Below, one piece after another: positions 1 through 64,000 of a DNA stretch of 64,000 nt (position 1 is the stretch's first letter; each line of letters opens with the position of its first letter). Made by a program: the position numbers and the translations under genes. Source of the stretch: Rubrivivax sp. (GTDB lineage: Bacteria; Pseudomonadota; Gammaproteobacteria; Burkholderiales; Burkholderiaceae_C); contig JAIXZR010000028.1 in the NCBI GenBank assembly GCA_027489455.1, positions 1 to 64,000 of the forward strand. The letters are read 5' to 3'. Below the pieces are notes generated by a model that did not search any database, had not been told where the DNA came from, and saw nothing but the letters and a program-made list of their open reading frames with translations.

Positions 1-1
1 C

Positions 2-526
2 CAGGCCTATGCAGAACGCTTCGGCGCGCGCCAGCCCATCACCGTGCTCTACCGGCCAGCGCGCCAGGCCTGGCTGCGCGAACTGGAAGAAACCGCCCGC
101 GCCCGCCCGGCGCTAGCCACCGCGCCGGCCACGCTGGCCGGGGTGCGGCAGTTGATGCGGGCGCTCAAGCGCGGCGAAACGCTGGGCCTGCTGCCGGACC
201 AGGTGCCGCCCGATGGCATGGGCGTGTGGGTCCCCTTCTTTGGCCAGCTGGCCTACACCATGACGCTGGGCGCGCGGCTGGCCCTGCAGACCGGCGCCAC
301 GCCCTTGCTGATCTGGGGCGAAAGGCTGCCGCGCGGCAGCGGCTACGTCGTGCGCGTCACCCCCTTGGCCGAAGCCTTGCCGGCTTCCGACGACAGCGGC
401 AACCTCAGCGCGGCCGCCGCGGCCATGAACCGCAACATGGAACGCATGATCCTGGCCAAGCCTTCGCAGTACCTCTGGGGCTACCACCGCTACAAGCAGC
501 CGCGCCAGCCCGAGGCCGGCGCATGA
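2..526 (+). CDS. Lysophospholipid acyltransferase family protein (LpxL/HtrB-like), 5' end outside the window
   Basis: Frame open from base 2; LRELEETARARPAL...LPDQVPPDGMGVWVPFFGQLAYTM...MNRNMERMILAKPSQYLWGYHRYKQP matches LpxL-type acyltransferases; overlaps next gene by ATGA. Confidence 0.85.
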   Translation, partial: QAYAERFGARQPITVLYRPARQAWLRELEETARARPALATAPATLAGVRQLMRALKRGETLGLLPDQVPPDGMGVWVPFFGQLAYTMTLGARLALQTGATPLLIWGERLPRGSGYVVRVTPLAEALPASDDSGNLSAAAAAMNRNMERMILAKPSQYLWGYHRYKQPRQPEAGA

Positions 527-1434
527 AGACGCTGGTGATGAACGGCCTGGCCCGGCTGCTGCTGGCGGGCATCTGGCTGCTGCACTGGCTGCCGCTGCCG
601 CTGCTGGCGGCACTGGGGCGCGGGCTGGGCGCGCTGCTGTTCCGCCTGGCCGGCGCACGCCGGCGGGTGGCATTGCGCAATCTGGCGCTCTGCTTTCCCG
701 AGCACACGCCCGCCCAGCACCAGGCGCTGGCGCGCGAGCATTTCCAGTGGCTGGCGCGCAGCCTGCTGGAGCGATCGCTGCTGTGGCATGCGTCGCCGGC
801 GCGGCTGCGGCGGCTGATCCGCGTCGAAGGCGACGTGATGCTTGCCGAGCGCCTGTGGCAGCAGCGCCAGCAGCCCACGATGTGGCTGGTGCCGCACTTC
901 CTGGCCGTGGACGTGGCGGGCGCGGCCGTGCAGCTGCACCAGCCGCGGCCGGGCGTGGACATCTACGCGCCGCAGAGCAATGCCGTGCTGGATGCGGCGC
1001 TGTTGCGCGGCCGCTCGCGCCTGGGGCATGACGAGTTCTACCGCCGCCAGGACGGCGCCCGCGCCGTGGTGCGCGCGATCAAGCGCGGCCTGGGCTTCTT
1101 CAACCCGGCCGACATGGATTTCGGCCCGCGCGACGCCGCCTTCGTGCCCTTCTTCGGCCACCCGGCGGCCACCTTGCTGGCGCCTTCGCGCATGGCGCGC
1201 GGGCTGGGCATGGTGGTGCAGCCGGTGGTGGCCGAGATGCTGCCGGGCGGGCAGGGCTACGTCGTGCGCTTCCTCGAGCCCTGGACCGACTGGCCCAGTG
1301 ACGACCCGCTGGCCGATGCCGCGGCGATGAACCGGTTCATCGAGGCCCAGATCCGCCGCTGCCCGGCGCAGTACCTGTGGGTGCACAAGCGCTTCAAGAC
1401 GCGCCCGCCGGGCGAGCCGCCGCTCTACGGCTGA
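523..1434 (+). CDS. Lysophospholipid acyltransferase (LpxL/HtrB-like lipid A biosynthesis)
   Basis: MKTLVMNGLARLLLAGIWLLHWLPLPLLAALGRGLG...PQSNAVLDAALLRGR...AQYLWVHKRFKTRPPGEP; start set at 523 (ATGA overlap) rather than the longer ORF at 226. Confidence 0.9.
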   Translation: MKTLVMNGLARLLLAGIWLLHWLPLPLLAALGRGLGALLFRLAGARRRVALRNLALCFPEHTPAQHQALAREHFQWLARSLLERSLLWHASPARLRRLIRVEGDVMLAERLWQQRQQPTMWLVPHFLAVDVAGAAVQLHQPRPGVDIYAPQSNAVLDAALLRGRSRLGHDEFYRRQDGARAVVRAIKRGLGFFNPADMDFGPRDAAFVPFFGHPAATLLAPSRMARGLGMVVQPVVAEMLPGGQGYVVRFLEPWTDWPSDDPLADAAAMNRFIEAQIRRCPAQYLWVHKRFKTRPPGEPPLYG

Positions 1435-1549
1435 AGCCGCCGCTGGCCCTAGCCCGGGCCCCGATTCAGGGGGGTGTTGCGGGCCGGGCTTGCGGCACAG
1501 TCACACATCAGCTTTTTGAACGACGCCCTGCTGTCGAGGAGACCTGTCG

Positions 1550-2254
1550 ATGCGCCTGCGCCTTGCCCCCACGCCGATGACCCCGCCCTTGCTGGCCGAG
1601 CCCCACGCGGCCCCTGCCCGATCGCGCGGGCTGCCGTGGCTGCACCGCTGCGCGCTGGCCTCGCTGGCCTTGGCGGCCACGACGGCGCAGGCCGGCATCG
1701 CCGTGCCGGTGGGCTGGGACGAAGTCACCCGCGGCGACCTGTCCAACACGGGCACGGCCGCCACGTTCGTCACGCTGGCCGTGCCGGGCACGAGCGCCGT
1801 TGTCGGCACCACGGGCCGCGCCGTGACGGGCGGACCCATCGACCGTGACTATTTCAGCATCCTGGTGCCGACCGGCTTCCAGCTCACCGCCTTGACCCTG
1901 CTGCCCGGCACCCAGCCGCTGGGCGATGCCGGCTTCATCGCGATGATGAGCGGCAGCAGTTTCACGGTCGATCCGAACTCCGGCAGCGCCGCTGGCTTGC
2001 TGGGCTTTTCGCTCTACGGCGTGAACGACATCGGCAACGATCTCTTGCCGACGATGGGCATTCCGTCGCTGGGCAGCAGCGGTTTCGACGCGCCGCTGCC
2101 CGCTGGCGCCTACAGTTTCTGGGTGCAGGAAACCGGCGTCGGCGTGGCCACCTACGGCTTTGCCTTCACCGTCACGGCCGTGCCCGAGCCGGCCACGGCG
2201 CTGACCCTGCTGGCCGGCCTGGGCCTGCTGGCCGCCGCGCTGCGGCGCCGCTGA
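1550..2254 (+). CDS. PEP-CTERM sorting domain protein
   Basis: C-terminus AVPEPATALTLLAGLGLLAAALRRR is a PEP-CTERM motif, TM helix and basic tail; N-terminal signal-like segment. Confidence 0.8.
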   Translation: MRLRLAPTPMTPPLLAEPHAAPARSRGLPWLHRCALASLALAATTAQAGIAVPVGWDEVTRGDLSNTGTAATFVTLAVPGTSAVVGTTGRAVTGGPIDRDYFSILVPTGFQLTALTLLPGTQPLGDAGFIAMMSGSSFTVDPNSGSAAGLLGFSLYGVNDIGNDLLPTMGIPSLGSSGFDAPLPAGAYSFWVQETGVGVATYGFAFTVTAVPEPATALTLLAGLGLLAAALRRR

Positions 2255-2295
2255 AAGCCCGGCCGCGGGCCGCATGGCGCGGATAATCCGCCGCC

Positions 2296-3165
2296 ATGCG
2301 AGTGCGCTTCACCAAGATGCAAGGCGCGGGCAACGACTTCGTCGTGCTCGACGCCACCGCCGCGCCACTGGCCCTGACCCCGGCTCAGCTTCGGCACCTG
2401 GGTGACCGCCGCTTCGGCGTGGGGGCCGACCAGATCCTCGTCGTGGAAAGCAGCAGCACGCCGGGGGTGGATTTCCGCTACCGCATCTTCAACGGCAGCA
2501 GCGGTGACGAAGTCGAGCACTGCGGCAACGGCGCGCGCTGCTTCGTGCGTTACGTGCACGAACGTGGCCTGACGCAGCAGCGCACGGTGCGCGTGGAGAC
2601 CGTCAACAACTTGCTCACGCTGCAGCTGCAGCCCGACGGCGGGGTGACGGTGGACATGAACCGCCCTGTCTTCGACCTGGCACGCCTGCCCTTCGACGCC
2701 ACCGGCCTGCAGCCGGTGCCGGCCGGGGGCTTCGAGCAGTGGCGCATCGAGGGCGAGAGCCACGGCGCAAGCCTGCGCGACCACCCCCTGGCGCTGCTGT
2801 CGATGGGCAACCCGCATGCCGTGCTGCGCGTGGACGATGTCGACACCGCGCCCGTGGCCACGCTGGGCCCGCTGATCGAAACCCATGCGCGCTTTCCGCG
2901 CCGCGTGAACGTGGGCTTCATGCAGGTGCTCGCACGCGACGCGATCCGCCTGCGCGTGCATGAACGCGATGCCGGCGAGACCCTGGCCTGCGGCACCGGC
3001 GCCTGCGCGGCGGTGGTGGCCGGCATCCGGCTGGGCTGGCTGGCGCGGCGCGTGGCCGTGCAGGCCAGAGGCGGGCAGCTGCTGATCGAATGGCTGAATG
3101 ACGACGCACCGGTGCTGATGACGGGCCCGGCCGAAACCGTGTTTGAAGGAGAAATCGAGCTGTGA
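2296..3165 (+). CDS. dapF: Diaminopimelate epimerase
   Basis: [34 protein letters not shown] and [16 protein letters not shown] active-site Cys motifs. Confidence 0.97.
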
Positions 3166-3884
3166 GCCCCATTTCAGGCGCCCTGCAAGGCATCACCGAA
3201 GGCGATATTGCGCACTACCTGGCCAACAACCCGGCCTTCTTCGAGCGCCATGCCGAGCTGCTGGCCAGCGTGCAGCTGACCAGCCCGCACGGGCAGCGCG
3301 CCGTGTCGCTGCAGGAGCGGCAGATGGAAATGCTGCGCGAACGCATCAAGGGCCTGGAAGGCCGGATCATGGAAATGATCCGCCACAGCCAGGAAAACGT
3401 GGCCATCGCCGACCGCCTGCACCGCTGGACGCGCAGCATCCTGCTCACGGCCGACCCGGCCGACCTGCCGCAGGTGATGGTGGACGCGATGAAGCACCAG
3501 TTCCTGATCCCGCAGGCGGCCGTGCGGCTGTGGGGTGCGGCACCGGCGTTTGCCGACCGGGCCTACGCCCGGCCCGTGAGCGACGACCTGCAGGCCTTCA
3601 GCGGCAGCCTGGCGCTGCCGTACTGCGGCGTGAACAGCGGCTTCGAGGCCAGCGAGTGGCTGGATGACGGGGCCACGGTGGCGTCGATGGCGATGATCCC
3701 GCTGCGGCAGACGCGCGAGCAGGGCGCGCCCGCGGGCGACGGCTGCTTCGGCCTGCTGGTGCTGGGTTCGCCCGACCCCACGCGCTATGCAGCCGAGATG
3801 GGCACGGATTTTCTGCAGCGCATCGGCGAAGTGGCCAGCGCCGCGCTGACGCGCCTGCTGCCTGCGCCCGCCCCGGCGGCCTGA
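3162..3884 (+). CDS. DUF484 family protein
   Basis: [56 protein letters not shown] is DUF484-typical; lies between dapF and xerC as in many proteobacteria. Confidence 0.9.
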
Positions 3885-4861
3885 TGTCCGCAGGCGCGGC
3901 GCCGGCCGCCCCGGCCGAGCTGCTGCCGGCAGTGCAGGCCTTCGTCGACCACTTGCGCGTGGAGCGCCGCCTGGCGGCCCGCACGCTGGCGATGTACACC
4001 GAAGCGCTGCTGCGCCTGCAAGCCAGCGCGCAGGCCGACGGCGTGGCGCTGCCGCAGGCCAGCCCGCTGCACCTGCGCGCCTGGGTGGGCCAGCTGCGCC
4101 TGCGGGGCCTGGCGCCGCGCAGCATCGCCATCGCGCTGGCGGCCTGGCGCGGCCTGTACCGCTGGTGGGGCCGGCAGGGGCTGGTGGCAGCCAGTCCGGT
4201 GGAAGGCCTGCGCCCACCCAAGGCGCCCAAGCCGCTGCCCAAGGCGCTGGCCGTCGAACAGGCCATGGCCCTGGCCGATCACCCGGGGGCCGATGCCGAC
4301 CCGCTGCTGCAAGGCCGCGCCAACACGCCGGCACTGGCCGCGCGCGACGCGGCGATCCTGGAGCTGCTGTACGGCAGTGGCCTGCGCGTCGCCGAGCTGC
4401 TGGGCCTGGACGTGGCGGCCCACACGGATGCCGCCGGCTGGGTGGATCTGCCCGACGGTACCGCCCACGTGCTGGGCAAGGGCAGCAAGCGCCGCAGCGT
4501 GCCGGTGGGCACGGCCGCCCTGGCCGCGCTGCAGGCCTGGCTGGCACTGAGGCCGCAGCTGGCGGCCGCCGGCGAGATGGCGTTGTTCGTCAGCCAGCGC
4601 GGCACACGGCTGGTGCCCAACCAGCTGCGCGCGCGGCTCAAGGCCCAGGCCCTGCGCGCCGGGCTGCCCACGCACGTGCACCCGCACATGCTGCGCCACA
4701 GCTTTGCCAGCCACCTGCTGCAAAGCAGCGGCGACCTGCGCGCCGTGCAGGAGCTGCTGGGCCACGCCAGCATCAGCACCACCCAGGTCTACACCAAGCT
4801 GGACTTCCAGCACCTGGCCAAGGTGTACGACGCGGCGCACCCACGCGCGAAGCGTCGCTGA
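3884..4861 (+). CDS. xerC: Tyrosine recombinase XerC
   Basis: HMLRHSFASHLLQSSGDLRAVQELLGHASISTTQVYTKLDFQHLAKVYDAAHPRAKRR; dapF-DUF484-xerC context. Confidence 0.95.
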   Translation: MSAGAAPAAPAELLPAVQAFVDHLRVERRLAARTLAMYTEALLRLQASAQADGVALPQASPLHLRAWVGQLRLRGLAPRSIAIALAAWRGLYRWWGRQGLVAASPVEGLRPPKAPKPLPKALAVEQAMALADHPGADADPLLQGRANTPALAARDAAILELLYGSGLRVAELLGLDVAAHTDAAGWVDLPDGTAHVLGKGSKRRSVPVGTAALAALQAWLALRPQLAAAGEMALFVSQRGTRLVPNQLRARLKAQALRAGLPTHVHPHMLRHSFASHLLQSSGDLRAVQELLGHASISTTQVYTKLDFQHLAKVYDAAHPRAKRR

Positions 4862-4907
4862 GGCCAGCGCGATGCGGCCCTGGCGGCAGTGACGAGAAAA
4901 TGCCGCG

Positions 4908-6095
4908 ATGAAAACCATCCGCCTGCGCGAAGGCAAGGACCGCAGCCTGCTGCGCCGCCACCCCTGGGTGTTCCACAGCAGCATCGCCAAGGGCGGTGGC
5001 GACCCGGGCGAGACCGTGCGCGTCGAAGCCGCCGATGGGCGCTTCCTGGCCTGGGGCGCCTTCAGCCCCAGCAGCATGATCCGCGTGCGCGCCTGGTCCT
5101 TCGTCGAAGCCGAGCAGATCGACGCCGCGCACTTTGCCCGCCGCATCCAGCGTGCCGTGGCCCTGCGTGCGCGCCTGCCCGTGGCCAGCAACGGCGTGCG
5201 TCTGGTTCACGGTGAGGCCGATGGCCTGCCCGGCCTGGTGGTGGACCGCTACGGCGACCTGCTGTGCGCGCAGTTCGGCAGCGCCGGCACCGAGCGCTGG
5301 AAGGCGACCCTGGCCGACGCGCTGCTCGCCGCCACGGGCTGCGAACGGCTCTACGAACGGTCCGACAGCGGCGTGCGCGGCCTGGAAGGCCTGCCGCCGG
5401 TGGCCGGCTGGCTGCGCGGCGGCGGTGCCACCGAAGTGACCATCACCGAACACGACTGGCAGCTGACCCTGGACGTGGCCGAAGGCCACAAGACCGGCTT
5501 CTACCTGGACCAGCGCGACAACCGCGCCCAGCTGGGCCGCTGGGTGCGGCACTTTGGCTGGCAGCGCGTGCTGAACTGCTACAGCTACACCGGCGGCTTC
5601 AGCGTGGCCGCGCTGGCCGGCGGTGCCGGGCACGTCACCAGCGTGGATTCATCCGCGCCGGCCCTGGCGCGCGTGCAGGCGCACGTGGCGCTGAACGGCT
5701 TCGACGCTGGGCGCAGCACGGTGGTGGACGCCGACGTCAACCAGTTCCTGCGCGACGCGCTCAAGAGCGGCGCGCGCTACGACTGCATCGTGCTGGACCC
5801 GCCCAAGTTCGCACCCACCGCGGCCCATGCCGAACGCGCCAGCCGCGCCTACAAGGACATCAACCGCCTGGCGCTGCGCCTGCTGGAGCCCGGCGGCCTG
5901 CTGCTCACCTTCAGCTGCAGCGGCGGCATCGGGGCCGAGCTGTTCCACAAGATCGTGGCCGGCGCGGGCATGGATGCGGGCGTGGACGCCGCCATCCTGC
6001 AGCGCCTGGAAGGCGCGTGCGACCACCCCACGACGATCGAATTTCCCGAAGGGGAATACCTCAAGGGCCTGGCGCTGCTGAAGGCTGCGGGCTGA
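4908..6095 (+). CDS. Class I SAM-dependent rRNA methyltransferase (RlmI-like)
   Basis: PUA-like N-terminus (RLREGKDRSLLRRHPWVFHSSI), NCYSYTGGFSVAAL and VLDPPKFAP motifs. Confidence 0.9.
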   Translation: MKTIRLREGKDRSLLRRHPWVFHSSIAKGGGDPGETVRVEAADGRFLAWGAFSPSSMIRVRAWSFVEAEQIDAAHFARRIQRAVALRARLPVASNGVRLVHGEADGLPGLVVDRYGDLLCAQFGSAGTERWKATLADALLAATGCERLYERSDSGVRGLEGLPPVAGWLRGGGATEVTITEHDWQLTLDVAEGHKTGFYLDQRDNRAQLGRWVRHFGWQRVLNCYSYTGGFSVAALAGGAGHVTSVDSSAPALARVQAHVALNGFDAGRSTVVDADVNQFLRDALKSGARYDCIVLDPPKFAPTAAHAERASRAYKDINRLALRLLEPGGLLLTFSCSGGIGAELFHKIVAGAGMDAGVDAAILQRLEGACDHPTTIEFPEGEYLKGLALLKAAG

Positions 6096-6129
6096 CCGGC
6101 CCTTGCTCCGGGCGCCAGTGCCCGGCAGG

Positions 6130-8007
6130 CTAGCCCACGTAGCGTGCCACCACGCCGGGGAAGATGTCTTCGCTGTTGGCCGTCAGCACCGCGGGGATGA
6201 CCCAACGGTCCGTGAACGGGCCGGTGCTGAACAGTTCGTCCAGGCACCTGAAGTTGACGGGCCAACTGAAGCGGTCGTAATCGTGCGCGGCCACCAGCGC
6301 GCCGGGCCTGAGCTTGGGCAGGCACTGGCGGGCAATGTCGGCATCGTGCCCGGTGTGGGCATAGCCATCGACATAGACGAAGTCGAGCGAGCGATCGGGG
6401 ATCGCGGCGAGGGCGTCTTCGAACGTCATCCGCAGGATCTGCGAGCGGTCGCCGAAGACGGCCAGGCGTTCCTGCACGAAGGCGAACTCTGCATCGTCGT
6501 GATGGTCGCTCCAGCGGTCGATCGAGTAGAGGCGCGACAAGGCCCCCGATTGCAGCAGTGATTCCGAGAAGAAGCCCCGCGCAACGCCGAACTCCGCGCC
6601 GGTTGCGCCTGCCGGCAGCAGGTGCCCCAACGCGTGGCGGCCGAAGTGCTGCAACAGGGCTGCCGGTGCCGATCCGGCCCGCAGGTGGTCGGCGATGCGG
6701 GCGTGGATGACAGCGAGATCGGCCGTGCGGAGGTCTTCGCCGCGCTGCGTGGTGGCCGCCTCGACCGATGCGTCGGCGGGCCATGGCTGGAGCAGGGCAC
6801 GCGGCTGCGGGTGGTGCGCTTGCAGGATCTGCTGCAGCCGGTGGCGCAGCAGTTCCGGCGTGGCAAACGTGGTGTCGTCGACGCTCATGCATTCGGTGAT
6901 GTAGCGCAGCACCTTCTCGCGCCAGGCGGCTTGCTCGGCCGGGCCGCCCAGGGTGCCCATGTCTGCGAGCGTCTTGGCAAACGACTGCCCGATGGCCCGG
7001 ACCGGCTTGCCCAGCAGGAAGGCTGCCATCGCGACATTGGATGACACGGTCAGAACCTCATCGACGTAGGGCAGGAAGAGTTCGCTCTGGCCGGTGGCCA
7101 GATCGTCGGGCAGCAGCTCCATCCGCGGATCGGACAGCCAGACCTCGCGCAGCGTGCTCGGGTTGATGGCCCGGCGCCGGTCGGCATGGAAGGTGACGAT
7201 GAGCTTGTCGGTGCGCAGCGTCGAGAGCGCTTCGTAGATGATGCTGGCGCCCGAGCGGCGCTTGCCCAGCGCGCCCTCCCAGGTGAGCCATTGATCTGGC
7301 TGCAGGGCAAGCATCGAAAGGGTCCCCTTGCGGCGCAGGCCCATGAGGTGCATGCGCACGGTCTCGTGCTGAGGGTGCAGGCGGATCGAAGCCAGGTAGC
7401 CGGCTTCGAAGTCCCTGATCGACGGCCCCAGGGGGCTGGGCGCCATCGCTCCCAGGGCGGCACGCAGGCGCGCGGCAGAGGCAAAGGCGCCTTGGGACAG
7501 GTGTCCATCGACGGCGACGAACCGGTTGCCCGGGTGCATCAGTCGTGGCAGCGGGCCGTACTCCATGCTGAACACCGTGAAGCCCATCTGCCGCGACAGA
7601 TGATCCAGGTATCGGTTGGGCGCCGTTGTGATCACCACGTCGGGCCGTGCGTCTTCGACCACCCGCGTGAGCTGCTGCAGGAGTTGCGGATGGGGCGCGA
7701 GCGTGGCGGCGGTGCTGAAGACGTCGCTGGCGTAGTCTTCCAGCGAGAACTCGAAGGGTGCCAGCAGATCGCCGTTGTAGAGCGGGTAGACCCTGACGTC
7801 CCCCGGTTGCGTCTGCAGGCTCCGCACCGTGTCGAGACTGGCCAGGGTGAGGAAGATGTTGCTGGCACAGCCCAGAAACGCCAGCTCGCCGCCCAGCGAC
7901 AGCGCGCGCAGCATGGGGCAGACGAAATGCTCCAGGTGAGTCTGCAGCAGATGCGGGTCGTCTCGGAAGATCACCGGTTCCAGGTACACCAAGACACGCA
8001 TCGCCAT
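6130..8007 (-). CDS. Large protein with C-terminal class I SAM methyltransferase-like domain; N-terminal part unassigned (possible surface-glycan function)
   Basis: C-terminal GATGAEFGVARGFFSESLLQSGALSRLYSIDRW...DRSLDFVYVDGYAHTGHDADIARQCLPKLRPGALVAAHDY; long ORF with G-rich ribosome-binding region. Confidence 0.6.
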   Translation of the reverse strand: MAMRVLVYLEPVIFRDDPHLLQTHLEHFVCPMLRALSLGGELAFLGCASNIFLTLASLDTVRSLQTQPGDVRVYPLYNGDLLAPFEFSLEDYASDVFSTAATLAPHPQLLQQLTRVVEDARPDVVITTAPNRYLDHLSRQMGFTVFSMEYGPLPRLMHPGNRFVAVDGHLSQGAFASAARLRAALGAMAPSPLGPSIRDFEAGYLASIRLHPQHETVRMHLMGLRRKGTLSMLALQPDQWLTWEGALGKRRSGASIIYEALSTLRTDKLIVTFHADRRRAINPSTLREVWLSDPRMELLPDDLATGQSELFLPYVDEVLTVSSNVAMAAFLLGKPVRAIGQSFAKTLADMGTLGGPAEQAAWREKVLRYITECMSVDDTTFATPELLRHRLQQILQAHHPQPRALLQPWPADASVEAATTQRGEDLRTADLAVIHARIADHLRAGSAPAALLQHFGRHALGHLLPAGATGAEFGVARGFFSESLLQSGALSRLYSIDRWSDHHDDAEFAFVQERLAVFGDRSQILRMTFEDALAAIPDRSLDFVYVDGYAHTGHDADIARQCLPKLRPGALVAAHDYDRFSWPVNFRCLDELFSTGPFTDRWVIPAVLTANSEDIFPGVVARYVG

Positions 8008-8068
8008 TCGACCCCCCCCAAAGTGGGTGTCGATGGTAAATCCAGCCGCTGCCGGCCCCCGGCGGCCG

Positions 8069-8527
8069 CTACAGGCTGATCCGCGGATCGAACTTGGCCC
8101 GCTTCACGCTGAAGTAGGCCTTGACGTTGCGCACATTGGCGTCCTGCGTCAGCAGCCGCTGCACCAGGGCCTGGTAGGCGGGCATGCCGGGCACCCACAG
8201 CACGAGCACGAAATCCGGCCCCGGGCTGACGCGCCAGCATTGCTGGACGGCGGGCTCGGCCACGGCGCGGGTCTCGAAGGCGTCCAGGTGCTCGGCGCCC
8301 TGGCGGTCGAGCGTGACTTCCAGCAGCGCCGTGAGGCCGTCGCCCAGCGCCGCGGGGTTCAGAAGTGCCACTTGGCGGTCGATGACACCGGTGTCGATGA
8401 GCCGGCGCACGCGCCGCAGCGTCGTGGCTGGCGAAACGCCGGCGCGGTCGGCCAGCGCGAGGTTGGACAGCGAGGCGTCGGTTTGCAGCAGATCGAGCAG
8501 GCGGAGGTCGAGATCGTCGAAGGGCAT
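8069..8527 (-). CDS. Lrp/AsnC family transcriptional regulator
   Basis: DLDLRLLDLLQTDASLSNLALADRAGVSPATTLRRVRRLIDTGVI HTH plus AsnC ligand-binding C-terminal pattern. Confidence 0.92.
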   Translation of the reverse strand: MPFDDLDLRLLDLLQTDASLSNLALADRAGVSPATTLRRVRRLIDTGVIDRQVALLNPAALGDGLTALLEVTLDRQGAEHLDAFETRAVAEPAVQQCWRVSPGPDFVLVLWVPGMPAYQALVQRLLTQDANVRNVKAYFSVKRAKFDPRISL

Positions 8528-8685
8528 GGCGATACTTTATTGCACGAATCGGCGATAAAAGACCAGAAAGGCCTTTGTGATGTACAGCTGCAATAAATGA
8601 TGCAAGTCAGACAGAAGTTTGATCACTCACACCATTGTCCCCGGCCTAGCATCCCGTCCATTCCCGCAACCAAGGCAAGAACACC

Positions 8686-10557
<1,872 letters not shown>

Positions 10558-10585
10558 GGCGCAGCGGGGGCGGTGTTCTTGTTCC

Positions 10586-10645
10586 GACCAAAAATAGTCG
10601 TAAACAGGTCATTAAAGTCGTAAACACGACAATAAAGTAGAAAAC
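10586..10645 (+). repeat. Three tandem TnsB-binding-site-like repeats at the glmS-proximal transposon end
   Basis: gaccaaaaatagtcgtaaac (10586-10605), gtcattaaagtcgtaaac (10608-10625), cgacaataaagtagaaaac (10627-10645); resemble Tn7 TnsB sites (GACAATAAAGTCTTAAACT type). Confidence 0.8.
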
Positions 10646-11280
10646 GGATCCAAGAAGCGATTTGTTGGCACGGCTGCAGCAATCCTGCGGTGCGCTTTGG
10701 CGGCTCTGGTCCTGGCAGCTAGTGCGCAGCAGAACCGGCTAGTTCCTGATGTCAGGTGGCACGGTGCGTGCGTTGGTGGGACATGCCCACGAGCTCCCGC
10801 CCCTACGAGCTCTGCCAGGCGACCAGGTGATGCTGCTGCCGGCGGCGCCACAAGACTGGGCTGCCGACAGGTCACCTGGTCCTCGCTCAATATCATTGTC
10901 GGCCGTCAGACTTAAGTACGTTTTGGGCGAATGCGGGAGAAGATCAGCAGGTGCCCTACCCGGGAGACCGCTTCGACCGGGCGTGCCCCTCAGTCGAGGC
11001 CAGCGCCTCACCTCAACGGGTCTGGCTTGCGCCAACGTGAGCAGCCGCAGCAGGGCCGAGCTCTCCACGTCGGATAGGTCCAAGGCTTGTCGGGGTATCC
11101 GGCTGTCTAGGGGCAGTGCGTAGAGCCGCTGGGCGCCCCGCGCGCGCGGCGGCGGCAAGCTCCGCAAGCGAGTGCTCAAAGACGACGACCCCGCGGCCCA
11201 CGCTTCCGGCGTACCGCTTGAAGGAGGGCGCGGGGTCAACGGCAAGATGGACATCGCCAGTCCGGGTCGAGCTCTGGTGC

Positions 11281-14200
11281 TTAGGCCACAACGGCTTCCC
11301 GCTCGAGCGTGACAACGTTCACCTCAGCACCGAACACTTGCCGGACTCGCGGCAGGAGGTGGTCGTGGTGGCTGAGGAAGAGCACCTGAGTCCTGGTCGA
11401 GAGCTCGCGAAGCGCCTCCAGGCCAGCAGTAGACCGCTCGTCATCGAAGTTGATGAAAAGGTCATCTGCAACGAAAGGCAGCGGCTTCGACTTTTCTAGA
11501 TGAAGTTCGAGGGCCGCAAGCCGCAGCGCCAAGTACAGCTGGTCCCGAGTTCCCTCGCTCATGCCAGCCACTTCCACCGGACGGCCGTCGACCCGCAGCG
11601 CAGAGAGGCTCAGTGGCGTCTTCTCATAGTCGACGAACAACTTGCCATACCGCCCCAAGGTCAGCTTGGCGAAAATGGCACCAGCCCGCGCAAGCATCGG
11701 CCCCTGCTTCTGCTCGCGGTAGCGGTCGATTGCCCATGTCAGTAGCGTGACGGCGGTCGCAACCTTGATGTATCGCTCAGAAGCCTCCGCCATGTCTGCC
11801 AGGGCCTCCTGCCGGCGGGACTCTGCGGCGGCGGCATCTTGGCCACCTGAGATGGCTTTCACCGCCTGCTCGGCCCGTACCCGCGCTTCTGCCAACTCCG
11901 TTAGATGCGGCTGCGTTGCCTCCAACGCGTCGGACGTGCTGGCCAACTCGGCGGAAAGTTGCTCCAGGTCGCAAGCGTCGACCTCGGCGACCACAGCGTC
12001 CAGGCCGAGACCATCCGAGTCCTGGGTGAGCAGTTGCCGTGATTGCTCGACACTTAGGTTCAGCGCCCGCCAAAGGTCGGAGCGCTCGACGAGAGGCGCG
12101 GCGTCATCCAGCTTGGCCACACCCGCAGCCGTCAGAAGCGGAGCGACCTTCGCCTCAATCTGCTCTACCGTCTGCTTCGCCTCTCGAAGCTGTCTTGCCG
12201 CCTTCTCCAACGACGCATCCGCGGCCTCGCGACGTTGCATGGCCGCCTTTGCGTCAGCCAGCCGCTCGGAGAGGCGGGCAGCCACTAGCCGGGGCTCCGC
12301 CCCGCTTAGATCGGGCGCCTCTACACGGCTGACAACATCTTGGGCCAGCGCGCGGAACTGCTCCAAGTCGGCTGCCATGGTGTCGATTCGGTCCTTCTTC
12401 GTCGCTGCCGCCTTTTCGAGGCTGGCGCGGACCACCTCAACTTTCTGAAGAGCTTGCTCGGCGTCGTCCACTGACTTGACAAAGTCGCTCAGCCGGCATG
12501 TGCTCAGCGCCTGCCGCCACTCCACCTCCCAGTCCTCGTAGGACGCCGCCGCGGATTCGGCTTTGGTCTTCAGGTCGTCAAGTGCAGTGTCTGCGGCCGC
12601 CACCTGCTCACGCAGCAGTTTGGCGCGCGCTGCGACTGTCTCAGTGCTTGAGATGAGCCGCTCGGCCTCGGCGACAACGGCGACGAGCGATGCTTCCGCT
12701 GGAAGCACAACGCCGACGGAGGTCATCTCGGCCCTGAGTCGTGCGGCGGCCGCCCCGGACGCGCTGGCCTCTTGCTCCAACTCTTCCTCCTTCTGCTCGG
12801 CCAAGGAGGCGGCCTGCCTGACCTTCTCACGGGTCGAAAACCAAGACTGGGCATCGCCCAAGTCCAAGTCAGCACAGCCGGAGGACTGGCATAGCGCGTT
12901 CCACTCGCGGTCGAACGAAACTAGAGCGTCTCGCTTTTCCGAGACGGCGCGCGTTCGCTGCTCAAGGTCGAGGTTCGCGCGCGCCAACCGCTGGCGAAGG
13001 CTCTGCAGCTCCGCTGCTTCTGTGGCGGAGCCAAGCTGTGCATCAGCAAGCTCGTCGGCCAAGTGAATGGCGGCATCGAGCGCGGCAGCGCCAACAGTGA
13101 GAGCAATCTCGCCGTCCTTGATGGCCCCCCACCGAGCGTCTCTGGTGCGACGCACATCGTCAACTTCTACGCTGGTGACGATGTGGCGGGCCTCGGAGTA
13201 CTGGGAGGCCGCAAGGCGCGACTCTTCAACCTCGTGATGTGCGTCGGCCTCCAAGCCAATCGCGGTGCCAAGCCCTGACTGCAGTCCCTGCCTTTCGCTG
13301 ACCAATGCAACCAGCCTTGCCGTCGATATCGGCGCCACCGCCTGTAGCGCTTCGAAATCCAGCACCGGCCGCGTCAACGAGCTCAGATGGCCGCGCAGCG
13401 CACGCTGAGCTGCCTCCAGCGCGTTACTCAACTGCAGCTGGGTCGATACTGTGTTCTTGTAGCCCTGCGCATCGGATAGCGCGGCGCGAAGCGACAGCGG
13501 GACGTCCGGCGCCGGGGTCTCCGCAAGCTCCGCCTTCGCGGTCTCAATGTCGGCTTGCTTCTTCGAAAGCGCCTGCTGCGCATCGGCCTTCGCTTGACGA
13601 AGCTTGCCATGCGAAACGACCAGCCGCCGGACCTCGCGGAGGCTCAGTGGCGTCGGCACCGCCATATCGGCGAATGAGGCGTCGTCGACCGACCACCCAA
13701 GCTCGAGGGCGGCAGCCTGAGCAAGCCGCAGGAATGCCCGCCGCTCGCCCCTCTGCGTTTCGATGTCCGCGTAGTGGTCACGGACGCGTTGGCCAAACGC
13801 GGTGAGCTCCTCAATGTGGTGTTGAGCATCGAGGACCTTTTGGTCGTAAGCGATGCCATCACGGAGCTGCGTGAAGTCCGCCGTGTCATCTTGTCGCTGA
13901 GACGCGGCAGTGCTGGCGACCGAGAGCTCGGACAGGCCTGCTTGAAGCGTCAATGCCGCGTCCGCCGGGAGCTCAAGGACAGCACCCAGAAGCTCAAGCT
14001 CCTTCTGGCACGCACGCATGGCCTGCACGGTGGGGGCGAGGCGCCGAATTCGCTCCAGTCGAGTACGCTGGGTCTGGAAAGCCTTCTTCTTTTCTGCCTC
14101 GGCAGCGATGGCTTGCACCACATCGTCAAGTTGGTCCTTGGTCTCTGACCAGCCCTTCGTGCGGACTGTGAGCTCCTTCAGGTCCTTGCATGCCTGCTCC

Positions 14201-14769
14201 CACCGGGCACACGCGGCGTAGTAAGCACGTCCAGCTGCAGCTCGCGGGGCCCACAACTTCTCTGCCTCGGCCGCCAAGGCATCCTTCACCTTGCCAAGCC
14301 CAGCGATACCGGCAGCGGACTGAAAGAGCACCTGGCTGACATCCTTGGAGGCGTCCAGGATGGTCTGACCGCCGCGAACCAGCTGACCATGGTCCAGCCC
14401 GAACATCTGCTCGAAGAAATCGCGGTCCGACGCACCGAGGAAGGCCGCAAGGCTATCGTCGGGTAGCACAGCGTCGCCAGGTGTGCGTAGCGTGTTCCTG
14501 TTGCCTTTGGTGCGATGGAACTTGAGCTCCGTCGCGCCGTCGACCAGGTGGGCACCTAGGCGCAGTTCGGGCTGAGGGTGCAGGAAGGCCATGGCCGCGC
14601 TTCGAGCCGGAAAGCCGTAGAGCAGCTCAGAGACCGCGCTGCGGACAGTCGACTTCCCCGCTTCGTTGGGCCCAACGATGAAGTGAAAGTCGTGCACAGC
14701 GGGCGGGAAGGCCGCATGCGCATCAGTGAACTTGCCGTAGCGGATGAGGTCGAGTTGGCGGATGCGCAT
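11281..14769 (-). CDS. SbcC/YhaN-like AAA ATPase with long coiled-coil
   Basis: MRIRQLDLIRYGKFTDAHAAFP...FIVGPNEAGKSTVRSAVSELLYGFPARS (Walker A); C-terminal LGRYGKLFVDYE...SEGTRDQLYLALRLAALE...LPFVADDLFINFDDERSTAGLEAL (signature/Walker B). Confidence 0.9.
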   Translation of the reverse strand: MRIRQLDLIRYGKFTDAHAAFPPAVHDFHFIVGPNEAGKSTVRSAVSELLYGFPARSAAMAFLHPQPELRLGAHLVDGATELKFHRTKGNRNTLRTPGDAVLPDDSLAAFLGASDRDFFEQMFGLDHGQLVRGGQTILDASKDVSQVLFQSAAGIAGLGKVKDALAAEAEKLWAPRAAAGRAYYAACARWEQACKDLKELTVRTKGWSETKDQLDDVVQAIAAEAEKKKAFQTQRTRLERIRRLAPTVQAMRACQKELELLGAVLELPADAALTLQAGLSELSVASTAASQRQDDTADFTQLRDGIAYDQKVLDAQHHIEELTAFGQRVRDHYADIETQRGERRAFLRLAQAAALELGWSVDDASFADMAVPTPLSLREVRRLVVSHGKLRQAKADAQQALSKKQADIETAKAELAETPAPDVPLSLRAALSDAQGYKNTVSTQLQLSNALEAAQRALRGHLSSLTRPVLDFEALQAVAPISTARLVALVSERQGLQSGLGTAIGLEADAHHEVEESRLAASQYSEARHIVTSVEVDDVRRTRDARWGAIKDGEIALTVGAAALDAAIHLADELADAQLGSATEAAELQSLRQRLARANLDLEQRTRAVSEKRDALVSFDREWNALCQSSGCADLDLGDAQSWFSTREKVRQAASLAEQKEEELEQEASASGAAAARLRAEMTSVGVVLPAEASLVAVVAEAERLISSTETVAARAKLLREQVAAADTALDDLKTKAESAAASYEDWEVEWRQALSTCRLSDFVKSVDDAEQALQKVEVVRASLEKAAATKKDRIDTMAADLEQFRALAQDVVSRVEAPDLSGAEPRLVAARLSERLADAKAAMQRREAADASLEKAARQLREAKQTVEQIEAKVAPLLTAAGVAKLDDAAPLVERSDLWRALNLSVEQSRQLLTQDSDGLGLDAVVAEVDACDLEQLSAELASTSDALEATQPHLTELAEARVRAEQAVKAISGGQDAAAAESRRQEALADMAEASERYIKVATAVTLLTWAIDRYREQKQGPMLARAGAIFAKLTLGRYGKLFVDYEKTPLSLSALRVDGRPVEVAGMSEGTRDQLYLALRLAALELHLEKSKPLPFVADDLFINFDDERSTAGLEALRELSTRTQVLFLSHHDHLLPRVRQVFGAEVNVVTLEREAVVA

Positions 14770-14771
14770 AC

Positions 14772-16025
14772 TTATTCGCCTTGCTGGAGGTGAGCCAGCA
14801 GGCCCGGGGACACGCTTTGGACAAGGTCCTGCAGTTGACCACTACGGATTTGCTCAATGAGCGGCACGAGGGGCTGCAAGTCCAACGGGGCTTTCGCGGC
14901 GAAGGGCGCCAGGCAGTCCTGTAGGTGCGAGTTGAAGTCGGGGTCTACAGCAGCGGCGGCCAAGATGTCCTGCAAGTCGGCAAACGCGTCCAGCCTCTCG
15001 TGTGCCTTGGCCGCGTCTACGAACGCCTCGGTTTCAAGCCTGACCTTCTCCAGCCACAGGCGCTCGTTTCCGATGGCAGCAATCTGGGCCAGGACCTCGC
15101 TGCGCAGCTGCGCCTCAAGCCCGAACAGTTGCCCGTGCGCCTTCGTGCGGCCGTGAACCGTCACGCGCACAGCGCGAGGAACTTGCCCGTCGTCCGCAAG
15201 GAGACTTTCCAAGCCACGCCCGATACCCCGGGTGACCTCAACTAGCGATTCACATGGGCTGACATCGACTCGAATGTGCTCCCACCGCAGCACGTCGATG
15301 AAGATGCGCTCGACGTTCGACGAGCCGCTGTCGTCTACCGAAACAAGCACCGCGCCGCGCCGCCCGCACTCGCGAACATGGCGACCTTGCAGATTGCCAG
15401 GAAAGACGATGGTGGACGGGCCGTTCCACTGCTGGAACTCATGCACGTGGCCGAGGGCCCAGTATTGGTAGCCCTTGGCGTAAAGCTGGTCGACCGAACA
15501 AGGCGCATACGATGCATGGGCCGCGTACCCCTCGAGCGCTGTGTGCAGCACGCCGATGTTGTAGTGGCCCGGAACCGCGGCCGGATAGTGCGCCGCCAGG
15601 TTGGCGGTGGTTTCCTTCTGCTTGAAGCTGTGGCCGTGAAGCGCCACCGACAGGCCCTCTATGCGAAACGTCTCGGGCTTGCTCGCAGAGAAGCATGAAA
15701 CGTTGTCAGGGAGGTCCAGCTTGCGGGTCATCTCGCTTTCCGCATCGTGGTTCCCGAACAGCAGGAACACTGGCACTCCCGCACGCTTGAGCCGGCCCAT
15801 CTCCTTGCAGAAGAAGATGCCCGTGTTGTAGTCGCGCCAAGACCCGTCATAGAGGTCGCCGGCGATGACCATGAAGTCGACGGCTTCTTCGATGGCACGG
15901 TCAACAAGTGCGGTGAAGGCGTCTCGGGTTGCGCCTCGAAGCTGGGCCGCTGGAGCGTCCGGATACGCAGACAGGCCGCTGAGGGGACTGTCGAGATGGA
16001 TGTCGGCTGCGTGGATGAACTTCAA
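14772..16025 (-). CDS. SbcD/YhaO-like DNA repair exonuclease (metallophosphoesterase)
   Basis: LKFIHAADIHLDSPLSGL, VIAGDLYDG, LFGNHDAES, LGHVHEFQQW; TTG start overlapping the sngC stop codon (TTGA); 2-nt gap to the SbcC-like gene. Confidence 0.88.
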   Translation of the reverse strand: MKFIHAADIHLDSPLSGLSAYPDAPAAQLRGATRDAFTALVDRAIEEAVDFMVIAGDLYDGSWRDYNTGIFFCKEMGRLKRAGVPVFLLFGNHDAESEMTRKLDLPDNVSCFSASKPETFRIEGLSVALHGHSFKQKETTANLAAHYPAAVPGHYNIGVLHTALEGYAAHASYAPCSVDQLYAKGYQYWALGHVHEFQQWNGPSTIVFPGNLQGRHVRECGRRGAVLVSVDDSGSSNVERIFIDVLRWEHIRVDVSPCESLVEVTRGIGRGLESLLADDGQVPRAVRVTVHGRTKAHGQLFGLEAQLRSEVLAQIAAIGNERLWLEKVRLETEAFVDAAKAHERLDAFADLQDILAAAAVDPDFNSHLQDCLAPFAAKAPLDLQPLVPLIEQIRSGQLQDLVQSVSPGLLAHLQQGE

Positions 16026-18310
16026 CGGTCTTCTCCCTCTGAGAGCTTCTTGTTTTGGGTCACGTCGACCGCCCGTGCCCATGCCAGGGCTTCGTCCAGG
16101 TTCAGATACAGACTGGCGTACGCTCGGCGCAGAAGTGGGTCGGGGAGGGTCCAGTCCCACTTTTCGCGCTGGAGGTTCTTGACCTCGGCCAAGAGGACAT
16201 CCAGTGGAGGCGATTCGTCGACGCCCGCATCCACAAGCGCGTCGACGATGTCGTCGGCGCTGTGAGCCCCCTTCATCACCTCAACACCCGGGCCGGCAGC
16301 GCTCGCCTTGAAGCCCCGGCGCTGCAACAGGCAAGCCAGCGCCTCGTTGGTCGCGTCGCCTAGCCAGGTGAGGAGCAGCGTCTCGCTTCCCTGGTCGACG
16401 ACGAACGCATCAGCGAGCCCGCGCTCGGCGTAGTTGGCCCGTGCCTCAGCCAGGAACCGCTTGGCAACCTCATCAAGGTACAGAGGGACCTCTGTCGACT
16501 CGAGCAGCTGGCGCATGCGCTGGCGGACACGGGTATGAACGCGCCCGGCGCCGCCGGAGAACAAAGGCGGTGTCCCGCCACCAGCACGAACCACGAAAAT
16601 GGTCTTCTGAGGTTCGTCGATGTCCTCGACGCGCCACGTCTTCCCTGCAAAGAGGATGCGCTGGCCCACGCTCAGCGCCTGCGACACCGGCAAGGTTCCA
16701 AGCGTGCGCCCGCCGGTGACGATGCGGAACTCCTCGTCGGCCGAGAACGCCGCGTAGAAGGTGTAGTGGTTTACGAACTTCTCGCCCACCCGACCGTGCA
16801 GCAGCGTGCCCGCTGAGTCCTGGGTCAGAAGCTCCTTCTGACCCAGGTGCCGCACGAGCTCAACGAATTCCTCCTTCGAGAGCCCCGCGAACGGAGTCGC
16901 CGGACCGCACAGCAGGCCGTAGAGCTGACCGATGGTCGCGCCGCCGTTCTGTGCGATGAACGACAGCATCTGCTGGACCAGGGTCGACAGGTGTGCGCCC
17001 TTGGACATCGGCGGCTCGAACCAACCCTCCAGCAGCAGCGAAATCATCGCCGTCATCCTCACGGTCCCGAGCCGCAGCTCGGTGTCCAGGGATGGCTTGC
17101 CACCCATAGCCTGCTCGACGCAGTAACCCCTCAGGATGGCCGGCTCGCCCTTGCGGCGGCCGGAGCGGCCCAGACGCTGACGCAGGCTGGCCACCGTGGG
17201 CGGCGGGCCAATCTGCGCCACGCTCTTGACGGCCCCGATGTCGATGCCAAGCTCCAGCGTGTTGGTGCAGATGGCCGACGCCGGCTGCTCCTTCCGCTTT
17301 AGAGCGGCCTCGGTCTCAGAGCGAATCTCTTTCGACAGGCTGCCATGGTGCGGCCAGAACTCGGCGGGCACCTGCTGGGCCTCGCAAAGCTTGTTCAGTA
17401 GGTTCGTGTACCGTTCGACTTCGCGGCGGGAGTTCGGGAAAACAAGGTTGTTGGACCCACGGAGGCCCTTGAACAGATGCGCGGCAATCTGCGCCGGTGT
17501 CACGGGCTCAGGCGGCTCCTCGGGCTCGAGATCCTTGAGCTGGTCGGGGTCTTCGACATCGAGGTTGGCACCAAGCGCCGCAACAGGGTCGGGCCTCACA
17601 ACCAAGGGCTCCTCGTAGCCCTTCACGAGAATCTTCAGCTCATTGCCGGAGGACTTCGACTCCACCATCGCGACTGCTGGCCCCTTGCCTGGACGCAGGA
17701 AGTCAGCCGCCAGGCTCATGTCACCCAGGGTTGCAGACAGGCCAATGCGCGGCACGGTCCGGCCGATGACCCGCTCGATGCGGTGCATCAACGACTGCAG
17801 CTGCTTGCCGCGCTCGGCGCCGATGAAAGCATGAAGCTCATCGACCACGAAGAACGTGAGCCGCTCAAACGCAGGCCCGATGGAGGTGCCGCGGTTGCAC
17901 AGCAGCGCTTCCAGCGACTCCGGCGTGATGAGGAGGACGCCTTGCCGCTTGGTCAGGAACCGCGTCTTGGTCGACGCCGAGATGTCGCCGTGCCATGGCC
18001 ACACCGGCACCTCGAGTTGCTCGCAGAGCCGGTCCAGCCGCCCGAACTGGTCGTTGATGAGCGCCTTTAGCGGGCTGATGTAGACGATGAGCCCAGGTGG
18101 GTCGGACTGCAGCAGGTGCGTCAGCGCAGGTAGGAAGGCTGCCTCTGTCTTCCCTGCCGCGGTAGCAGCCGCCACGATGACGTCGCGGTCGGCCTTGACT
18201 ATGAGCGGGATGGCCGCTTCCTGGGCGTCACGGAGCGACTCCCAGCCCTCGGCCCATATGAAGCGCTGGATGCGCTCATCGAGCAAGTGGAATGAGCTGG
18301 AGTCCGACAC
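16022..18310 (-). CDS. sngC: Lhr-like DEAD/DEAH-box helicase; candidate SngC of a Shango-like system
   Basis: AAATAAGKTEAAFLPAL (motif I), DELHAFIGAERG (II), GLSATLGD (III), RQRLGRSGRRKG (VI); adjacent to TerB-domain and P-loop ATPase genes. Confidence 0.8.
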   Translation of the reverse strand: MSDSSSFHLLDERIQRFIWAEGWESLRDAQEAAIPLIVKADRDVIVAAATAAGKTEAAFLPALTHLLQSDPPGLIVYISPLKALINDQFGRLDRLCEQLEVPVWPWHGDISASTKTRFLTKRQGVLLITPESLEALLCNRGTSIGPAFERLTFFVVDELHAFIGAERGKQLQSLMHRIERVIGRTVPRIGLSATLGDMSLAADFLRPGKGPAVAMVESKSSGNELKILVKGYEEPLVVRPDPVAALGANLDVEDPDQLKDLEPEEPPEPVTPAQIAAHLFKGLRGSNNLVFPNSRREVERYTNLLNKLCEAQQVPAEFWPHHGSLSKEIRSETEAALKRKEQPASAICTNTLELGIDIGAVKSVAQIGPPPTVASLRQRLGRSGRRKGEPAILRGYCVEQAMGGKPSLDTELRLGTVRMTAMISLLLEGWFEPPMSKGAHLSTLVQQMLSFIAQNGGATIGQLYGLLCGPATPFAGLSKEEFVELVRHLGQKELLTQDSAGTLLHGRVGEKFVNHYTFYAAFSADEEFRIVTGGRTLGTLPVSQALSVGQRILFAGKTWRVEDIDEPQKTIFVVRAGGGTPPLFSGGAGRVHTRVRQRMRQLLESTEVPLYLDEVAKRFLAEARANYAERGLADAFVVDQGSETLLLTWLGDATNEALACLLQRRGFKASAAGPGVEVMKGAHSADDIVDALVDAGVDESPPLDVLLAEVKNLQREKWDWTLPDPLLRRAYASLYLNLDEALAWARAVDVTQNKKLSEGEDR

Positions 18311-18315
18311 CGGTC

Positions 18316-19482
18316 CTACCTCGATGGCGCCCAGTTGCCCTGGTCATCGTAGTTGTAGCTTCGTAGCATCCCCGCGGCCTGCCAGATTTGGTCGAACAAA
18401 GGCCGAAGGGCTTGCTCCGCCGTGTCCTCGGAGCGCAGGAGGACATCCGGAACGACCAGCGTTGCCCGGTCGAAACGGCCCATGTTGTCGTCGAGGTTGA
18501 AACGCCACCTGTCCAACCCGAGCTCGGTCCTATCCGCTCCCAGCAGCGACCACATCGCAGCGACCTCTGTCGAGTAACCGAGGCGCGTGAGCTCAGCGCG
18601 GAACCTATCGACGAGCTGAATGATGTTCTGCTCGTAGTGAATACTGCCGAGCGAAGTTCGCTGTTCAGCGCCGTGCCATGTCTCGACGTGCACAGTTTCG
18701 AAGTAGCCGTTGCGGAAGAACTGGCTATACCCGTGCGTGCCCTCGGCTCCAGCGTTTCGAACAGCCAGGGCTCCGTCGATGTTGATGCGCTGATTTGCTC
18801 CTCCGGTCGCCAGCACCGGCAGAACCTGGCGATTCATGTACGGAACAGGGTCCACGTTCATCAGGCCAAGCGCTGCTTGTGTCGGTATGAGGTGCAACAC
18901 CTGGAGCGCCCCTGGAGCAAGGCGCTCGGGAGCGCGGCCAGACATCAGCGCGCCGAGTCGGTCGGTTCGGAAGTCGCGAACCTTCTGGGCCTGCGATTCC
19001 GTCCGGACGAACATGGCCCTGATTTCAGGGATATCCAACTGGCGCTTGCGAGCGCCTTCTCGGATGAAGAAGTGCTGGTTCGTCTTGACCCGGTGTGGGC
19101 CAGCCCAGCTTTGAGGTACGCGGACTACGAAGACGGAACCCCCAGCAACCGCAACAGGATGAACCTGCAATCCCGGAAGGCGCGGCTCAATGGAACTCGC
19201 AAGAACGTCGAGCATGCGTCGTGCTTCCACGTCGGAGTTTCCAACGAACGGCACGATTGCTCCGGCGCAGCCGTCCGCGTCCTCAGCTATCCCGTAAACC
19301 AGGTCGCCACCTCCGCTGTTACCAAGGGCGGATGCGTCTGCAGCGAACTCGTGCCGCGCACCGCTGTCGGTGCGCGGCGTCTCTTGCTTGAACTCAAGGT
19401 GCGGCCCCTCTTGCTCGTGCTCGGTGAGAAGCTTCAGAAGGTCAGACTCCGTAGTGGCGAGCAGGTTTGTTGGTAGCGGCAT
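18316..19482 (-). CDS. AlbA_2 / Schlafen AAA_4-type putative DNA/ATP-binding protein
   Basis: LLTEHEQEGPHLEFKQETP...EFAADASALGNSGGGDLVYGIAED; ...HFFIREGARKRQLDIPEIRAMF is typical of AlbA_2 domains. Confidence 0.75.
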   Translation of the reverse strand: MPLPTNLLATTESDLLKLLTEHEQEGPHLEFKQETPRTDSGARHEFAADASALGNSGGGDLVYGIAEDADGCAGAIVPFVGNSDVEARRMLDVLASSIEPRLPGLQVHPVAVAGGSVFVVRVPQSWAGPHRVKTNQHFFIREGARKRQLDIPEIRAMFVRTESQAQKVRDFRTDRLGALMSGRAPERLAPGALQVLHLIPTQAALGLMNVDPVPYMNRQVLPVLATGGANQRINIDGALAVRNAGAEGTHGYSQFFRNGYFETVHVETWHGAEQRTSLGSIHYEQNIIQLVDRFRAELTRLGYSTEVAAMWSLLGADRTELGLDRWRFNLDDNMGRFDRATLVVPDVLLRSEDTAEQALRPLFDQIWQAAGMLRSYNYDDQGNWAPSR

Positions 19483-19503
19483 TTTTGCGCTCAGCCTCTT
19501 GAG

Positions 19504-20808
19504 TTACATCTTGAACGACGAGAACTCGTCGCCGTCTTCGGCCTCGACCGCGTGGTCGCCGGTACCACCTGTGTCGGCCGAAACCTCGATGCCGCCGAGC
19601 AACTCCTGCCATGCGGAGCCCTGGTTCTGTTCAAGCACAGCAAGAAGGTTGATGAAGGCCGTGATGGTGGTGCGTGGCGTGCGGAAGTAGGTGTCGCCGA
19701 TGCGCTTGGAGCAATGCTCCATGAAGCTCATCACCCCGTTGTCAGGGAGCAGGTGCTTGGCCGGGTCGCCGAAGGCGTAGACGCCGCGAATCTTCTGCAG
19801 CAGGACGTAGAAGTCCTCCGGCGTCAGGCTGGACAGCCGCACCACTGGCCCGCTGAAGTCCACCAGGCCGTTCGTCGCGAAGGTGTTCTGCGCCAGCCGA
19901 CTCTGGAGCGCCGGATAGCTGTAGAGGCCCCGGCGCGTGTCGAGCAGGAACTCCGGCGTGCCGCCGAGCACGAAACCCAGTCCGACTGCGGTCCCCTGCA
20001 GCGAATCGTTCAGGATGCGGAGAATCTGCTCGTAGTTCGAGTTCCGCGCCTGCGTGTTCGCGAGCTTGTACAGATTCACCAGCTCGTCTAGGCTCACCAG
20101 TAGCCCGGAGAAGCCGGCAAGGCGGATGAATCGCGCCATCAGCTTCAACTGGTCGTATACCGCTGCGTCGTCGACAATGGCCCGCACGCCCAGCGCCTGC
20201 CTGGCGTCTGTCTTGGTCGTGAACTCACCGCGCAGCCAGCGTACTGCGTCCGATTTGAGCTGCTCGTTGCCTTCCTCGAAGCCGCGGCAGTAGGCCGCGA
20301 TGACGTCGGCGAAGTCGTAGCCATTCACCAACTCCGTCAGCTGGTCGAGCTTCTGACGAAGCACCGCCTCAGTGGGTTGGCCCGAGGCCTTCGCTTCGGT
20401 CTTGGCCGTGGCGATGAACTTCTCGACGATGCCGCTCAGCGCACCGCCATCCGGCTTTGTGCGCGTCGAGAGGTTGCGCATGAGCTCGGCGTACAGCGAC
20501 CGGGCCTGGCCACCGCTGGCGTGGAGGCGCCGGTCCGGGTTCAGGTCGGCGCTGGCAACGACCAGCTTCTTCTCCATGCCCACCGCGCGCACGAGGTTCA
20601 GGAAGAACGTCTTGCCAGCGCCGTACTCGCCGATGACCACGCGGAAGGCGGACCCGCCGTCCGCGATGCGTTCGATGTCGGTCACGAGCGTCTCGATTTC
20701 CCGCGTGCGGCCGACCTGCACCAGATGCTGGCCGGTGCGGGGTACGACGCCGGCGCGCAGCGACTGGATGACCGCGTCACGGTCCTTGGGGCGAATCGGG
20801 GTCGTCAT
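19504..20808 (-). CDS. sngB: BrxD/DUF2791-like P-loop ATPase; candidate SngB
   Basis: VGRTREIETLVTDIERIADGGSAFRVVIGEYGAGKTFFLNLVRAVGMEKKLVVASADLNPDRRLHA; LLVSLDELVNLYK Walker B. Confidence 0.8.
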   Translation of the reverse strand: MTTPIRPKDRDAVIQSLRAGVVPRTGQHLVQVGRTREIETLVTDIERIADGGSAFRVVIGEYGAGKTFFLNLVRAVGMEKKLVVASADLNPDRRLHASGGQARSLYAELMRNLSTRTKPDGGALSGIVEKFIATAKTEAKASGQPTEAVLRQKLDQLTELVNGYDFADVIAAYCRGFEEGNEQLKSDAVRWLRGEFTTKTDARQALGVRAIVDDAAVYDQLKLMARFIRLAGFSGLLVSLDELVNLYKLANTQARNSNYEQILRILNDSLQGTAVGLGFVLGGTPEFLLDTRRGLYSYPALQSRLAQNTFATNGLVDFSGPVVRLSSLTPEDFYVLLQKIRGVYAFGDPAKHLLPDNGVMSFMEHCSKRIGDTYFRTPRTTITAFINLLAVLEQNQGSAWQELLGGIEVSADTGGTGDHAVEAEDGDEFSSFKM

Positions 20809-23276
20809 GCTTCAACTTTCTCCAGGATTTCGGCGTTCACCGTCACGGGGTCGTCGCCCTCGAACAGCGCCATGTCGTGTGTATCGAACGCGGCCTCGTT
20901 AATGTGCTCGAGCGCGCCGTCGAGCATCAGGTCGAGGTCGGCCGCCACATCCAGCAGCTCTTCGCGGCTCCACTCTGGGCGCGACAGCAACATTCGGGCA
21001 AGCGCGGTGTGGGCCTCGTCCAGACCCATGAGGCCCTTGGGTGTTTCAGCTGCTTCTGCCTCGACTTCGGCCTCAGACGGCTCAGCAACTGCCGCGGCGG
21101 GCTCCTCGATCTCGGTGAAGATGTTGGCCAGCAGCGCCGACACTTTCTCGGTGTCCTTCTGGAGGGCGGCGATGCGTGCCGGGTCGAGCTTGAAGCCCGA
21201 CTCCTCGACCTTGGCGGCGGCGGCCGCGGCGGTCGGCTTTGTGCCGGCTGCGACTGCGTGAACATCGGAGAAGACCTTCTTTGAGTCGACGCCCAGGGCC
21301 TTGTAGACCTTCTCGAGCATCTTGACCTCGGCCGGTGACACCTCACCGTCCGACTGCGCGACCGTGGCCATGAAGGCGGCGATGGTTTCCTTGACAGTCA
21401 AGTCGAGCGGCTCGAACTTTTTCTTCAGCGCGGTCAGCGACGCCGGCGCCTGCATCAGCAGCCTCAGGTGCGCCAGAAGGCGGCGCGTCTGGCTGGGTGT
21501 CAGGTGCTTCCAGGACAGCACCGTCTCACGCAGGTGGCCCATCTCCTTGATGCCGAACTCTCCGTCGGAGGTCGCCACGGCCGAGGCCAGCTGCAACGTC
21601 AGCGCGGCGGCCAGGTACGGCCCGTTCGCACGGGACAGCTGCTCTGAGGGCGGGAGGGCGAAGAGGACGACCTTCTCCTCGGACTTGGGCGGCTTCGCTC
21701 CGCTGAGAACGTCGGGCTCGAAGCCCACGTTGGCCGACTCCAGCGTGCGGGCCAGCGATAGCGTCTTGTCCTTGGCGAATGCCGTCTTGGCGCCTAGGGC
21801 AGTCAGCAAGTCCTGGAACGACATTGAGACCATGCCCTCGCCCATGCGTGCCTTGAGCGCCTGCAGGGCCCTCTGGGGCTCCTCCGGCCACAGCGGTGCC
21901 GGGAGCTGCAGCAGGGCCTCCAGCGTGGCCCTGGAGTCCGCGTTCTTTCCGACCGCGCGGCTGAACGACTCCAGAGGCTTCGTGGCGGCCTCGACGACCT
22001 CCTGCAGCTTCTTGGTCGGCGCAGTCAGCACCGTGACGTCAGGCGTGTCCTTGAAGGTCAGCTTGAGTTCCTGGTAGCCCCGGAAGCCTGACGACGCGGG
22101 TCGATAGACCAGCTTGAGCTTCGTCCGGTTCCGCGGCAGCGCCATGCCGCGGCCGCACAGTTCTGAGTACTTCTGTGCGAAGAGCTGCTCGAACTGCTCG
22201 GGGCAGCGTGTCGCGGGTGTACGCAGGTATATGTTGGGGTCAAGCTTCGCCCAGGCAAGCGCCAGATGCGCCGGCACCTGGGCACCGTCCACAGCTGCCT
22301 GCCCAAGGGCGAGGCGGATGTAGAGCGGCAGCTCGAACGTCTTCGGAAGCGCAGGGACAGGCCGCTCGTACAGCTTGGAGGGATGAGAGGCCAGCGAAAC
22401 CCAGTCCAGGAGCTCACCTGCGTAGCGCCTGAACGAGTTGGACTTCTCGCCGTAGATGTCGAGCAGTCGGCGTAACTCCTCAGCAATGATGGGCCAATCA
22501 GCCTGAGCTGCCTCGTCCTTGGCGCCGTCGAGGATGGCCCGGCGCTCCAGTCCATAGAAGAACAGGAAGACGTAGCCGATGTCCGCGCGGGGGTCTTGCC
22601 GCCCGCCGGCAAGCCACTTCAGGTAGGCCCGTCGCGCGCTTGGCGAAATCTCCGAGTAGCTGGGCCAGTAGCCCATGTCGCGCTCGGTGTACTCGGCTCG
22701 GGCCGCAACCGTCTTCGACGGGTCGATGAGGCACGGGTCGTTGTCGCCGAGCGGTGTTTTCAGCGAGTTGCCAACGTAGACCATTCCGCCAGGGATGGTC
22801 AGCCCAGCGATGCTCACCGTCTCACCGGGAGGCAGCCACCGACCGGCGCCGTAACCCTTCGGTGCCGCCGACACCTTGAAGTTGGAGACGAACGGGGCCG
22901 GGGCCGGCGCCGCCGGCAATGGATTGCGGTACGTGGGCGGAGTTGGAGCAACACTGACTGGCTCGTCGTCCGGGACGAACCGTTGTGTTGGCTTGGGCGC
23001 CGGCGGGGGCAAACTGACCCTCGCGGTCGCCTCCAGGGAGCGAGCTACGGCGGGCGCGTCGCGGGAGGCCACCCTGGAAGCGCGCCTTTGCGGCTCACGC
23101 TCCTCGACGACCACGGCCTTCTTGGACTGACGGTACAGGTAGATGGCGACACCGACGGCTGCGATGACGCCGATGCCAATCCAGACCTCCTGAGGGATGC
23201 CGGCGAGCAGCGCAATCGCGCCAACGACCAGCACCGCGACAACGCCACCTGGCCCCGATTTCTTCCTTCTCGCCAT
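20805..23276 (-). CDS. sngA: TerB_N/TerB_C domain protein with N-terminal membrane segment; candidate SngA
   Basis: N-terminal VVAVLVVGAIALLAGIPQEVWIGIGVIAAVGVAIYLY hydrophobic segment; WLPPGETVSIAGLTIPGGMVYVGNSL (TerB_N); TIAAFMATVAQSDGEVSPAEVKMLEKVYKALGV (TerB); ATGA overlap with sngB. Confidence 0.82.
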   Translation of the reverse strand: MARRKKSGPGGVVAVLVVGAIALLAGIPQEVWIGIGVIAAVGVAIYLYRQSKKAVVVEEREPQRRASRVASRDAPAVARSLEATARVSLPPPAPKPTQRFVPDDEPVSVAPTPPTYRNPLPAAPAPAPFVSNFKVSAAPKGYGAGRWLPPGETVSIAGLTIPGGMVYVGNSLKTPLGDNDPCLIDPSKTVAARAEYTERDMGYWPSYSEISPSARRAYLKWLAGGRQDPRADIGYVFLFFYGLERRAILDGAKDEAAQADWPIIAEELRRLLDIYGEKSNSFRRYAGELLDWVSLASHPSKLYERPVPALPKTFELPLYIRLALGQAAVDGAQVPAHLALAWAKLDPNIYLRTPATRCPEQFEQLFAQKYSELCGRGMALPRNRTKLKLVYRPASSGFRGYQELKLTFKDTPDVTVLTAPTKKLQEVVEAATKPLESFSRAVGKNADSRATLEALLQLPAPLWPEEPQRALQALKARMGEGMVSMSFQDLLTALGAKTAFAKDKTLSLARTLESANVGFEPDVLSGAKPPKSEEKVVLFALPPSEQLSRANGPYLAAALTLQLASAVATSDGEFGIKEMGHLRETVLSWKHLTPSQTRRLLAHLRLLMQAPASLTALKKKFEPLDLTVKETIAAFMATVAQSDGEVSPAEVKMLEKVYKALGVDSKKVFSDVHAVAAGTKPTAAAAAAKVEESGFKLDPARIAALQKDTEKVSALLANIFTEIEEPAAAVAEPSEAEVEAEAAETPKGLMGLDEAHTALARMLLSRPEWSREELLDVAADLDLMLDGALEHINEAAFDTHDMALFEGDDPVTVNAEILEKVEA

Positions 23277-23298
23277 TTATCTTGTTCCCCCTGTCAGT

Positions 23299-24441
23299 TC
23301 ACAACGTGAACAATTCCTGGTCAACATAGCGCCCGGTCTGCGCAAGCGCCGGAATCAGTTCCGCGTCAGCGTACGCACAACCTGAGCTGACCACAGGCCG
23401 CTGACCCTGCTTTTCGGCCGCCTCTGGCGAGTGACCCCCACCCGCCAGCAACGATGCCAGCATCGGAGCGTAGCCGGGGACCCACGCGGTCAGGTCAGGG
23501 AACGTCGACCTCACTGCCGCAAGAATTCGCATGCCGGCGTAGTCCAGGTCGCCCCAGAAGTGGACTGGCGTCGAGCCGCGCCCAAACAGCCAAGCCTCGA
23601 AGGCGACCTTCAGGTCTCCTCCTAGGGCGCCCTCGCCAGCGTAGAAGAGCGAGCAGCCCGCCGGGTTCCGCAGCCGTTGGGCGCTCCCCTTAAACCCTGA
23701 CGCGTAGACCAGTGCGAGCCCGGAGAACGCATGGGATGATGAGCGCAAGGCCTGCTCGAAGCTCATCAGGTTCTCGATGAAGAGCACGCCCCGGTAACCG
23801 GCCAGCGGCAGGAAGACCTGAAGTTGGATGGGCGACTCCGGGAAGGGGCACTCATCGACCCCCAGGATGGCTGCCACCAGGCCTTGGCGCTTGTCGAGCA
23901 CCTTCGACATGCCCCAGAAGAGCTGCGTCGAGACCTCGCGCAACAGCATCGGCCTGTCTGCAAGGGACGGCAGTTGGTTGAGTCGCTGCACGACTTCGGA
24001 CATCGAGTAGTTCGGCATGTCGATGCAGTAGTCGCCGACAGCTCGCTTGACCTCTTGTGAAGCAGCCAGACCCACGTTGACCGCTTCTCGCCACCGCTCG
24101 ACGGAACTTTTGACGCGTTCGGGTCGCCCAGTTGCCAGTCGGACAGCGGCCTCGTCGAGCACTGTCACTCGGGGGCTACGGTCGTAGCCAGACCGTGCCT
24201 TGACTGCCCCTTCCGGCTTGACGCTGAGCCAGCCCCAGTTGCACATCTCACCGACGTGCTCCCAGAGGTCCTCCTTGCGCGACTCGAGGGGCGCCCTGTA
24301 AAGTGCAGGCCACGTCTTCTCGGCGAGCGTCACAGACTGGGCCTTGGTGCCACGGCTGTCGGCTGCGTCCAGCCTGTCGACAAGCAGGCCCAGCAGTTGC
24401 CGAACCTCCGTTGATTCGAGCCACAGGGGGCGTGACGTCAC
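23299..24441 (-). CDS. jetD: Wadjet JetD (DUF3322/DUF2220, Toprim-like nuclease)
   Basis: VTSRPLWLESTEVRQLLGLLVDRLD; LFIENLMSFEQAL; VHFWGDLDYAGMRILAAVRSTFP Toprim-like motif; GTG start overlaps jetC stop (GTGA), so the ORF-track start at 24588 is too far upstream. Confidence 0.9.
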   Translation of the reverse strand: MTSRPLWLESTEVRQLLGLLVDRLDAADSRGTKAQSVTLAEKTWPALYRAPLESRKEDLWEHVGEMCNWGWLSVKPEGAVKARSGYDRSPRVTVLDEAAVRLATGRPERVKSSVERWREAVNVGLAASQEVKRAVGDYCIDMPNYSMSEVVQRLNQLPSLADRPMLLREVSTQLFWGMSKVLDKRQGLVAAILGVDECPFPESPIQLQVFLPLAGYRGVLFIENLMSFEQALRSSSHAFSGLALVYASGFKGSAQRLRNPAGCSLFYAGEGALGGDLKVAFEAWLFGRGSTPVHFWGDLDYAGMRILAAVRSTFPDLTAWVPGYAPMLASLLAGGGHSPEAAEKQGQRPVVSSGCAYADAELIPALAQTGRYVDQELFTL

Positions 24442-27400
24442 TGGGCGGCCCCGGCCTGTGCGGCAGGCTCCATCGCTTCCGCAAGCTCCTTCTCCTCGAA
24501 TTCGAGGCGGGCTTGCTCTCGGGCCTGAGCGCGTTGGGCGTCCCACAGCTCGCGCATGCGGTCTGGCTTGAAGAGGCGCTCGTCGCACTCCAGGACGAAG
24601 TCGAGCTCGCCGTTCTTGTCGACGCCGGCCCGGCTGTAGCTGTACTCGCGGTCGAACTCAGGGCGCAGGCCACCCGCGTTGCGCGTTGGCATAGCGCTGA
24701 CCACTTGCAGGCCCAGCCCGTCACGCAGGTAGCGCAACACCGCCCGAGCGCGCGTCTCATCCATCTTGGAGAACGACTCATCGCTCACCAGCAGCTTCAG
24801 GCTGGAGCTCTTGTCGAAGAGTTTCATGCGGTTGGTAACCACGGCTGCCCTGACGATGTACGCCGGCGTCTCCAGCTGGCCTCCCGAACCCGTGCCCCAG
24901 GTGGACAGCGCGATGCGGCCGCCGCTGTCGGACTCGTTCCAGATCTCGTAGCGGCGGTAGTTGCGGTAGTCGGCGATACGCAGCAGCTCGCGGCCGGCAC
25001 GCTCCTGGTCCTTGTCCAGCAGCAGGCCCACGATGCGCTTGCGCACTTCGATATGCTTCTCGGACAGCTCGGTGTCACCGAACAGGTCGACCGTTTCCGG
25101 CGAGTCGGCAAGCTCAGTCACGGCCTTGAAGAAGCTGTAGTAGTCCTCGAACTCGGGCTCCCACTTCGACCAGTCGATGCTGAACCGGTCAGTGCCGAAT
25201 TTCAGGTTCTGCAGCTCGGCGTTCAGCTGGCGCAGGGTCCGCACCCCATCGTCTACCTTCGTCTTGATTTCCACGCAGAACTGCTTCGTGAAGACGTCGT
25301 GGAACGAGCGCTCGGCCTGCTCGACCTCGTTGCGGTTGTTGTAAAGACCAATGCCTTCAAGCTCACCGTACAGCGTGCTGACCGCGCGGCCCAGGACCGC
25401 CAGCGGCCCGTAGCAGGGGTCGAAAGAAGCATCGTCATGCAGGTGCGGCAAAGCGACCTGGAAGCGCTCTTCGCTCTTGGCCTTGGCGTTGTAGTCGGTC
25501 AGCAGTTCGCGGACCTCCCCCAGTCGCCCGGCCGGCAGGCTCTTCAGCCTGTCGCGTTGGTTATTCACATCGACGCTGGTCATCGTCCCCGAAGCTAGCT
25601 GTTCTTCGACCTGCTCGGCCAGCACCGTGTAGGTCCGCTCGGGGTTCGCCTCGCAAAGCTGCTTGAGCCTGCGAATCTGGTCTTCAAGGTCACGCAGTCT
25701 GTCGCCGCGCTTGGACTGGATGCTGCGGATGAGCTCTTCAGACTTGCCGGTGCGCTCGTCTGCCAGCGTAATCGCCTTTGCCGCAGCTGCAATCTGAATG
25801 TCGTAGTCAGCAATCTGCTCCTCGATGTCCTTGAGGGCCGCCTCGAGCTCCAGCACCTCGGTCAGGTCCAGCTGGTCCAGGTCACGTCGGCAGTGGTCGA
25901 TGTCCGTGGCCGCGGCGTGAAGCGGCTGTGCGTTGAAGGACGGCTCGCGGAGCTGGCCCAGGGTGCTGCGCTGGTCGACCAGAAGCTTCTTGAGGCCCCT
26001 GAGGCGGCTCAGAGCGGCTTCCGCAGCTTCGAGCTGGGCCGTGGTCTCCTTCAGCGCTCGCTCGCGGGCGGCACGGCCGAACACCAGCTCTCGCTTCTCG
26101 CCGACAAACATTGTCCGCGAGCCGCTGCCCTTGCCATCCTTCGTCAGCCCGCGCGCGGTGGTGCGCAACTGCTGCGAGTTTTCAACCTTGATGACCGCAC
26201 CGAACTGCTCGATGAGGTACGCCTTGGCGATCGGGTGCTCGGTGTGCAGCTCGTGGATGATGGAGTCACGAGGCACGCGACTCGGGTCGGCCCTGTCCAG
26301 GCAGTGCTTGCCCTGGATGACTTTGGCGCGGGAGCCGACCGACTGAAGGTAGTCAATCGTGCGGGCTTCCCAGTCGGGTTTGACGATGAGGTTGAAGCGC
26401 GCGCCATCAAGGTAGCCCTCAATGGCAGGCTGCCAGTCCTCGGACCTTGGCTCAACCAGGTCGCACAGCACCTGGACGCTCGCCTCAGGCAGTTGCTCCC
26501 GGATGCGGTCGACCGCCAGGCCCGTTTCACGGGGGTAGTTGCTGGCACCTGCGGCCAATCGCTGCTTGCGGTCAGCCAGGTCCTTGACGGCTCGACCCTC
26601 AGACTCGATGCGCGCGTCCAGCGTGGCCGCTTCGGTTGCGATGGCGGTGGAGACACTCTCGGTCGGTCCGACGAGCGCGGCATGCACCTCGGCCAGGCCT
26701 ACGTTGACGCCTTCAAACGCAGATACCAGCTGCAAGAGCTTGGCCGCGACCAGCGCTTCGTCCCTTGACGCGTCCAGTACGGCGTCGTGAAGTGCTGCCA
26801 GGCGCTCCAGCTCCGTGGCCGCGAACGCGCTCGCCAGGGCTTCGACCGCAGCCTTGAGTGTCGGGAACTGTTCTGGGATGACTTTGCTGATGAGCAGTCG
26901 CGCCGTGTTTTCGAGGCGACCGGCTGCAAGCAGGCCCTTCATCAATGCGTCCAGTGTGTCCTTGGCCACCTGGGTCGAGACCTTAAGCTTTTCTTCGAGA
27001 CGTTCCTTCGCTCCGTGAGCCGCGATACCGCCCAGCTTGACCTTCAATCCGATGCGACTCAGGTCAGCGCTGTGACGCAACGCGCCTTGGGTCTTCTTGA
27101 GCCTCTCGTTGCGCTCAGCGATATCCGTGTCCTGCGCAATCTTCTTGCGCTCCTGGTCGATTCGGGACTCGTCGTCGCGCAGGTGCATTTTGGCTGCGAG
27201 CAAGTCGTACTGCACTTGTTCTTCGAAGGCCGACGTCGTGCTGACGATGGCGGTCTTCAGTTCGCTCAAGCGCGCCACGGTCGCCGCTATGCGGGCGCCT
27301 TCTTCACGCAGGTTGGTCACCTGCTTCATGAGGTCGCTTATGCGGCTGATGCCCTCCTGCAGCTGCTTGCCGTCGAACTCGAGGATGTCGTCACGCACCA

Positions 27401-28088
27401 GGTCGTGAACTGAGCCGATGGGCTTGTAGGCAATAGACTGGCCCCAGGCCTTAGCCGCATTCTGGGTCTCGTCCCAGGTGACCGAAGTGCGACCGCGGAA
27501 CCTGCCGTACAGCGCGCAGAGGTAATCGCGCTTGGTGCCGTCGTAGGAGGTGACCTTCCGGTACCGGGCCCTTAGCCGCTTGACGATTTCGTCGACGGAC
27601 ACCCATTCGTTGCTCTCAGCGTCCCTCAAGAAGTCGTTAATAGTCAGGGCTTCGTCGTCGACGATGATGAGTTCCAAGCGCTCCAGCTTGGCGCCACGGC
27701 GCTCGCCGGTGCCGTCGACACGGGCAGATGCAGCGACCAAGGCTGTAAATGGCTTGGCCGAGGTCTCGGAGGGGCCTGGACGGAACACGGCGGCGACGTA
27801 GCCTTGCGCACCGTCGGGCCTCGAGAAGTTGCTGTACTCGGCGCCGCAAACGAACGACTCCAGCGTGCGCTTGGACTTGCCGCGGCGCTGGTTGGCCTGG
27901 ACTTCTTCCTGGCCCGGGTTGTAATTCACGATGCCCTGGTAGGACGCGGTCATCACGGTCTGCAGGGCGTCCAGCATGGTCGACTTGCCGGCGCCTGTCG
28001 GGCCAGTCAAGAGAGTCATGTTGCTGAAGTCGTATTCGCCGTACGGCAGCTGGCCCCAGTTGGCCAGGATGAGTTTGTCGAGTTTCAT
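24438..28088 (-). CDS. jetC: Wadjet JetC (SbcC/MukB-like SMC ATPase)
   Basis: MKLDKLILANWGQLPYGEYDFSNMTLLTGPTGAGKSTMLDALQTVMTASYQGIVNYNPGQEE; C-terminal GTGSGGQLETPAYIVRAA...LLVSDESFSKMDETRARAVLRYL. Confidence 0.95.
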   Translation of the reverse strand: MKLDKLILANWGQLPYGEYDFSNMTLLTGPTGAGKSTMLDALQTVMTASYQGIVNYNPGQEEVQANQRRGKSKRTLESFVCGAEYSNFSRPDGAQGYVAAVFRPGPSETSAKPFTALVAASARVDGTGERRGAKLERLELIIVDDEALTINDFLRDAESNEWVSVDEIVKRLRARYRKVTSYDGTKRDYLCALYGRFRGRTSVTWDETQNAAKAWGQSIAYKPIGSVHDLVRDDILEFDGKQLQEGISRISDLMKQVTNLREEGARIAATVARLSELKTAIVSTTSAFEEQVQYDLLAAKMHLRDDESRIDQERKKIAQDTDIAERNERLKKTQGALRHSADLSRIGLKVKLGGIAAHGAKERLEEKLKVSTQVAKDTLDALMKGLLAAGRLENTARLLISKVIPEQFPTLKAAVEALASAFAATELERLAALHDAVLDASRDEALVAAKLLQLVSAFEGVNVGLAEVHAALVGPTESVSTAIATEAATLDARIESEGRAVKDLADRKQRLAAGASNYPRETGLAVDRIREQLPEASVQVLCDLVEPRSEDWQPAIEGYLDGARFNLIVKPDWEARTIDYLQSVGSRAKVIQGKHCLDRADPSRVPRDSIIHELHTEHPIAKAYLIEQFGAVIKVENSQQLRTTARGLTKDGKGSGSRTMFVGEKRELVFGRAARERALKETTAQLEAAEAALSRLRGLKKLLVDQRSTLGQLREPSFNAQPLHAAATDIDHCRRDLDQLDLTEVLELEAALKDIEEQIADYDIQIAAAAKAITLADERTGKSEELIRSIQSKRGDRLRDLEDQIRRLKQLCEANPERTYTVLAEQVEEQLASGTMTSVDVNNQRDRLKSLPAGRLGEVRELLTDYNAKAKSEERFQVALPHLHDDASFDPCYGPLAVLGRAVSTLYGELEGIGLYNNRNEVEQAERSFHDVFTKQFCVEIKTKVDDGVRTLRQLNAELQNLKFGTDRFSIDWSKWEPEFEDYYSFFKAVTELADSPETVDLFGDTELSEKHIEVRKRIVGLLLDKDQERAGRELLRIADYRNYRRYEIWNESDSGGRIALSTWGTGSGGQLETPAYIVRAAVVTNRMKLFDKSSSLKLLVSDESFSKMDETRARAVLRYLRDGLGLQVVSAMPTRNAGGLRPEFDREYSYSRAGVDKNGELDFVLECDERLFKPDRMRELWDAQRAQAREQARLEFEEKELAEAMEPAAQAGAAQ

Positions 28089-28756
28089 TCTTCGGTCCCT
28101 GCGACCGTGGCTTCTTGTTCGATGACGCCGTCAGCGTCTAGGGCAGCCGTCAGGGCGTCGTTCGACACAACGCCAAGGATGGTCGGCCGAATGGCGAGCA
28201 GTGCGTCCTCGTCCGCGATGGAAAAGCCTGCGGCGTAGCTCAGGATTCGGTGCCGCTTGAGCTCAGCCAGCAAGTGCATCTTGTCGGTCGAGCTGGACGG
28301 CAACAGGCGCTTGAGCTGCGTCTGCATCGTCACCGCCAGCTCTTCGAAACTGATGAGGGCCTCACCCTGCGGCTGGATGTCGCCGTTGTTGAGCTTGTTT
28401 TGATAGAGGAAGCGCAACGCCAGGGCGGCCGCCACGAAGTCAGGCGAGACCCGCGCACGGACCGACGGAACGGCCTCAAGCGTGTCCTCGGGCATGCCGT
28501 CAACCACCGCGCCCGGCGCGTATAGCCGGTAGTACTGGTTGGTGGAGTCGTGGTGCAGCCGGAAGCCCGCCACGTCGAAGTAGTCCTCCAGCAAGGTCTC
28601 GATGCGGCGGGCGTCGTCGTACAGCAACTGCTCCGTTCGGTCTTCGTCGCGTACGACGACGCCGTAGGACATGAGGCGCAGGACGATCTCTCGAAAGCGC
28701 TCAGCCTTCAGGTTGGCGACCGTCAGCTGTTCGTTGACAAGGGATGAAATGCTCAT
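28085..28756 (-). CDS. jetB: Wadjet JetB (DUF4194)
   Basis: LRLMSYGVVVRDEDRTEQLLYDDARRIETLLEDYFDVAGFRLHHDSTNQYYRLYAPG; position between jetA and jetC with 4-nt overlaps. Confidence 0.92.
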   Translation of the reverse strand: MSISSLVNEQLTVANLKAERFREIVLRLMSYGVVVRDEDRTEQLLYDDARRIETLLEDYFDVAGFRLHHDSTNQYYRLYAPGAVVDGMPEDTLEAVPSVRARVSPDFVAAALALRFLYQNKLNNGDIQPQGEALISFEELAVTMQTQLKRLLPSSSTDKMHLLAELKRHRILSYAAGFSIADEDALLAIRPTILGVVSNDALTAALDADGVIEQEATVAGTEE

Positions 28757-30180
28757 TTCTTCAGGTCGATTTCGTAGTCATTGCCGCTGTAGGCGGGGTT
28801 GTCCAGGCGAGCGGGCAGCTTGCGTACGGAGAGGTCGCCGCCTGCGCTGCGAGCGGCCTCGACGGCCTGCATGGCGCGAATGACGTCACGGGCGCTCTCC
28901 GTGGGCAGCGCTGAAACGCGGATGGGATGCCGGAACAGGCGCAGGTCCGTTCGCAGCTTCTCGGCCACCAGCTCGTTGGGGATGGAAAACGCTTCCGACT
29001 CCGCGCGTGCCATCGCAGCGGCCAGGCGCTCTTGCCGGCTGGCTCGGGGGCGGACCGTGACGGTGACCGCCTTCCGGCGCTGCGTGGCCGTCCGCAGCTT
29101 GAAGCTGGCGGGGTCGAGCAGCCGAACCTCGGCCGTGGTGAGCTGGTCGCCGATGCGGGAGAGAAAGCGGTCCTGCGCGTCCTTGGGCGACTCGGACACC
29201 TTCTGGATGGCCGCGAGGTAGGCGTGGCGAGTCTGCCCCGAGCGCAGCATCATCGACTGCAGCGCCAGGCCATTGACGCGCTTCATGTACGTCTCCATCG
29301 CCTTGACGAAGCCCGGCTGCTTCGACTCGCAGGCTGCGTCGACGATGTCTTCGATGCGGCTGAGCAGCCAGTCGTAGACCGAATTCCCGGCGTGCTCCTT
29401 GGCGGCCCAGTGCGCGATGTCGTGCAGTTGCTCGTCCATGCGCTTGAACTTGGCGTCAGGCACCGCCCGAAGCCTCTCGAGGTTCTGCTGGATAGCCTGG
29501 CGGTTGAGCATCGCGTTGTCGGACGTCAACTGCTTCGAGTACTCCCGCTGGAACCGGTCCAGAAAATCGACGAACTCGCCCCACTGCGTGTGTACCGAGG
29601 CGTTTTGCATCAGGTGGCGGACGAGACCCTGGAAGTAGTCGATGCCCTCAGTCAGGTCTTCAATGACCTTCTCGGCGTACTCGTAGGCGTCCACGATGTC
29701 GTGCGCGTCACCACGACCGGAGAGGGCGGCATCCAGGGCGTTCCGGCAGCCGCGCATGTTTCGTTGCCGGCTGCGGCTGGGGCGGTCCAGCGCCCAAAGG
29801 GCCTCCGAGAACAGCTTGCCAGCACGCGAGAAGCGGAAGGCTGTGACCAGGCCATGCCTGTCTGCAAACTGCTCCAGCCATCCATCGGCCAGCAGGGTGC
29901 GGATGAGAAGGCTTGTCAGTTGTTGCGGGTCGTCGGCTTCTGGGGCGTTGAACTCGTCCTGCTCAGCATCCGGCGCCGCCTGGTCAAGGTGCTCACGCAC
30001 GACCGGAAAGAGCAGTTCACGCAGCGCATCACGGGTGAGGTTGTGTGCATAGTCCGCAGCTGGGCCGTGAAGGCGTTCATAGAGCGCCCTCAGGCAGGCC
30101 ACGACCAGCTCACGGCGGGAGCTGTTCAGAGGCCGGAAGAACTTGCAGCGTTCGTTCTCGAAGAAGGCGGCCGCGGTCAT
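28753..30180 (-). CDS. jetA: Wadjet JetA
   Basis: MTAAAFFENERCKFFRPLNSSRRELVVACLRALYERLHGPAADYAHNLTRDALRELLFPVV; first gene of a jetABCD-order cluster. Confidence 0.92.
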   Translation of the reverse strand: MTAAAFFENERCKFFRPLNSSRRELVVACLRALYERLHGPAADYAHNLTRDALRELLFPVVREHLDQAAPDAEQDEFNAPEADDPQQLTSLLIRTLLADGWLEQFADRHGLVTAFRFSRAGKLFSEALWALDRPSRSRQRNMRGCRNALDAALSGRGDAHDIVDAYEYAEKVIEDLTEGIDYFQGLVRHLMQNASVHTQWGEFVDFLDRFQREYSKQLTSDNAMLNRQAIQQNLERLRAVPDAKFKRMDEQLHDIAHWAAKEHAGNSVYDWLLSRIEDIVDAACESKQPGFVKAMETYMKRVNGLALQSMMLRSGQTRHAYLAAIQKVSESPKDAQDRFLSRIGDQLTTAEVRLLDPASFKLRTATQRRKAVTVTVRPRASRQERLAAAMARAESEAFSIPNELVAEKLRTDLRLFRHPIRVSALPTESARDVIRAMQAVEAARSAGGDLSVRKLPARLDNPAYSGNDYEIDLKK

Positions 30181-30374
30181 CGGGCGCCTTTCTTCGCCTC
30201 AGGCGCTGGGTCGCCAGGTTCTACCTGAAGCTTCTTGGCATACAGCCTGACCATCACTTCGAACATGTTGGTCAGGCTGCGGTGCTCTTCGGCGGCGCAG
30301 CGCTCCCAGAGGTCGCGGACCTCGGGGGTCATCTTTAGTGTCGTCGCGGAGGTCTTGGATTTGGGGCGTGCCAT
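30177..30374 (-). CDS. Small ribbon-helix-helix-like protein heading the operon (putative autoregulator)
   Basis: 65 aa MARPKSKTSATTLKMTPEVRDLWERCAAEEHRSLTNMFEVMVRLYAKKLQ; beta strand + two helices pattern; ATGA overlap with jetA. Confidence 0.7.
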   Translation of the reverse strand: MARPKSKTSATTLKMTPEVRDLWERCAAEEHRSLTNMFEVMVRLYAKKLQVEPGDPAPEAKKGAR

Positions 30375-30379
30375 CGGTT

Positions 30380-30445
30380 CAGAGGTCCTTTCAGCGGGAT
30401 AGCGAAGCGCCTTATATACCTAACGGATATACGTTATCAGGGTGA
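30380..30445 (-). promoter_or_regulatory. Putative promoter/operator of the RHH-jet-sng operon
   Basis: Upstream of 30374 on the minus strand: TATATAAG -10-like element and dyad TAACG-gatata-CGTTA (30421-30436). Confidence 0.45.
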
Positions 30446-30993
30446 GACTGCTTCGGCGTCCTTTGAACTGGTGGAGTGGCGGCGACGGATCGAAAGAACG
30501 ATTGCGCTCGAGGGCCAGTACCCGCAAAGAGCGAAATGTTGGGTGCTGGCCGGCTCACCGGATGAGCCACTACTGCGCGACCAAGCAGCGGTAGCCGCGC
30601 AGTGCGGCTTCCAGAGTGGTTCCATGCTGAAGTCCGGGCTTCCGATGTTCGACTGTGTTCGACATGTCGCCGCACATCACTCCCGTCTTTGGAACCACAG
30701 TTGGCACTGCCGCCCGAAGAGCGCTGCCGATGGCTTGGGGTGATCCACAAGGACAAGCGCGCCAGGTCCAAGCTGTTCGCGGCAATGACATGCATAAGGC
30801 TGCTGATTCGGGCGATTGACCCAACTTCGTTCCCGCGTACCCGCTGGTTTCGCTGTAGGCTGCCGGGTTAGTTGAGGGCTGGGAGAGTCTGCCGCTGTGG
30901 TCCGCATAGGGTGCGGCCTCCAGGTGTGCTACGCCCCCTGCCTTCGCTGGCCGCGCCGTGGGACCGGCCCATCTCGGCACCAGTCCCTCTTCG

Positions 30994-32649
30994 TCAAGCG
31001 GAGGTTGCGCTCCACGTCTGCGGCGACTTCAAGGCAGCCAGCTTCTCGAAGAACAGTGTGCCGTGGTGCAGCGGCATGCCCTTCATGCTTTCCAGGCGAC
31101 CGGAGCCACCGGCGTAGCGGACTTGGGTCGTTACGACAACAGCGACATCCATCGCCTTGAGCTCGTCGAGAAGCTCCTGAATGTGGGCTGCCAGGTGTGG
31201 CTCATCGATGGGCTCTTCGGCACCTTCGAACCCTTCGGTCGGCTTGCCGAACGGCCCAGCGCTGAGCTGCAACAGCTCCACGTACTCCTGCAGCGACTCG
31301 GCGATGCGGTTCACCTCGTTGAGCTCGGCACCCTGCAGGCGCTCGCCGAAGATGCGGCGCCACACATGGGTCTGCTTGAGGGCAGTCAGGAACGTAGCTC
31401 CGTCCTCGATGCGGTACCCGATGCCATCCTGCTTCTCTTCCGGGAGCAGGGCGTTGGGGCTGGCCAGGCCGAGCGCGCCCGACAAGAGCGGAACGGCGGA
31501 CTCATGGGCGAAGCCGTACTTTCGGATTCGCTGAACAGCATTGAGGGCGAGGCCCGACAGCGACGCGAGCTGCTTCGGCGAAAGATTCGCTTCTCGCATC
31601 GCGACGTCGAGTGCTGCCTTGCTGACGGGGAAGTGGTTCTCGACGTCCTCGGCCCGCTGCACGCCAGTCATGACTCGGCCGAAGTGCTGGGTTGCGTTGC
31701 CGCCATTCATGCGGCGCAGCCGCGCCAAGCGGGTCAGCAGGCCGTTCAACTGTGCCGGCGCCAGGCCTCCAGGCACGTGCCGTTGGTCGGTGTTCGAGGT
31801 CCACAGTGGCTTGAGCTCAATAGGCCCTTGGTCAGAGTCGAAGCGCAGAACGTCACCAACCAGGACTGTGTTCGGGAGCGCCCGAAAGCTGTCGAGTACA
31901 GGCAGCAGCTCCAGGTCAGCCCAGCACGTCACAACGTCGCCGGTTTCGACGCGCCGCACCTCCGGGCAGAGGTAGTAGTGCGGAGGAAGCGTCGTACTGC
32001 GCATGGAATTGACGACCAGCAGGCCTGGGTAGGTGTACTCCAGGGTGCGAATGAGGCGGTCGCAGAAGGCCCGCGACTCCGTGGGAGGCAGTTTGCCGAG
32101 CTCAGTTCGGTCGCCCAAGCCCGCAAACCTGCAGAGCCGGAAATCGAGCCACGGCGCCGTCGGGTGCTCGAACTCGACCACGAGCATTTGCTCTCCGATG
32201 CCCAGGGTTGCGAGCGCCACCGCCTCTGCCGTCGGCCAGGCTGCCTCCAGCAGCTTGAGCAGGTGATCGGTCGCTTCGGACATCGAGGGGAACAGCTGGA
32301 TGCCGCCTGCTTTCTCGCCGTCCATGCTGGTCAACAGGCCGTAGTGAACGCGCTCCTGATGGGCGTCGAAGGGCAGGTCGGCCTGGAGCTTTCGCATCCA
32401 GTTCGGCTTGCCGCACATTCGAGCAAGTGCCTCGAGCGCGTTGCTGTGCTTGATAACGACGCCATGGGCGGCGAGGGCGGCGACTAGCTTGCGGCCAAGT
32501 AGTTTGGACTCGCCCGGCTTGTGCAACTCGATGGAGCGGCAAACGTTCTGAGCCGCGGTGTCGGACAGCGGTTGCTCGCGCGCAGCGAGGAACTCGCGCA
32601 GACGCGCCGCCTGTTCCGGGAGAGAGAGTGTCGAGACGATAGAAGCCAC
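30994..32649 (-). CDS. Hypothetical protein of unknown function (transposon cargo)
   Basis: 551-aa ORF; GTG start at 32649 preceded by AAGGA (5'-GAAGGAACACCCCGTGGCTTCT); internal HTH-like SPKQLASLSGLALNAVQRIRKYGFAHES. Confidence 0.7.
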   Translation of the reverse strand: MASIVSTLSLPEQAARLREFLAAREQPLSDTAAQNVCRSIELHKPGESKLLGRKLVAALAAHGVVIKHSNALEALARMCGKPNWMRKLQADLPFDAHQERVHYGLLTSMDGEKAGGIQLFPSMSEATDHLLKLLEAAWPTAEAVALATLGIGEQMLVVEFEHPTAPWLDFRLCRFAGLGDRTELGKLPPTESRAFCDRLIRTLEYTYPGLLVVNSMRSTTLPPHYYLCPEVRRVETGDVVTCWADLELLPVLDSFRALPNTVLVGDVLRFDSDQGPIELKPLWTSNTDQRHVPGGLAPAQLNGLLTRLARLRRMNGGNATQHFGRVMTGVQRAEDVENHFPVSKAALDVAMREANLSPKQLASLSGLALNAVQRIRKYGFAHESAVPLLSGALGLASPNALLPEEKQDGIGYRIEDGATFLTALKQTHVWRRIFGERLQGAELNEVNRIAESLQEYVELLQLSAGPFGKPTEGFEGAEEPIDEPHLAAHIQELLDELKAMDVAVVVTTQVRYAGGSGRLESMKGMPLHHGTLFFEKLAALKSPQTWSATSA

Positions 32650-33049
32650 GGGGTGTTCCTTCCGTAGGTTGGGCCTGCGGAACTCGCGGGTGGCGCTGCG
32701 CGTTGCCGTGCGAGCCCACATCGGACCTCACGGAGGAATCACTCGTAGCCGCCGGGCGGCTGGTCTCGCTCGCCGGATTTAGCCGTGCCGCTTTCGCGGT
32801 GCGCAACTGACAGGCCCCGGGGTGGCCTTGGTGCGGATTGAGCCACGACGACGGGTGGTCTGTCAACGTGCCACCTTCACGCCCACTTCTGCCCCGTACT
32901 GCATGCGGTGACTACCCGCTGGTGGAGCGCGCACCCGGCTCTGCCGCGTGAAGCCGCGCGCCCGTTCGTACCTCACGCTCTTCGGGATCCTTGGGCGCGG
33001 GGGCTGGGGCATGTCCTCGGACGGGTAATCGCCTTGATCGACAGCGTCA

Positions 33050-33720
33050 GTAATCAGATGCCGGATGCGCCGCTATTCCTGACTAGCATTGTCGTCCTGT
33101 CATGTGGTCTGAGCGCTGGTCTGCCGACCAGAGGATTTGGCAGCCACTGGCCGGGGTATGACTCGCTCTCCCGCGACGACAAAGAGGCCAAAGTCTCGGC
33201 TGAGCATCTGCGAGTGCTGCAATTTGGCAGTCGCTGGAACCTGGTTTTGCGGCTTATTGGCATGAAGCAGATTGCGGCGCCCATCGGTGCCGATGGTCGA
33301 CCCGCCAAAGGTGGTTGGGGCGGGGTTGAGTCGGAGGCTCACAAAGCATTGAAGCGGTATGTGCTCGGTCATCCGCAACTGCTCAGTGCGGCGGCTGACT
33401 GGGACGCGCAGGAGGAATTCGCACTTCGCTCAGCTGACGAACTGGACGTGATGTTCAGGCCGGACCGTATCTGGATCGGCGTCGAGGTTAAGTCCAAGGT
33501 CTCCGACGGCAACCCCAACGACTACGAACGAGGGATCTAGCAAGCGGTGAAGTACCGCGCGGTGCTGGAGGCAAAGGCGCACATTGACCAACCACACGAT
33601 CCGCCTGAAGTTCACGTGGTGCTTGTGCTTGAACGGCAACCCCCCCTGAGTACCGTGGGGTCGCAGGCGCTCTCGGCGTGAAAGTAGTCGAACGGGTGTC
33701 TGCCGAAGACGACACAGCGA
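33050..33720 (+). pseudogene. PD-(D/E)XK-type nuclease-like gene interrupted by amber codon and frameshift
   Basis: ELDVMFRPDRIWIGVEVKSKVSDGNPNDYERGI then TAG (33538-33540), frame continues QAVKYRAVLEAKAHIDQPHDPPEVHVVLVLERQPP, then shift near a C7 run to ...GVKVVERVSAEDDTATHK*. Confidence 0.55.
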
Positions 33721-33847
33721 CGCACAAGTAGCATTTCCACATTGGCCTCGTTCTGCGCCAGTGGGCGGATACGGTTCAGGCCTCGTGGCCTTCGGCGGCT
33801 TCTGACGCCCTTGCGATATTTCGTTGCGGCGTGGACTATGTCGGAAG

Positions 33848-35611
33848 ATGGCTGCCGACTTGTTCCCTCGCGCTGACTCGCTGCTGGACTGGCTTCCAGG
33901 GGAGTCCCTTTTCAGCCTGTGCAGCAGGCACCACAGGCTATGGGGACACAGCCTCTCCTCGCGCTCAACCGAGAACCTGTTTGGCGGTAGCCGACTGGGG
34001 ACGCAACACGACTTCCCCAGTGCGCTGGACAACTTTGCCGCTCGGACAGAGGGGCGGCTTGGGACTGCCCAAGAGACCGCTCGCGACCGGACACTGCTTC
34101 GTTTCTATCGACCTTTCCTGCCTCAGTCAGAATTGGACCACGTCATCTGGGCGATGCGCGGCCCAGCCGTTGCACACCTCAAGTTTCGCTTGGGCCTGTT
34201 GACCAGTCGCTTCAGGGCCAACCACCCCTTGAAGGCTTGCGCGGCCTGCATGCAGAACGACCTTGAAGAGCATGGCTGGGTCTACTGGCACCTCGTTCAC
34301 CAGTTTCCGGGCGTTTGGTTCTGTCCTACGCACAGCGTGCCTCTGCGTACATCACGGCTCAAGTCGACCGGCGTTGAGCGCTTCCTCTGGCACCTCCCAA
34401 GAACGACACAACTGGTTGACTCGTGGCCGCCTAGCAATGCCGATCCAAGCGCGGCGCTGTTGCGCCTGTCCAATCTGACGGTCGCTCTGGTGGGGGCCGA
34501 CCGTGAAGTCGGGTGGCTGGGTGCGGACTTGGTACAGAGCACGCTCCGAGCGCGGCTCAGGGAGCGAGGGTGGTTGACGCCTTCCGGGAACACCCGACTG
34601 ACTGAAGCGGCCAACGACTACCTCCAGCATTGCTCACAACTTCGTGGGCCTGAGGAGCTAAGCGGCCTCCCTGCCACGAACGATGAAGCTAAGGTGCAAA
34701 TCGGACGGTTGATCAGACCTTTGCGCTCGGGCGTCCACCCCATCAGATTGTTGGTGGCCATCGATTGGCTCTTCAGCGACGCCAGTGACTTTCAGGCGAT
34801 GCACACAATGCCTCCCGGTGCCGCAGTTGAACCAAGCGCAGCTGACGGCGTGCGCCAGGGGGAGGATGTGGCGAAGGACGACGCGCGCCGCATGCAGCTG
34901 GCCGAGCTGTTGAAGTCGGGGGCGTCGGCGACAGCAGCGGCAAAGCAGCTCGGCATCGATGTTGCGACGGCCATGGCTTGGGCCGCTTCTGGCGGTGTTC
35001 AGGTGCGGCGGCGGCCCAAGGTACTGAAGCCAGCGGCGCGCGTCTCGTTGGTGCGATGCCTTCGCCGAGGCATGGACAAGGTCGATGCTGCCGGGCGCCA
35101 CGGCATCTCCGTCGAGACCGTCACACGCCTCTTGCACACGGAGGTCGGTTTGCATGCGGCGTGGAAGGCCGCCAGGACCGCAAGGGCGCAGCGCATGGCT
35201 CGCGCTGCCTGGACAAAGCTGCTGATGGCCCATCCGGGCATCGGCGTGAAGGTGCTGCGATCAATGGATCCGGCCAGCTACGCCTGGCTATACCGGAACG
35301 ACCGGCCTTGGTTGACGGAGCACACACCAGCCAATGCCGCGGAGATGACAACACTTCGGCAGAGCCCAGTGCGATGGGACGAGCGGGACCGGTCGCTAAG
35401 CGTGGAGGTAGAAAAAGCCGTGGAACGCCTTGCGGGATCTGGCCGGAAGTTGCAGCTTTGGCAAATCTTCCAGGCGGTTCCCCAACTCAAACCCAAGCTC
35501 GCCGTGCTGCACCGACTGCCACTGACTCAGCAGGTTCTCGAGAGGGCGCTCGGGCGACGTCTGGCCCGCAAGCCACCCGACATGCTTCAACTGGAGCCAC
35601 CAGCCACTTGA
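33848..35611 (+). CDS. tnsD: TniQ family protein, TnsD-type (candidate attTn7 target selector)
   Basis: LLDWLPGESLFSLCSRHHRLWGHS; zinc-binding CAACMQNDLEEHGWVYWHLVHQFPGVWFCPTHSVPL; C-terminal HTHs and DPASYAWLYRNDRPWLTEHTP typical of TnsD. Confidence 0.85.
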   Translation: MAADLFPRADSLLDWLPGESLFSLCSRHHRLWGHSLSSRSTENLFGGSRLGTQHDFPSALDNFAARTEGRLGTAQETARDRTLLRFYRPFLPQSELDHVIWAMRGPAVAHLKFRLGLLTSRFRANHPLKACAACMQNDLEEHGWVYWHLVHQFPGVWFCPTHSVPLRTSRLKSTGVERFLWHLPRTTQLVDSWPPSNADPSAALLRLSNLTVALVGADREVGWLGADLVQSTLRARLRERGWLTPSGNTRLTEAANDYLQHCSQLRGPEELSGLPATNDEAKVQIGRLIRPLRSGVHPIRLLVAIDWLFSDASDFQAMHTMPPGAAVEPSAADGVRQGEDVAKDDARRMQLAELLKSGASATAAAKQLGIDVATAMAWAASGGVQVRRRPKVLKPAARVSLVRCLRRGMDKVDAAGRHGISVETVTRLLHTEVGLHAAWKAARTARAQRMARAAWTKLLMAHPGIGVKVLRSMDPASYAWLYRNDRPWLTEHTPANAAEMTTLRQSPVRWDERDRSLSVEVEKAVERLAGSGRKLQLWQIFQAVPQLKPKLAVLHRLPLTQQVLERALGRRLARKPPDMLQLEPPAT

Positions 35612-35652
35612 ATGCAAGAGAATGCGGATATGTATCGTGATATGCTTTATGC

Positions 35653-36015
35653 ATGTTAGATGCAGCCACTGTCGCGCGCGCCCTCAGGGCAGGTGAAATC
35701 TGCCGGGAGCATGGGATCACGCAGGCTCAGATCGCCGAGGCGGTCGGCGCCAGCCAGTCGCAGGTGAGCCGGATCCTGTCCGGGCACGGACTCCGCCAGT
35801 CCAGGCTCCTTGAGGAGGTCTGCCTCTACATTGAGCGATTTTCTGGCGGCGTCACAGCGGATGCCGTTCGAGGCAACGCTGAACTCGTCGAGGCGATTCA
35901 GGCGGCCTGGGATGGGTCGGCATCGCACGCCCGGGCACTGTCGACAGTCATCCGCTCGCTCTCGTTGCTGAGCCCAAAGGGCGATGCCATCAGGAAGGCG
36001 GGCAGCGATGATTGA
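35653..36015 (+). CDS. Small HTH (XRE/Cro-like) protein
   Basis: REHGITQAQIAEAVGASQSQVSRILSGHGLRQSRLLEEVCLYIERF; stop overlaps start of the next tniQ by 8 nt. Confidence 0.75.
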   Translation: MLDAATVARALRAGEICREHGITQAQIAEAVGASQSQVSRILSGHGLRQSRLLEEVCLYIERFSGGVTADAVRGNAELVEAIQAAWDGSASHARALSTVIRSLSLLSPKGDAIRKAGSDD

Positions 36016-37387
36016 GGCAGACCTCATCCGGCTGGAGGCGCTGCCAGATGAGTTTGACAGTTCCTACTTGGGCGCGGTGATGCGATGCAACGGCTATCGC
36101 ACGGCTCCCGAGGCCGTCCAGGCCATGACTCGCTGGGCTCGGCGCCACGAGAACATCCAAGAAGACATCACCTGTGTCGAACTGTTGAGCCGAGTGGCCG
36201 GCATCGAGCCCGTTTCCTTTGTGCGGCAGCACACCACTCTGCCGTTCAGGCGCGGAATTACCTCCTATCAGCACTCACTTGAACACGGGAGTCCGGCAAA
36301 TCGGCAGATCCTGCGCCTTTCAGCGATGCGAGTGGCCCGCCAAGGAGCCTACCTCTGCGAAGACTGCGTCAAGTCGGACCAGGTAACCCTCGGTCGCAGT
36401 TACTGGCGACGGGCGCATCAGCTTCCGGGCATCTATTGGTGTGCCAAGCATCGACTGACGCTCCGATTGGTCGAGGCCGAAGACGCTTTTCTTGCTGCAC
36501 CTTCGGCATGGCTTCCTGAATCCCAGGAGCTCGGACAACCATGGGTCCAAACCTCGAGCCGTCACCCGATGATTGAGCGCTTTGCACAAGTCTGCCTTGG
36601 CCTTCTTGATACGCGCAAACCCATTGCAGTCCGGGCTGCACGCAACGTATTGCAGGTGCCAGCACGTCAAGCCGGACTCCGCATGCACGCCAGCGGCAAG
36701 AAGACCTGCACTGAACCCTTGCTCAGCGACAGGATCGCATCGGCTTTTCCCTCCGAATGGCTTGAGACGATTCTTCCTGGACTAGCCAGCAAACCGACCG
36801 GCGCCATCGTGAGCCAGGTCGACGGCGTCCTATGGATGTCCAACTCGGCATCCTCTTCAGTCGCCTACGCGATGGCGGCTTGCGTGCTCTTCGGGTCTGC
36901 AGACGAGGCGCTGCGCAAGTTCATGGCGGCAGACAAGAACCATGCGATAACTCCGCAGAAGGATGCTGCGCCAGCCGGTCCGGACGTCGATGCGCTTCGT
37001 GCCCTATACATCAAAGGCCGGGGCAGCTACGGCTTGGCGAATCGCTCATCCGGAGGAGGCCAGTACCGCGTCCGCAAATGTCTCGGCGAGATCGGGCTGC
37101 CCACAATGGCTTTGAAAGGGGGCAGATCAATGCTGACCGCCGCGCGGGCCTTGCTGCTCGAAGAACTGGACCTTATGGAGTCGGCTCAGGCTGGCGGAGT
37201 TACCGAAGGCGAGCTCTTGGAGCTGATCAGGCGAACGGCCGCTCCTTTGATCGCTGCCCTGAAAGAAATGGACACAGCGGACGCGACCCCTGGGCGTGTG
37301 ACGCGACGGCGCCCATCCATGCCCAATTGCGTCAAAAGTCCCCGTGCGACGTCGGGCCGGACACGAAGGCAAGAGGCAACCAGCTAG
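36008..37387 (+). CDS. Second TniQ family protein
   Basis: YLGAVMRCNGYRTAPEAVQAM; AYLCEDCVKSDQVTLGRSYWRRAHQLPGIYWCAKHRLTL zinc-finger pattern (CxxC...CxxH). Confidence 0.8.
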   Translation: MIEADLIRLEALPDEFDSSYLGAVMRCNGYRTAPEAVQAMTRWARRHENIQEDITCVELLSRVAGIEPVSFVRQHTTLPFRRGITSYQHSLEHGSPANRQILRLSAMRVARQGAYLCEDCVKSDQVTLGRSYWRRAHQLPGIYWCAKHRLTLRLVEAEDAFLAAPSAWLPESQELGQPWVQTSSRHPMIERFAQVCLGLLDTRKPIAVRAARNVLQVPARQAGLRMHASGKKTCTEPLLSDRIASAFPSEWLETILPGLASKPTGAIVSQVDGVLWMSNSASSSVAYAMAACVLFGSADEALRKFMAADKNHAITPQKDAAPAGPDVDALRALYIKGRGSYGLANRSSGGGQYRVRKCLGEIGLPTMALKGGRSMLTAARALLLEELDLMESAQAGGVTEGELLELIRRTAAPLIAALKEMDTADATPGRVTRRRPSMPNCVKSPRATSGRTRRQEATS

Positions 37388-37402
37388 CCTTGCCGGCGCT
37401 GA

Positions 37403-38683
37403 TCACGACGCCAGAGGCTGCCCAACGCGACTCCAGAATCGCGACCAGACGGTCGTGTCCTGCGATACCAGATCTTCGTACCCTCGCATGCGATTCGGGT
37501 CCTTGCTTCGGATAGCTGCTATGGCCGGTGCGAGCGGGCCGAGATAGGTCTGGGATGCCAAGACGAAATCGGCCTTCGTCAATCGATCTTCTGGGCGCTC
37601 CAGCGCGAGCCGATTGGCTGAAACCCACAGGGCCACAATAATGCGCTGAATCCCGCCGGACAACTCCAGTATGAGTGCGGCAAGCTCGTCGTCAACCGCG
37701 ATCTTCTCCTTCGTGTATTGAAAGCGACCCAGTTGGCCGAGAAATCGGTTCCCGTACTCTGGATCATCGCAGCGATCGAAAAGCGCCAACGAATGGTAGC
37801 CGCCCGTTGCAAATCGCTCCAGGGTACTGAGCCGTTTAGAGAACGCCCCGATTCCGTCCGAAGTGCCCGAAACGAGAACAGCTATGCCCGCGTTGTTGAT
37901 CAGATCCAGAATCCACTTCAAACACCGGTCCTCAACAACGCTCAGTTCAGGCGTCCCGTCCTTCCCGGCCCGACGCCGGCGTTGCTCCAATGTGGCTATC
38001 TTGAAGAAGTTCTGGACTTCGTCTAGATGCAGGATTCCCAGAAAGTGTGCCTTAGCAACCTGAAGCCATTCGTTGAGTTGCTCCAATGGATTCTTAAATC
38101 TATCACGTTCAAGCAGGAGATCGAATCGAGTACTTCCAGTGACTCTCTGCCATTCCCTCATCAGACCCCGCGCGAGATCCTCTGCAGAGCCCGACGGTGG
38201 AACATCGATCGACAAGTGTGTGACCTGAAGGTGAGCATCTTTGAAGCCAGGTAGGTGCGTGTGCAGATAGGTGTGATGGCAGTAAAGGTTGAGGATTCGC
38301 CGAATGCATTGCGTCTTCCCTGTTCCAGAGGGGCCGTCCACCGCAGAAGCGTGAGGCGGTATGCCAGGATAACTGCGTAAGCGCAGTTCACCGCTGATGT
38401 CGCCAAAGGTTGCCGGCGAGCGAGGGTCACGGTAGCCATAGCTGGACCGAATCATCAAGTCGATCGTCTCGAATATGCGCCCTTCCTCAAGTGGTGGTAC
38501 GTGGAAGTCTTTCAGTTGCATCAAGTAGTGCACGCGAATATGTCGCGGCACCTCCTTCAAGTTCCTGGGCCTTTTGGGTAAGTCGATCAACTGCTTTAAC
38601 GCTTGCTCTCGAGAGAGAATGGAACCCAGCGGAGTCTGAAGAGGGTTGCCCGCATAGGGGCCAAGAATGAGTTGGTCAGTCAT
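37403..38683 (-). CDS. tnsC: TnsC-like AAA+ transposition regulator
   Basis: DGPSGTGKTQCIRRILNLY (Walker A), ILHLDEVQNFF (Walker B); ATG at 38683 overlaps tnsB stop. Confidence 0.9.
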   Translation of the reverse strand: MTDQLILGPYAGNPLQTPLGSILSREQALKQLIDLPKRPRNLKEVPRHIRVHYLMQLKDFHVPPLEEGRIFETIDLMIRSSYGYRDPRSPATFGDISGELRLRSYPGIPPHASAVDGPSGTGKTQCIRRILNLYCHHTYLHTHLPGFKDAHLQVTHLSIDVPPSGSAEDLARGLMREWQRVTGSTRFDLLLERDRFKNPLEQLNEWLQVAKAHFLGILHLDEVQNFFKIATLEQRRRRAGKDGTPELSVVEDRCLKWILDLINNAGIAVLVSGTSDGIGAFSKRLSTLERFATGGYHSLALFDRCDDPEYGNRFLGQLGRFQYTKEKIAVDDELAALILELSGGIQRIIVALWVSANRLALERPEDRLTKADFVLASQTYLGPLAPAIAAIRSKDPNRMRGYEDLVSQDTTVWSRFWSRVGQPLAS

Positions 38684-41048
38684 TGGAGTCGTCCCCCGTA
38701 TTTGTAGCGGCCAAGAGCGCATCCATCATGGCTTCGTGTTGCCGATAGTTTTCATCTCGCAAGTCATCAGCGGTCTTTGATTCGGAATTTTCGGCTCCAC
38801 GCTGTGCGGCAACCTCAAAGAGACGCGCTTCGGTGAAGGTGGGTGCTTTTCCAGTCGCTCGAGCCATCGCTTCCGCGGTCAGCACCTTTGCCTGGTCAAT
38901 CAGTGCCGTCCTGCGCGCGAGGAAGTCGATGGCGTGCATCTTGTTGACGTGCCTGACGCCTGGTTGGGCCATGGTCTCCAAAGCGAAGAAGTCCATAAGC
39001 TCCTCATAGGAGGCCTCGGGTGCGACCTTTGATTGGGGGCTGAGCTTCAAGCGTAGAAGTCCTGCCCCGACGGAATCGGGAGTCCAGATGCGGCCCATGG
39101 CGCCAGGGTAGTGATAGACGGGAAGATTCCATCCCCCGCAATTGCGCGCGATGGCTGTCCATTGCGCGGCTTTCACCTCCTCCGACGAGTAGTCGTTCTT
39201 GAGAAAGCGAACGCAATCTCTGCGGACACGCCCTGTGCGGCGAGGCAGGAGTTCTGTGATGAGATCAGCCTCCTCGATCTGGCGCCTGAAGCCAATAGCC
39301 ATTTCAAACCCCATGCGCCACAGTCCAGCCGGGGATGGTTGGCATCCCGCCGCAAACATGTGCGCATCGACCCGGTGCCGTCGACACGCGGTAAGGTTGT
39401 ACTCGGCGAAGAGGTCGTGAAGAAATTGAACGTACTCAGGGAGCGTCAAAACGCTGTCATTGGGGTCCACGCGGCGAAGCTCAAGCTCTTGCCGCCGAAA
39501 GTCCATTGCGCCGGGCACGAATAGAAACTGCGCATCTTTTTCGATGCGATGGAGTACCTCTGCCAAGCCCTTGAGGTCGCCCCGATACGGCATGGCGATG
39601 CCGGTATGAGGGATGAGCTTCATGGCGGTTTGACGCGCCCCTTCTGAAAGGTACTCGCCGCGGTCACACATCAGCTCGTAGCACAGAGATGGGTGCGGAT
39701 CCAATGTCAATATTGGCTGGTACCCCCAGGTTTCGCCGAGAAGAGCGGGGTCTGCCGACGAGTTGAACAAAGAAACTTTCGCGGTATTCCAGCTAGGGCC
39801 CGTAAGGCAAACATAAAAACCGACGACAGCAGTCGACCAAATGTCCACAATGATGTAGACAATGGGCCTGCCAATGATCCAAGCTCGGTTAAAGGAAGAT
39901 CTCAAGTAGATATCCCCAACCGTGGAATCAATGGCCCATTGGCTTCCGGGGCCCGGCACATCTTGCCAATTGCGCGCAATGAGGCCCCGCAGCGCGCTAT
40001 TAAAGTGTCGCTTCGTCGTCTTCTCCAGCAGCAATTGGAGTTGTGACTTTCCTTCGGTCAGTACACGCTGAATTTGTCGATCGTTAGGATACGTTCCGAT
40101 GACGGGTTTGATCAACTCGATCTTCCCATCGACATCTTTGCCCTTTCCAACGAAAGCGCTGGACACGATGCGGGTGCAGCGCTTTGGCCACTTTGGTTTC
40201 GGCTCGGGGATGAGTTTGTCGGCGGCTCGTATTGCGGCCGCCCACTCGATGCTCATGCCCGGTTGCTCTGGAGAATAGTCCTGCCCGTAGGCACGATTAG
40301 TCATTTGCCGAGCAGTCAGCCTGCCTGCCTTCTTACGTACGCCAGGAATGACAGGTCTAGCCTTTCCAGGCCCGCCACAGTTCTGGTAACCTGTTCTGAG
40401 GCTTGATTCGATGTATCCAAACCGGCAGAGGGTAGACCACTGTTTGTAAACAAATGGTCGACTGACGCCGGCGTTTGTCATTGCTTGCCTGACAAGTCCG
40501 CCCAAGCTCCCATGCACGAGGATGCTCTCCTGCATTTGTTTGACGTCTAGAAAGCCTGCCATTGCTATCACGCGGATTTCGTAGTCGCGCTGATCTGGAG
40601 TCTTCTCGGCCTCCGAATACGCGCTCGCAAATACATGAACCTTTCGTTCGATCTGCAATTTCTGGACTACACGCTCCTTGGCCAAGCGAACGATGTCGCT
40701 TCGAATCATCCAGATAAGTCGACCTACCAGGGGAGGTGGACTGCCCTTCTTTTTCCTTATTGCCTGCCGCGGCGTACCTTGTTCATCCTTGCGAGACTCG
40801 GTCTTGGCGCTATCGGGATCCACTGAAGCGCCGGAATCGCCGCCACCTTCTAAAATGGCAGCGGACTCTGCGCGCGGCCGTCCGCCCTTGCCGCGTCTGT
40901 TCGGCGCATCCGCCTGAATGAGTACCGTCACAGTCCGGTCAATGTCCGGCGCATCCAGGACGACCCGGTAAATGCCAGGCTCGTGCGAAGTCGACGGTTC
41001 TCCTTCCTTCAGGAGCCGGAAGGTGGCGTTATGGATCAAGAAGTCCAT
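38676..41048 (-). CDS. tnsB: TnsB-like DDE transposase
   Basis: WAIDSTVGDIYLRS, LCYELMCDRGEYLSEGA, YRGDLKGLAEVLHRIEKD form the D-D-E triad; Mu-transposase C-terminal pattern. Confidence 0.92.
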   Translation of the reverse strand: MDFLIHNATFRLLKEGEPSTSHEPGIYRVVLDAPDIDRTVTVLIQADAPNRRGKGGRPRAESAAILEGGGDSGASVDPDSAKTESRKDEQGTPRQAIRKKKGSPPPLVGRLIWMIRSDIVRLAKERVVQKLQIERKVHVFASAYSEAEKTPDQRDYEIRVIAMAGFLDVKQMQESILVHGSLGGLVRQAMTNAGVSRPFVYKQWSTLCRFGYIESSLRTGYQNCGGPGKARPVIPGVRKKAGRLTARQMTNRAYGQDYSPEQPGMSIEWAAAIRAADKLIPEPKPKWPKRCTRIVSSAFVGKGKDVDGKIELIKPVIGTYPNDRQIQRVLTEGKSQLQLLLEKTTKRHFNSALRGLIARNWQDVPGPGSQWAIDSTVGDIYLRSSFNRAWIIGRPIVYIIVDIWSTAVVGFYVCLTGPSWNTAKVSLFNSSADPALLGETWGYQPILTLDPHPSLCYELMCDRGEYLSEGARQTAMKLIPHTGIAMPYRGDLKGLAEVLHRIEKDAQFLFVPGAMDFRRQELELRRVDPNDSVLTLPEYVQFLHDLFAEYNLTACRRHRVDAHMFAAGCQPSPAGLWRMGFEMAIGFRRQIEEADLITELLPRRTGRVRRDCVRFLKNDYSSEEVKAAQWTAIARNCGGWNLPVYHYPGAMGRIWTPDSVGAGLLRLKLSPQSKVAPEASYEELMDFFALETMAQPGVRHVNKMHAIDFLARRTALIDQAKVLTAEAMARATGKAPTFTEARLFEVAAQRGAENSESKTADDLRDENYRQHEAMMDALLAATNTGDDSND

Positions 41049-41935
41049 GCCGACCGCCTGGAAGCAACTGGATTGAGGGCTCTGAACTCATCCTGAGGCA
41101 TGAGATTGAGAGGGCGGTGCGGTCGCCAGTCCCGCCGCAGGTCCAGAGGCAACTCCCCGTACCATACGGTCTGCCAAAGCGAGCGCTGTGCAGACTCCAT
41201 ACTTCCCTGAATCGAGGCGATCGCATGGAGCACGTTGATCTGTGAGTGGCCGCCAAGCTGATGGGCGACTTCAATGGCAGTGCGGCGCTCTTTCTCAGAG
41301 GCCTCTCCATCGAGTGCCCAGCAAGCAATCCTTCGAATCGTCAGTACAACTTCGGGTATCGACTGACCCGGGGTGATGAGTAGCCAGGTAACCCCCCGGC
41401 GCGCCCAGTACTCACGTTCAAGGTTGAGGAGTTGAACCTTCCTGGGGTCGGCATCAAATCCGGATGGCTTGTACGCAATGGCAAGCAGTTCTCGTGGTTG
41501 CCCAGGAGCTTTGAAGACCAGCACGAGGTCAGTGGTCAGAGTCCAGTAGGCCTCTTGCCCGCCGCCGTACACCTTGGGGTGGCGCATACCCAACTCTCTT
41601 GCAATATGGAGAGTGCCCGGAAGAAGCCACTTTGGGTCTCGTTCGCAGTACGCTGACAGGAGGTGAGGCGCCGGATCTACGGACAGCTTGCACTGCTCCA
41701 GGCAGTCATCCAAGTTCGGCAGCATCGTTGCAAAGAGCTGCTGGCCCAGTTCGCCATCGGACAACAGATGTCGCAGTCGTCCGCGCCACTTAAGCAAGTG
41801 ACTGCGGCCTGAGCTTGCAGGGTCACCGCGGGTCACCTGATGCCATGGAAGGGCGTCTGCGTGGATGCCTGTGCCGCGACCCTGGCGGTCAAACCGTGCC
41901 AGGACTTGCGGGGAGAAGCGCTTGGTGGTTTTCAT
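41036..41935 (-). CDS. tnsA: TnsA-like endonuclease
   Basis: MKTTKRFSPQVLARFDRQGRGTGIHADALPWHQV; YWTLTTDLVLVFKAPGQPRELLAIAYKPS nuclease core; immediately upstream of tnsB. Confidence 0.88.
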   Translation of the reverse strand: MKTTKRFSPQVLARFDRQGRGTGIHADALPWHQVTRGDPASSGRSHLLKWRGRLRHLLSDGELGQQLFATMLPNLDDCLEQCKLSVDPAPHLLSAYCERDPKWLLPGTLHIARELGMRHPKVYGGGQEAYWTLTTDLVLVFKAPGQPRELLAIAYKPSGFDADPRKVQLLNLEREYWARRGVTWLLITPGQSIPEVVLTIRRIACWALDGEASEKERRTAIEVAHQLGGHSQINVLHAIASIQGSMESAQRSLWQTVWYGELPLDLRRDWRPHRPLNLMPQDEFRALNPVASRRSAWTS

Positions 41936-42211
41936 GGGCTCCCCATGTGGCTCGAGGCGATTCGAGACCACAAGAGCGGGACGCCACCTGGCTTCGCCTA
42001 CTGCGCACCCGGAGGAGCTCAAGTCCGGTCGGGGCTTGCGCTGAGGGTGCCAGGACGGAGGTTGGATCAGCGTCCAAGGGTGTTCGCGGCTTAGGCGCGA
42101 ACGAATCCAACCCGAGTGGCCCTGACCTGATAACCTTCGTTCTGCCGGTTGCGAAGGCGGTTTGTCTGAGCTACCCGGACGGCGGGGCTTCGAAAGGGGT
42201 CTCGCCGTTCG

Positions 42212-42673
42212 TTATTTCATGGCTTCCTCCGTCAAACATGTCCTGATTGCTGCGACGTGCCGGGCCGAGAGTTGATTGCCAAGTCGCGAGATATCTCGGA
42301 TGAGGTCGGCGACGTGTCGAGGTGTAGCGCGGCTGACCCGAAGGCCGAGCGACTGCCTTTCTGCACGGGCGGTGTGATTGAGCAAGTCTGCCTCTGGCGC
42401 GTTCGGGCCCAGCGCTCGACTCAGTCGACGCAGTACTTCGCCTGCTGGAGGCGGTCGTCGTCCGTTCTCGATCTCGCTGACGATTGAGAAGGCGACACCA
42501 GCCCGACGCGCAAGCTCTCGTTGCGTCAGGGATCGTCGGGTTCGCGCGTCGAACAGGATCGCGCCAAAGGATTTAGAGTCTCGTCGCGCGGGCGAGACAA
42601 CCCCCGCGGCAGAGGACTCCGCTTTAGGTTTCAGGTCAGTTTTTTTGTGCACGCAATGAGGACGGAAATCCAT
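42212..42673 (-). CDS. XRE family HTH regulator (start uncertain)
   Basis: RTRRSLTQRELARRAGVAFSIVSEIENGRRPPPAGEVLRRLSRALG; several possible starts up to 42736. Confidence 0.8.
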   Translation of the reverse strand: MDFRPHCVHKKTDLKPKAESSAAGVVSPARRDSKSFGAILFDARTRRSLTQRELARRAGVAFSIVSEIENGRRPPPAGEVLRRLSRALGPNAPEADLLNHTARAERQSLGLRVSRATPRHVADLIRDISRLGNQLSARHVAAIRTCLTEEAMK

Positions 42674-42676
42674 CCC

Positions 42677-42734
42677 ACTGTGCACAGTCTCGGCACACAG
42701 GTCTAGGCAGAAACGCAGGTACGTTTTCCGTACC
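42677..42734. promoter_or_regulatory. Operator-like palindromes in divergent promoter region
   Basis: ACTGTGCACAGT (42677-42688, perfect 12-bp palindrome) and GGTACG-ttttc-CGTACC (42718-42734). Confidence 0.5.
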
Positions 42735-42759
42735 AAGTCCCCGCTGCAGGGCGTTTACG

Positions 42760-43653
42760 ATGGCGCCTGTCATGTATACCGACCTTGCCGTCTTCTCCAA
42801 CGCGTTTGACTGCGCCACGGATCTGCCAGTTGTGCATTTGGTTGGTCCGAACCTAGCGAGCTTGACCAAACGTGAGGCAGCACGCCAGATCGAACGATGG
42901 CAGACCCAGGCGTTGACGCAGGCTCTCTTCAACTCGTGGCAGGTGTGTAACGGTTACCAGCTTGAGCAGAAGCTGATGATAGAAACCTCTCACCTCGACT
43001 TTCAGATTGATCGACCGCGGTTGTTCCATCGCATGTTGGCAAGAGGTGAGCCGGCGGTTGCGCGCGAACTTGCTCGGAGCGACTCGAGCAGCGCACCGTG
43101 GATACGGCGGGCCCTGTCGCGATCTCCTGAAGTAGAAGACCTTTTGTACGAGCCTACATGGAGACTGCTCGATCCGTCGCCCATGAGCTACATTGAGTGG
43201 CATCGGTCTGCCGAGAAGACGCAGCAACTCGGCATGTCGGTGCTGGATCAGCAGGAGAAGTTCGCAGCCTGGATTGTGGAATTGCCGATCGATCAGAAAG
43301 GTAGTGAGGCCTTGGAATACTTCATTCCCCGATCCCATGGTTCATCAAGATGGGGTCTGCTTCTGACGCTGCTTCAACTTCGCCGGTGGGAGGTACACGG
43401 AAATCTGATCGCCTACTACCTCCAGTTACTCGAGCTAATGGAGCGATGCAACGTTCCAGTCCCAGATCCGCACTTCGCGTTCATGCTCCCAGCACTCAAG
43501 GGATACTTGACTTCGTGCTTTAGCCGGATTCATGTGGGACCTACCAACCCTGGCAACGTCGAGTACCAACTCGCCAGACTCATAAGGGCAAGGAAGGAGT
43601 TCATCGTGGTCAGGGGAGATTTGGCAAGTGGGGAGCCGAGCGTCACTCGCTAA
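42760..43653 (+). CDS. Hypothetical protein
   Basis: 297-aa ORF divergent from the XRE gene, clean coding composition, no recognised motif. Confidence 0.6.
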   Translation: MAPVMYTDLAVFSNAFDCATDLPVVHLVGPNLASLTKREAARQIERWQTQALTQALFNSWQVCNGYQLEQKLMIETSHLDFQIDRPRLFHRMLARGEPAVARELARSDSSSAPWIRRALSRSPEVEDLLYEPTWRLLDPSPMSYIEWHRSAEKTQQLGMSVLDQQEKFAAWIVELPIDQKGSEALEYFIPRSHGSSRWGLLLTLLQLRRWEVHGNLIAYYLQLLELMERCNVPVPDPHFAFMLPALKGYLTSCFSRIHVGPTNPGNVEYQLARLIRARKEFIVVRGDLASGEPSVTR

Positions 43654-43936
43654 AATGAAGCAGGCTCACTGCCGACGGTCTTTGACATCGGCACCGCAGA
43701 CGAGTCGTGAGGAGCACTTCGACCAACGAGTGCGGCGTGATTGCCGACTCTAGTTGCGCGGCCGTGGCACCATTACGTCGATCACGCAGTGGATCCAATA
43801 CGCCGATCCGCGGATGGCTCCTACATGCGGATCACGGACTGGCTCCTATATGGCGGTCGGTGACACCGTTCTCACAGGTCGATCTCTTCGACTTCAGCCG
43901 GCCGTGCGCGACTGCTGCCACTGCTGCGCCACCGCG

Positions 43937-44200
43937 CTAGCCTGCGAAGCCTGCTTCGAGCGTCTCGAGGTAGCGCAGCACGTCGTCTGAACGTCCTTGC
44001 CTGACAAGTGCCTCGGCGGTCAGCCCGTCGAACACACCGATTCGATCAGCGAAGTACCACGACGCGGCTTTATGGAGATCTCCGCTCAACAATGCTGCCG
44101 CGCGGATCACCGCAAGCGCTTCGTCCAGACGGGCTGTCATACGCCAACTATGCCACCGCAGGGCATCGACGGCTCGCCAAACAACGTAAAGGCTGGGCAA
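43937..44200 (-). CDS. Small protein, possibly antitoxin-type Xre/MbcA/ParS C-terminal-like (DUF2384-like)
   Basis: ASWYFADRIGVFDGLTAEALVRQGRSDDVLRYLETLEAGFAG resembles the W-F...LDG.TP.ELV..G..D.V...L pattern. Confidence 0.4.
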   Translation of the reverse strand: MPSLYVVWRAVDALRWHSWRMTARLDEALAVIRAAALLSGDLHKAASWYFADRIGVFDGLTAEALVRQGRSDDVLRYLETLEAGFAG

Positions 44201-44851
44201 GAGGGCACACCCGCCGCAGGACAGCAGAGGTTGGAGCGCGCATCTGGATCAAAGGCCGAAAGATGTTTTCACGATGGGTCCGCTATGCAGGCACGGAGCG
44301 CGTGCTTCAGACTGGGTGCAGCCAAACAGGGTTGGCGGTCGAGCGGCCGCTTTAGGCGCAAGCGGTCACACCCGGCCTTTCACTATCGATGACCGCTGCG
44401 CGTCCGGAACCGGTCACCCGCCTGCTGCCGCCGGCCTGGCAGCGGGAGAACGACCGCTGCTGCGCTGAGCGACAGGCAGAACCCGACCCGTTGCGGTTGC
44501 AGCCGCTGCCGAATTTGTCGCCCGGAAGCTGCCGGGCGAATCCACACCCGAGCCCCCTAAGGAGCGCGCTCAGGCCGCGGCAGGTCTTTTCGGATACTCA
44601 TCGCATAACCTTCGGTCCACCACAAGCTGGTCTGAAGGTGCTGACGCCGCAGTCCGCCATGCCCGAGAATGCGCTCCTAGAGTCGAAACTCTACGCCGAC
44701 ATAGACGGCTTCAGTGTTCAGGCCGTCGCGCTCTGCGGGGCTTACAACCGCCAAGGCGCTGGTCTACCTGTGCCGCAGCGGCCCTGCGTTCTGTACAGTT
44801 GAGTTGCCCTGAGCTTGACTGGGTTCTTCCAAATCAACAGTGGAGATAGGA

Positions 44852-45193
44852 ATGCGTCAATTGCTAGCTTTGGGTGTTCTTTACACGTCCTCCACCTGTG
44901 CGATGGGGCAGACGGTCATTGGACTAATTTGCTATTTTCCAGATGCTTCGGCTGCTGGCGTTCGCACTTGGCCAGCTACCACCGAGACGTTTTATGTTGA
45001 CCAGAGTAAGTCATGGACAGTCACTGATGAATTTTATAAGGCAAAGTCGAAAACTGACGAGGGAGAAGTATCTATTTCAATAGACAGAATGACCGGAATA
45101 GCCACTCTCAGCATCAAGAAAAAGTACGAGAGCTGGAACTCCCGGGCATCTGAACCGTGCAAGCGGGTTGATCCGGCAGTTAAGAAGTTCTGA
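44852..45193 (+). CDS. Small secreted hypothetical protein
   Basis: MRQLLALGVLYTSSTCAMGQTVIG signal-like N-terminus; low GC. Confidence 0.5.
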   Translation: MRQLLALGVLYTSSTCAMGQTVIGLICYFPDASAAGVRTWPATTETFYVDQSKSWTVTDEFYKAKSKTDEGEVSISIDRMTGIATLSIKKKYESWNSRASEPCKRVDPAVKKF

Positions 45194-45202
45194 GAATTTC
45201 AC

Positions 45203-46126
45203 ATGAAAGTCGCACTGCTGGTATTCCTAGTGATCCCTGGTCTAGCTCTGGCGCAGCAGACCGTCCCTCTTCGATACCGCTTGCTCAGCGCACCGCTGTT
45301 CCCCGCCTCATATCAGCAATGTTCCGCACTCGCGCAGTCGTTTCAAATCGAAATTCAAGAGCTTAGCCGAGCACATGATCAATGCTTGAGTGGAAAACCA
45401 ACAGCACGAGAGGCAGGAGGAAATTGCTCAAATGCAGCTTGCCAGGGCTTGCATACTGCGCGAGATGATGCTCAAGCACTTTCGAGCAAGGAGGTTGCAC
45501 TTTGTGGTCAGCGCGTACAACAAGCAGCTCTTGAGGAGCAGCGAAAGCGGCAAGTTAAACTTCGACAGCAGCAAGATCGCGATGAAAGAGATCGAGAACG
45601 GGGAGCGCGTGATGCCGCGCGTGACGCACGAGAAATTGCTGCGCACCAGCGCCGTGACCAAAGAGCCACGTTAGCGGATTCGAAACGGGCTGACACTCCA
45701 AGATCTAATGCGGCTGAGGCTAGTTACACCGAATCAAACGCTCCTGCCGATGCACCGTTGACCTATCAAGAGTTCCGCGAGCCGCCGAGACCTGCAATTC
45801 CTGCATCGACAGGCGAAAGCTTAAGCCAGGAGCAGAAGGAGACCTTGCGCGATACTGGTCTCGGAATGTTGACGGCTTACATTTCGCAGATCAATTTCAC
45901 CTCAGTGCGTTCAGCTGTGGGACGAGCGGTCGGTGGTGCTATAACGAATCCCGTTTTAGAGATTGCCCAACCTTTCCTAGATGCCGAGAACTATTCGAGT
46001 ATAAAGCAGACGGTCGAGGCTCAATTCAGACAGCGATTAACGGGCTCAACAAACGTGAGCCAGGCTCGTCTGCTAGCTGATTTGGAGAAGCAAGACCTCG
46101 CCGCCGCGCAGGCGGGGAAGCGGTGA
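45203..46126 (+). CDS. Secreted hypothetical protein with charged coiled-coil
   Basis: MKVALLVFLVIPGLALAQQ signal peptide; EEQRKRQVKLRQQQDRDERDRERGARDAARDAREIAAHQRRDQRA helix. Confidence 0.6.
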   Translation: MKVALLVFLVIPGLALAQQTVPLRYRLLSAPLFPASYQQCSALAQSFQIEIQELSRAHDQCLSGKPTAREAGGNCSNAACQGLHTARDDAQALSSKEVALCGQRVQQAALEEQRKRQVKLRQQQDRDERDRERGARDAARDAREIAAHQRRDQRATLADSKRADTPRSNAAEASYTESNAPADAPLTYQEFREPPRPAIPASTGESLSQEQKETLRDTGLGMLTAYISQINFTSVRSAVGRAVGGAITNPVLEIAQPFLDAENYSSIKQTVEAQFRQRLTGSTNVSQARLLADLEKQDLAAAQAGKR

Positions 46127-46449
46127 TGCGCTTCTTGGTTTGCGCTTTAATTTTTCTGCCGACTGTGAGCCTCGCAGTCGATTTCGAACGCGCGGAAGTG
46201 TGGAGGCCGTATTCGGTATGCATGGCCGCCTCTGTCAATGAATTAATCTTGCGCTCGTCTAGCGAAGAAAGCCCGCAACATGAAGCGCTCCCGGCCAAGC
46301 GAGCCGTGCAGCTTGCTAAGCGGGTGTGCTCAAAGTTTCGCAGCCAAGTGCTTAAAACCTACTCGGCAGATCGGGCAGACTTTCTTCGAAGGGAGGCTGC
46401 CCTAACCACTATCCTGGAAGACGCCGTCAGGCGCGGACGAGGACAGTAG
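46123..46449 (+). CDS. Small secreted hypothetical protein
   Basis: MMRFLVCALIFLPTVSLAVDFERAEVWRPYSVCMAASVNELI; 4-nt overlap with preceding ORF. Confidence 0.55.
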   Translation: MMRFLVCALIFLPTVSLAVDFERAEVWRPYSVCMAASVNELILRSSSEESPQHEALPAKRAVQLAKRVCSKFRSQVLKTYSADRADFLRREAALTTILEDAVRRGRGQ

Positions 46450-46868
46450 GCATGCAAGCGGAGAGCATCGCAGTTGGCGCTCGCTCATCCCGACCAGGTT
46501 GGTAACCTCGCGCAGAAGAATACGATTCTTAAACGCCTTCTTTCTTCCCATGGGACCCCGAATACGGCCCTTGACGTCAAGTGAATCGGTTTTCACCAAA
46601 ATAAGTAAACCCAAAGCGGTCGTAACTAGATACCCGCTGATGGCCGGCTTGGGCCAACGGGCGGGCCAGACTCACCGCCGAAAACCTGACCTTCGTGACG
46701 CCGCCGGAGCGAAATCTTCAAGCCGACGGTGAAGGACGGCTTGTGGCCGGCAGCGTGAGGTCGAGCCGGCGCCCGTTACCCGCCTGTCGAAGTAGGGGGT
46801 CGACTAATGAAACGTGGGCGTAGCTCAGTCCCTCAGGCCTACGATCGCCGAACTTCTCCGGAGCAGCG

Positions 46869-47942
46869 ATGCCCACCCCAGCGATCACCGTCGAGGCGCT
46901 TCCCGCGGGCTATGGCGACTGCCTCCTGATCTCCTGTCCGGTCGGCCGGCGCACCTGGCGGCTTCTCATCGATACCGGCCCGGACGAATGCCTCCCCACC
47001 CTGGTGGATCGCCTGAAGGCGATTCCACTGAACGCCCACGGCCGACGCCGCATCGACCTGGCCGTCATCAGCCACATCGACCACGACCACATTGGCGGGG
47101 CAGCCAGGCTCTTTGCCGACACGTCGCTGAAGCTGGTATTTGGGGACATCTGGTTCAACGCGCCCAGCCGACCGGTGAGCAGGGGTGTCCGGGAAGGGGT
47201 AGGGCTTGCGGCGGTTCTCGGGGCGGCAGCGAGGGGCCTGCCCTGGAACCTTGCCTTCGGGGGGCGGGATGGAGTGACCGGCCCAGAGTTGTTTGCCGAG
47301 GTGCCGCGCAAGCGGGGGGAACCGCGGATCACGCTGCTGTCGCCGACCCGTCAGACGCTGGATGACCTCTACCGGGTGTGGGCCAAGGAACTTCCCAAGA
47401 TGAAGGTCCCGCCCGAGCCGGAGCCCCTTGCCACGACAAGAAGCGGGCTTGACGTCGAAGCACTGGCCCGCAGCGTCACGCCGGAGGATCGAGCGCCTGC
47501 CAATGGGTCCAGCATCGCGTTCCTGCTCGAACACCGAGGTGCATCGGCGCTCCTGACCGCGGATGCTTTCCCGTCCGTCCTGCAGCGCGCCCTGGCCGCG
47601 CTGGCCGCCAGCCGACGCCAACCATTGCCCTGGACGCTCGACCTCATCAAGCTCAGTCACCATGGCAGCCGGGCGAACACCACGACTCAGCTGCTGGAGA
47701 CGGTGCAGGCTCCGCACGTTCTGGTCTGCACGAACGGCGCGATCTTCGGCCACCCGAATCAGGAAGGGATCGCACGCGTGGTTGCCAGGGGCGCGCCCGG
47801 CCGCGAAGTGTGGTTCAACTTCAGGACCCCGCGCACAGCGATCTGGGGCAGTGAGTCACTGAAGGCGCGCTATCGCTATGTCGCAAGGTTTCCTGCTGCC
47901 GCAGGCGCGACGACCACGGTTCACTTGTCCGCCAAGACGTAG
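46869..47942 (+). CDS. ComEC/Rec2-like metallo-beta-lactamase fold protein
   Basis: VISHIDHDHIGGAARLF (HxHxDH-like), LIKLSHHGSRANTT, VLVCTNGAIFGHPNQEGIARV. Confidence 0.8.
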   Translation: MPTPAITVEALPAGYGDCLLISCPVGRRTWRLLIDTGPDECLPTLVDRLKAIPLNAHGRRRIDLAVISHIDHDHIGGAARLFADTSLKLVFGDIWFNAPSRPVSRGVREGVGLAAVLGAAARGLPWNLAFGGRDGVTGPELFAEVPRKRGEPRITLLSPTRQTLDDLYRVWAKELPKMKVPPEPEPLATTRSGLDVEALARSVTPEDRAPANGSSIAFLLEHRGASALLTADAFPSVLQRALAALAASRRQPLPWTLDLIKLSHHGSRANTTTQLLETVQAPHVLVCTNGAIFGHPNQEGIARVVARGAPGREVWFNFRTPRTAIWGSESLKARYRYVARFPAAAGATTTVHLSAKT

Positions 47943-48069
47943 AGTACGAACGGCCGGGGCCAATCGCGCCGTCTGGCCTCAAGCGGCTAGCGTCTGGGTC
48001 ACACGCGATGCATGAAATGCCACCCCGGCCGATCCGATCAACGCGGTCGGAGCAGCCTGACGTTCTCGA

Positions 48070-48765
48070 TCAGATCTCAGTCTGTTCGGAGATCTCCAGT
48101 GCGTCGTCCACCTCGATGCCGAGGTATCGCACCGTTGACTCGAGCTTGGAGTGACCCAGCAGCAACTGGACCGCGCGCAGGTTTTTCGTACGCCGGTAGA
48201 TCAGCGTCGCCTTGGTTCGCCGCATCGAGTGTGTCCCGTACTCTGCCGGATCCAGGCTAAGCTCCTCGACCCAACCTTCAAGGATGCGAGCGTACTGCCG
48301 CGTGCCCAAGTGCGGTGAGGCGTGAATGCGGCTGGGGAAGACAAAGTCGTCGGACTTCAATCTGGCCTGCTTGATCCACTTCTGCACCGCCTCGCGGGTG
48401 GCCGCCGTGATCTCAAACTGCACCGGGCGCTGCGTCTTGTGCTGCTTCACCATGGCGCGAGAGGCGACTTGGTCACCGTGGCAGATGTCCCGGACCTTGG
48501 TGCTGACGAGATCGCAGCCGCGCAGCTTGCTGTCGAGGCCGAGATTGAAGAGTGCGAGCTCACGAACCCGGCTCTCCATCTGCAGGCGAAGCCGGAGGGC
48601 CCAGATGTCCTTCAGCTTGAACGGCGCCTTCTGGCCGACAACCTTGCCTTTGTTCCACGGCTCGCGATGAACAGCGCTCGAAATGGATTCCATGATGGAC
48701 GCCCATGAAGTTGAGGGTCCGCCAAGATGCGCCGGTCCGTCGTTGCACACCTTGTCATGAGTCAA
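48070..48765 (-). CDS. Tyrosine-type recombinase/integrase
   Basis: THSMRRTKATLIYRRTKNLRAVQLLLGHSKLESTVRYLGIEVDDAL (HxxR...GH...Y). Confidence 0.85.
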   Translation of the reverse strand: MTHDKVCNDGPAHLGGPSTSWASIMESISSAVHREPWNKGKVVGQKAPFKLKDIWALRLRLQMESRVRELALFNLGLDSKLRGCDLVSTKVRDICHGDQVASRAMVKQHKTQRPVQFEITAATREAVQKWIKQARLKSDDFVFPSRIHASPHLGTRQYARILEGWVEELSLDPAEYGTHSMRRTKATLIYRRTKNLRAVQLLLGHSKLESTVRYLGIEVDDALEISEQTEI

Positions 48766-49035
48766 ATCAGCCGCGCGACGCCGGCAAGGGTCCGGTGTCG
48801 GCTTTGAGGTACCGCCTGGTACTCACGCTGCCGGCCACTACCGGTCGGTCGCCCCGCACGCCCAGTCGTGGCCACGGCGAGCACCTGAACGACAGGTTTC
48901 CGGCGACGAGTCTGGGCCAGTCTTCGGCTCGTCCCGGCCACAAGCGGACCTAGTCGCGAGCGTGAAAGATCGGTCGTTCGCTTGCTCGACACCGTCCTTC
49001 GGCGCTTAGGCACAGTTTGCGCTATCGTTTACAAG

Positions 49036-49452
49036 GTGAATTTCAGCAAGCTCCTTCGTTCGCGCCTGATCGGCATCTTGTCGGTGGCTTTGCTGCTATC
49101 GCAGATCGCCTTGGCTGCTTACGCCTGCCCGGCAGTTGGCGAGCGGGCCGACTCAGCCGACATGGCAGCAATGGCGGGGATGCCTTGCGCTGAGATGATG
49201 GCGGCCGGGCTGCCGCTCGACCCCGATCAGCCGACGCTGTGCATGCAGCACTGCCAGTTCGGCTCGACCACGCAGGTCGTCGACCACGTACCGGCGGTGT
49301 TCGCGCCGGTGACGGCTTTCCCCGCGCTGCTCACCGTCTCTGGCGATGACCGGCTAGACCTCGGGCTGAGGTCCTGGGCCGAGGACGAGCGCCTGCGTGA
49401 CCGACCTCCGCCGCTCGCTCTCAGCATCGCGCACTGCTGCTATCGCATTTGA
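49036..49452 (+). CDS. Hypothetical protein of copper-resistance cluster (start uncertain)
   Basis: Signal-like RSRLIGILSVALLLSQIALAAYACP; Met/Cys-containing ADMAAMAGMPCAEMMAAG, CMQHCQFG; upstream of cus-like genes. Confidence 0.55.
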   Translation: MNFSKLLRSRLIGILSVALLLSQIALAAYACPAVGERADSADMAAMAGMPCAEMMAAGLPLDPDQPTLCMQHCQFGSTTQVVDHVPAVFAPVTAFPALLTVSGDDRLDLGLRSWAEDERLRDRPPPLALSIAHCCYRI

Positions 49453-49521
49453 CCTCCTGAAGTCGCCCGCTTGATCGGTCGCGGCGCTGTCGCGGCCCGG
49501 TTCCGGACTTCAGGAGTTCCC

Positions 49522-50826
49522 ATGATTTCGACCCTGCCCCGGAGGCCAGATGGCCTCCGTCTGGCTTCATCGCTCGTGCTATGGCTGGCCTTGGGCGCTG
49601 CGCCTGCCTTTGCTCAGACCTCGCTCTCCTTGGAGAGCGCCGTCGCCGAAGCCGCCGTGCGCTCGCGGCTCGTGAACGCCATCGAGTCGCAGGCCCAGGC
49701 TGCGCGCGAGATGGCTGCGGCTGCGGGCCAGCTGCCCGACCCGCTGCTCAAGCTCGGCCTGAACAACCTGCCGATCGACGGCCCGGACCGCTACAGCGTC
49801 ACCCGCGACTTCATGACGATGCGCTCCGTCGGCGTCATGCAGGAACTGACCCGGGCCGACAAGCGCAGCGCCCGCGCGCGCCGTGCCGAACGCGAGGTCG
49901 ATCTGGCCCAGGTCGCGCGCCAGGCCACCATCGCAGACCTGCAGCGGGACGCCGCGACGGCCTGGCTCGAACGTTCGTACTTGGAATCGATGCGCGAGCT
50001 GCTGCAGGCGCAGATTGCCCAGGCAGAACTTCAGGTCCAGGCTGCCGAGACGCTGTACCGCAGCGGCAAGGGCTCGCAGGCTGAGGTCTTCGCCGCGCGC
50101 GGATCGGTCGAGCAGCTGCGCGACGGGCTGGCACAGGCAGAGCGCCAGATCGCGGTCGCGACCACCCAGCTGGGGCGGTGGGTGGGTGAAGGCGCACGGC
50201 TGCCGCTGGCGCCACGTCCTGCGCTCACGCTGCCTGCATGGACCGAAGGTGCCCTGGCGGAGCACCTGACCCAGCACCCCCAGATCGCCGCTGCAGCGCA
50301 GCAAGAGGCCATCGCCGACAGCGACGCCGCCGTGGCGCGTGCCGCGCGATCGTCGGACTGGAGCGTCGAGCTGATGGTCAGCCAGCGTGGCCCGGCCTAC
50401 TCCAACATGGTGTCGATCAATCTGTCGGTGCCGCTGCAGTGGGACCAGAAGAACCGGCAGGACCGCGAACTCGCGGCGCGGCTGGCCGGCATCGACGAGG
50501 CGCGAGCCCGTCGCGAGGAACTGCAGCGCGCCCACGAAGCCGAGGTGCGCGCCATGCTCCAGGAGTGGCGCAGCCACGAGGATCGATTGCGTCGCTACGA
50601 CGCTTCGCTGTTGCCGCTGGCGACCCAGCGCAGCGAAGCCGCGCTGGTGGCCTACCGCAGCGGCACCGGTCCGTTGCCGGCCGTGCTCGATGCGCGCCGC
50701 AGCGAAGTGGACGTGCGCATGGAGCGCCTGCGCATCGAGATGGACGGGGCCCGGGTCTGGGCTCAACTGAACTATTTGCTGCCGTCCCACGACGGCGCCC
50801 AAGCCAAGCCGGAGGCGGCACGATGA
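49522..50826 (+). CDS. TolC family outer membrane efflux protein (CusC-like)
   Basis: Signal LALGAAPAFAQ; SLSLESAVAEAAVRSRLVNAIESQAQAA; AVLDARRSEVDVRMERLRIEMDGARVWAQLNYLLP. Confidence 0.88.
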   Translation: MISTLPRRPDGLRLASSLVLWLALGAAPAFAQTSLSLESAVAEAAVRSRLVNAIESQAQAAREMAAAAGQLPDPLLKLGLNNLPIDGPDRYSVTRDFMTMRSVGVMQELTRADKRSARARRAEREVDLAQVARQATIADLQRDAATAWLERSYLESMRELLQAQIAQAELQVQAAETLYRSGKGSQAEVFAARGSVEQLRDGLAQAERQIAVATTQLGRWVGEGARLPLAPRPALTLPAWTEGALAEHLTQHPQIAAAAQQEAIADSDAAVARAARSSDWSVELMVSQRGPAYSNMVSINLSVPLQWDQKNRQDRELAARLAGIDEARARREELQRAHEAEVRAMLQEWRSHEDRLRRYDASLLPLATQRSEAALVAYRSGTGPLPAVLDARRSEVDVRMERLRIEMDGARVWAQLNYLLPSHDGAQAKPEAAR

Positions 50827-52451
50827 ACACCCGAAACACCTTGTTGACGGCCGTCGTGGCCGTCGCGCTGGCCGCGGGAGGCTTTGCGCTCTACCAGATC
50901 GGCATGCACCGCGGCATGGGCCAGGCGGGCGCCGGAGCAGCTACTGCGTCCGGCTCGCCGGCCGCAGAAGACCCGACCAGCAGCATCGCCGCCGGCGAGG
51001 CAGCGACGCGCCGCCACATCAAGGAAGGGATCAAGGCCGGCGAGATCGACCCTGCCACGGGCAAACCCGTCCTCTACTACCACGACCCCATGGTGCCGGG
51101 TAAGCGCTTCGACGCGCCGGCCAAGTCGCCGTTCATGGACATGATGCTGGTGCCGGTGTACGGCGGTGCCGGTGGTGACGACCAGGGCACGGTCACGGTG
51201 AGCCCGCGCATCCAGCAGAACCTGGGCGTGCGCACCGCCGAGGTCGTGGAGGGCACGCTGCAGCCGATGGTCAGCGCCGTCGGCAGCATCGCCTGGAACG
51301 AGCGCGACCAGTCGGTGGTGCAGGCCCGGGCGATGGGCTACATCGAGAAGCTGCATGTGCGAGCCACGCTCGATCGCGTGCGCGCGGGCCAGCCCTTCGC
51401 CGAACTCTACGTGCCCGAGTGGGTGGCGGCGCAGGAGGAGTACCTCGCGGTCAAGCGCTTCGCGAAGGATGATGCGGGGCTGGCAGCTGCAGCCCGCCAG
51501 CGCCTGCTGCTGGCCGGCATGAGCGAAGCGCAGGTCGCGCGTGTCGATGCGGCGGGCACCGTGCAGCCGCGCATCACGCTGGTCGCACCGTCGAGCGGCG
51601 TAGTGGCTGAACTCGTGGCCCGTGAGGGCATGACGGTGAGCCCGGGGATGATGCTGGCCCGCATCAACGGCCTGGCCAGCGTCTGGGCACTCGCCGAGCT
51701 GCCCGAAAGTCAGGCCGCCCTGGTGCGGCCCGGCAGCCAGGTCGAGGCGCGCAGCCCCGGCGTCCCCGGGGCGGCGTTCCGCGGCAGCGTTCAGGCGCTG
51801 CTGCCCGAAGTGAACATGACCACGCGCACGCTGAAGGCGCGCGTGCAGTTCGCCAACCCCAGCGGTCAGTTGGTCCCTGGCCTGTTCGTCACGATGCAGT
51901 TCATGGACACCCGCGCGGGCAAGGCGCTGCTGGTGCCGACCGAGGCGGTGATCCAGACCGGCCGGCGCGCGGTAGTGATGGTGGCTGAAGAGGGCGGGCG
52001 GTTTGCTCCGGTCGACGTGGAGACAGGCCTGGAGACCGGCGGCCAGACCGAGATCAAGCGCGGCCTGAAGGCGGGCCAGCGCGTCGTCGTCTCGTCGCAG
52101 TTCCTGATCGACTCCGAAGCCAGCCTGAAGGGTGTCGAGGCGCGGCTCAACAACCAGCCGGCGCCGACGGCGGCCAACACCGCCCAGCGCCACAGCGCCC
52201 AGGGCCTGATCGAGTCGCTGGACCGCGAAAGCGTCACGCTGAGTCACGGCCCGATCCCGAGCGTCGGCATGGGCGCGATGACGATGGAGTTCAAGCTGCC
52301 GCCGCCCAATCGGCTGCCGCGTGGCCTGGCGGTGGGCGACCGCGTCGACTTCGAGTTCTATGTCGACCCGACCGATGGCCCGACGGTGACCACGCTGACG
52401 CTGCTGCCGCCGGCTGCACCTGCTGCCGCCGCACCGGGAGCGTCGCGATGA
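50823..52451 (+). CDS. CusB-like RND periplasmic adaptor with N-terminal metal-binding motif and C-terminal CusF-like domain
   Basis: [54 protein letters not shown]-terminal [36 protein letters not shown] (CusF-like). Confidence 0.9.
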
Positions 52452-55400
52452 TCGCCGCGCTGATCCGCTGGTCCATCGTCAACCGCTTCCTGGTGCTGCT
52501 GGCCACGGTGATCGTGACCGCCTGGGGCCTGTGGGCGGTGCAGCGTACGCCGCTCGACGCGCTGCCCGATCTCTCGGACGTGCAGGTGATCATCCGCACG
52601 CCCTACCCGGGGCAGGCGCCGCGCATCGTCGAGAACCAGGTCACCTATCCGCTGACGACGACCATGTTGTCGGTGCCGGGGGCGAAGGTCGTGCGTGGCT
52701 ACTCCTTCTTCGGCGACAGCTTCGTCTACGTGCTGTTCGACGACGGCACCGACCCGTACTGGGCACGCTCCCGAGTGCTGGAGTACCTGAACCAGGTGCA
52801 AGGGCGACTGCCCGCTGCCGCGAAGCCGGCGCTCGGGCCGGACGCCACCGGTGTGGGCTGGATCTACCAGTACGCGCTGGTGGACCGCAACGGCACGATG
52901 GACGCCGGCCAGCTGCGCGCGCTGCAGGATTGGTTCCTGAAGTACGAGCTGAAGACCGTGCCGAACGTCGCCGAGGTTGCGTCGGTCGGCGGCATGGTGC
53001 GCCAGTACCAGGTGCTGCTCGACCCCGACAAGCTGGCGGCCTACAACGTGCCGCACGGTGCGGTGATCGACGCGATCCGCAACGCCAACCAGGAGGCCGG
53101 CGGCTCGGTGCTGGAGCTGGGTGAAGCCGAGTACGTCGTGCGCGCCTCGGGCCTGCTGGCGACGCTGGACGACTTCCGCAAGATCCCGCTCAGCGCCACC
53201 GACGCCGGCGTCAGCGTGCGCCTGGGCGACGTGGCGCGCGTGCAGGTCGGACCTGAGATGCGGCGTGGCATCGGCGAGCTCGACGGCGAGGGCGAGGCCA
53301 CCGGCGGCGTGATCGTGATGCGCTCGGGCAAGAACGCGCTGGAGACGATTGCCGCCGTCAAGGCCAAGATCGCGTCGCTGCAGGCCAGCCTGCCCAAGGG
53401 CGTGGAGATCGTGCCGACCTACGACCGCTCCAGCCTGATCGAGCGCGCCGTGGAGAACCTCAGCCACAAGCTGATCGAGGAGTTCATCGTCGTCGCGGTG
53501 GTGTGTCTGGTCTTCCTGTTCCACCTGCGCTCGGCCTTCGTCGCGATCGTGACGCTGCCGCTGGGCATCCTGGCGAGCTTCATCGTCATGCACTACCAGG
53601 GCGTGAATGCGAACGTGATGTCGCTCGGCGGCATCGCCATCGCGATCGGGGCCATGGTCGATGCGGCGGTGGTGATGATCGAAAACGCACACAAGCACAT
53701 CGAGGCCTGGCGGCACGAGCATCCCGGTGAGGACCTGAAGGGCGAAGCGCAATGGCGCGTGGTCGGCGACGCGGCGGTCGAAGTCGGCCCGGCGCTGTTC
53801 TTCTCGCTGCTGATCATCACGTTGAGCTTCATCCCCGTGTTCACGCTGGAGGCGCAGGAGGGGCGTCTCTTCTCGCCACTGGCCTACACCAAGACCTATG
53901 CGATGGCGGCCTCGGCCGGGCTGGCGGTGACGCTGGTGCCGGTGTTGATGGGCTACCTGATCCGCGGGCGAATCCCCGACGAGCGGCGCAACCCGCTAAA
54001 CCGCGCGCTGATCGCGATCTACCGGCCGCTGCTCGACGGCGTGCTGGCGTGGCCGAAGGCGACGATCGCGGTGGCGCTGCTGCTGCTGGCCAGCACCGCC
54101 TGGCCGATCCTGAAGATCGGCGGCGAGTTCATGCCGCCGCTGGACGAAGGCGATCTGCTCTACATGCCGACTGCTCTGCCGGGGCTGTCTGCGGGCAAGG
54201 CGGCCGAGTTGCTGCAGCAGACCGACCGGCTGATCAAGACCCTGCACGAAGTGCAATCGGTCTACGGCAAGGCCGGCCGTGCCGAGACCGCCACCGACCC
54301 GGCACCGATGGAGATGTTCGAGACCACGATCCAGTTCAAGCCGAAGAGCCAATGGCGCGACGGCATGACCAGCGACAGGCTGGTCGAGGAGCTGGACCGC
54401 ATCGTCAAGGTGCCGGGGCTGTCGAACATCTGGGTGCCGCCGATCCGCAACCGCATCGACATGCTGGCCACCGGCATCAAGAGCCCGGTCGGCGTGAAGG
54501 TGGCCGGCACCGACCTGGCCGAGATCGACCGCATCGCCGGCGAGATCGAGAAGGCGGTGAAAGGCGTGCCCGGTGTCAGCAGCGCACTGGCCGAGCGGCT
54601 GACCGGCGGGCGCTATGTCGACGTGAACATCAACCGCGATGCAGCGGCGCGCTACGGCATGAACATCAGTGACGTGCAGTCGGTGATCAGTGCGGCGGTC
54701 GGCGGCGACAACGTCGGCGAGACGGTCGAGGGCCTGCAGCGCTTCCCGATCAACGTGCGCTACCCGCGCGAGGTCCGCGATTCGCTTCAGAAGCTGCGCC
54801 AGCTGCCCGTCCTCACCCCTCGCGGCGCACGCATCGTGCTTTCGGACGTGGCCGAGCTGCGCATCACCGACGGCCCGCCGATGCTGCGCAGCGAGAACGC
54901 TCGCCTGGCGGGCTTCGTCTACGTCGACATCCGCGGGCGCGACCTGAAGTCCGCGGTGATCGACATGCAGAAGGCGGTGGCCGAGCAGGTGAAGCTGACG
55001 CCCGGCTACTCGGTCTCGTGGTCGGGACAGTTCGAGTTCCTCGAGCGCGCCACGGCCAAGCTGAAGGTGGTGGTGCCCTTCACGCTGGGCATCATCTTCG
55101 TGCTGCTCTACCTGACCTTCCGGCGCTTCGACGAGGCGCTGCTGATCCTGGCGACACTGCCCTTCGCGCTGATCGGCGGCTTCTGGCTGCTCTACCTTCT
55201 GGGCTACAACCTGAGCGTGGCCGGTGCGATCGGGTTCATCGCGCTGGCCGGCGTGGCCGCCGAGTTCGGCGTGATCATGCTGCTGTACCTGAAGCAGGCC
55301 TGGGAAGCGCGGCTGGCGCGAGGGCAGGGCGGTGACGCCGACCTGCTGGACGCCATCCGCGAAGGCGCGGTGCTGCGCGTGCGGCCGAAGGCCATGACGG

Positions 55401-55639
55401 TGGCCGTCATCATCGCCGGCTTGGTGCCCATCATGTTCGGCGGCGGCACCGGTTCCGAGGTGATGCAGCGCATCGCCGCGCCCATGGTCGGCGGAATGGT
55501 CACAGCGCCGCTGCTGTCGATGTTCGTCGTTCCCGCCATCTACCGGCTGATGCGAAGTCGCAAGCGTGCTGCTGCAGGCGAAGCGCCTGCCGATCGCGGC
55601 GATGCCTCGATGCCGGACCCGGTGACGTCAGCGGCGTGA
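52448..55639 (+). CDS. cusA: CusA/CzcA family heavy-metal RND efflux permease
   Basis: [89 protein letters not shown]. Confidence 0.95.
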
Positions 55640-55664
55640 GTACGACCGGCGGTGGGCTGCCGGA

Positions 55665-56021
55665 TCACCAGCCGCCGTCGGCCTTTCGCTTCGCCTTCGC
55701 AACTTCCTCTGCCACGAGGGCGGCGAGCTGGTCCGGCCCAAAGCTGGGCAGGCTGCAGCCGTTGACGAAGAAGGTAGGCGTCCGGCTCACCTGCAGGGCG
55801 GTGAGGTCCTCGACATCGTGAGCCAGCAGCGCCTGCATCTCGGGCCGGGCCATGTCCTCCCGCGCCCGCTCGATATCCAGGCCGGCGGACTTCGCGATCT
55901 CGAATGTGAGGTCGGGGTTCGGGCGCCCGTGGTCGGCCCAGGTCGGCTGCGCCTGCAGCACCGCTTCCAGCAGCGGCTGGTACTGGCCCTGGCGTTTGGC
56001 CGCTTCGAGCAGCGTCACCAC
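55665..56021 (-). pseudogene. DsbA-family thioredoxin-fold protein, N-terminally truncated
   Basis: VTLLEAAKRQGQYQPLLEAVLQAQPTWADHGRPNPDLTFEIAKSAGLD...LQVSRTPTFFVNGCSLPSFGPDQL retains cis-Pro region, lacks CxxC half. Confidence 0.65.
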
Positions 56022-56058
56022 CTGGTCGGAGCCCTGGCCGGCTGTAGCCCCGCTGCCG

Positions 56059-58374
56059 TCAGTCCACCTTCGCCGTCCGCAGGCGCAGGGCGTTGCCGAT
56101 CACGCTGACCGACGACAGCGCCATCGCCGCCGCGGCGACCACCGGGGACAGCAGCAGCCCAAAGAAGGGGTACAGCACGCCGGCGGCGAGCGGAATGCCG
56201 GCCACGTTGTAGGCGAAGCTCAGGAACAGGTTCTGCCGAATGTTCTTCATGGTCGCGTGCGACAGCGTGCGCGCCCGCACGATGCCCATCAGGTCGCCCT
56301 GGAGCAGGGTGATGCCCGAACTCTCCATCGCCACGTCGGTGCCGGTGCCCATCGCGATGCCGACGTCGGCTGCGGCCAGCGCGGGCGCATCGTTCACGCC
56401 ATCGCCGGCCATCGCGACCACGCGGCCCTCGGCCTTCAGCCGCTGCACGACCGAGGCCTTGTCCTCGGGGAAGACCTCGGCCACCACCTCGTCGATGCCG
56501 AGTTCGCGGCCGACTGCCTCGGCCGTGGTCTTGCCGTCGCCGGTCAGCATGACGATGCGCACGCCCGCGGCCTTGAGCGCCCGCAGGGCCTGACCCGTCG
56601 TCGCCTTGATCGGGTCGGCAATCGCCACGAAGCCCGCCAGCGCGCCGCCCACGCCGACGAAGATGACCGTCGCTGCCTTCTGGCGCTGCGCCTCCGCGGC
56701 GGCAACCTGGTTCGCCGTGTCGACGCCGTGCTCGGCGAGGAACTTCGCGCTGCCCGAAACGATGACCTGACCCTCGACAGTGCCGATGACACCCTTGCCG
56801 ACAGGCGAGTCGAAGTCCGTGACGGGCGACAGCGGCAGCTTGCGCTCCTGCGCGTCCATCACGATGGCCATCGCCAGCGGATGCTCGCTGGCGCGTTCGA
56901 CGCTCGCGAGCTTCTGCAGCACGGCGTCGGCGGTGAAGCCCGGCGCGGGCTCAATGTGGACGACCTTAGGCCGGCCCTCGGTCAGCGTCCCGGTCTTGTC
57001 GACGACCAGCGTGTCGACCTTCTCCATGCGTTCGAGTGCCTCCGCGTCGCGGATGAGCACGCCGTGCTGCGCGCCGCGGCCGACACCCACCATGATCGAC
57101 ATCGGCGTAGCCAGCCCCAACGCACAGGGGCAGGCGATGATCAGCACGGCCACCGCGGTGATCAGCGCGTAGCTGAACGCGGGCGAAGGCCCCCAGACCA
57201 GCCAGACGACGAAGGTCAGAGCGGCCACGCCGATCACGACGGGGACGAACCAGCCGGCCACCTCGTCGGCCATGCGCTGGATGGGGGCCCGGCTGCGCTG
57301 GGCGGCCGCGACCATGTGCACGATCTGCGACAGAAGGGTGTCGGCGCCGACCTTCTCGGCACGCATCACGAAGCCGCCGGTCTGGTTCAGCGTGCCGGCG
57401 GTGACCTTGGAGCCGACAGTCTTGGCTACCGGAATCGGCTCGCCGGTCACCATCGACTCGTCGACGTTGCCCTTGCCCTCGGTGAGTTCGCCGTCGACCG
57501 CCACCTTTTCGCCGGGGCGCACGCGCAGCAGGTCGCCGACCTGGATGGCGTCGACCTGGACGGTCTCGTCGCTGCCGTCGGCCTTCACCTTCACCGCCGT
57601 CTTCGGCGCCAGGCCCAGCAGGGCCTTGATGGCGCCCGAGGTCTTCTCCCGTGCGCGCAGCTCCAGCACCTGGCCGAGCAGCACGAGCACGGTGATCACC
57701 GCCGCCGCCTCGAAGTAGATCGCGACGGCTCCGTCTGCCATGCGCAGGTTCGCGGGGAACAGCTGCGGCGCCACCGTCCCGACGATGCTGTAGAGCCAGG
57801 CCGCGCCCGTGCCCAGGGCGATGAGCGAGAACATGTTCAGGCTGCGGTTCTTCACCGACGCGACGGCGCGCACGAAGAAGGGCCAGCCCGCCCAGAGCAC
57901 CACCGGCGTGCCCAGCAGCAGCTGGATCCAGTTCGACATCTGCTGGCCGAGCACGTGACTCAGGTTCGTCAGGTGGCCGCCCATCTCCAGCGCAAAGACC
58001 GGCACGGTCAGCGCGGTGCCGATCCAGAAGCGCTTCGTCATGTCGCGCAGCTCGGGGCTCTCGCCTTGATCGGCCGTCGCCAGCACGGGCTCGAGCGCCA
58101 TGCCGCAGATGGGGCAGCTCCCCGGTCCCCTCTGGCGAACCTGCGGATGCATCGGGCAGGTGTACTCGACCTGGCCTGGGTCGCCTCCAGGGACGGGCTT
58201 CGGTTGCGATGGTGTGTGGACGTGATGCCCGTGGTCGTGGTGGCCGTGCGCCGCGTGGTCGTGGTGCCCGCCCCTCATGACCGTGCCGTCGGGCATCACG
58301 TGGGTGCCCTCGGCCTCATGCGCGTGATGGGCGTGATGCGCGTGATCGTGGGTCGTGCTGCTGCGGTCGGGCAT
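56059..58374 (-). CDS. copA: Copper-translocating P-type ATPase
   Basis: [61 protein letters not shown] 58374 with AGGAGA SD; His-rich N-terminus. Confidence 0.93.
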
Positions 58375-58435
58375 GGCGCTCTCCTGTTGTTGCTGGCAGT
58401 CTCGACCTTGTCCCGGTGGGAAGGTCAAGGGCGCG

Positions 58436-58726
58436 CTATCGAGCGGCGAAGACGACTGCAATCCACAGGCCGAGCGCGGCCAAGCCAAGCCAGCATAGCC
58501 AGAACAATGCCTGCTCCCACCAGAGGGGTGGACCGTCCCGACGTTCGAGGCGGACCTTCAGGGTCATGCCGAGGCCGTGGACGAATGCCCCACCAGCCAG
58601 CAGCGGCAGGGCATAGGCGCGGAGCAACTCCGGCAGCATCAACGCCGCGCCGGCGCCCAGAACGATGGCTCCCATCCCCGAGACCAGCTCGGCGGCCTTC
58701 ACGTGACCGCGAGGCCCGAGCTTCAT
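58436..58726 (-). CDS. Small membrane protein of the copper cluster
   Basis: [35 protein letters not shown]...[28 protein letters not shown]. Confidence 0.6.
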
Positions 58727-58727
58727 G

Positions 58728-58964
58728 TCACGGCGGCGGTGTGCGGTCCTTGGGCTGCCCGTGGTCGCGATGGCCATGGTGCCCGTGCCCATGGAAGAAG
58801 TGCATCAGCGGGCATGCCAGCAGGAACAGGTAAGGGATGGCCTGCGTCACGTGCGTCAGATGCTCGGTGAGCAGGTAGTAGATGCCGACCGCGCCCGCGA
58901 CGAGCATGAATATGCCCAACGGCGAACGCCAGCGCGACGGTGGAGTGGGGTCCTGGGGATGCAT
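58728..58964 (-). CDS. DUF2933 domain protein
   Basis: GIFMLVAGAVGIYYLLTEHLTHVTQAIPYLFLLACPLMHFFHGHGHHGHRDH. Confidence 0.75.
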   Translation of the reverse strand: MHPQDPTPPSRWRSPLGIFMLVAGAVGIYYLLTEHLTHVTQAIPYLFLLACPLMHFFHGHGHHGHRDHGQPKDRTPPP

Positions 58965-58977
58965 GACCCGCCTCGAC

Positions 58978-59391
58978 CTACCTGGCCGCTGGCGCCTTCA
59001 TCGCCTCGCGGTCCATCATCATCTTCATCATCATTTCCATCATGTCCATGCGCTTGCCCATCATCTCGGGGCTCATCGGCATGCCGCCACCCATCCCCAT
59101 CCCACCCTTTCCGCCGCGCATTCGGCCCATCATGGCCATGTGGTCTTGCATGAGCTTCATGTGCTCCTGCATCAGCCTCGTTCGCTCATCCGGGGTCTTG
59201 GCGGCCATCATCCGGTCGTGCATCTCCTGCATCGACTTCATCATCGAGTCCATTTGTCCGGGCGTCGGTGACGCGGGACCGGCCGTTGCGGCGCCTGGCG
59301 GGTGATGGGCGGCGTGGTCCGGTTCCTTGGGGCCGGCGGCACAACCGGCCAGCACGAACGAGGTGCCAAGTACTGCCAGGGCGACTTTCAT
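58978..59391 (-). CDS. Met-rich putative lipoprotein
   Basis: Lipobox LAGC; MDSMMKSMQEMHDRMMAAK...EHMKLMQDHMAMMGRMRGGKGGMGMGGGMPMSPEMMGKRMDMMEMMMKMMMD. Confidence 0.65.
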   Translation of the reverse strand: MKVALAVLGTSFVLAGCAAGPKEPDHAAHHPPGAATAGPASPTPGQMDSMMKSMQEMHDRMMAAKTPDERTRLMQEHMKLMQDHMAMMGRMRGGKGGMGMGGGMPMSPEMMGKRMDMMEMMMKMMMDREAMKAPAAR

Positions 59392-59565
59392 GATGACCTC
59401 CTAGGATTTCGTTGACCAGTATGCGCACTGCACCGGCCCTGTGGACTTGACCTGCCTCAAGGTCTTCTGCACGGCCTCTTCAGCTGCGGCACCCGCAGCA
59501 GCTGCCCGTCTTGACGGGCTCTGCCACCACGGTGGTGGCCTGAACCGGCACCGGCGTCGTGGTTA

Positions 59566-59997
59566 GTGGTGCCGAGCGTTTCCGTCCCGGTGTTCGACCG
59601 CGCGCGCGTCGATGCCCGTCTGCAGGCCGCCCGCGCCGGCGAGCGCGAAGCACTGCTGGCCTACCGGCAGCGCGTGCTGCTGGCCACGGAAGAGGTGGAG
59701 AGCGCGCTGGCCCAGGCGCGGCAGGGGCAGTTGCGCCTGGCATCCCTGCAGGAACAGGCGCGGCAGGCTGTGCTCGCCGAGCAGCCCGCGCGCAAGCGCT
59801 TCGAGGCCGGGGGCACCGACCTGCTCGAACTGCTGGATGCGCAGCGTTCTGCGCAGCGCGCCGAGATTGAACTGTCTTTGGCCCTGACAAGTCAGCAGCA
59901 GCGGTGGTGGGGCTGCAGCGCGCGCTGGGATCGCGCCTCCTGCCGGACGGTCGCGCAGCAGTGGTGGGTCCTGCCCAGTGGGAGGGGTGATGCATGA
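59566..59997 (+). pseudogene. C-terminal fragment of NodT/TolC-type outer membrane efflux protein
   Basis: PVFDRARVDARLQAARAGEREALLAYRQRVLLATEEVESALAQARQGQLRL...RFEAGGTDLLELLDAQRSAQRAEIELSLALTSQQQ then apparent frameshift; N-terminal half absent. Confidence 0.65.
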
Positions 59998-60107
59998 GCT
60001 TGCATCAAGCACCCGGGCATCACACTTCGACAGCAATGCCTGCTTCTCGTGCAGGGCTTGGCCCGCTTCGGAGCACGCCGGCCGGGCCGGCAAAGTAAAC
60101 TTTCAGT

Positions 60108-60542
60108 ATGAGTGTGTTCATGCGAACGCTGTTGGTCTGGCTGATCGTCCTTGCGCTTCCGGTGCAAGGGGCGTCTGCCGCGACCATGGCGTTCTGCGGT
60201 CCCGCCCACCACGGCGGCGGGCAAGCCCGTACTGCGGTGACCGCCTCGGGCTCGGAGCACTCTCATCACAGCGTCGCCGTAGCCGCAAACGACCTCGAGG
60301 CGGGCATGGCGGCCGAAGCCGCTTTCTCCGACGACGCTTCATCCATGCTGAAGGCCAGCCAAGCTGCCAAGCAGAAGTGCAGCGTCTGCGCTTCCTGCTG
60401 CTCGCTGGGTGCCATCCTGACCACGGTGCCGGTCGTTCCGGCCACCGAGGCAGCGCCGACGGTGTTCACCACCGTCGTGCCCACCGTCGACGCGTTCGCC
60501 GCCGACGGGCCGGACCGCCCCCCTCGAAACGTCCTCGTGTAA
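60108..60542 (+). CDS. Secreted Cys-rich hypothetical protein of copper cluster
   Basis: Signal MRTLLVWLIVLALPVQGASA; KCSVCASCCSLGAILTTVPVVP. Confidence 0.5.
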   Translation: MSVFMRTLLVWLIVLALPVQGASAATMAFCGPAHHGGGQARTAVTASGSEHSHHSVAVAANDLEAGMAAEAAFSDDASSMLKASQAAKQKCSVCASCCSLGAILTTVPVVPATEAAPTVFTTVVPTVDAFAADGPDRPPRNVLV

Positions 60543-60651
60543 CCGGCTCGGGTTGACGCGCGTGCATTGACGCGCGGCCTCGAGCCAGGTCCTGTTCCGT
60601 CCCCGCCGCGCCTGCGACAGGGACGTCTCCAGACGTTCACACGAGGATTCC

Positions 60652-61035
60652 ATGGTCCCAATCCCCATGCGCCGGCGCAGCCCGTGCGCCTTGCCGAGCC
60701 TTCTGCTCACGTTATTGCTGGCCGCGCAGGTCCACGCGCAGTCGCCCGCCCCCACACGCCCCGATCCGCTGGACCCGAGAGCCCAGGTGCCTTCGGTGCG
60801 TTATGAGTCATCGTTCGCACAGTTCCGTCGCATCGGCGACGACAAGCCCGTGGCCTGGCGCGAGGCCAACGATGCCGTGGCCCGCATCGGCGGCTGGCGG
60901 GTCTACGCGCGCGAGGCGCAGCAACCCGATCCCACCGCGGTGGAGAAGCCGGCGGCACCCTCGCAGGCTCCCGCGTCAACGCCGGCGCTAGCCGCCCCGC
61001 CGATGCCCGCGGGCCATTCCGGCCACAAGCACTGA
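60652..61035 (+). CDS. Secreted hypothetical protein of copper cluster
   Basis: Signal-like N-terminus; VRYESSFAQFRRIGDDKPVAWREANDAVARIGGWRVYAREAQ. Confidence 0.65.
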   Translation: MVPIPMRRRSPCALPSLLLTLLLAAQVHAQSPAPTRPDPLDPRAQVPSVRYESSFAQFRRIGDDKPVAWREANDAVARIGGWRVYAREAQQPDPTAVEKPAAPSQAPASTPALAAPPMPAGHSGHKH

Positions 61036-61046
61036 GAGGCCGCACG

Positions 61047-62489
61047 ATGAGCCATGACATTCAAGGTCTAGCGCCCGCAGGGCGCGGCGTTCGCGGCCTC
61101 CGCGTGCTGGCGCTTGTCGCCAGCGCGGTGGTGTTGGGGGGCTGCGCGAGCTTCGGCGCCGACGGTGGGTTCAGTGCTGTCGAACGGACCACCAAGGAAC
61201 GGATCGGCAAGGATCTGCACTGGGCGCGCGGCGACGCCGACCTCGACACTATCGCCAAGCGCGTGGCTGAGCTGCTGGCCAAGCCACTGACGGTGGACGA
61301 TGCGGTTCAGGTCGCACTGCTCAACAACCGCGGGCTGCAGGCCGATTTCCAGGAGATCGGCATCACCGAGGCCGAGGTGGTGCAGGCCGGGCGCCTGCCG
61401 AACCCAGGCTTCAGCTTCGGCCGCTCGAGCCGCGGCGACGAGCGAGAGATCGAGCGCGGCCTGCACTTCAACCTGGCGCGCCTGGTGGCCATGCCGTTGA
61501 TCGGCCGCATGGAGGCGCGCCGCTTCGAGCAAGTGAAGGGGCGCGTGGCGATGAACGTGCTGTCGCTGGCCGCCGACACGCGCAAAGCCTATTTCACTGC
61601 GCTGGCGGCGGAAGAGACCGTTCGCTACATGCGGCAGGTGAAGCAGGCGGCTGACGCCAGCGCCGAGCTGGCCCGGCGCATGGAGCAGGTCGGCAACTTC
61701 AACAAACTGCAACGTGCCCGGGAACAATCGTTCTACGCCAACGCTGCGCTTCAGCTCGCCCGGGCGGAACAGGCCCAGCGCTCGACGCGCGAGCGCCTGG
61801 TGCGTCTGCTCGGCGTCTGGGGGACCCAGACTGCCTTCGCCTTGCCCGAACGGCTGCCGGACCTGCCGCCATCTCCACTGGACCTGCCCGACGTCGAGCA
61901 GGTGGCTTTGGCGCAGCGGCTGGACGTGCAAGGTGCCAAGCAGGCGGCAGAACAGACGGCGAGCAACCTGGGTTTGACGAAAACCACGCGCTTCGTCAAC
62001 GTGCTGGAACTGGGCGTGATGCGCAACAGCTCGAACGAAGAGCCGACCCAACGCGGCTGGGAGATCGGCTTCGAGTTGCCGCTGTTCGACTGGGGCGGTG
62101 CGCGTGTGGCGCGTGCCGAGGCGGTGTACATGCAGACGCTTCATCGCGCCGCCGAGACCGCGATCAACGCGCGATCCGAGGTGCGCGAGGCCTACACCGG
62201 CTACCGCTCGGCCTACGACATCGCAAGGCACCACCGCGACGAAGTCGTGCCGCTGAACCAGCGCATCGCCGAGGAGAACGTGCTTCGCTACAACGGCATG
62301 TTGATCGGCGTGTTCGAGCTGTTGGCTGACGCCCGCACGCAGATCGCCAGCGTGAACGCCTCCATCGAGGCGCTGCGCGACTTCTGGATCGCGCAGGCCG
62401 ACCTCGACATGGCGCTGATCGGCAAACCCAGCCTCGCCGCAGCCGCCGGCCCCGCGATGGCGGCCGAAGCCGCTGGCGCAGGCCATTGA
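61047..62489 (+). CDS. TolC family outer membrane lipoprotein
   Basis: Lipobox VVLGGCASFG; LTVDDAVQVALLNNRGLQADFQEIGITEAEVVQAGRLPNPGFSF. Confidence 0.87.
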   Translation: MSHDIQGLAPAGRGVRGLRVLALVASAVVLGGCASFGADGGFSAVERTTKERIGKDLHWARGDADLDTIAKRVAELLAKPLTVDDAVQVALLNNRGLQADFQEIGITEAEVVQAGRLPNPGFSFGRSSRGDEREIERGLHFNLARLVAMPLIGRMEARRFEQVKGRVAMNVLSLAADTRKAYFTALAAEETVRYMRQVKQAADASAELARRMEQVGNFNKLQRAREQSFYANAALQLARAEQAQRSTRERLVRLLGVWGTQTAFALPERLPDLPPSPLDLPDVEQVALAQRLDVQGAKQAAEQTASNLGLTKTTRFVNVLELGVMRNSSNEEPTQRGWEIGFELPLFDWGGARVARAEAVYMQTLHRAAETAINARSEVREAYTGYRSAYDIARHHRDEVVPLNQRIAEENVLRYNGMLIGVFELLADARTQIASVNASIEALRDFWIAQADLDMALIGKPSLAAAAGPAMAAEAAGAGH

Positions 62490-62491
62490 AC

Positions 62492-63931
62492 ATGAAGGAC
62501 TCTCATATGCTTTCCCGACGCAAAATGCTCGGCGGTGCTGGCGCCATCACCGCAGCGGCTGCCGCCGCCTCGGTCAGCAAGGTGGCCATGGCCGCGCTGC
62601 CCGAGCCGGTCATCCAGACCAAGCCCGACACCATGCCGCCGCTGGTGCCGAACACCGGGCGCCCCTACAACCCCGTCGTCACGCTCAACGGCTGGACGCT
62701 GCCCTGGCGCATGAACAACGGCGTCAAGGAGTTCCACCTCGTCGCCGAACCCGTGGTCCGCGAAATGAGCCCCGGCTTCAAGGCCCACCTGTGGGGCTAC
62801 AACGGCCAGAGCCCGGGGCCGACGATCGAGGTGGTGGAAGGTGACCGCGTGCGCCTCTTCGTCACCAACAAGCTCGGCGAGCTGACCAGCATCCACTGGC
62901 ACGGCCAGCGTCTTCCAAATGGCATGGACGGCGTGACCGGCTTGAACCAGCCGGGCATCCCGCCGGGCAAGACCTACGTCTACGAGTTCGTGGCGCGCCG
63001 TCCCGGCACCTTCATGTACCACCCGCATGCCGACGAGATGGTGCAGATGGCGATGGGGATGATGGGCTTCTGGATCACGCACCCGAAGGGCAAACACCCG
63101 CTCATCGACGAGGTCGACCGCGACTTTTGCTTCCTGCTCAACGCCTACGACATTGACCCCGGCGCTGCCACGCCGAAGATCATGACGATGCTGGACTTCA
63201 ACCTGTGGAGCTGGAACAGCCGCATCTTCCCCGGCATCGACCCGCTGGTGGTTCGCCACATGGACAAGGTGCGCATCCGGGTGGGCAACCTGACGATGAC
63301 CAACCACCCGATCCACCTGCACGGGCACGAGTTCCTGATCACCGGCACCGATGGCGGGCCGACACCGAAGAGCACGCGCCAGTATGAGGTGACGGCCGAC
63401 ATCGCTGTGGGGCAGATGCGGCAGATGGACTTCCTCGCCGACGAGGAGGGCGACTGGGCCTTCCACTGCCACAAGAGCCACCACACGATGAACGCGATGG
63501 GCCATGACGTGCCCACGATGATCGGCGTGGACCACCGCGGCGTGGCGAAACAGATCACGCAGCTGATCCCCGACTACATGGTGATGGGCGAGCGCGGCAT
63601 GAAGGACATGACTGAGATGGAGATGCCGCTGCCCGACAACACCGCTGCCATGATGACCGGCACCGGGCCGTTCGGCGCTGTCGGCATGGGCGGCATGTTC
63701 AGCGTTGTGAAGGTGCGCAAGGACCAGAAGCGGGGCGACTACAGCGACCCGGGTTGGTACCAGCACCCGCCGGGCACGGTGGCCTACGAGTTCACGGGCG
63801 CCTTGCCCGACCCGGCGCGCTTCAAGGCCGACGCCAGCCCTGGGCCGGGCTCCATGTCGCCAGTGGCCAAGCCGACGCAGGACGTCGAGGTCAAAGTGCG
63901 CAAGCCCGCGGGCGGCCACTCGGGCCACTGA
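62492..63931 (+). CDS. Multicopper oxidase
   Basis: Tat-like SRRKMLGGAG; SIHWHGQRLPNGMDGV, FMYHPHADEMVQM, HPIHLHGHEFLITG, DWAFHCHKSHHTMNAMGH copper sites. Confidence 0.93.
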   Translation: MKDSHMLSRRKMLGGAGAITAAAAAASVSKVAMAALPEPVIQTKPDTMPPLVPNTGRPYNPVVTLNGWTLPWRMNNGVKEFHLVAEPVVREMSPGFKAHLWGYNGQSPGPTIEVVEGDRVRLFVTNKLGELTSIHWHGQRLPNGMDGVTGLNQPGIPPGKTYVYEFVARRPGTFMYHPHADEMVQMAMGMMGFWITHPKGKHPLIDEVDRDFCFLLNAYDIDPGAATPKIMTMLDFNLWSWNSRIFPGIDPLVVRHMDKVRIRVGNLTMTNHPIHLHGHEFLITGTDGGPTPKSTRQYEVTADIAVGQMRQMDFLADEEGDWAFHCHKSHHTMNAMGHDVPTMIGVDHRGVAKQITQLIPDYMVMGERGMKDMTEMEMPLPDNTAAMMTGTGPFGAVGMGGMFSVVKVRKDQKRGDYSDPGWYQHPPGTVAYEFTGALPDPARFKADASPGPGSMSPVAKPTQDVEVKVRKPAGGHSGH

Positions 63932-63970
63932 CCGCAACAAGACTCACTCTCACCACTCAAGGAGTACCGC

Positions 63971-64000
63971 ATGAACGAACCGAAGACGATCTCGCACGCC
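63971..64000 (+). CDS. Start of a further gene, truncated by window end
   Basis: ATG preceded by AAGGAG (caaggagtaccgcATGAACGAACCG). Confidence 0.4.
   Translation, partial: MNEPKTISHA

What the first reader, a model, noticed from the sequence alone, without database searches (positions are those of the whole stretch)
11281..30374. Composite 11-gene defence operon: RHH + Wadjet + Shango-like + AlbA_2 + SbcCD-like genes in one transcription unit
All genes are on the minus strand with junctions that leave almost no room for internal promoters. RHH/jetA, jetA/jetB, jetB/jetC and jetC/jetD overlap by 4 nt (ATGA/GTGA). jetD to sngA is 22 nt; sngA/sngB overlap by 4 nt; sngB to AlbA_2 is 21 nt; AlbA_2 to sngC is 5 nt. 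The sngC stop overlaps a TTG start; SbcD-like to SbcC-like is 2 nt. Wadjet (anti-plasmid/DNA-circle cleavage) and Shango (TerB protein + ATPase + helicase) are described as separate systems. Here they look translationally coupled, suggesting either coordinated stacking or a genuinely integrated system in which TerB/ATPase/helicase/SbcCD modules assist or extend Wadjet. I know of no described system with this composition, but I cannot search.
Basis: partly seen in the sequence, partly recalled or inferred. Interest (0 to 1): 0.88.

Follow-up and report, generated by a model that had tools for sequence, protein, structure and literature searches.

The report
Transposon-borne stacked bacterial defence operon
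An unusually long, tightly packed bacterial operon joins two known defence systems (Wadjet, which cuts plasmids, and Shango, which blocks phages) with two extra nuclease-type modules; it rides on a Tn7-like jumping element, and related pairings elsewhere look like repeated stacking of separate defences rather than one new machine.

Summary
Eleven minus-strand genes (30374 to 11281) join with gaps or overlaps of -4 to +22 nt: RHH, JetABCD (Wadjet I), SngA, SngB, a Schlafen-type AlbA_2 protein, SngC and a YhaO/YhaN (SbcD/SbcC-like) pair. All genes and catalytic motifs checked are intact, and no internal promoter-like site was found.

It is cargo of a Tn7-like transposon just downstream of glmS, with TnsA, TnsB, TnsC, TnsD, a second TniQ, and three TnsB-type end sites. 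Two other genomes carry the same element family at glmS; one has a different Wadjet plus CBASS as cargo.

Shango-Wadjet adjacency recurs in three other loci (Rhizobium MAG, Sideroxydans MAG, one genome of the window's class), plus a probable remnant in Variovorax. The order is reversed and the trees fit separate assembly. The Rhizobium case also carries YhaNO and is also Tn7-like cargo. Most relatives of each block stand alone, and AlbA_2 inside Shango was seen only here.

Verdict: co-transcribed, RHH-led stacking of separable defence modules, not an obligate new system. Functional cooperation is possible but untested.

The parts
30177..30374 (-). RHH-type small protein (65 aa), likely autoregulator and first gene of the operon
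   Evidence: ORF read; relatives of 47-66% directly before jetA in L003, L015, L019; no Pfam hit
30375..30460 (-). Leader/promoter-operator region with imperfect inverted repeat GATAACGTATATCCGTTAGGTATAT, resembling the site before RHH in L019 (GATAACGTATTTCCAGTAGAAATAT)
   Evidence: suggestive only
28753..30180 (-). JetA (Wadjet type I kleisin)
   Evidence: PDLC00462 1.6e-229, PF18982
28085..28756 (-). JetB (DUF4194, KITE)
   Evidence: PDLC00470 1.8e-95, PF13835
24438..28088 (-). JetC (SMC ATPase); Walker A 29, SGGQ 1068, DE 1103-1104
   Evidence: PDLC00507 E=0; motifs
23299..24441 (-). JetD (Toprim nuclease); IEN and GDLDYAG motifs intact
   Evidence: PDLC00527 1.5e-144; motifs
20805..23276 (-). 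SngA (TerB_N/TerB/TerB_C) with hydrophobic N-terminus (putative membrane anchor)
   Evidence: PDLC03958, PF13208/PF15615/PF05099, hydropathy
19504..20808 (-). SngB (BrxC/BrxD-like ATPase), Walker A GEYGAGKT
   Evidence: PDLC03959 1.2e-181, PF10923, motif
18316..19482 (-). AlbA_2/Schlafen-type protein inserted between sngB and sngC; E25-x4-E30 and NSGGGDLVYG motif
   Evidence: PF04326 1.8e-13; motifs
16022..18310 (-). SngC (SF2 helicase, BrxHI-like)
   Evidence: PDLC03960 1.8e-270
14772..16025 (-). YhaO/SbcD-like metallophosphoesterase, TTG start, all motifs intact
   Evidence: PF00149, Mre11 structures, 60-65% relatives
11281..14769 (-). YhaN/SbcC/Rad50-like ATPase (GPNEAGKST, SGGQ 974, DD 1102-1103)
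8686..10557 (+). glmS, attachment gene of Tn7-like elements
   Evidence: NF001484 824 bits, TIGR01135
10574..10646 (+). glmS-proximal transposon end: candidate TGT terminus and three ~22-bp TnsB-type sites at 20-bp spacing
   Evidence: same sites after glmS in L103 and L100
33824..35611 (+). TnsD (target selector)
   Evidence: PF15978 3.2e-49, TniQ 1.8e-10
35984..37387 (+). second TniQ-family protein
   Evidence: PF06527 1.5e-14
37403..38722 (-). TnsC
   Evidence: Tn7 TnsC structure 7mbw, 3.7e-18
38676..41048 (-). TnsB
   Evidence: Tn7 TnsB structure 7pik, 5.6e-29
41036..42022 (-). TnsA-like
   Evidence: PF08722 1.3e-5, just below its cut-off; 51% to the TnsA-position protein of the Polaromonas element

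Best explanation
This is a polycistronic defence cargo of a Tn7-like transposon inserted at attTn7, downstream of glmS. One RHH-controlled promoter probably drives a Wadjet type I system, a Shango system carrying an inserted Schlafen-type AlbA_2 protein, and a YhaO/YhaN (SbcD/SbcC-like) nuclease pair. Most likely the modules work as separate layers. JetABCD linearises small circular DNA. SngABC blocks incoming phage by a membrane-linked ATPase/helicase route. AlbA_2 is a probable RNase back-up. YhaO/YhaN trims or degrades DNA ends and structures. Shown here: gene identities, intact motifs, junctions, transposon context and recurrent Shango-Wadjet pairing. Inferred: a single transcript, RHH repression, and every biochemical step.
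For: Junctions and gene identities. Tn7-like machinery and glmS with TnsB-type sites 28 bp after the glmS stop, conserved in two other glmS-linked elements. The same element family in a Polaromonas MAG carries a different Wadjet plus a CBASS cyclase, so the cargo is swappable. Pairings elsewhere have another order: L020 SngABC-JetABCD with convergent YhaNO, in a Tn7-like element; L038 SngABC-JetABCD beside an integrase and a topoisomerase; L064 SngABC with another Wadjet I subfamily. Trees put the window Shango beside stand-alone L054 (support 0.939) and the window Wadjet inside a clade of stand-alone Wadjets (support 1.0). Close stand-alone Shango and Wadjet loci exist. YhaO/YhaN follows BREX, a type III R-M-like operon and a methyltransferase elsewhere. 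Literature: Tn7-like elements carry defence cargo, with JetD in 34 transposons (PMC8649781); BREX operons recruit back-up nucleases including Schlafen RNases (PMC12839542).
Against: Six 4-nt overlaps and very short gaps across module borders suggest tight co-expression, more than loose clustering. Repeated Shango-Wadjet pairing could reflect real cooperation. The distal transposon end and target duplication were not found. No expression data were available.
Confidence: 0.72

Rival explanations
1. Integrated system: Wadjet, Shango and YhaO/YhaN act as one pathway. JetABCD opens circular DNA, the SngC helicase and YhaO/YhaN (Mre11-Rad50-like) process the new ends, SngA/SngB scaffold at the membrane, and AlbA_2 kills or stalls the cell if this fails.
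For: Continuous operon with 4-nt overlaps. Shango-Wadjet pairing recurs with unlike subfamilies, and the Rhizobium locus adds YhaNO next to the same two modules. [quoted passage not shown]
Against: Gene order is not conserved. The closest relatives of each block stand alone. In the phylum sample, genomes with both are about as frequent as random pairing predicts (2 against about 1.3). AlbA_2 is absent from the other Shango loci examined.
Confidence: 0.15
2. Passive accumulation: defence genes piled up in a transposon hot spot by chance insertions, and their close spacing is just genome compaction, with no shared regulation or function.
For: The Tn7-like element family carries quite different defence cargo in Polaromonas. 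AlbA_2 relatives lie beside integrases and Tni genes, and so look like independent mobile cargo. YhaO/YhaN pairs often stand alone on plasmids.
Against: Ten consecutive same-strand junctions between -4 and +22 nt with intact reading frames are hard to get without selection for co-expression. No promoter-like site was found between modules.
Confidence: 0.1
3. A BREX-like system, because SngB and SngC resemble BrxD and BrxHI.
For: PF10923 BrxC_BrxD 3e-152; BrxD 2.3e-46 and BrxHI 7.7e-115 as second-best PADLOC hits.
Against: No PglZ, PglX/BrxX or BrxC/PglY in the operon. SngB scores 154 against NCBIfam's BrxD cut-off of 350, while the SngB and SngC models score far higher.
Confidence: 0.02

Closest known systems
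Wadjet type I (JetABCD)
   Same: All four genes in canonical order, PADLOC JetA1-D1 models, SMC and Toprim motifs intact
   Different: Led by an RHH gene and continued directly by Shango on the same strand
Shango (SngABC; Johnson 2023, PMC10250203; also reported in E. coli, as that paper states)
   Same: SngA TerB protein, SngB ATPase, SngC helicase, strong model matches
   Different: A Schlafen-type AlbA_2 gene is inserted between sngB and sngC, not seen in the other Shango loci examined; the operon continues into YhaO/YhaN
Tn7-like transposons with defence cargo (Benler 2021, PMC8649781)
   Same: TnsA-D, TniQ, glmS insertion, TnsB-type end sites, defence cargo
   Different: This particular cargo combination did not turn up in the main-text passages searched
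BREX with auxiliary nucleases (Rakesh and Krishnan 2026, PMC12839542)
   Same: BrxD/BrxHI-like ATPase-helicase pair plus a Schlafen-type back-up RNase candidate inside the operon
   Different: No PglZ, PglX or BrxC; the AlbA_2 here shows no HATPase match, unlike L030
YhaO/YhaN, SbcCD, Mre11-Rad50
   Same: Mre11-like phosphoesterase plus Rad50-like ATPase as adjacent genes
   Different: Plasmid/transposon-borne branch found behind BREX, R-M or alone; below the NCBIfam cut-offs for SbcD and Rad50

Membership tests
Wadjet type I | JetA, JetB, JetC, JetD genes together in order | tested here: met
Wadjet type I | SMC ATPase motifs (Walker A, signature, Walker B) and JetD Toprim acidic residues | tested here: met
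Wadjet type I | Cleaves circular plasmid DNA / lowers plasmid transformation | not testable with these tools
   needs experiment
Shango | sngA, sngB, sngC all present and intact | tested here: met
Shango | Three contiguous genes (usual arrangement) | tested here: not met
   AlbA_2 gene lies between sngB and sngC; the other Shango loci examined show no AlbA_2 hit. It is therefore called a Shango variant
Shango | Anti-phage activity | not testable with these tools
   needs experiment
Tn7-like transposon | TnsA, TnsB, TnsC and a TnsD/TniQ selector | tested here: met
Tn7-like transposon | Insertion just downstream of glmS with TnsB-type end repeats | tested here: met
Tn7-like transposon | Second end and 5-bp target duplication | tested here: inconclusive
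   not found
Schlafen/AlbA_2 RNase | AlbA_2 fold with acidic active-site residues | tested here: inconclusive
   PF04326 match and E25/E30 motif; structure model failed, pLDDT 31.5
BREX | PglZ plus PglX/BrxX and BrxC core | tested here: not met
   none among the eleven genes
YhaO/YhaN (SbcCD-like) pair | Mre11-type phosphoesterase motifs plus an adjacent Rad50-type ATPase | tested here: met

The most novel reading that the evidence does not exclude
Shango, Wadjet and YhaO/YhaN form a recurrent functional partnership in which Wadjet creates DNA ends that the Shango helicase/ATPase and the Mre11-Rad50-like pair then process, with a Schlafen-type RNase as fail-safe: a multi-step plasmid and phage clearance pathway assembled repeatedly in mobile elements.
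Probability: 0.15. Interest if true: 0.82.

Novelty: new variant of a known kind. Interest (0 to 1): 0.5.

Why it matters
Wadjet and Shango are treated as separate systems. Recurrent direct adjacency, here within one operon and at least twice as Tn7-like cargo, makes it directly testable whether anti-plasmid and anti-phage modules are co-selected or cooperate. It also gives a natural case of a Schlafen-type gene inserted into Shango, and points to YhaO/YhaN as a portable accessory attached to different defence operons. The Tn7-like setting gives a concrete route by which such stacks move.

Tried and rejected
BREX membership was rejected because the core genes are missing. Viral-contig scans with JetC and AlbA_2 alignments found no relatives. 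Rfam and tRNA scans were empty. The distal transposon end was sought by exact k-mers, fuzzy motif and PWM and not found; secG, the gene next to the glmS-linked remnant in G1121, lies on another contig here, so the right chromosomal flank could not be placed. The AlbA_2 structure prediction was unusable (pLDDT 31.5). PDB sequence search gave nothing for AlbA_2, JetC or JetD. One region request exceeded the length limit and one family scan used wrong coordinates. Literature searches returned no description of this composition.

Full report
OBSERVATION. The eleven genes and all ten junctions are as described. PADLOC and Pfam give Wadjet type I JetABCD, SngABC, an AlbA_2/Schlafen protein and an Mre11-like phosphoesterase followed by a Rad50/YhaN-like ATPase. 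Catalytic motifs are intact throughout: JetC Walker A/signature/Walker B, the JetD Toprim motifs, SngB Walker A, SngC DELH, the YhaO metal-binding motifs and YhaN GPNEAGKST/SGGQ. Start sites fit relatives. No sigma-70-like site was found in 10500-30480 on either strand (0 against 1.5 expected), and terminator-like hits are at chance level. This is weak evidence for one transcript.

SETTING. The operon is cargo. glmS ends at 10557. From 10574 a candidate TGT end is followed by three ~22-bp TnsB-type sites at 20-bp spacing. Beyond the operon lie TnsD (33824-35611), a second TniQ (35984-37387), TnsC, TnsB and TnsA (37403-42022), of which TnsB and TnsC match Tn7 structures. Two further genomes hold the same family at glmS. 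In a Polaromonas MAG (L103/L047/L104) TnsA/B/C/D are 44-51% identical and the same ATTAAAGTCGTAAACA sites lie about 30 bp after the glmS stop; its cargo is a different Wadjet type I plus a CBASS cyclase. G1121 keeps only the sites and a TnsB remnant. The distal end was not found, so the element's full length is open; the GC drop across about 10-48 kb fits an acquired island.

RECURRENCE. A genome-wide scan with JetC found 35 loci. Counting plasmids, 14 relatives outside the window carry JetD. Two of them have Shango directly next door: L020 (Rhizobium MAG) and L038 (Sideroxydans MAG), both SngABC then JetABCD. L013 (Variovorax JS1663) keeps a 55-residue SngC C-terminal match just before jetA, read as a remnant. 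From the Shango side, 20 loci outside the window came from random genome samples; one, L064, has a Wadjet of another subfamily 1.3 kb downstream. Several of these 20 contigs are short, so absence of a neighbour is not always fully tested. L020 also carries YhaN/YhaO convergent to jetD, and its neighbours are TnsA, TnsB, TnsC and TniQ: a second Tn7-like case. L038 lies beside an integrase and a topoisomerase, so the pairing is not confined to Tn7-like elements.

INDEPENDENCE. In concatenated trees the window's Wadjet falls in a clade with stand-alone Variovorax/Rubrivivax/Paraburkholderia Wadjets, and its Shango is sister to stand-alone L054; L038's Shango is sister to stand-alone L056 and its Wadjet to stand-alone L024. 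With the order reversed in the window, this favours at least three assemblies (window, L020/L038, L064); L020 and L038 could share one.

BACKGROUND. In the phylum sample of 399 genomes, DUF4194 (JetB) passes the cut-off in 51 and Shango occurs in 11, own genome included. Excluding it, two genomes hold both, close to the ~1.3 expected, and in neither are they adjacent (different contigs, or >500 kb apart). Adjacency by random placement would be very rare (about 0.01 expected in 20 loci), but defence genes cluster, so I do not claim a p-value. The fair reading is recurrent but minority pairing.

ACCESSORY GENES. YhaO/YhaN relatives (YhaO 60-65%, YhaN about 40%) follow BREX in two Methylomonas plasmids and a type III R-M-like set in Methylotuvimicrobium; a more distant pair lies between a methyltransferase and OLD/UvrD-type genes in Sphingobium; elsewhere they stand alone. 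It behaves as a portable pair. The AlbA_2 protein has only distant full-length relatives (about 30%), near integrases or Tni genes. It shows the E-x4-E and GG motifs of Schlafen-type domains, but activity is inferred. Inserted RNase candidates are known in BREX operons (PMC12839542).

FUNCTION. Wadjet's cutting of small circular DNA is established for homologues (PMC10586767) and Shango's anti-phage effect likewise (PMC10250203). For this locus both are inferred from homology. RHH repression is inferred from its first position and a loosely conserved inverted repeat shared with L019.

VERDICT. Real, intact and unusual in composition, best read as a co-expressed defence stack in a Tn7-like element. 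The pieces are known kinds; the combination, the AlbA_2 insertion and the repeated Shango-Wadjet pairing are the new parts.

Noticed in passing
window 33824-42022 and 10574-10646: Tn7-like transposition genes with two TniQ-family proteins, inserted at glmS; distal end unresolved.
   Followed up: yes
L103/L047/L104 (Polaromonas MAG, G1158:C72): Sister Tn7-like element at glmS carrying a different Wadjet type I, a CBASS cyclase and a PHP/AAA protein.
   Followed up: partly
L100/L101 (G1121): glmS followed by the same end sites and a decayed TnsB, a remnant of the same element family.
   Followed up: partly
L059 (own genome, contig C35, 4896-9850): Second YhaO/YhaN pair in the same genome (58%/37-39%); the first search of the YhaN-like gene reported one in-frame TGA.
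   Followed up: no
L078, L081, L079, L083: YhaO/YhaN pair as neighbour of BREX, type III R-M-like and methyltransferase/OLD/UvrD genes: a portable accessory pair.
   Followed up: partly
L021, L022, L026, L027, L028, L029, L031, L032, L033, L035, L036, L037: JetABC homologues of the same clade with no JetD detected nearby, possibly MksBEF-like condensins rather than Wadjet.
   Followed up: no
window 20805-23276 and L007, L020, L038, L054, L056, L066: SngA has a strongly hydrophobic N-terminus in this Shango clade, suggesting membrane anchoring; not uniform across Shango.
   Followed up: partly
window 46869-58833: Metallo-beta-lactamase-fold protein, tyrosine integrase and a CusBA-type metal efflux operon beyond the transposon; possibly a second island.
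   Followed up: no
window 32908-33540: ORF ending in an EVKSK-containing stretch that looks like a truncated nuclease, between the operon and TnsD.
   Followed up: no
L096/L097 (Variovorax JS1663): Wadjet with SngC remnant lies near a TniQ/TniB-type transposition module, a UvrD-like helicase and a PD-(D/E)XK-like protein.
   Followed up: partly
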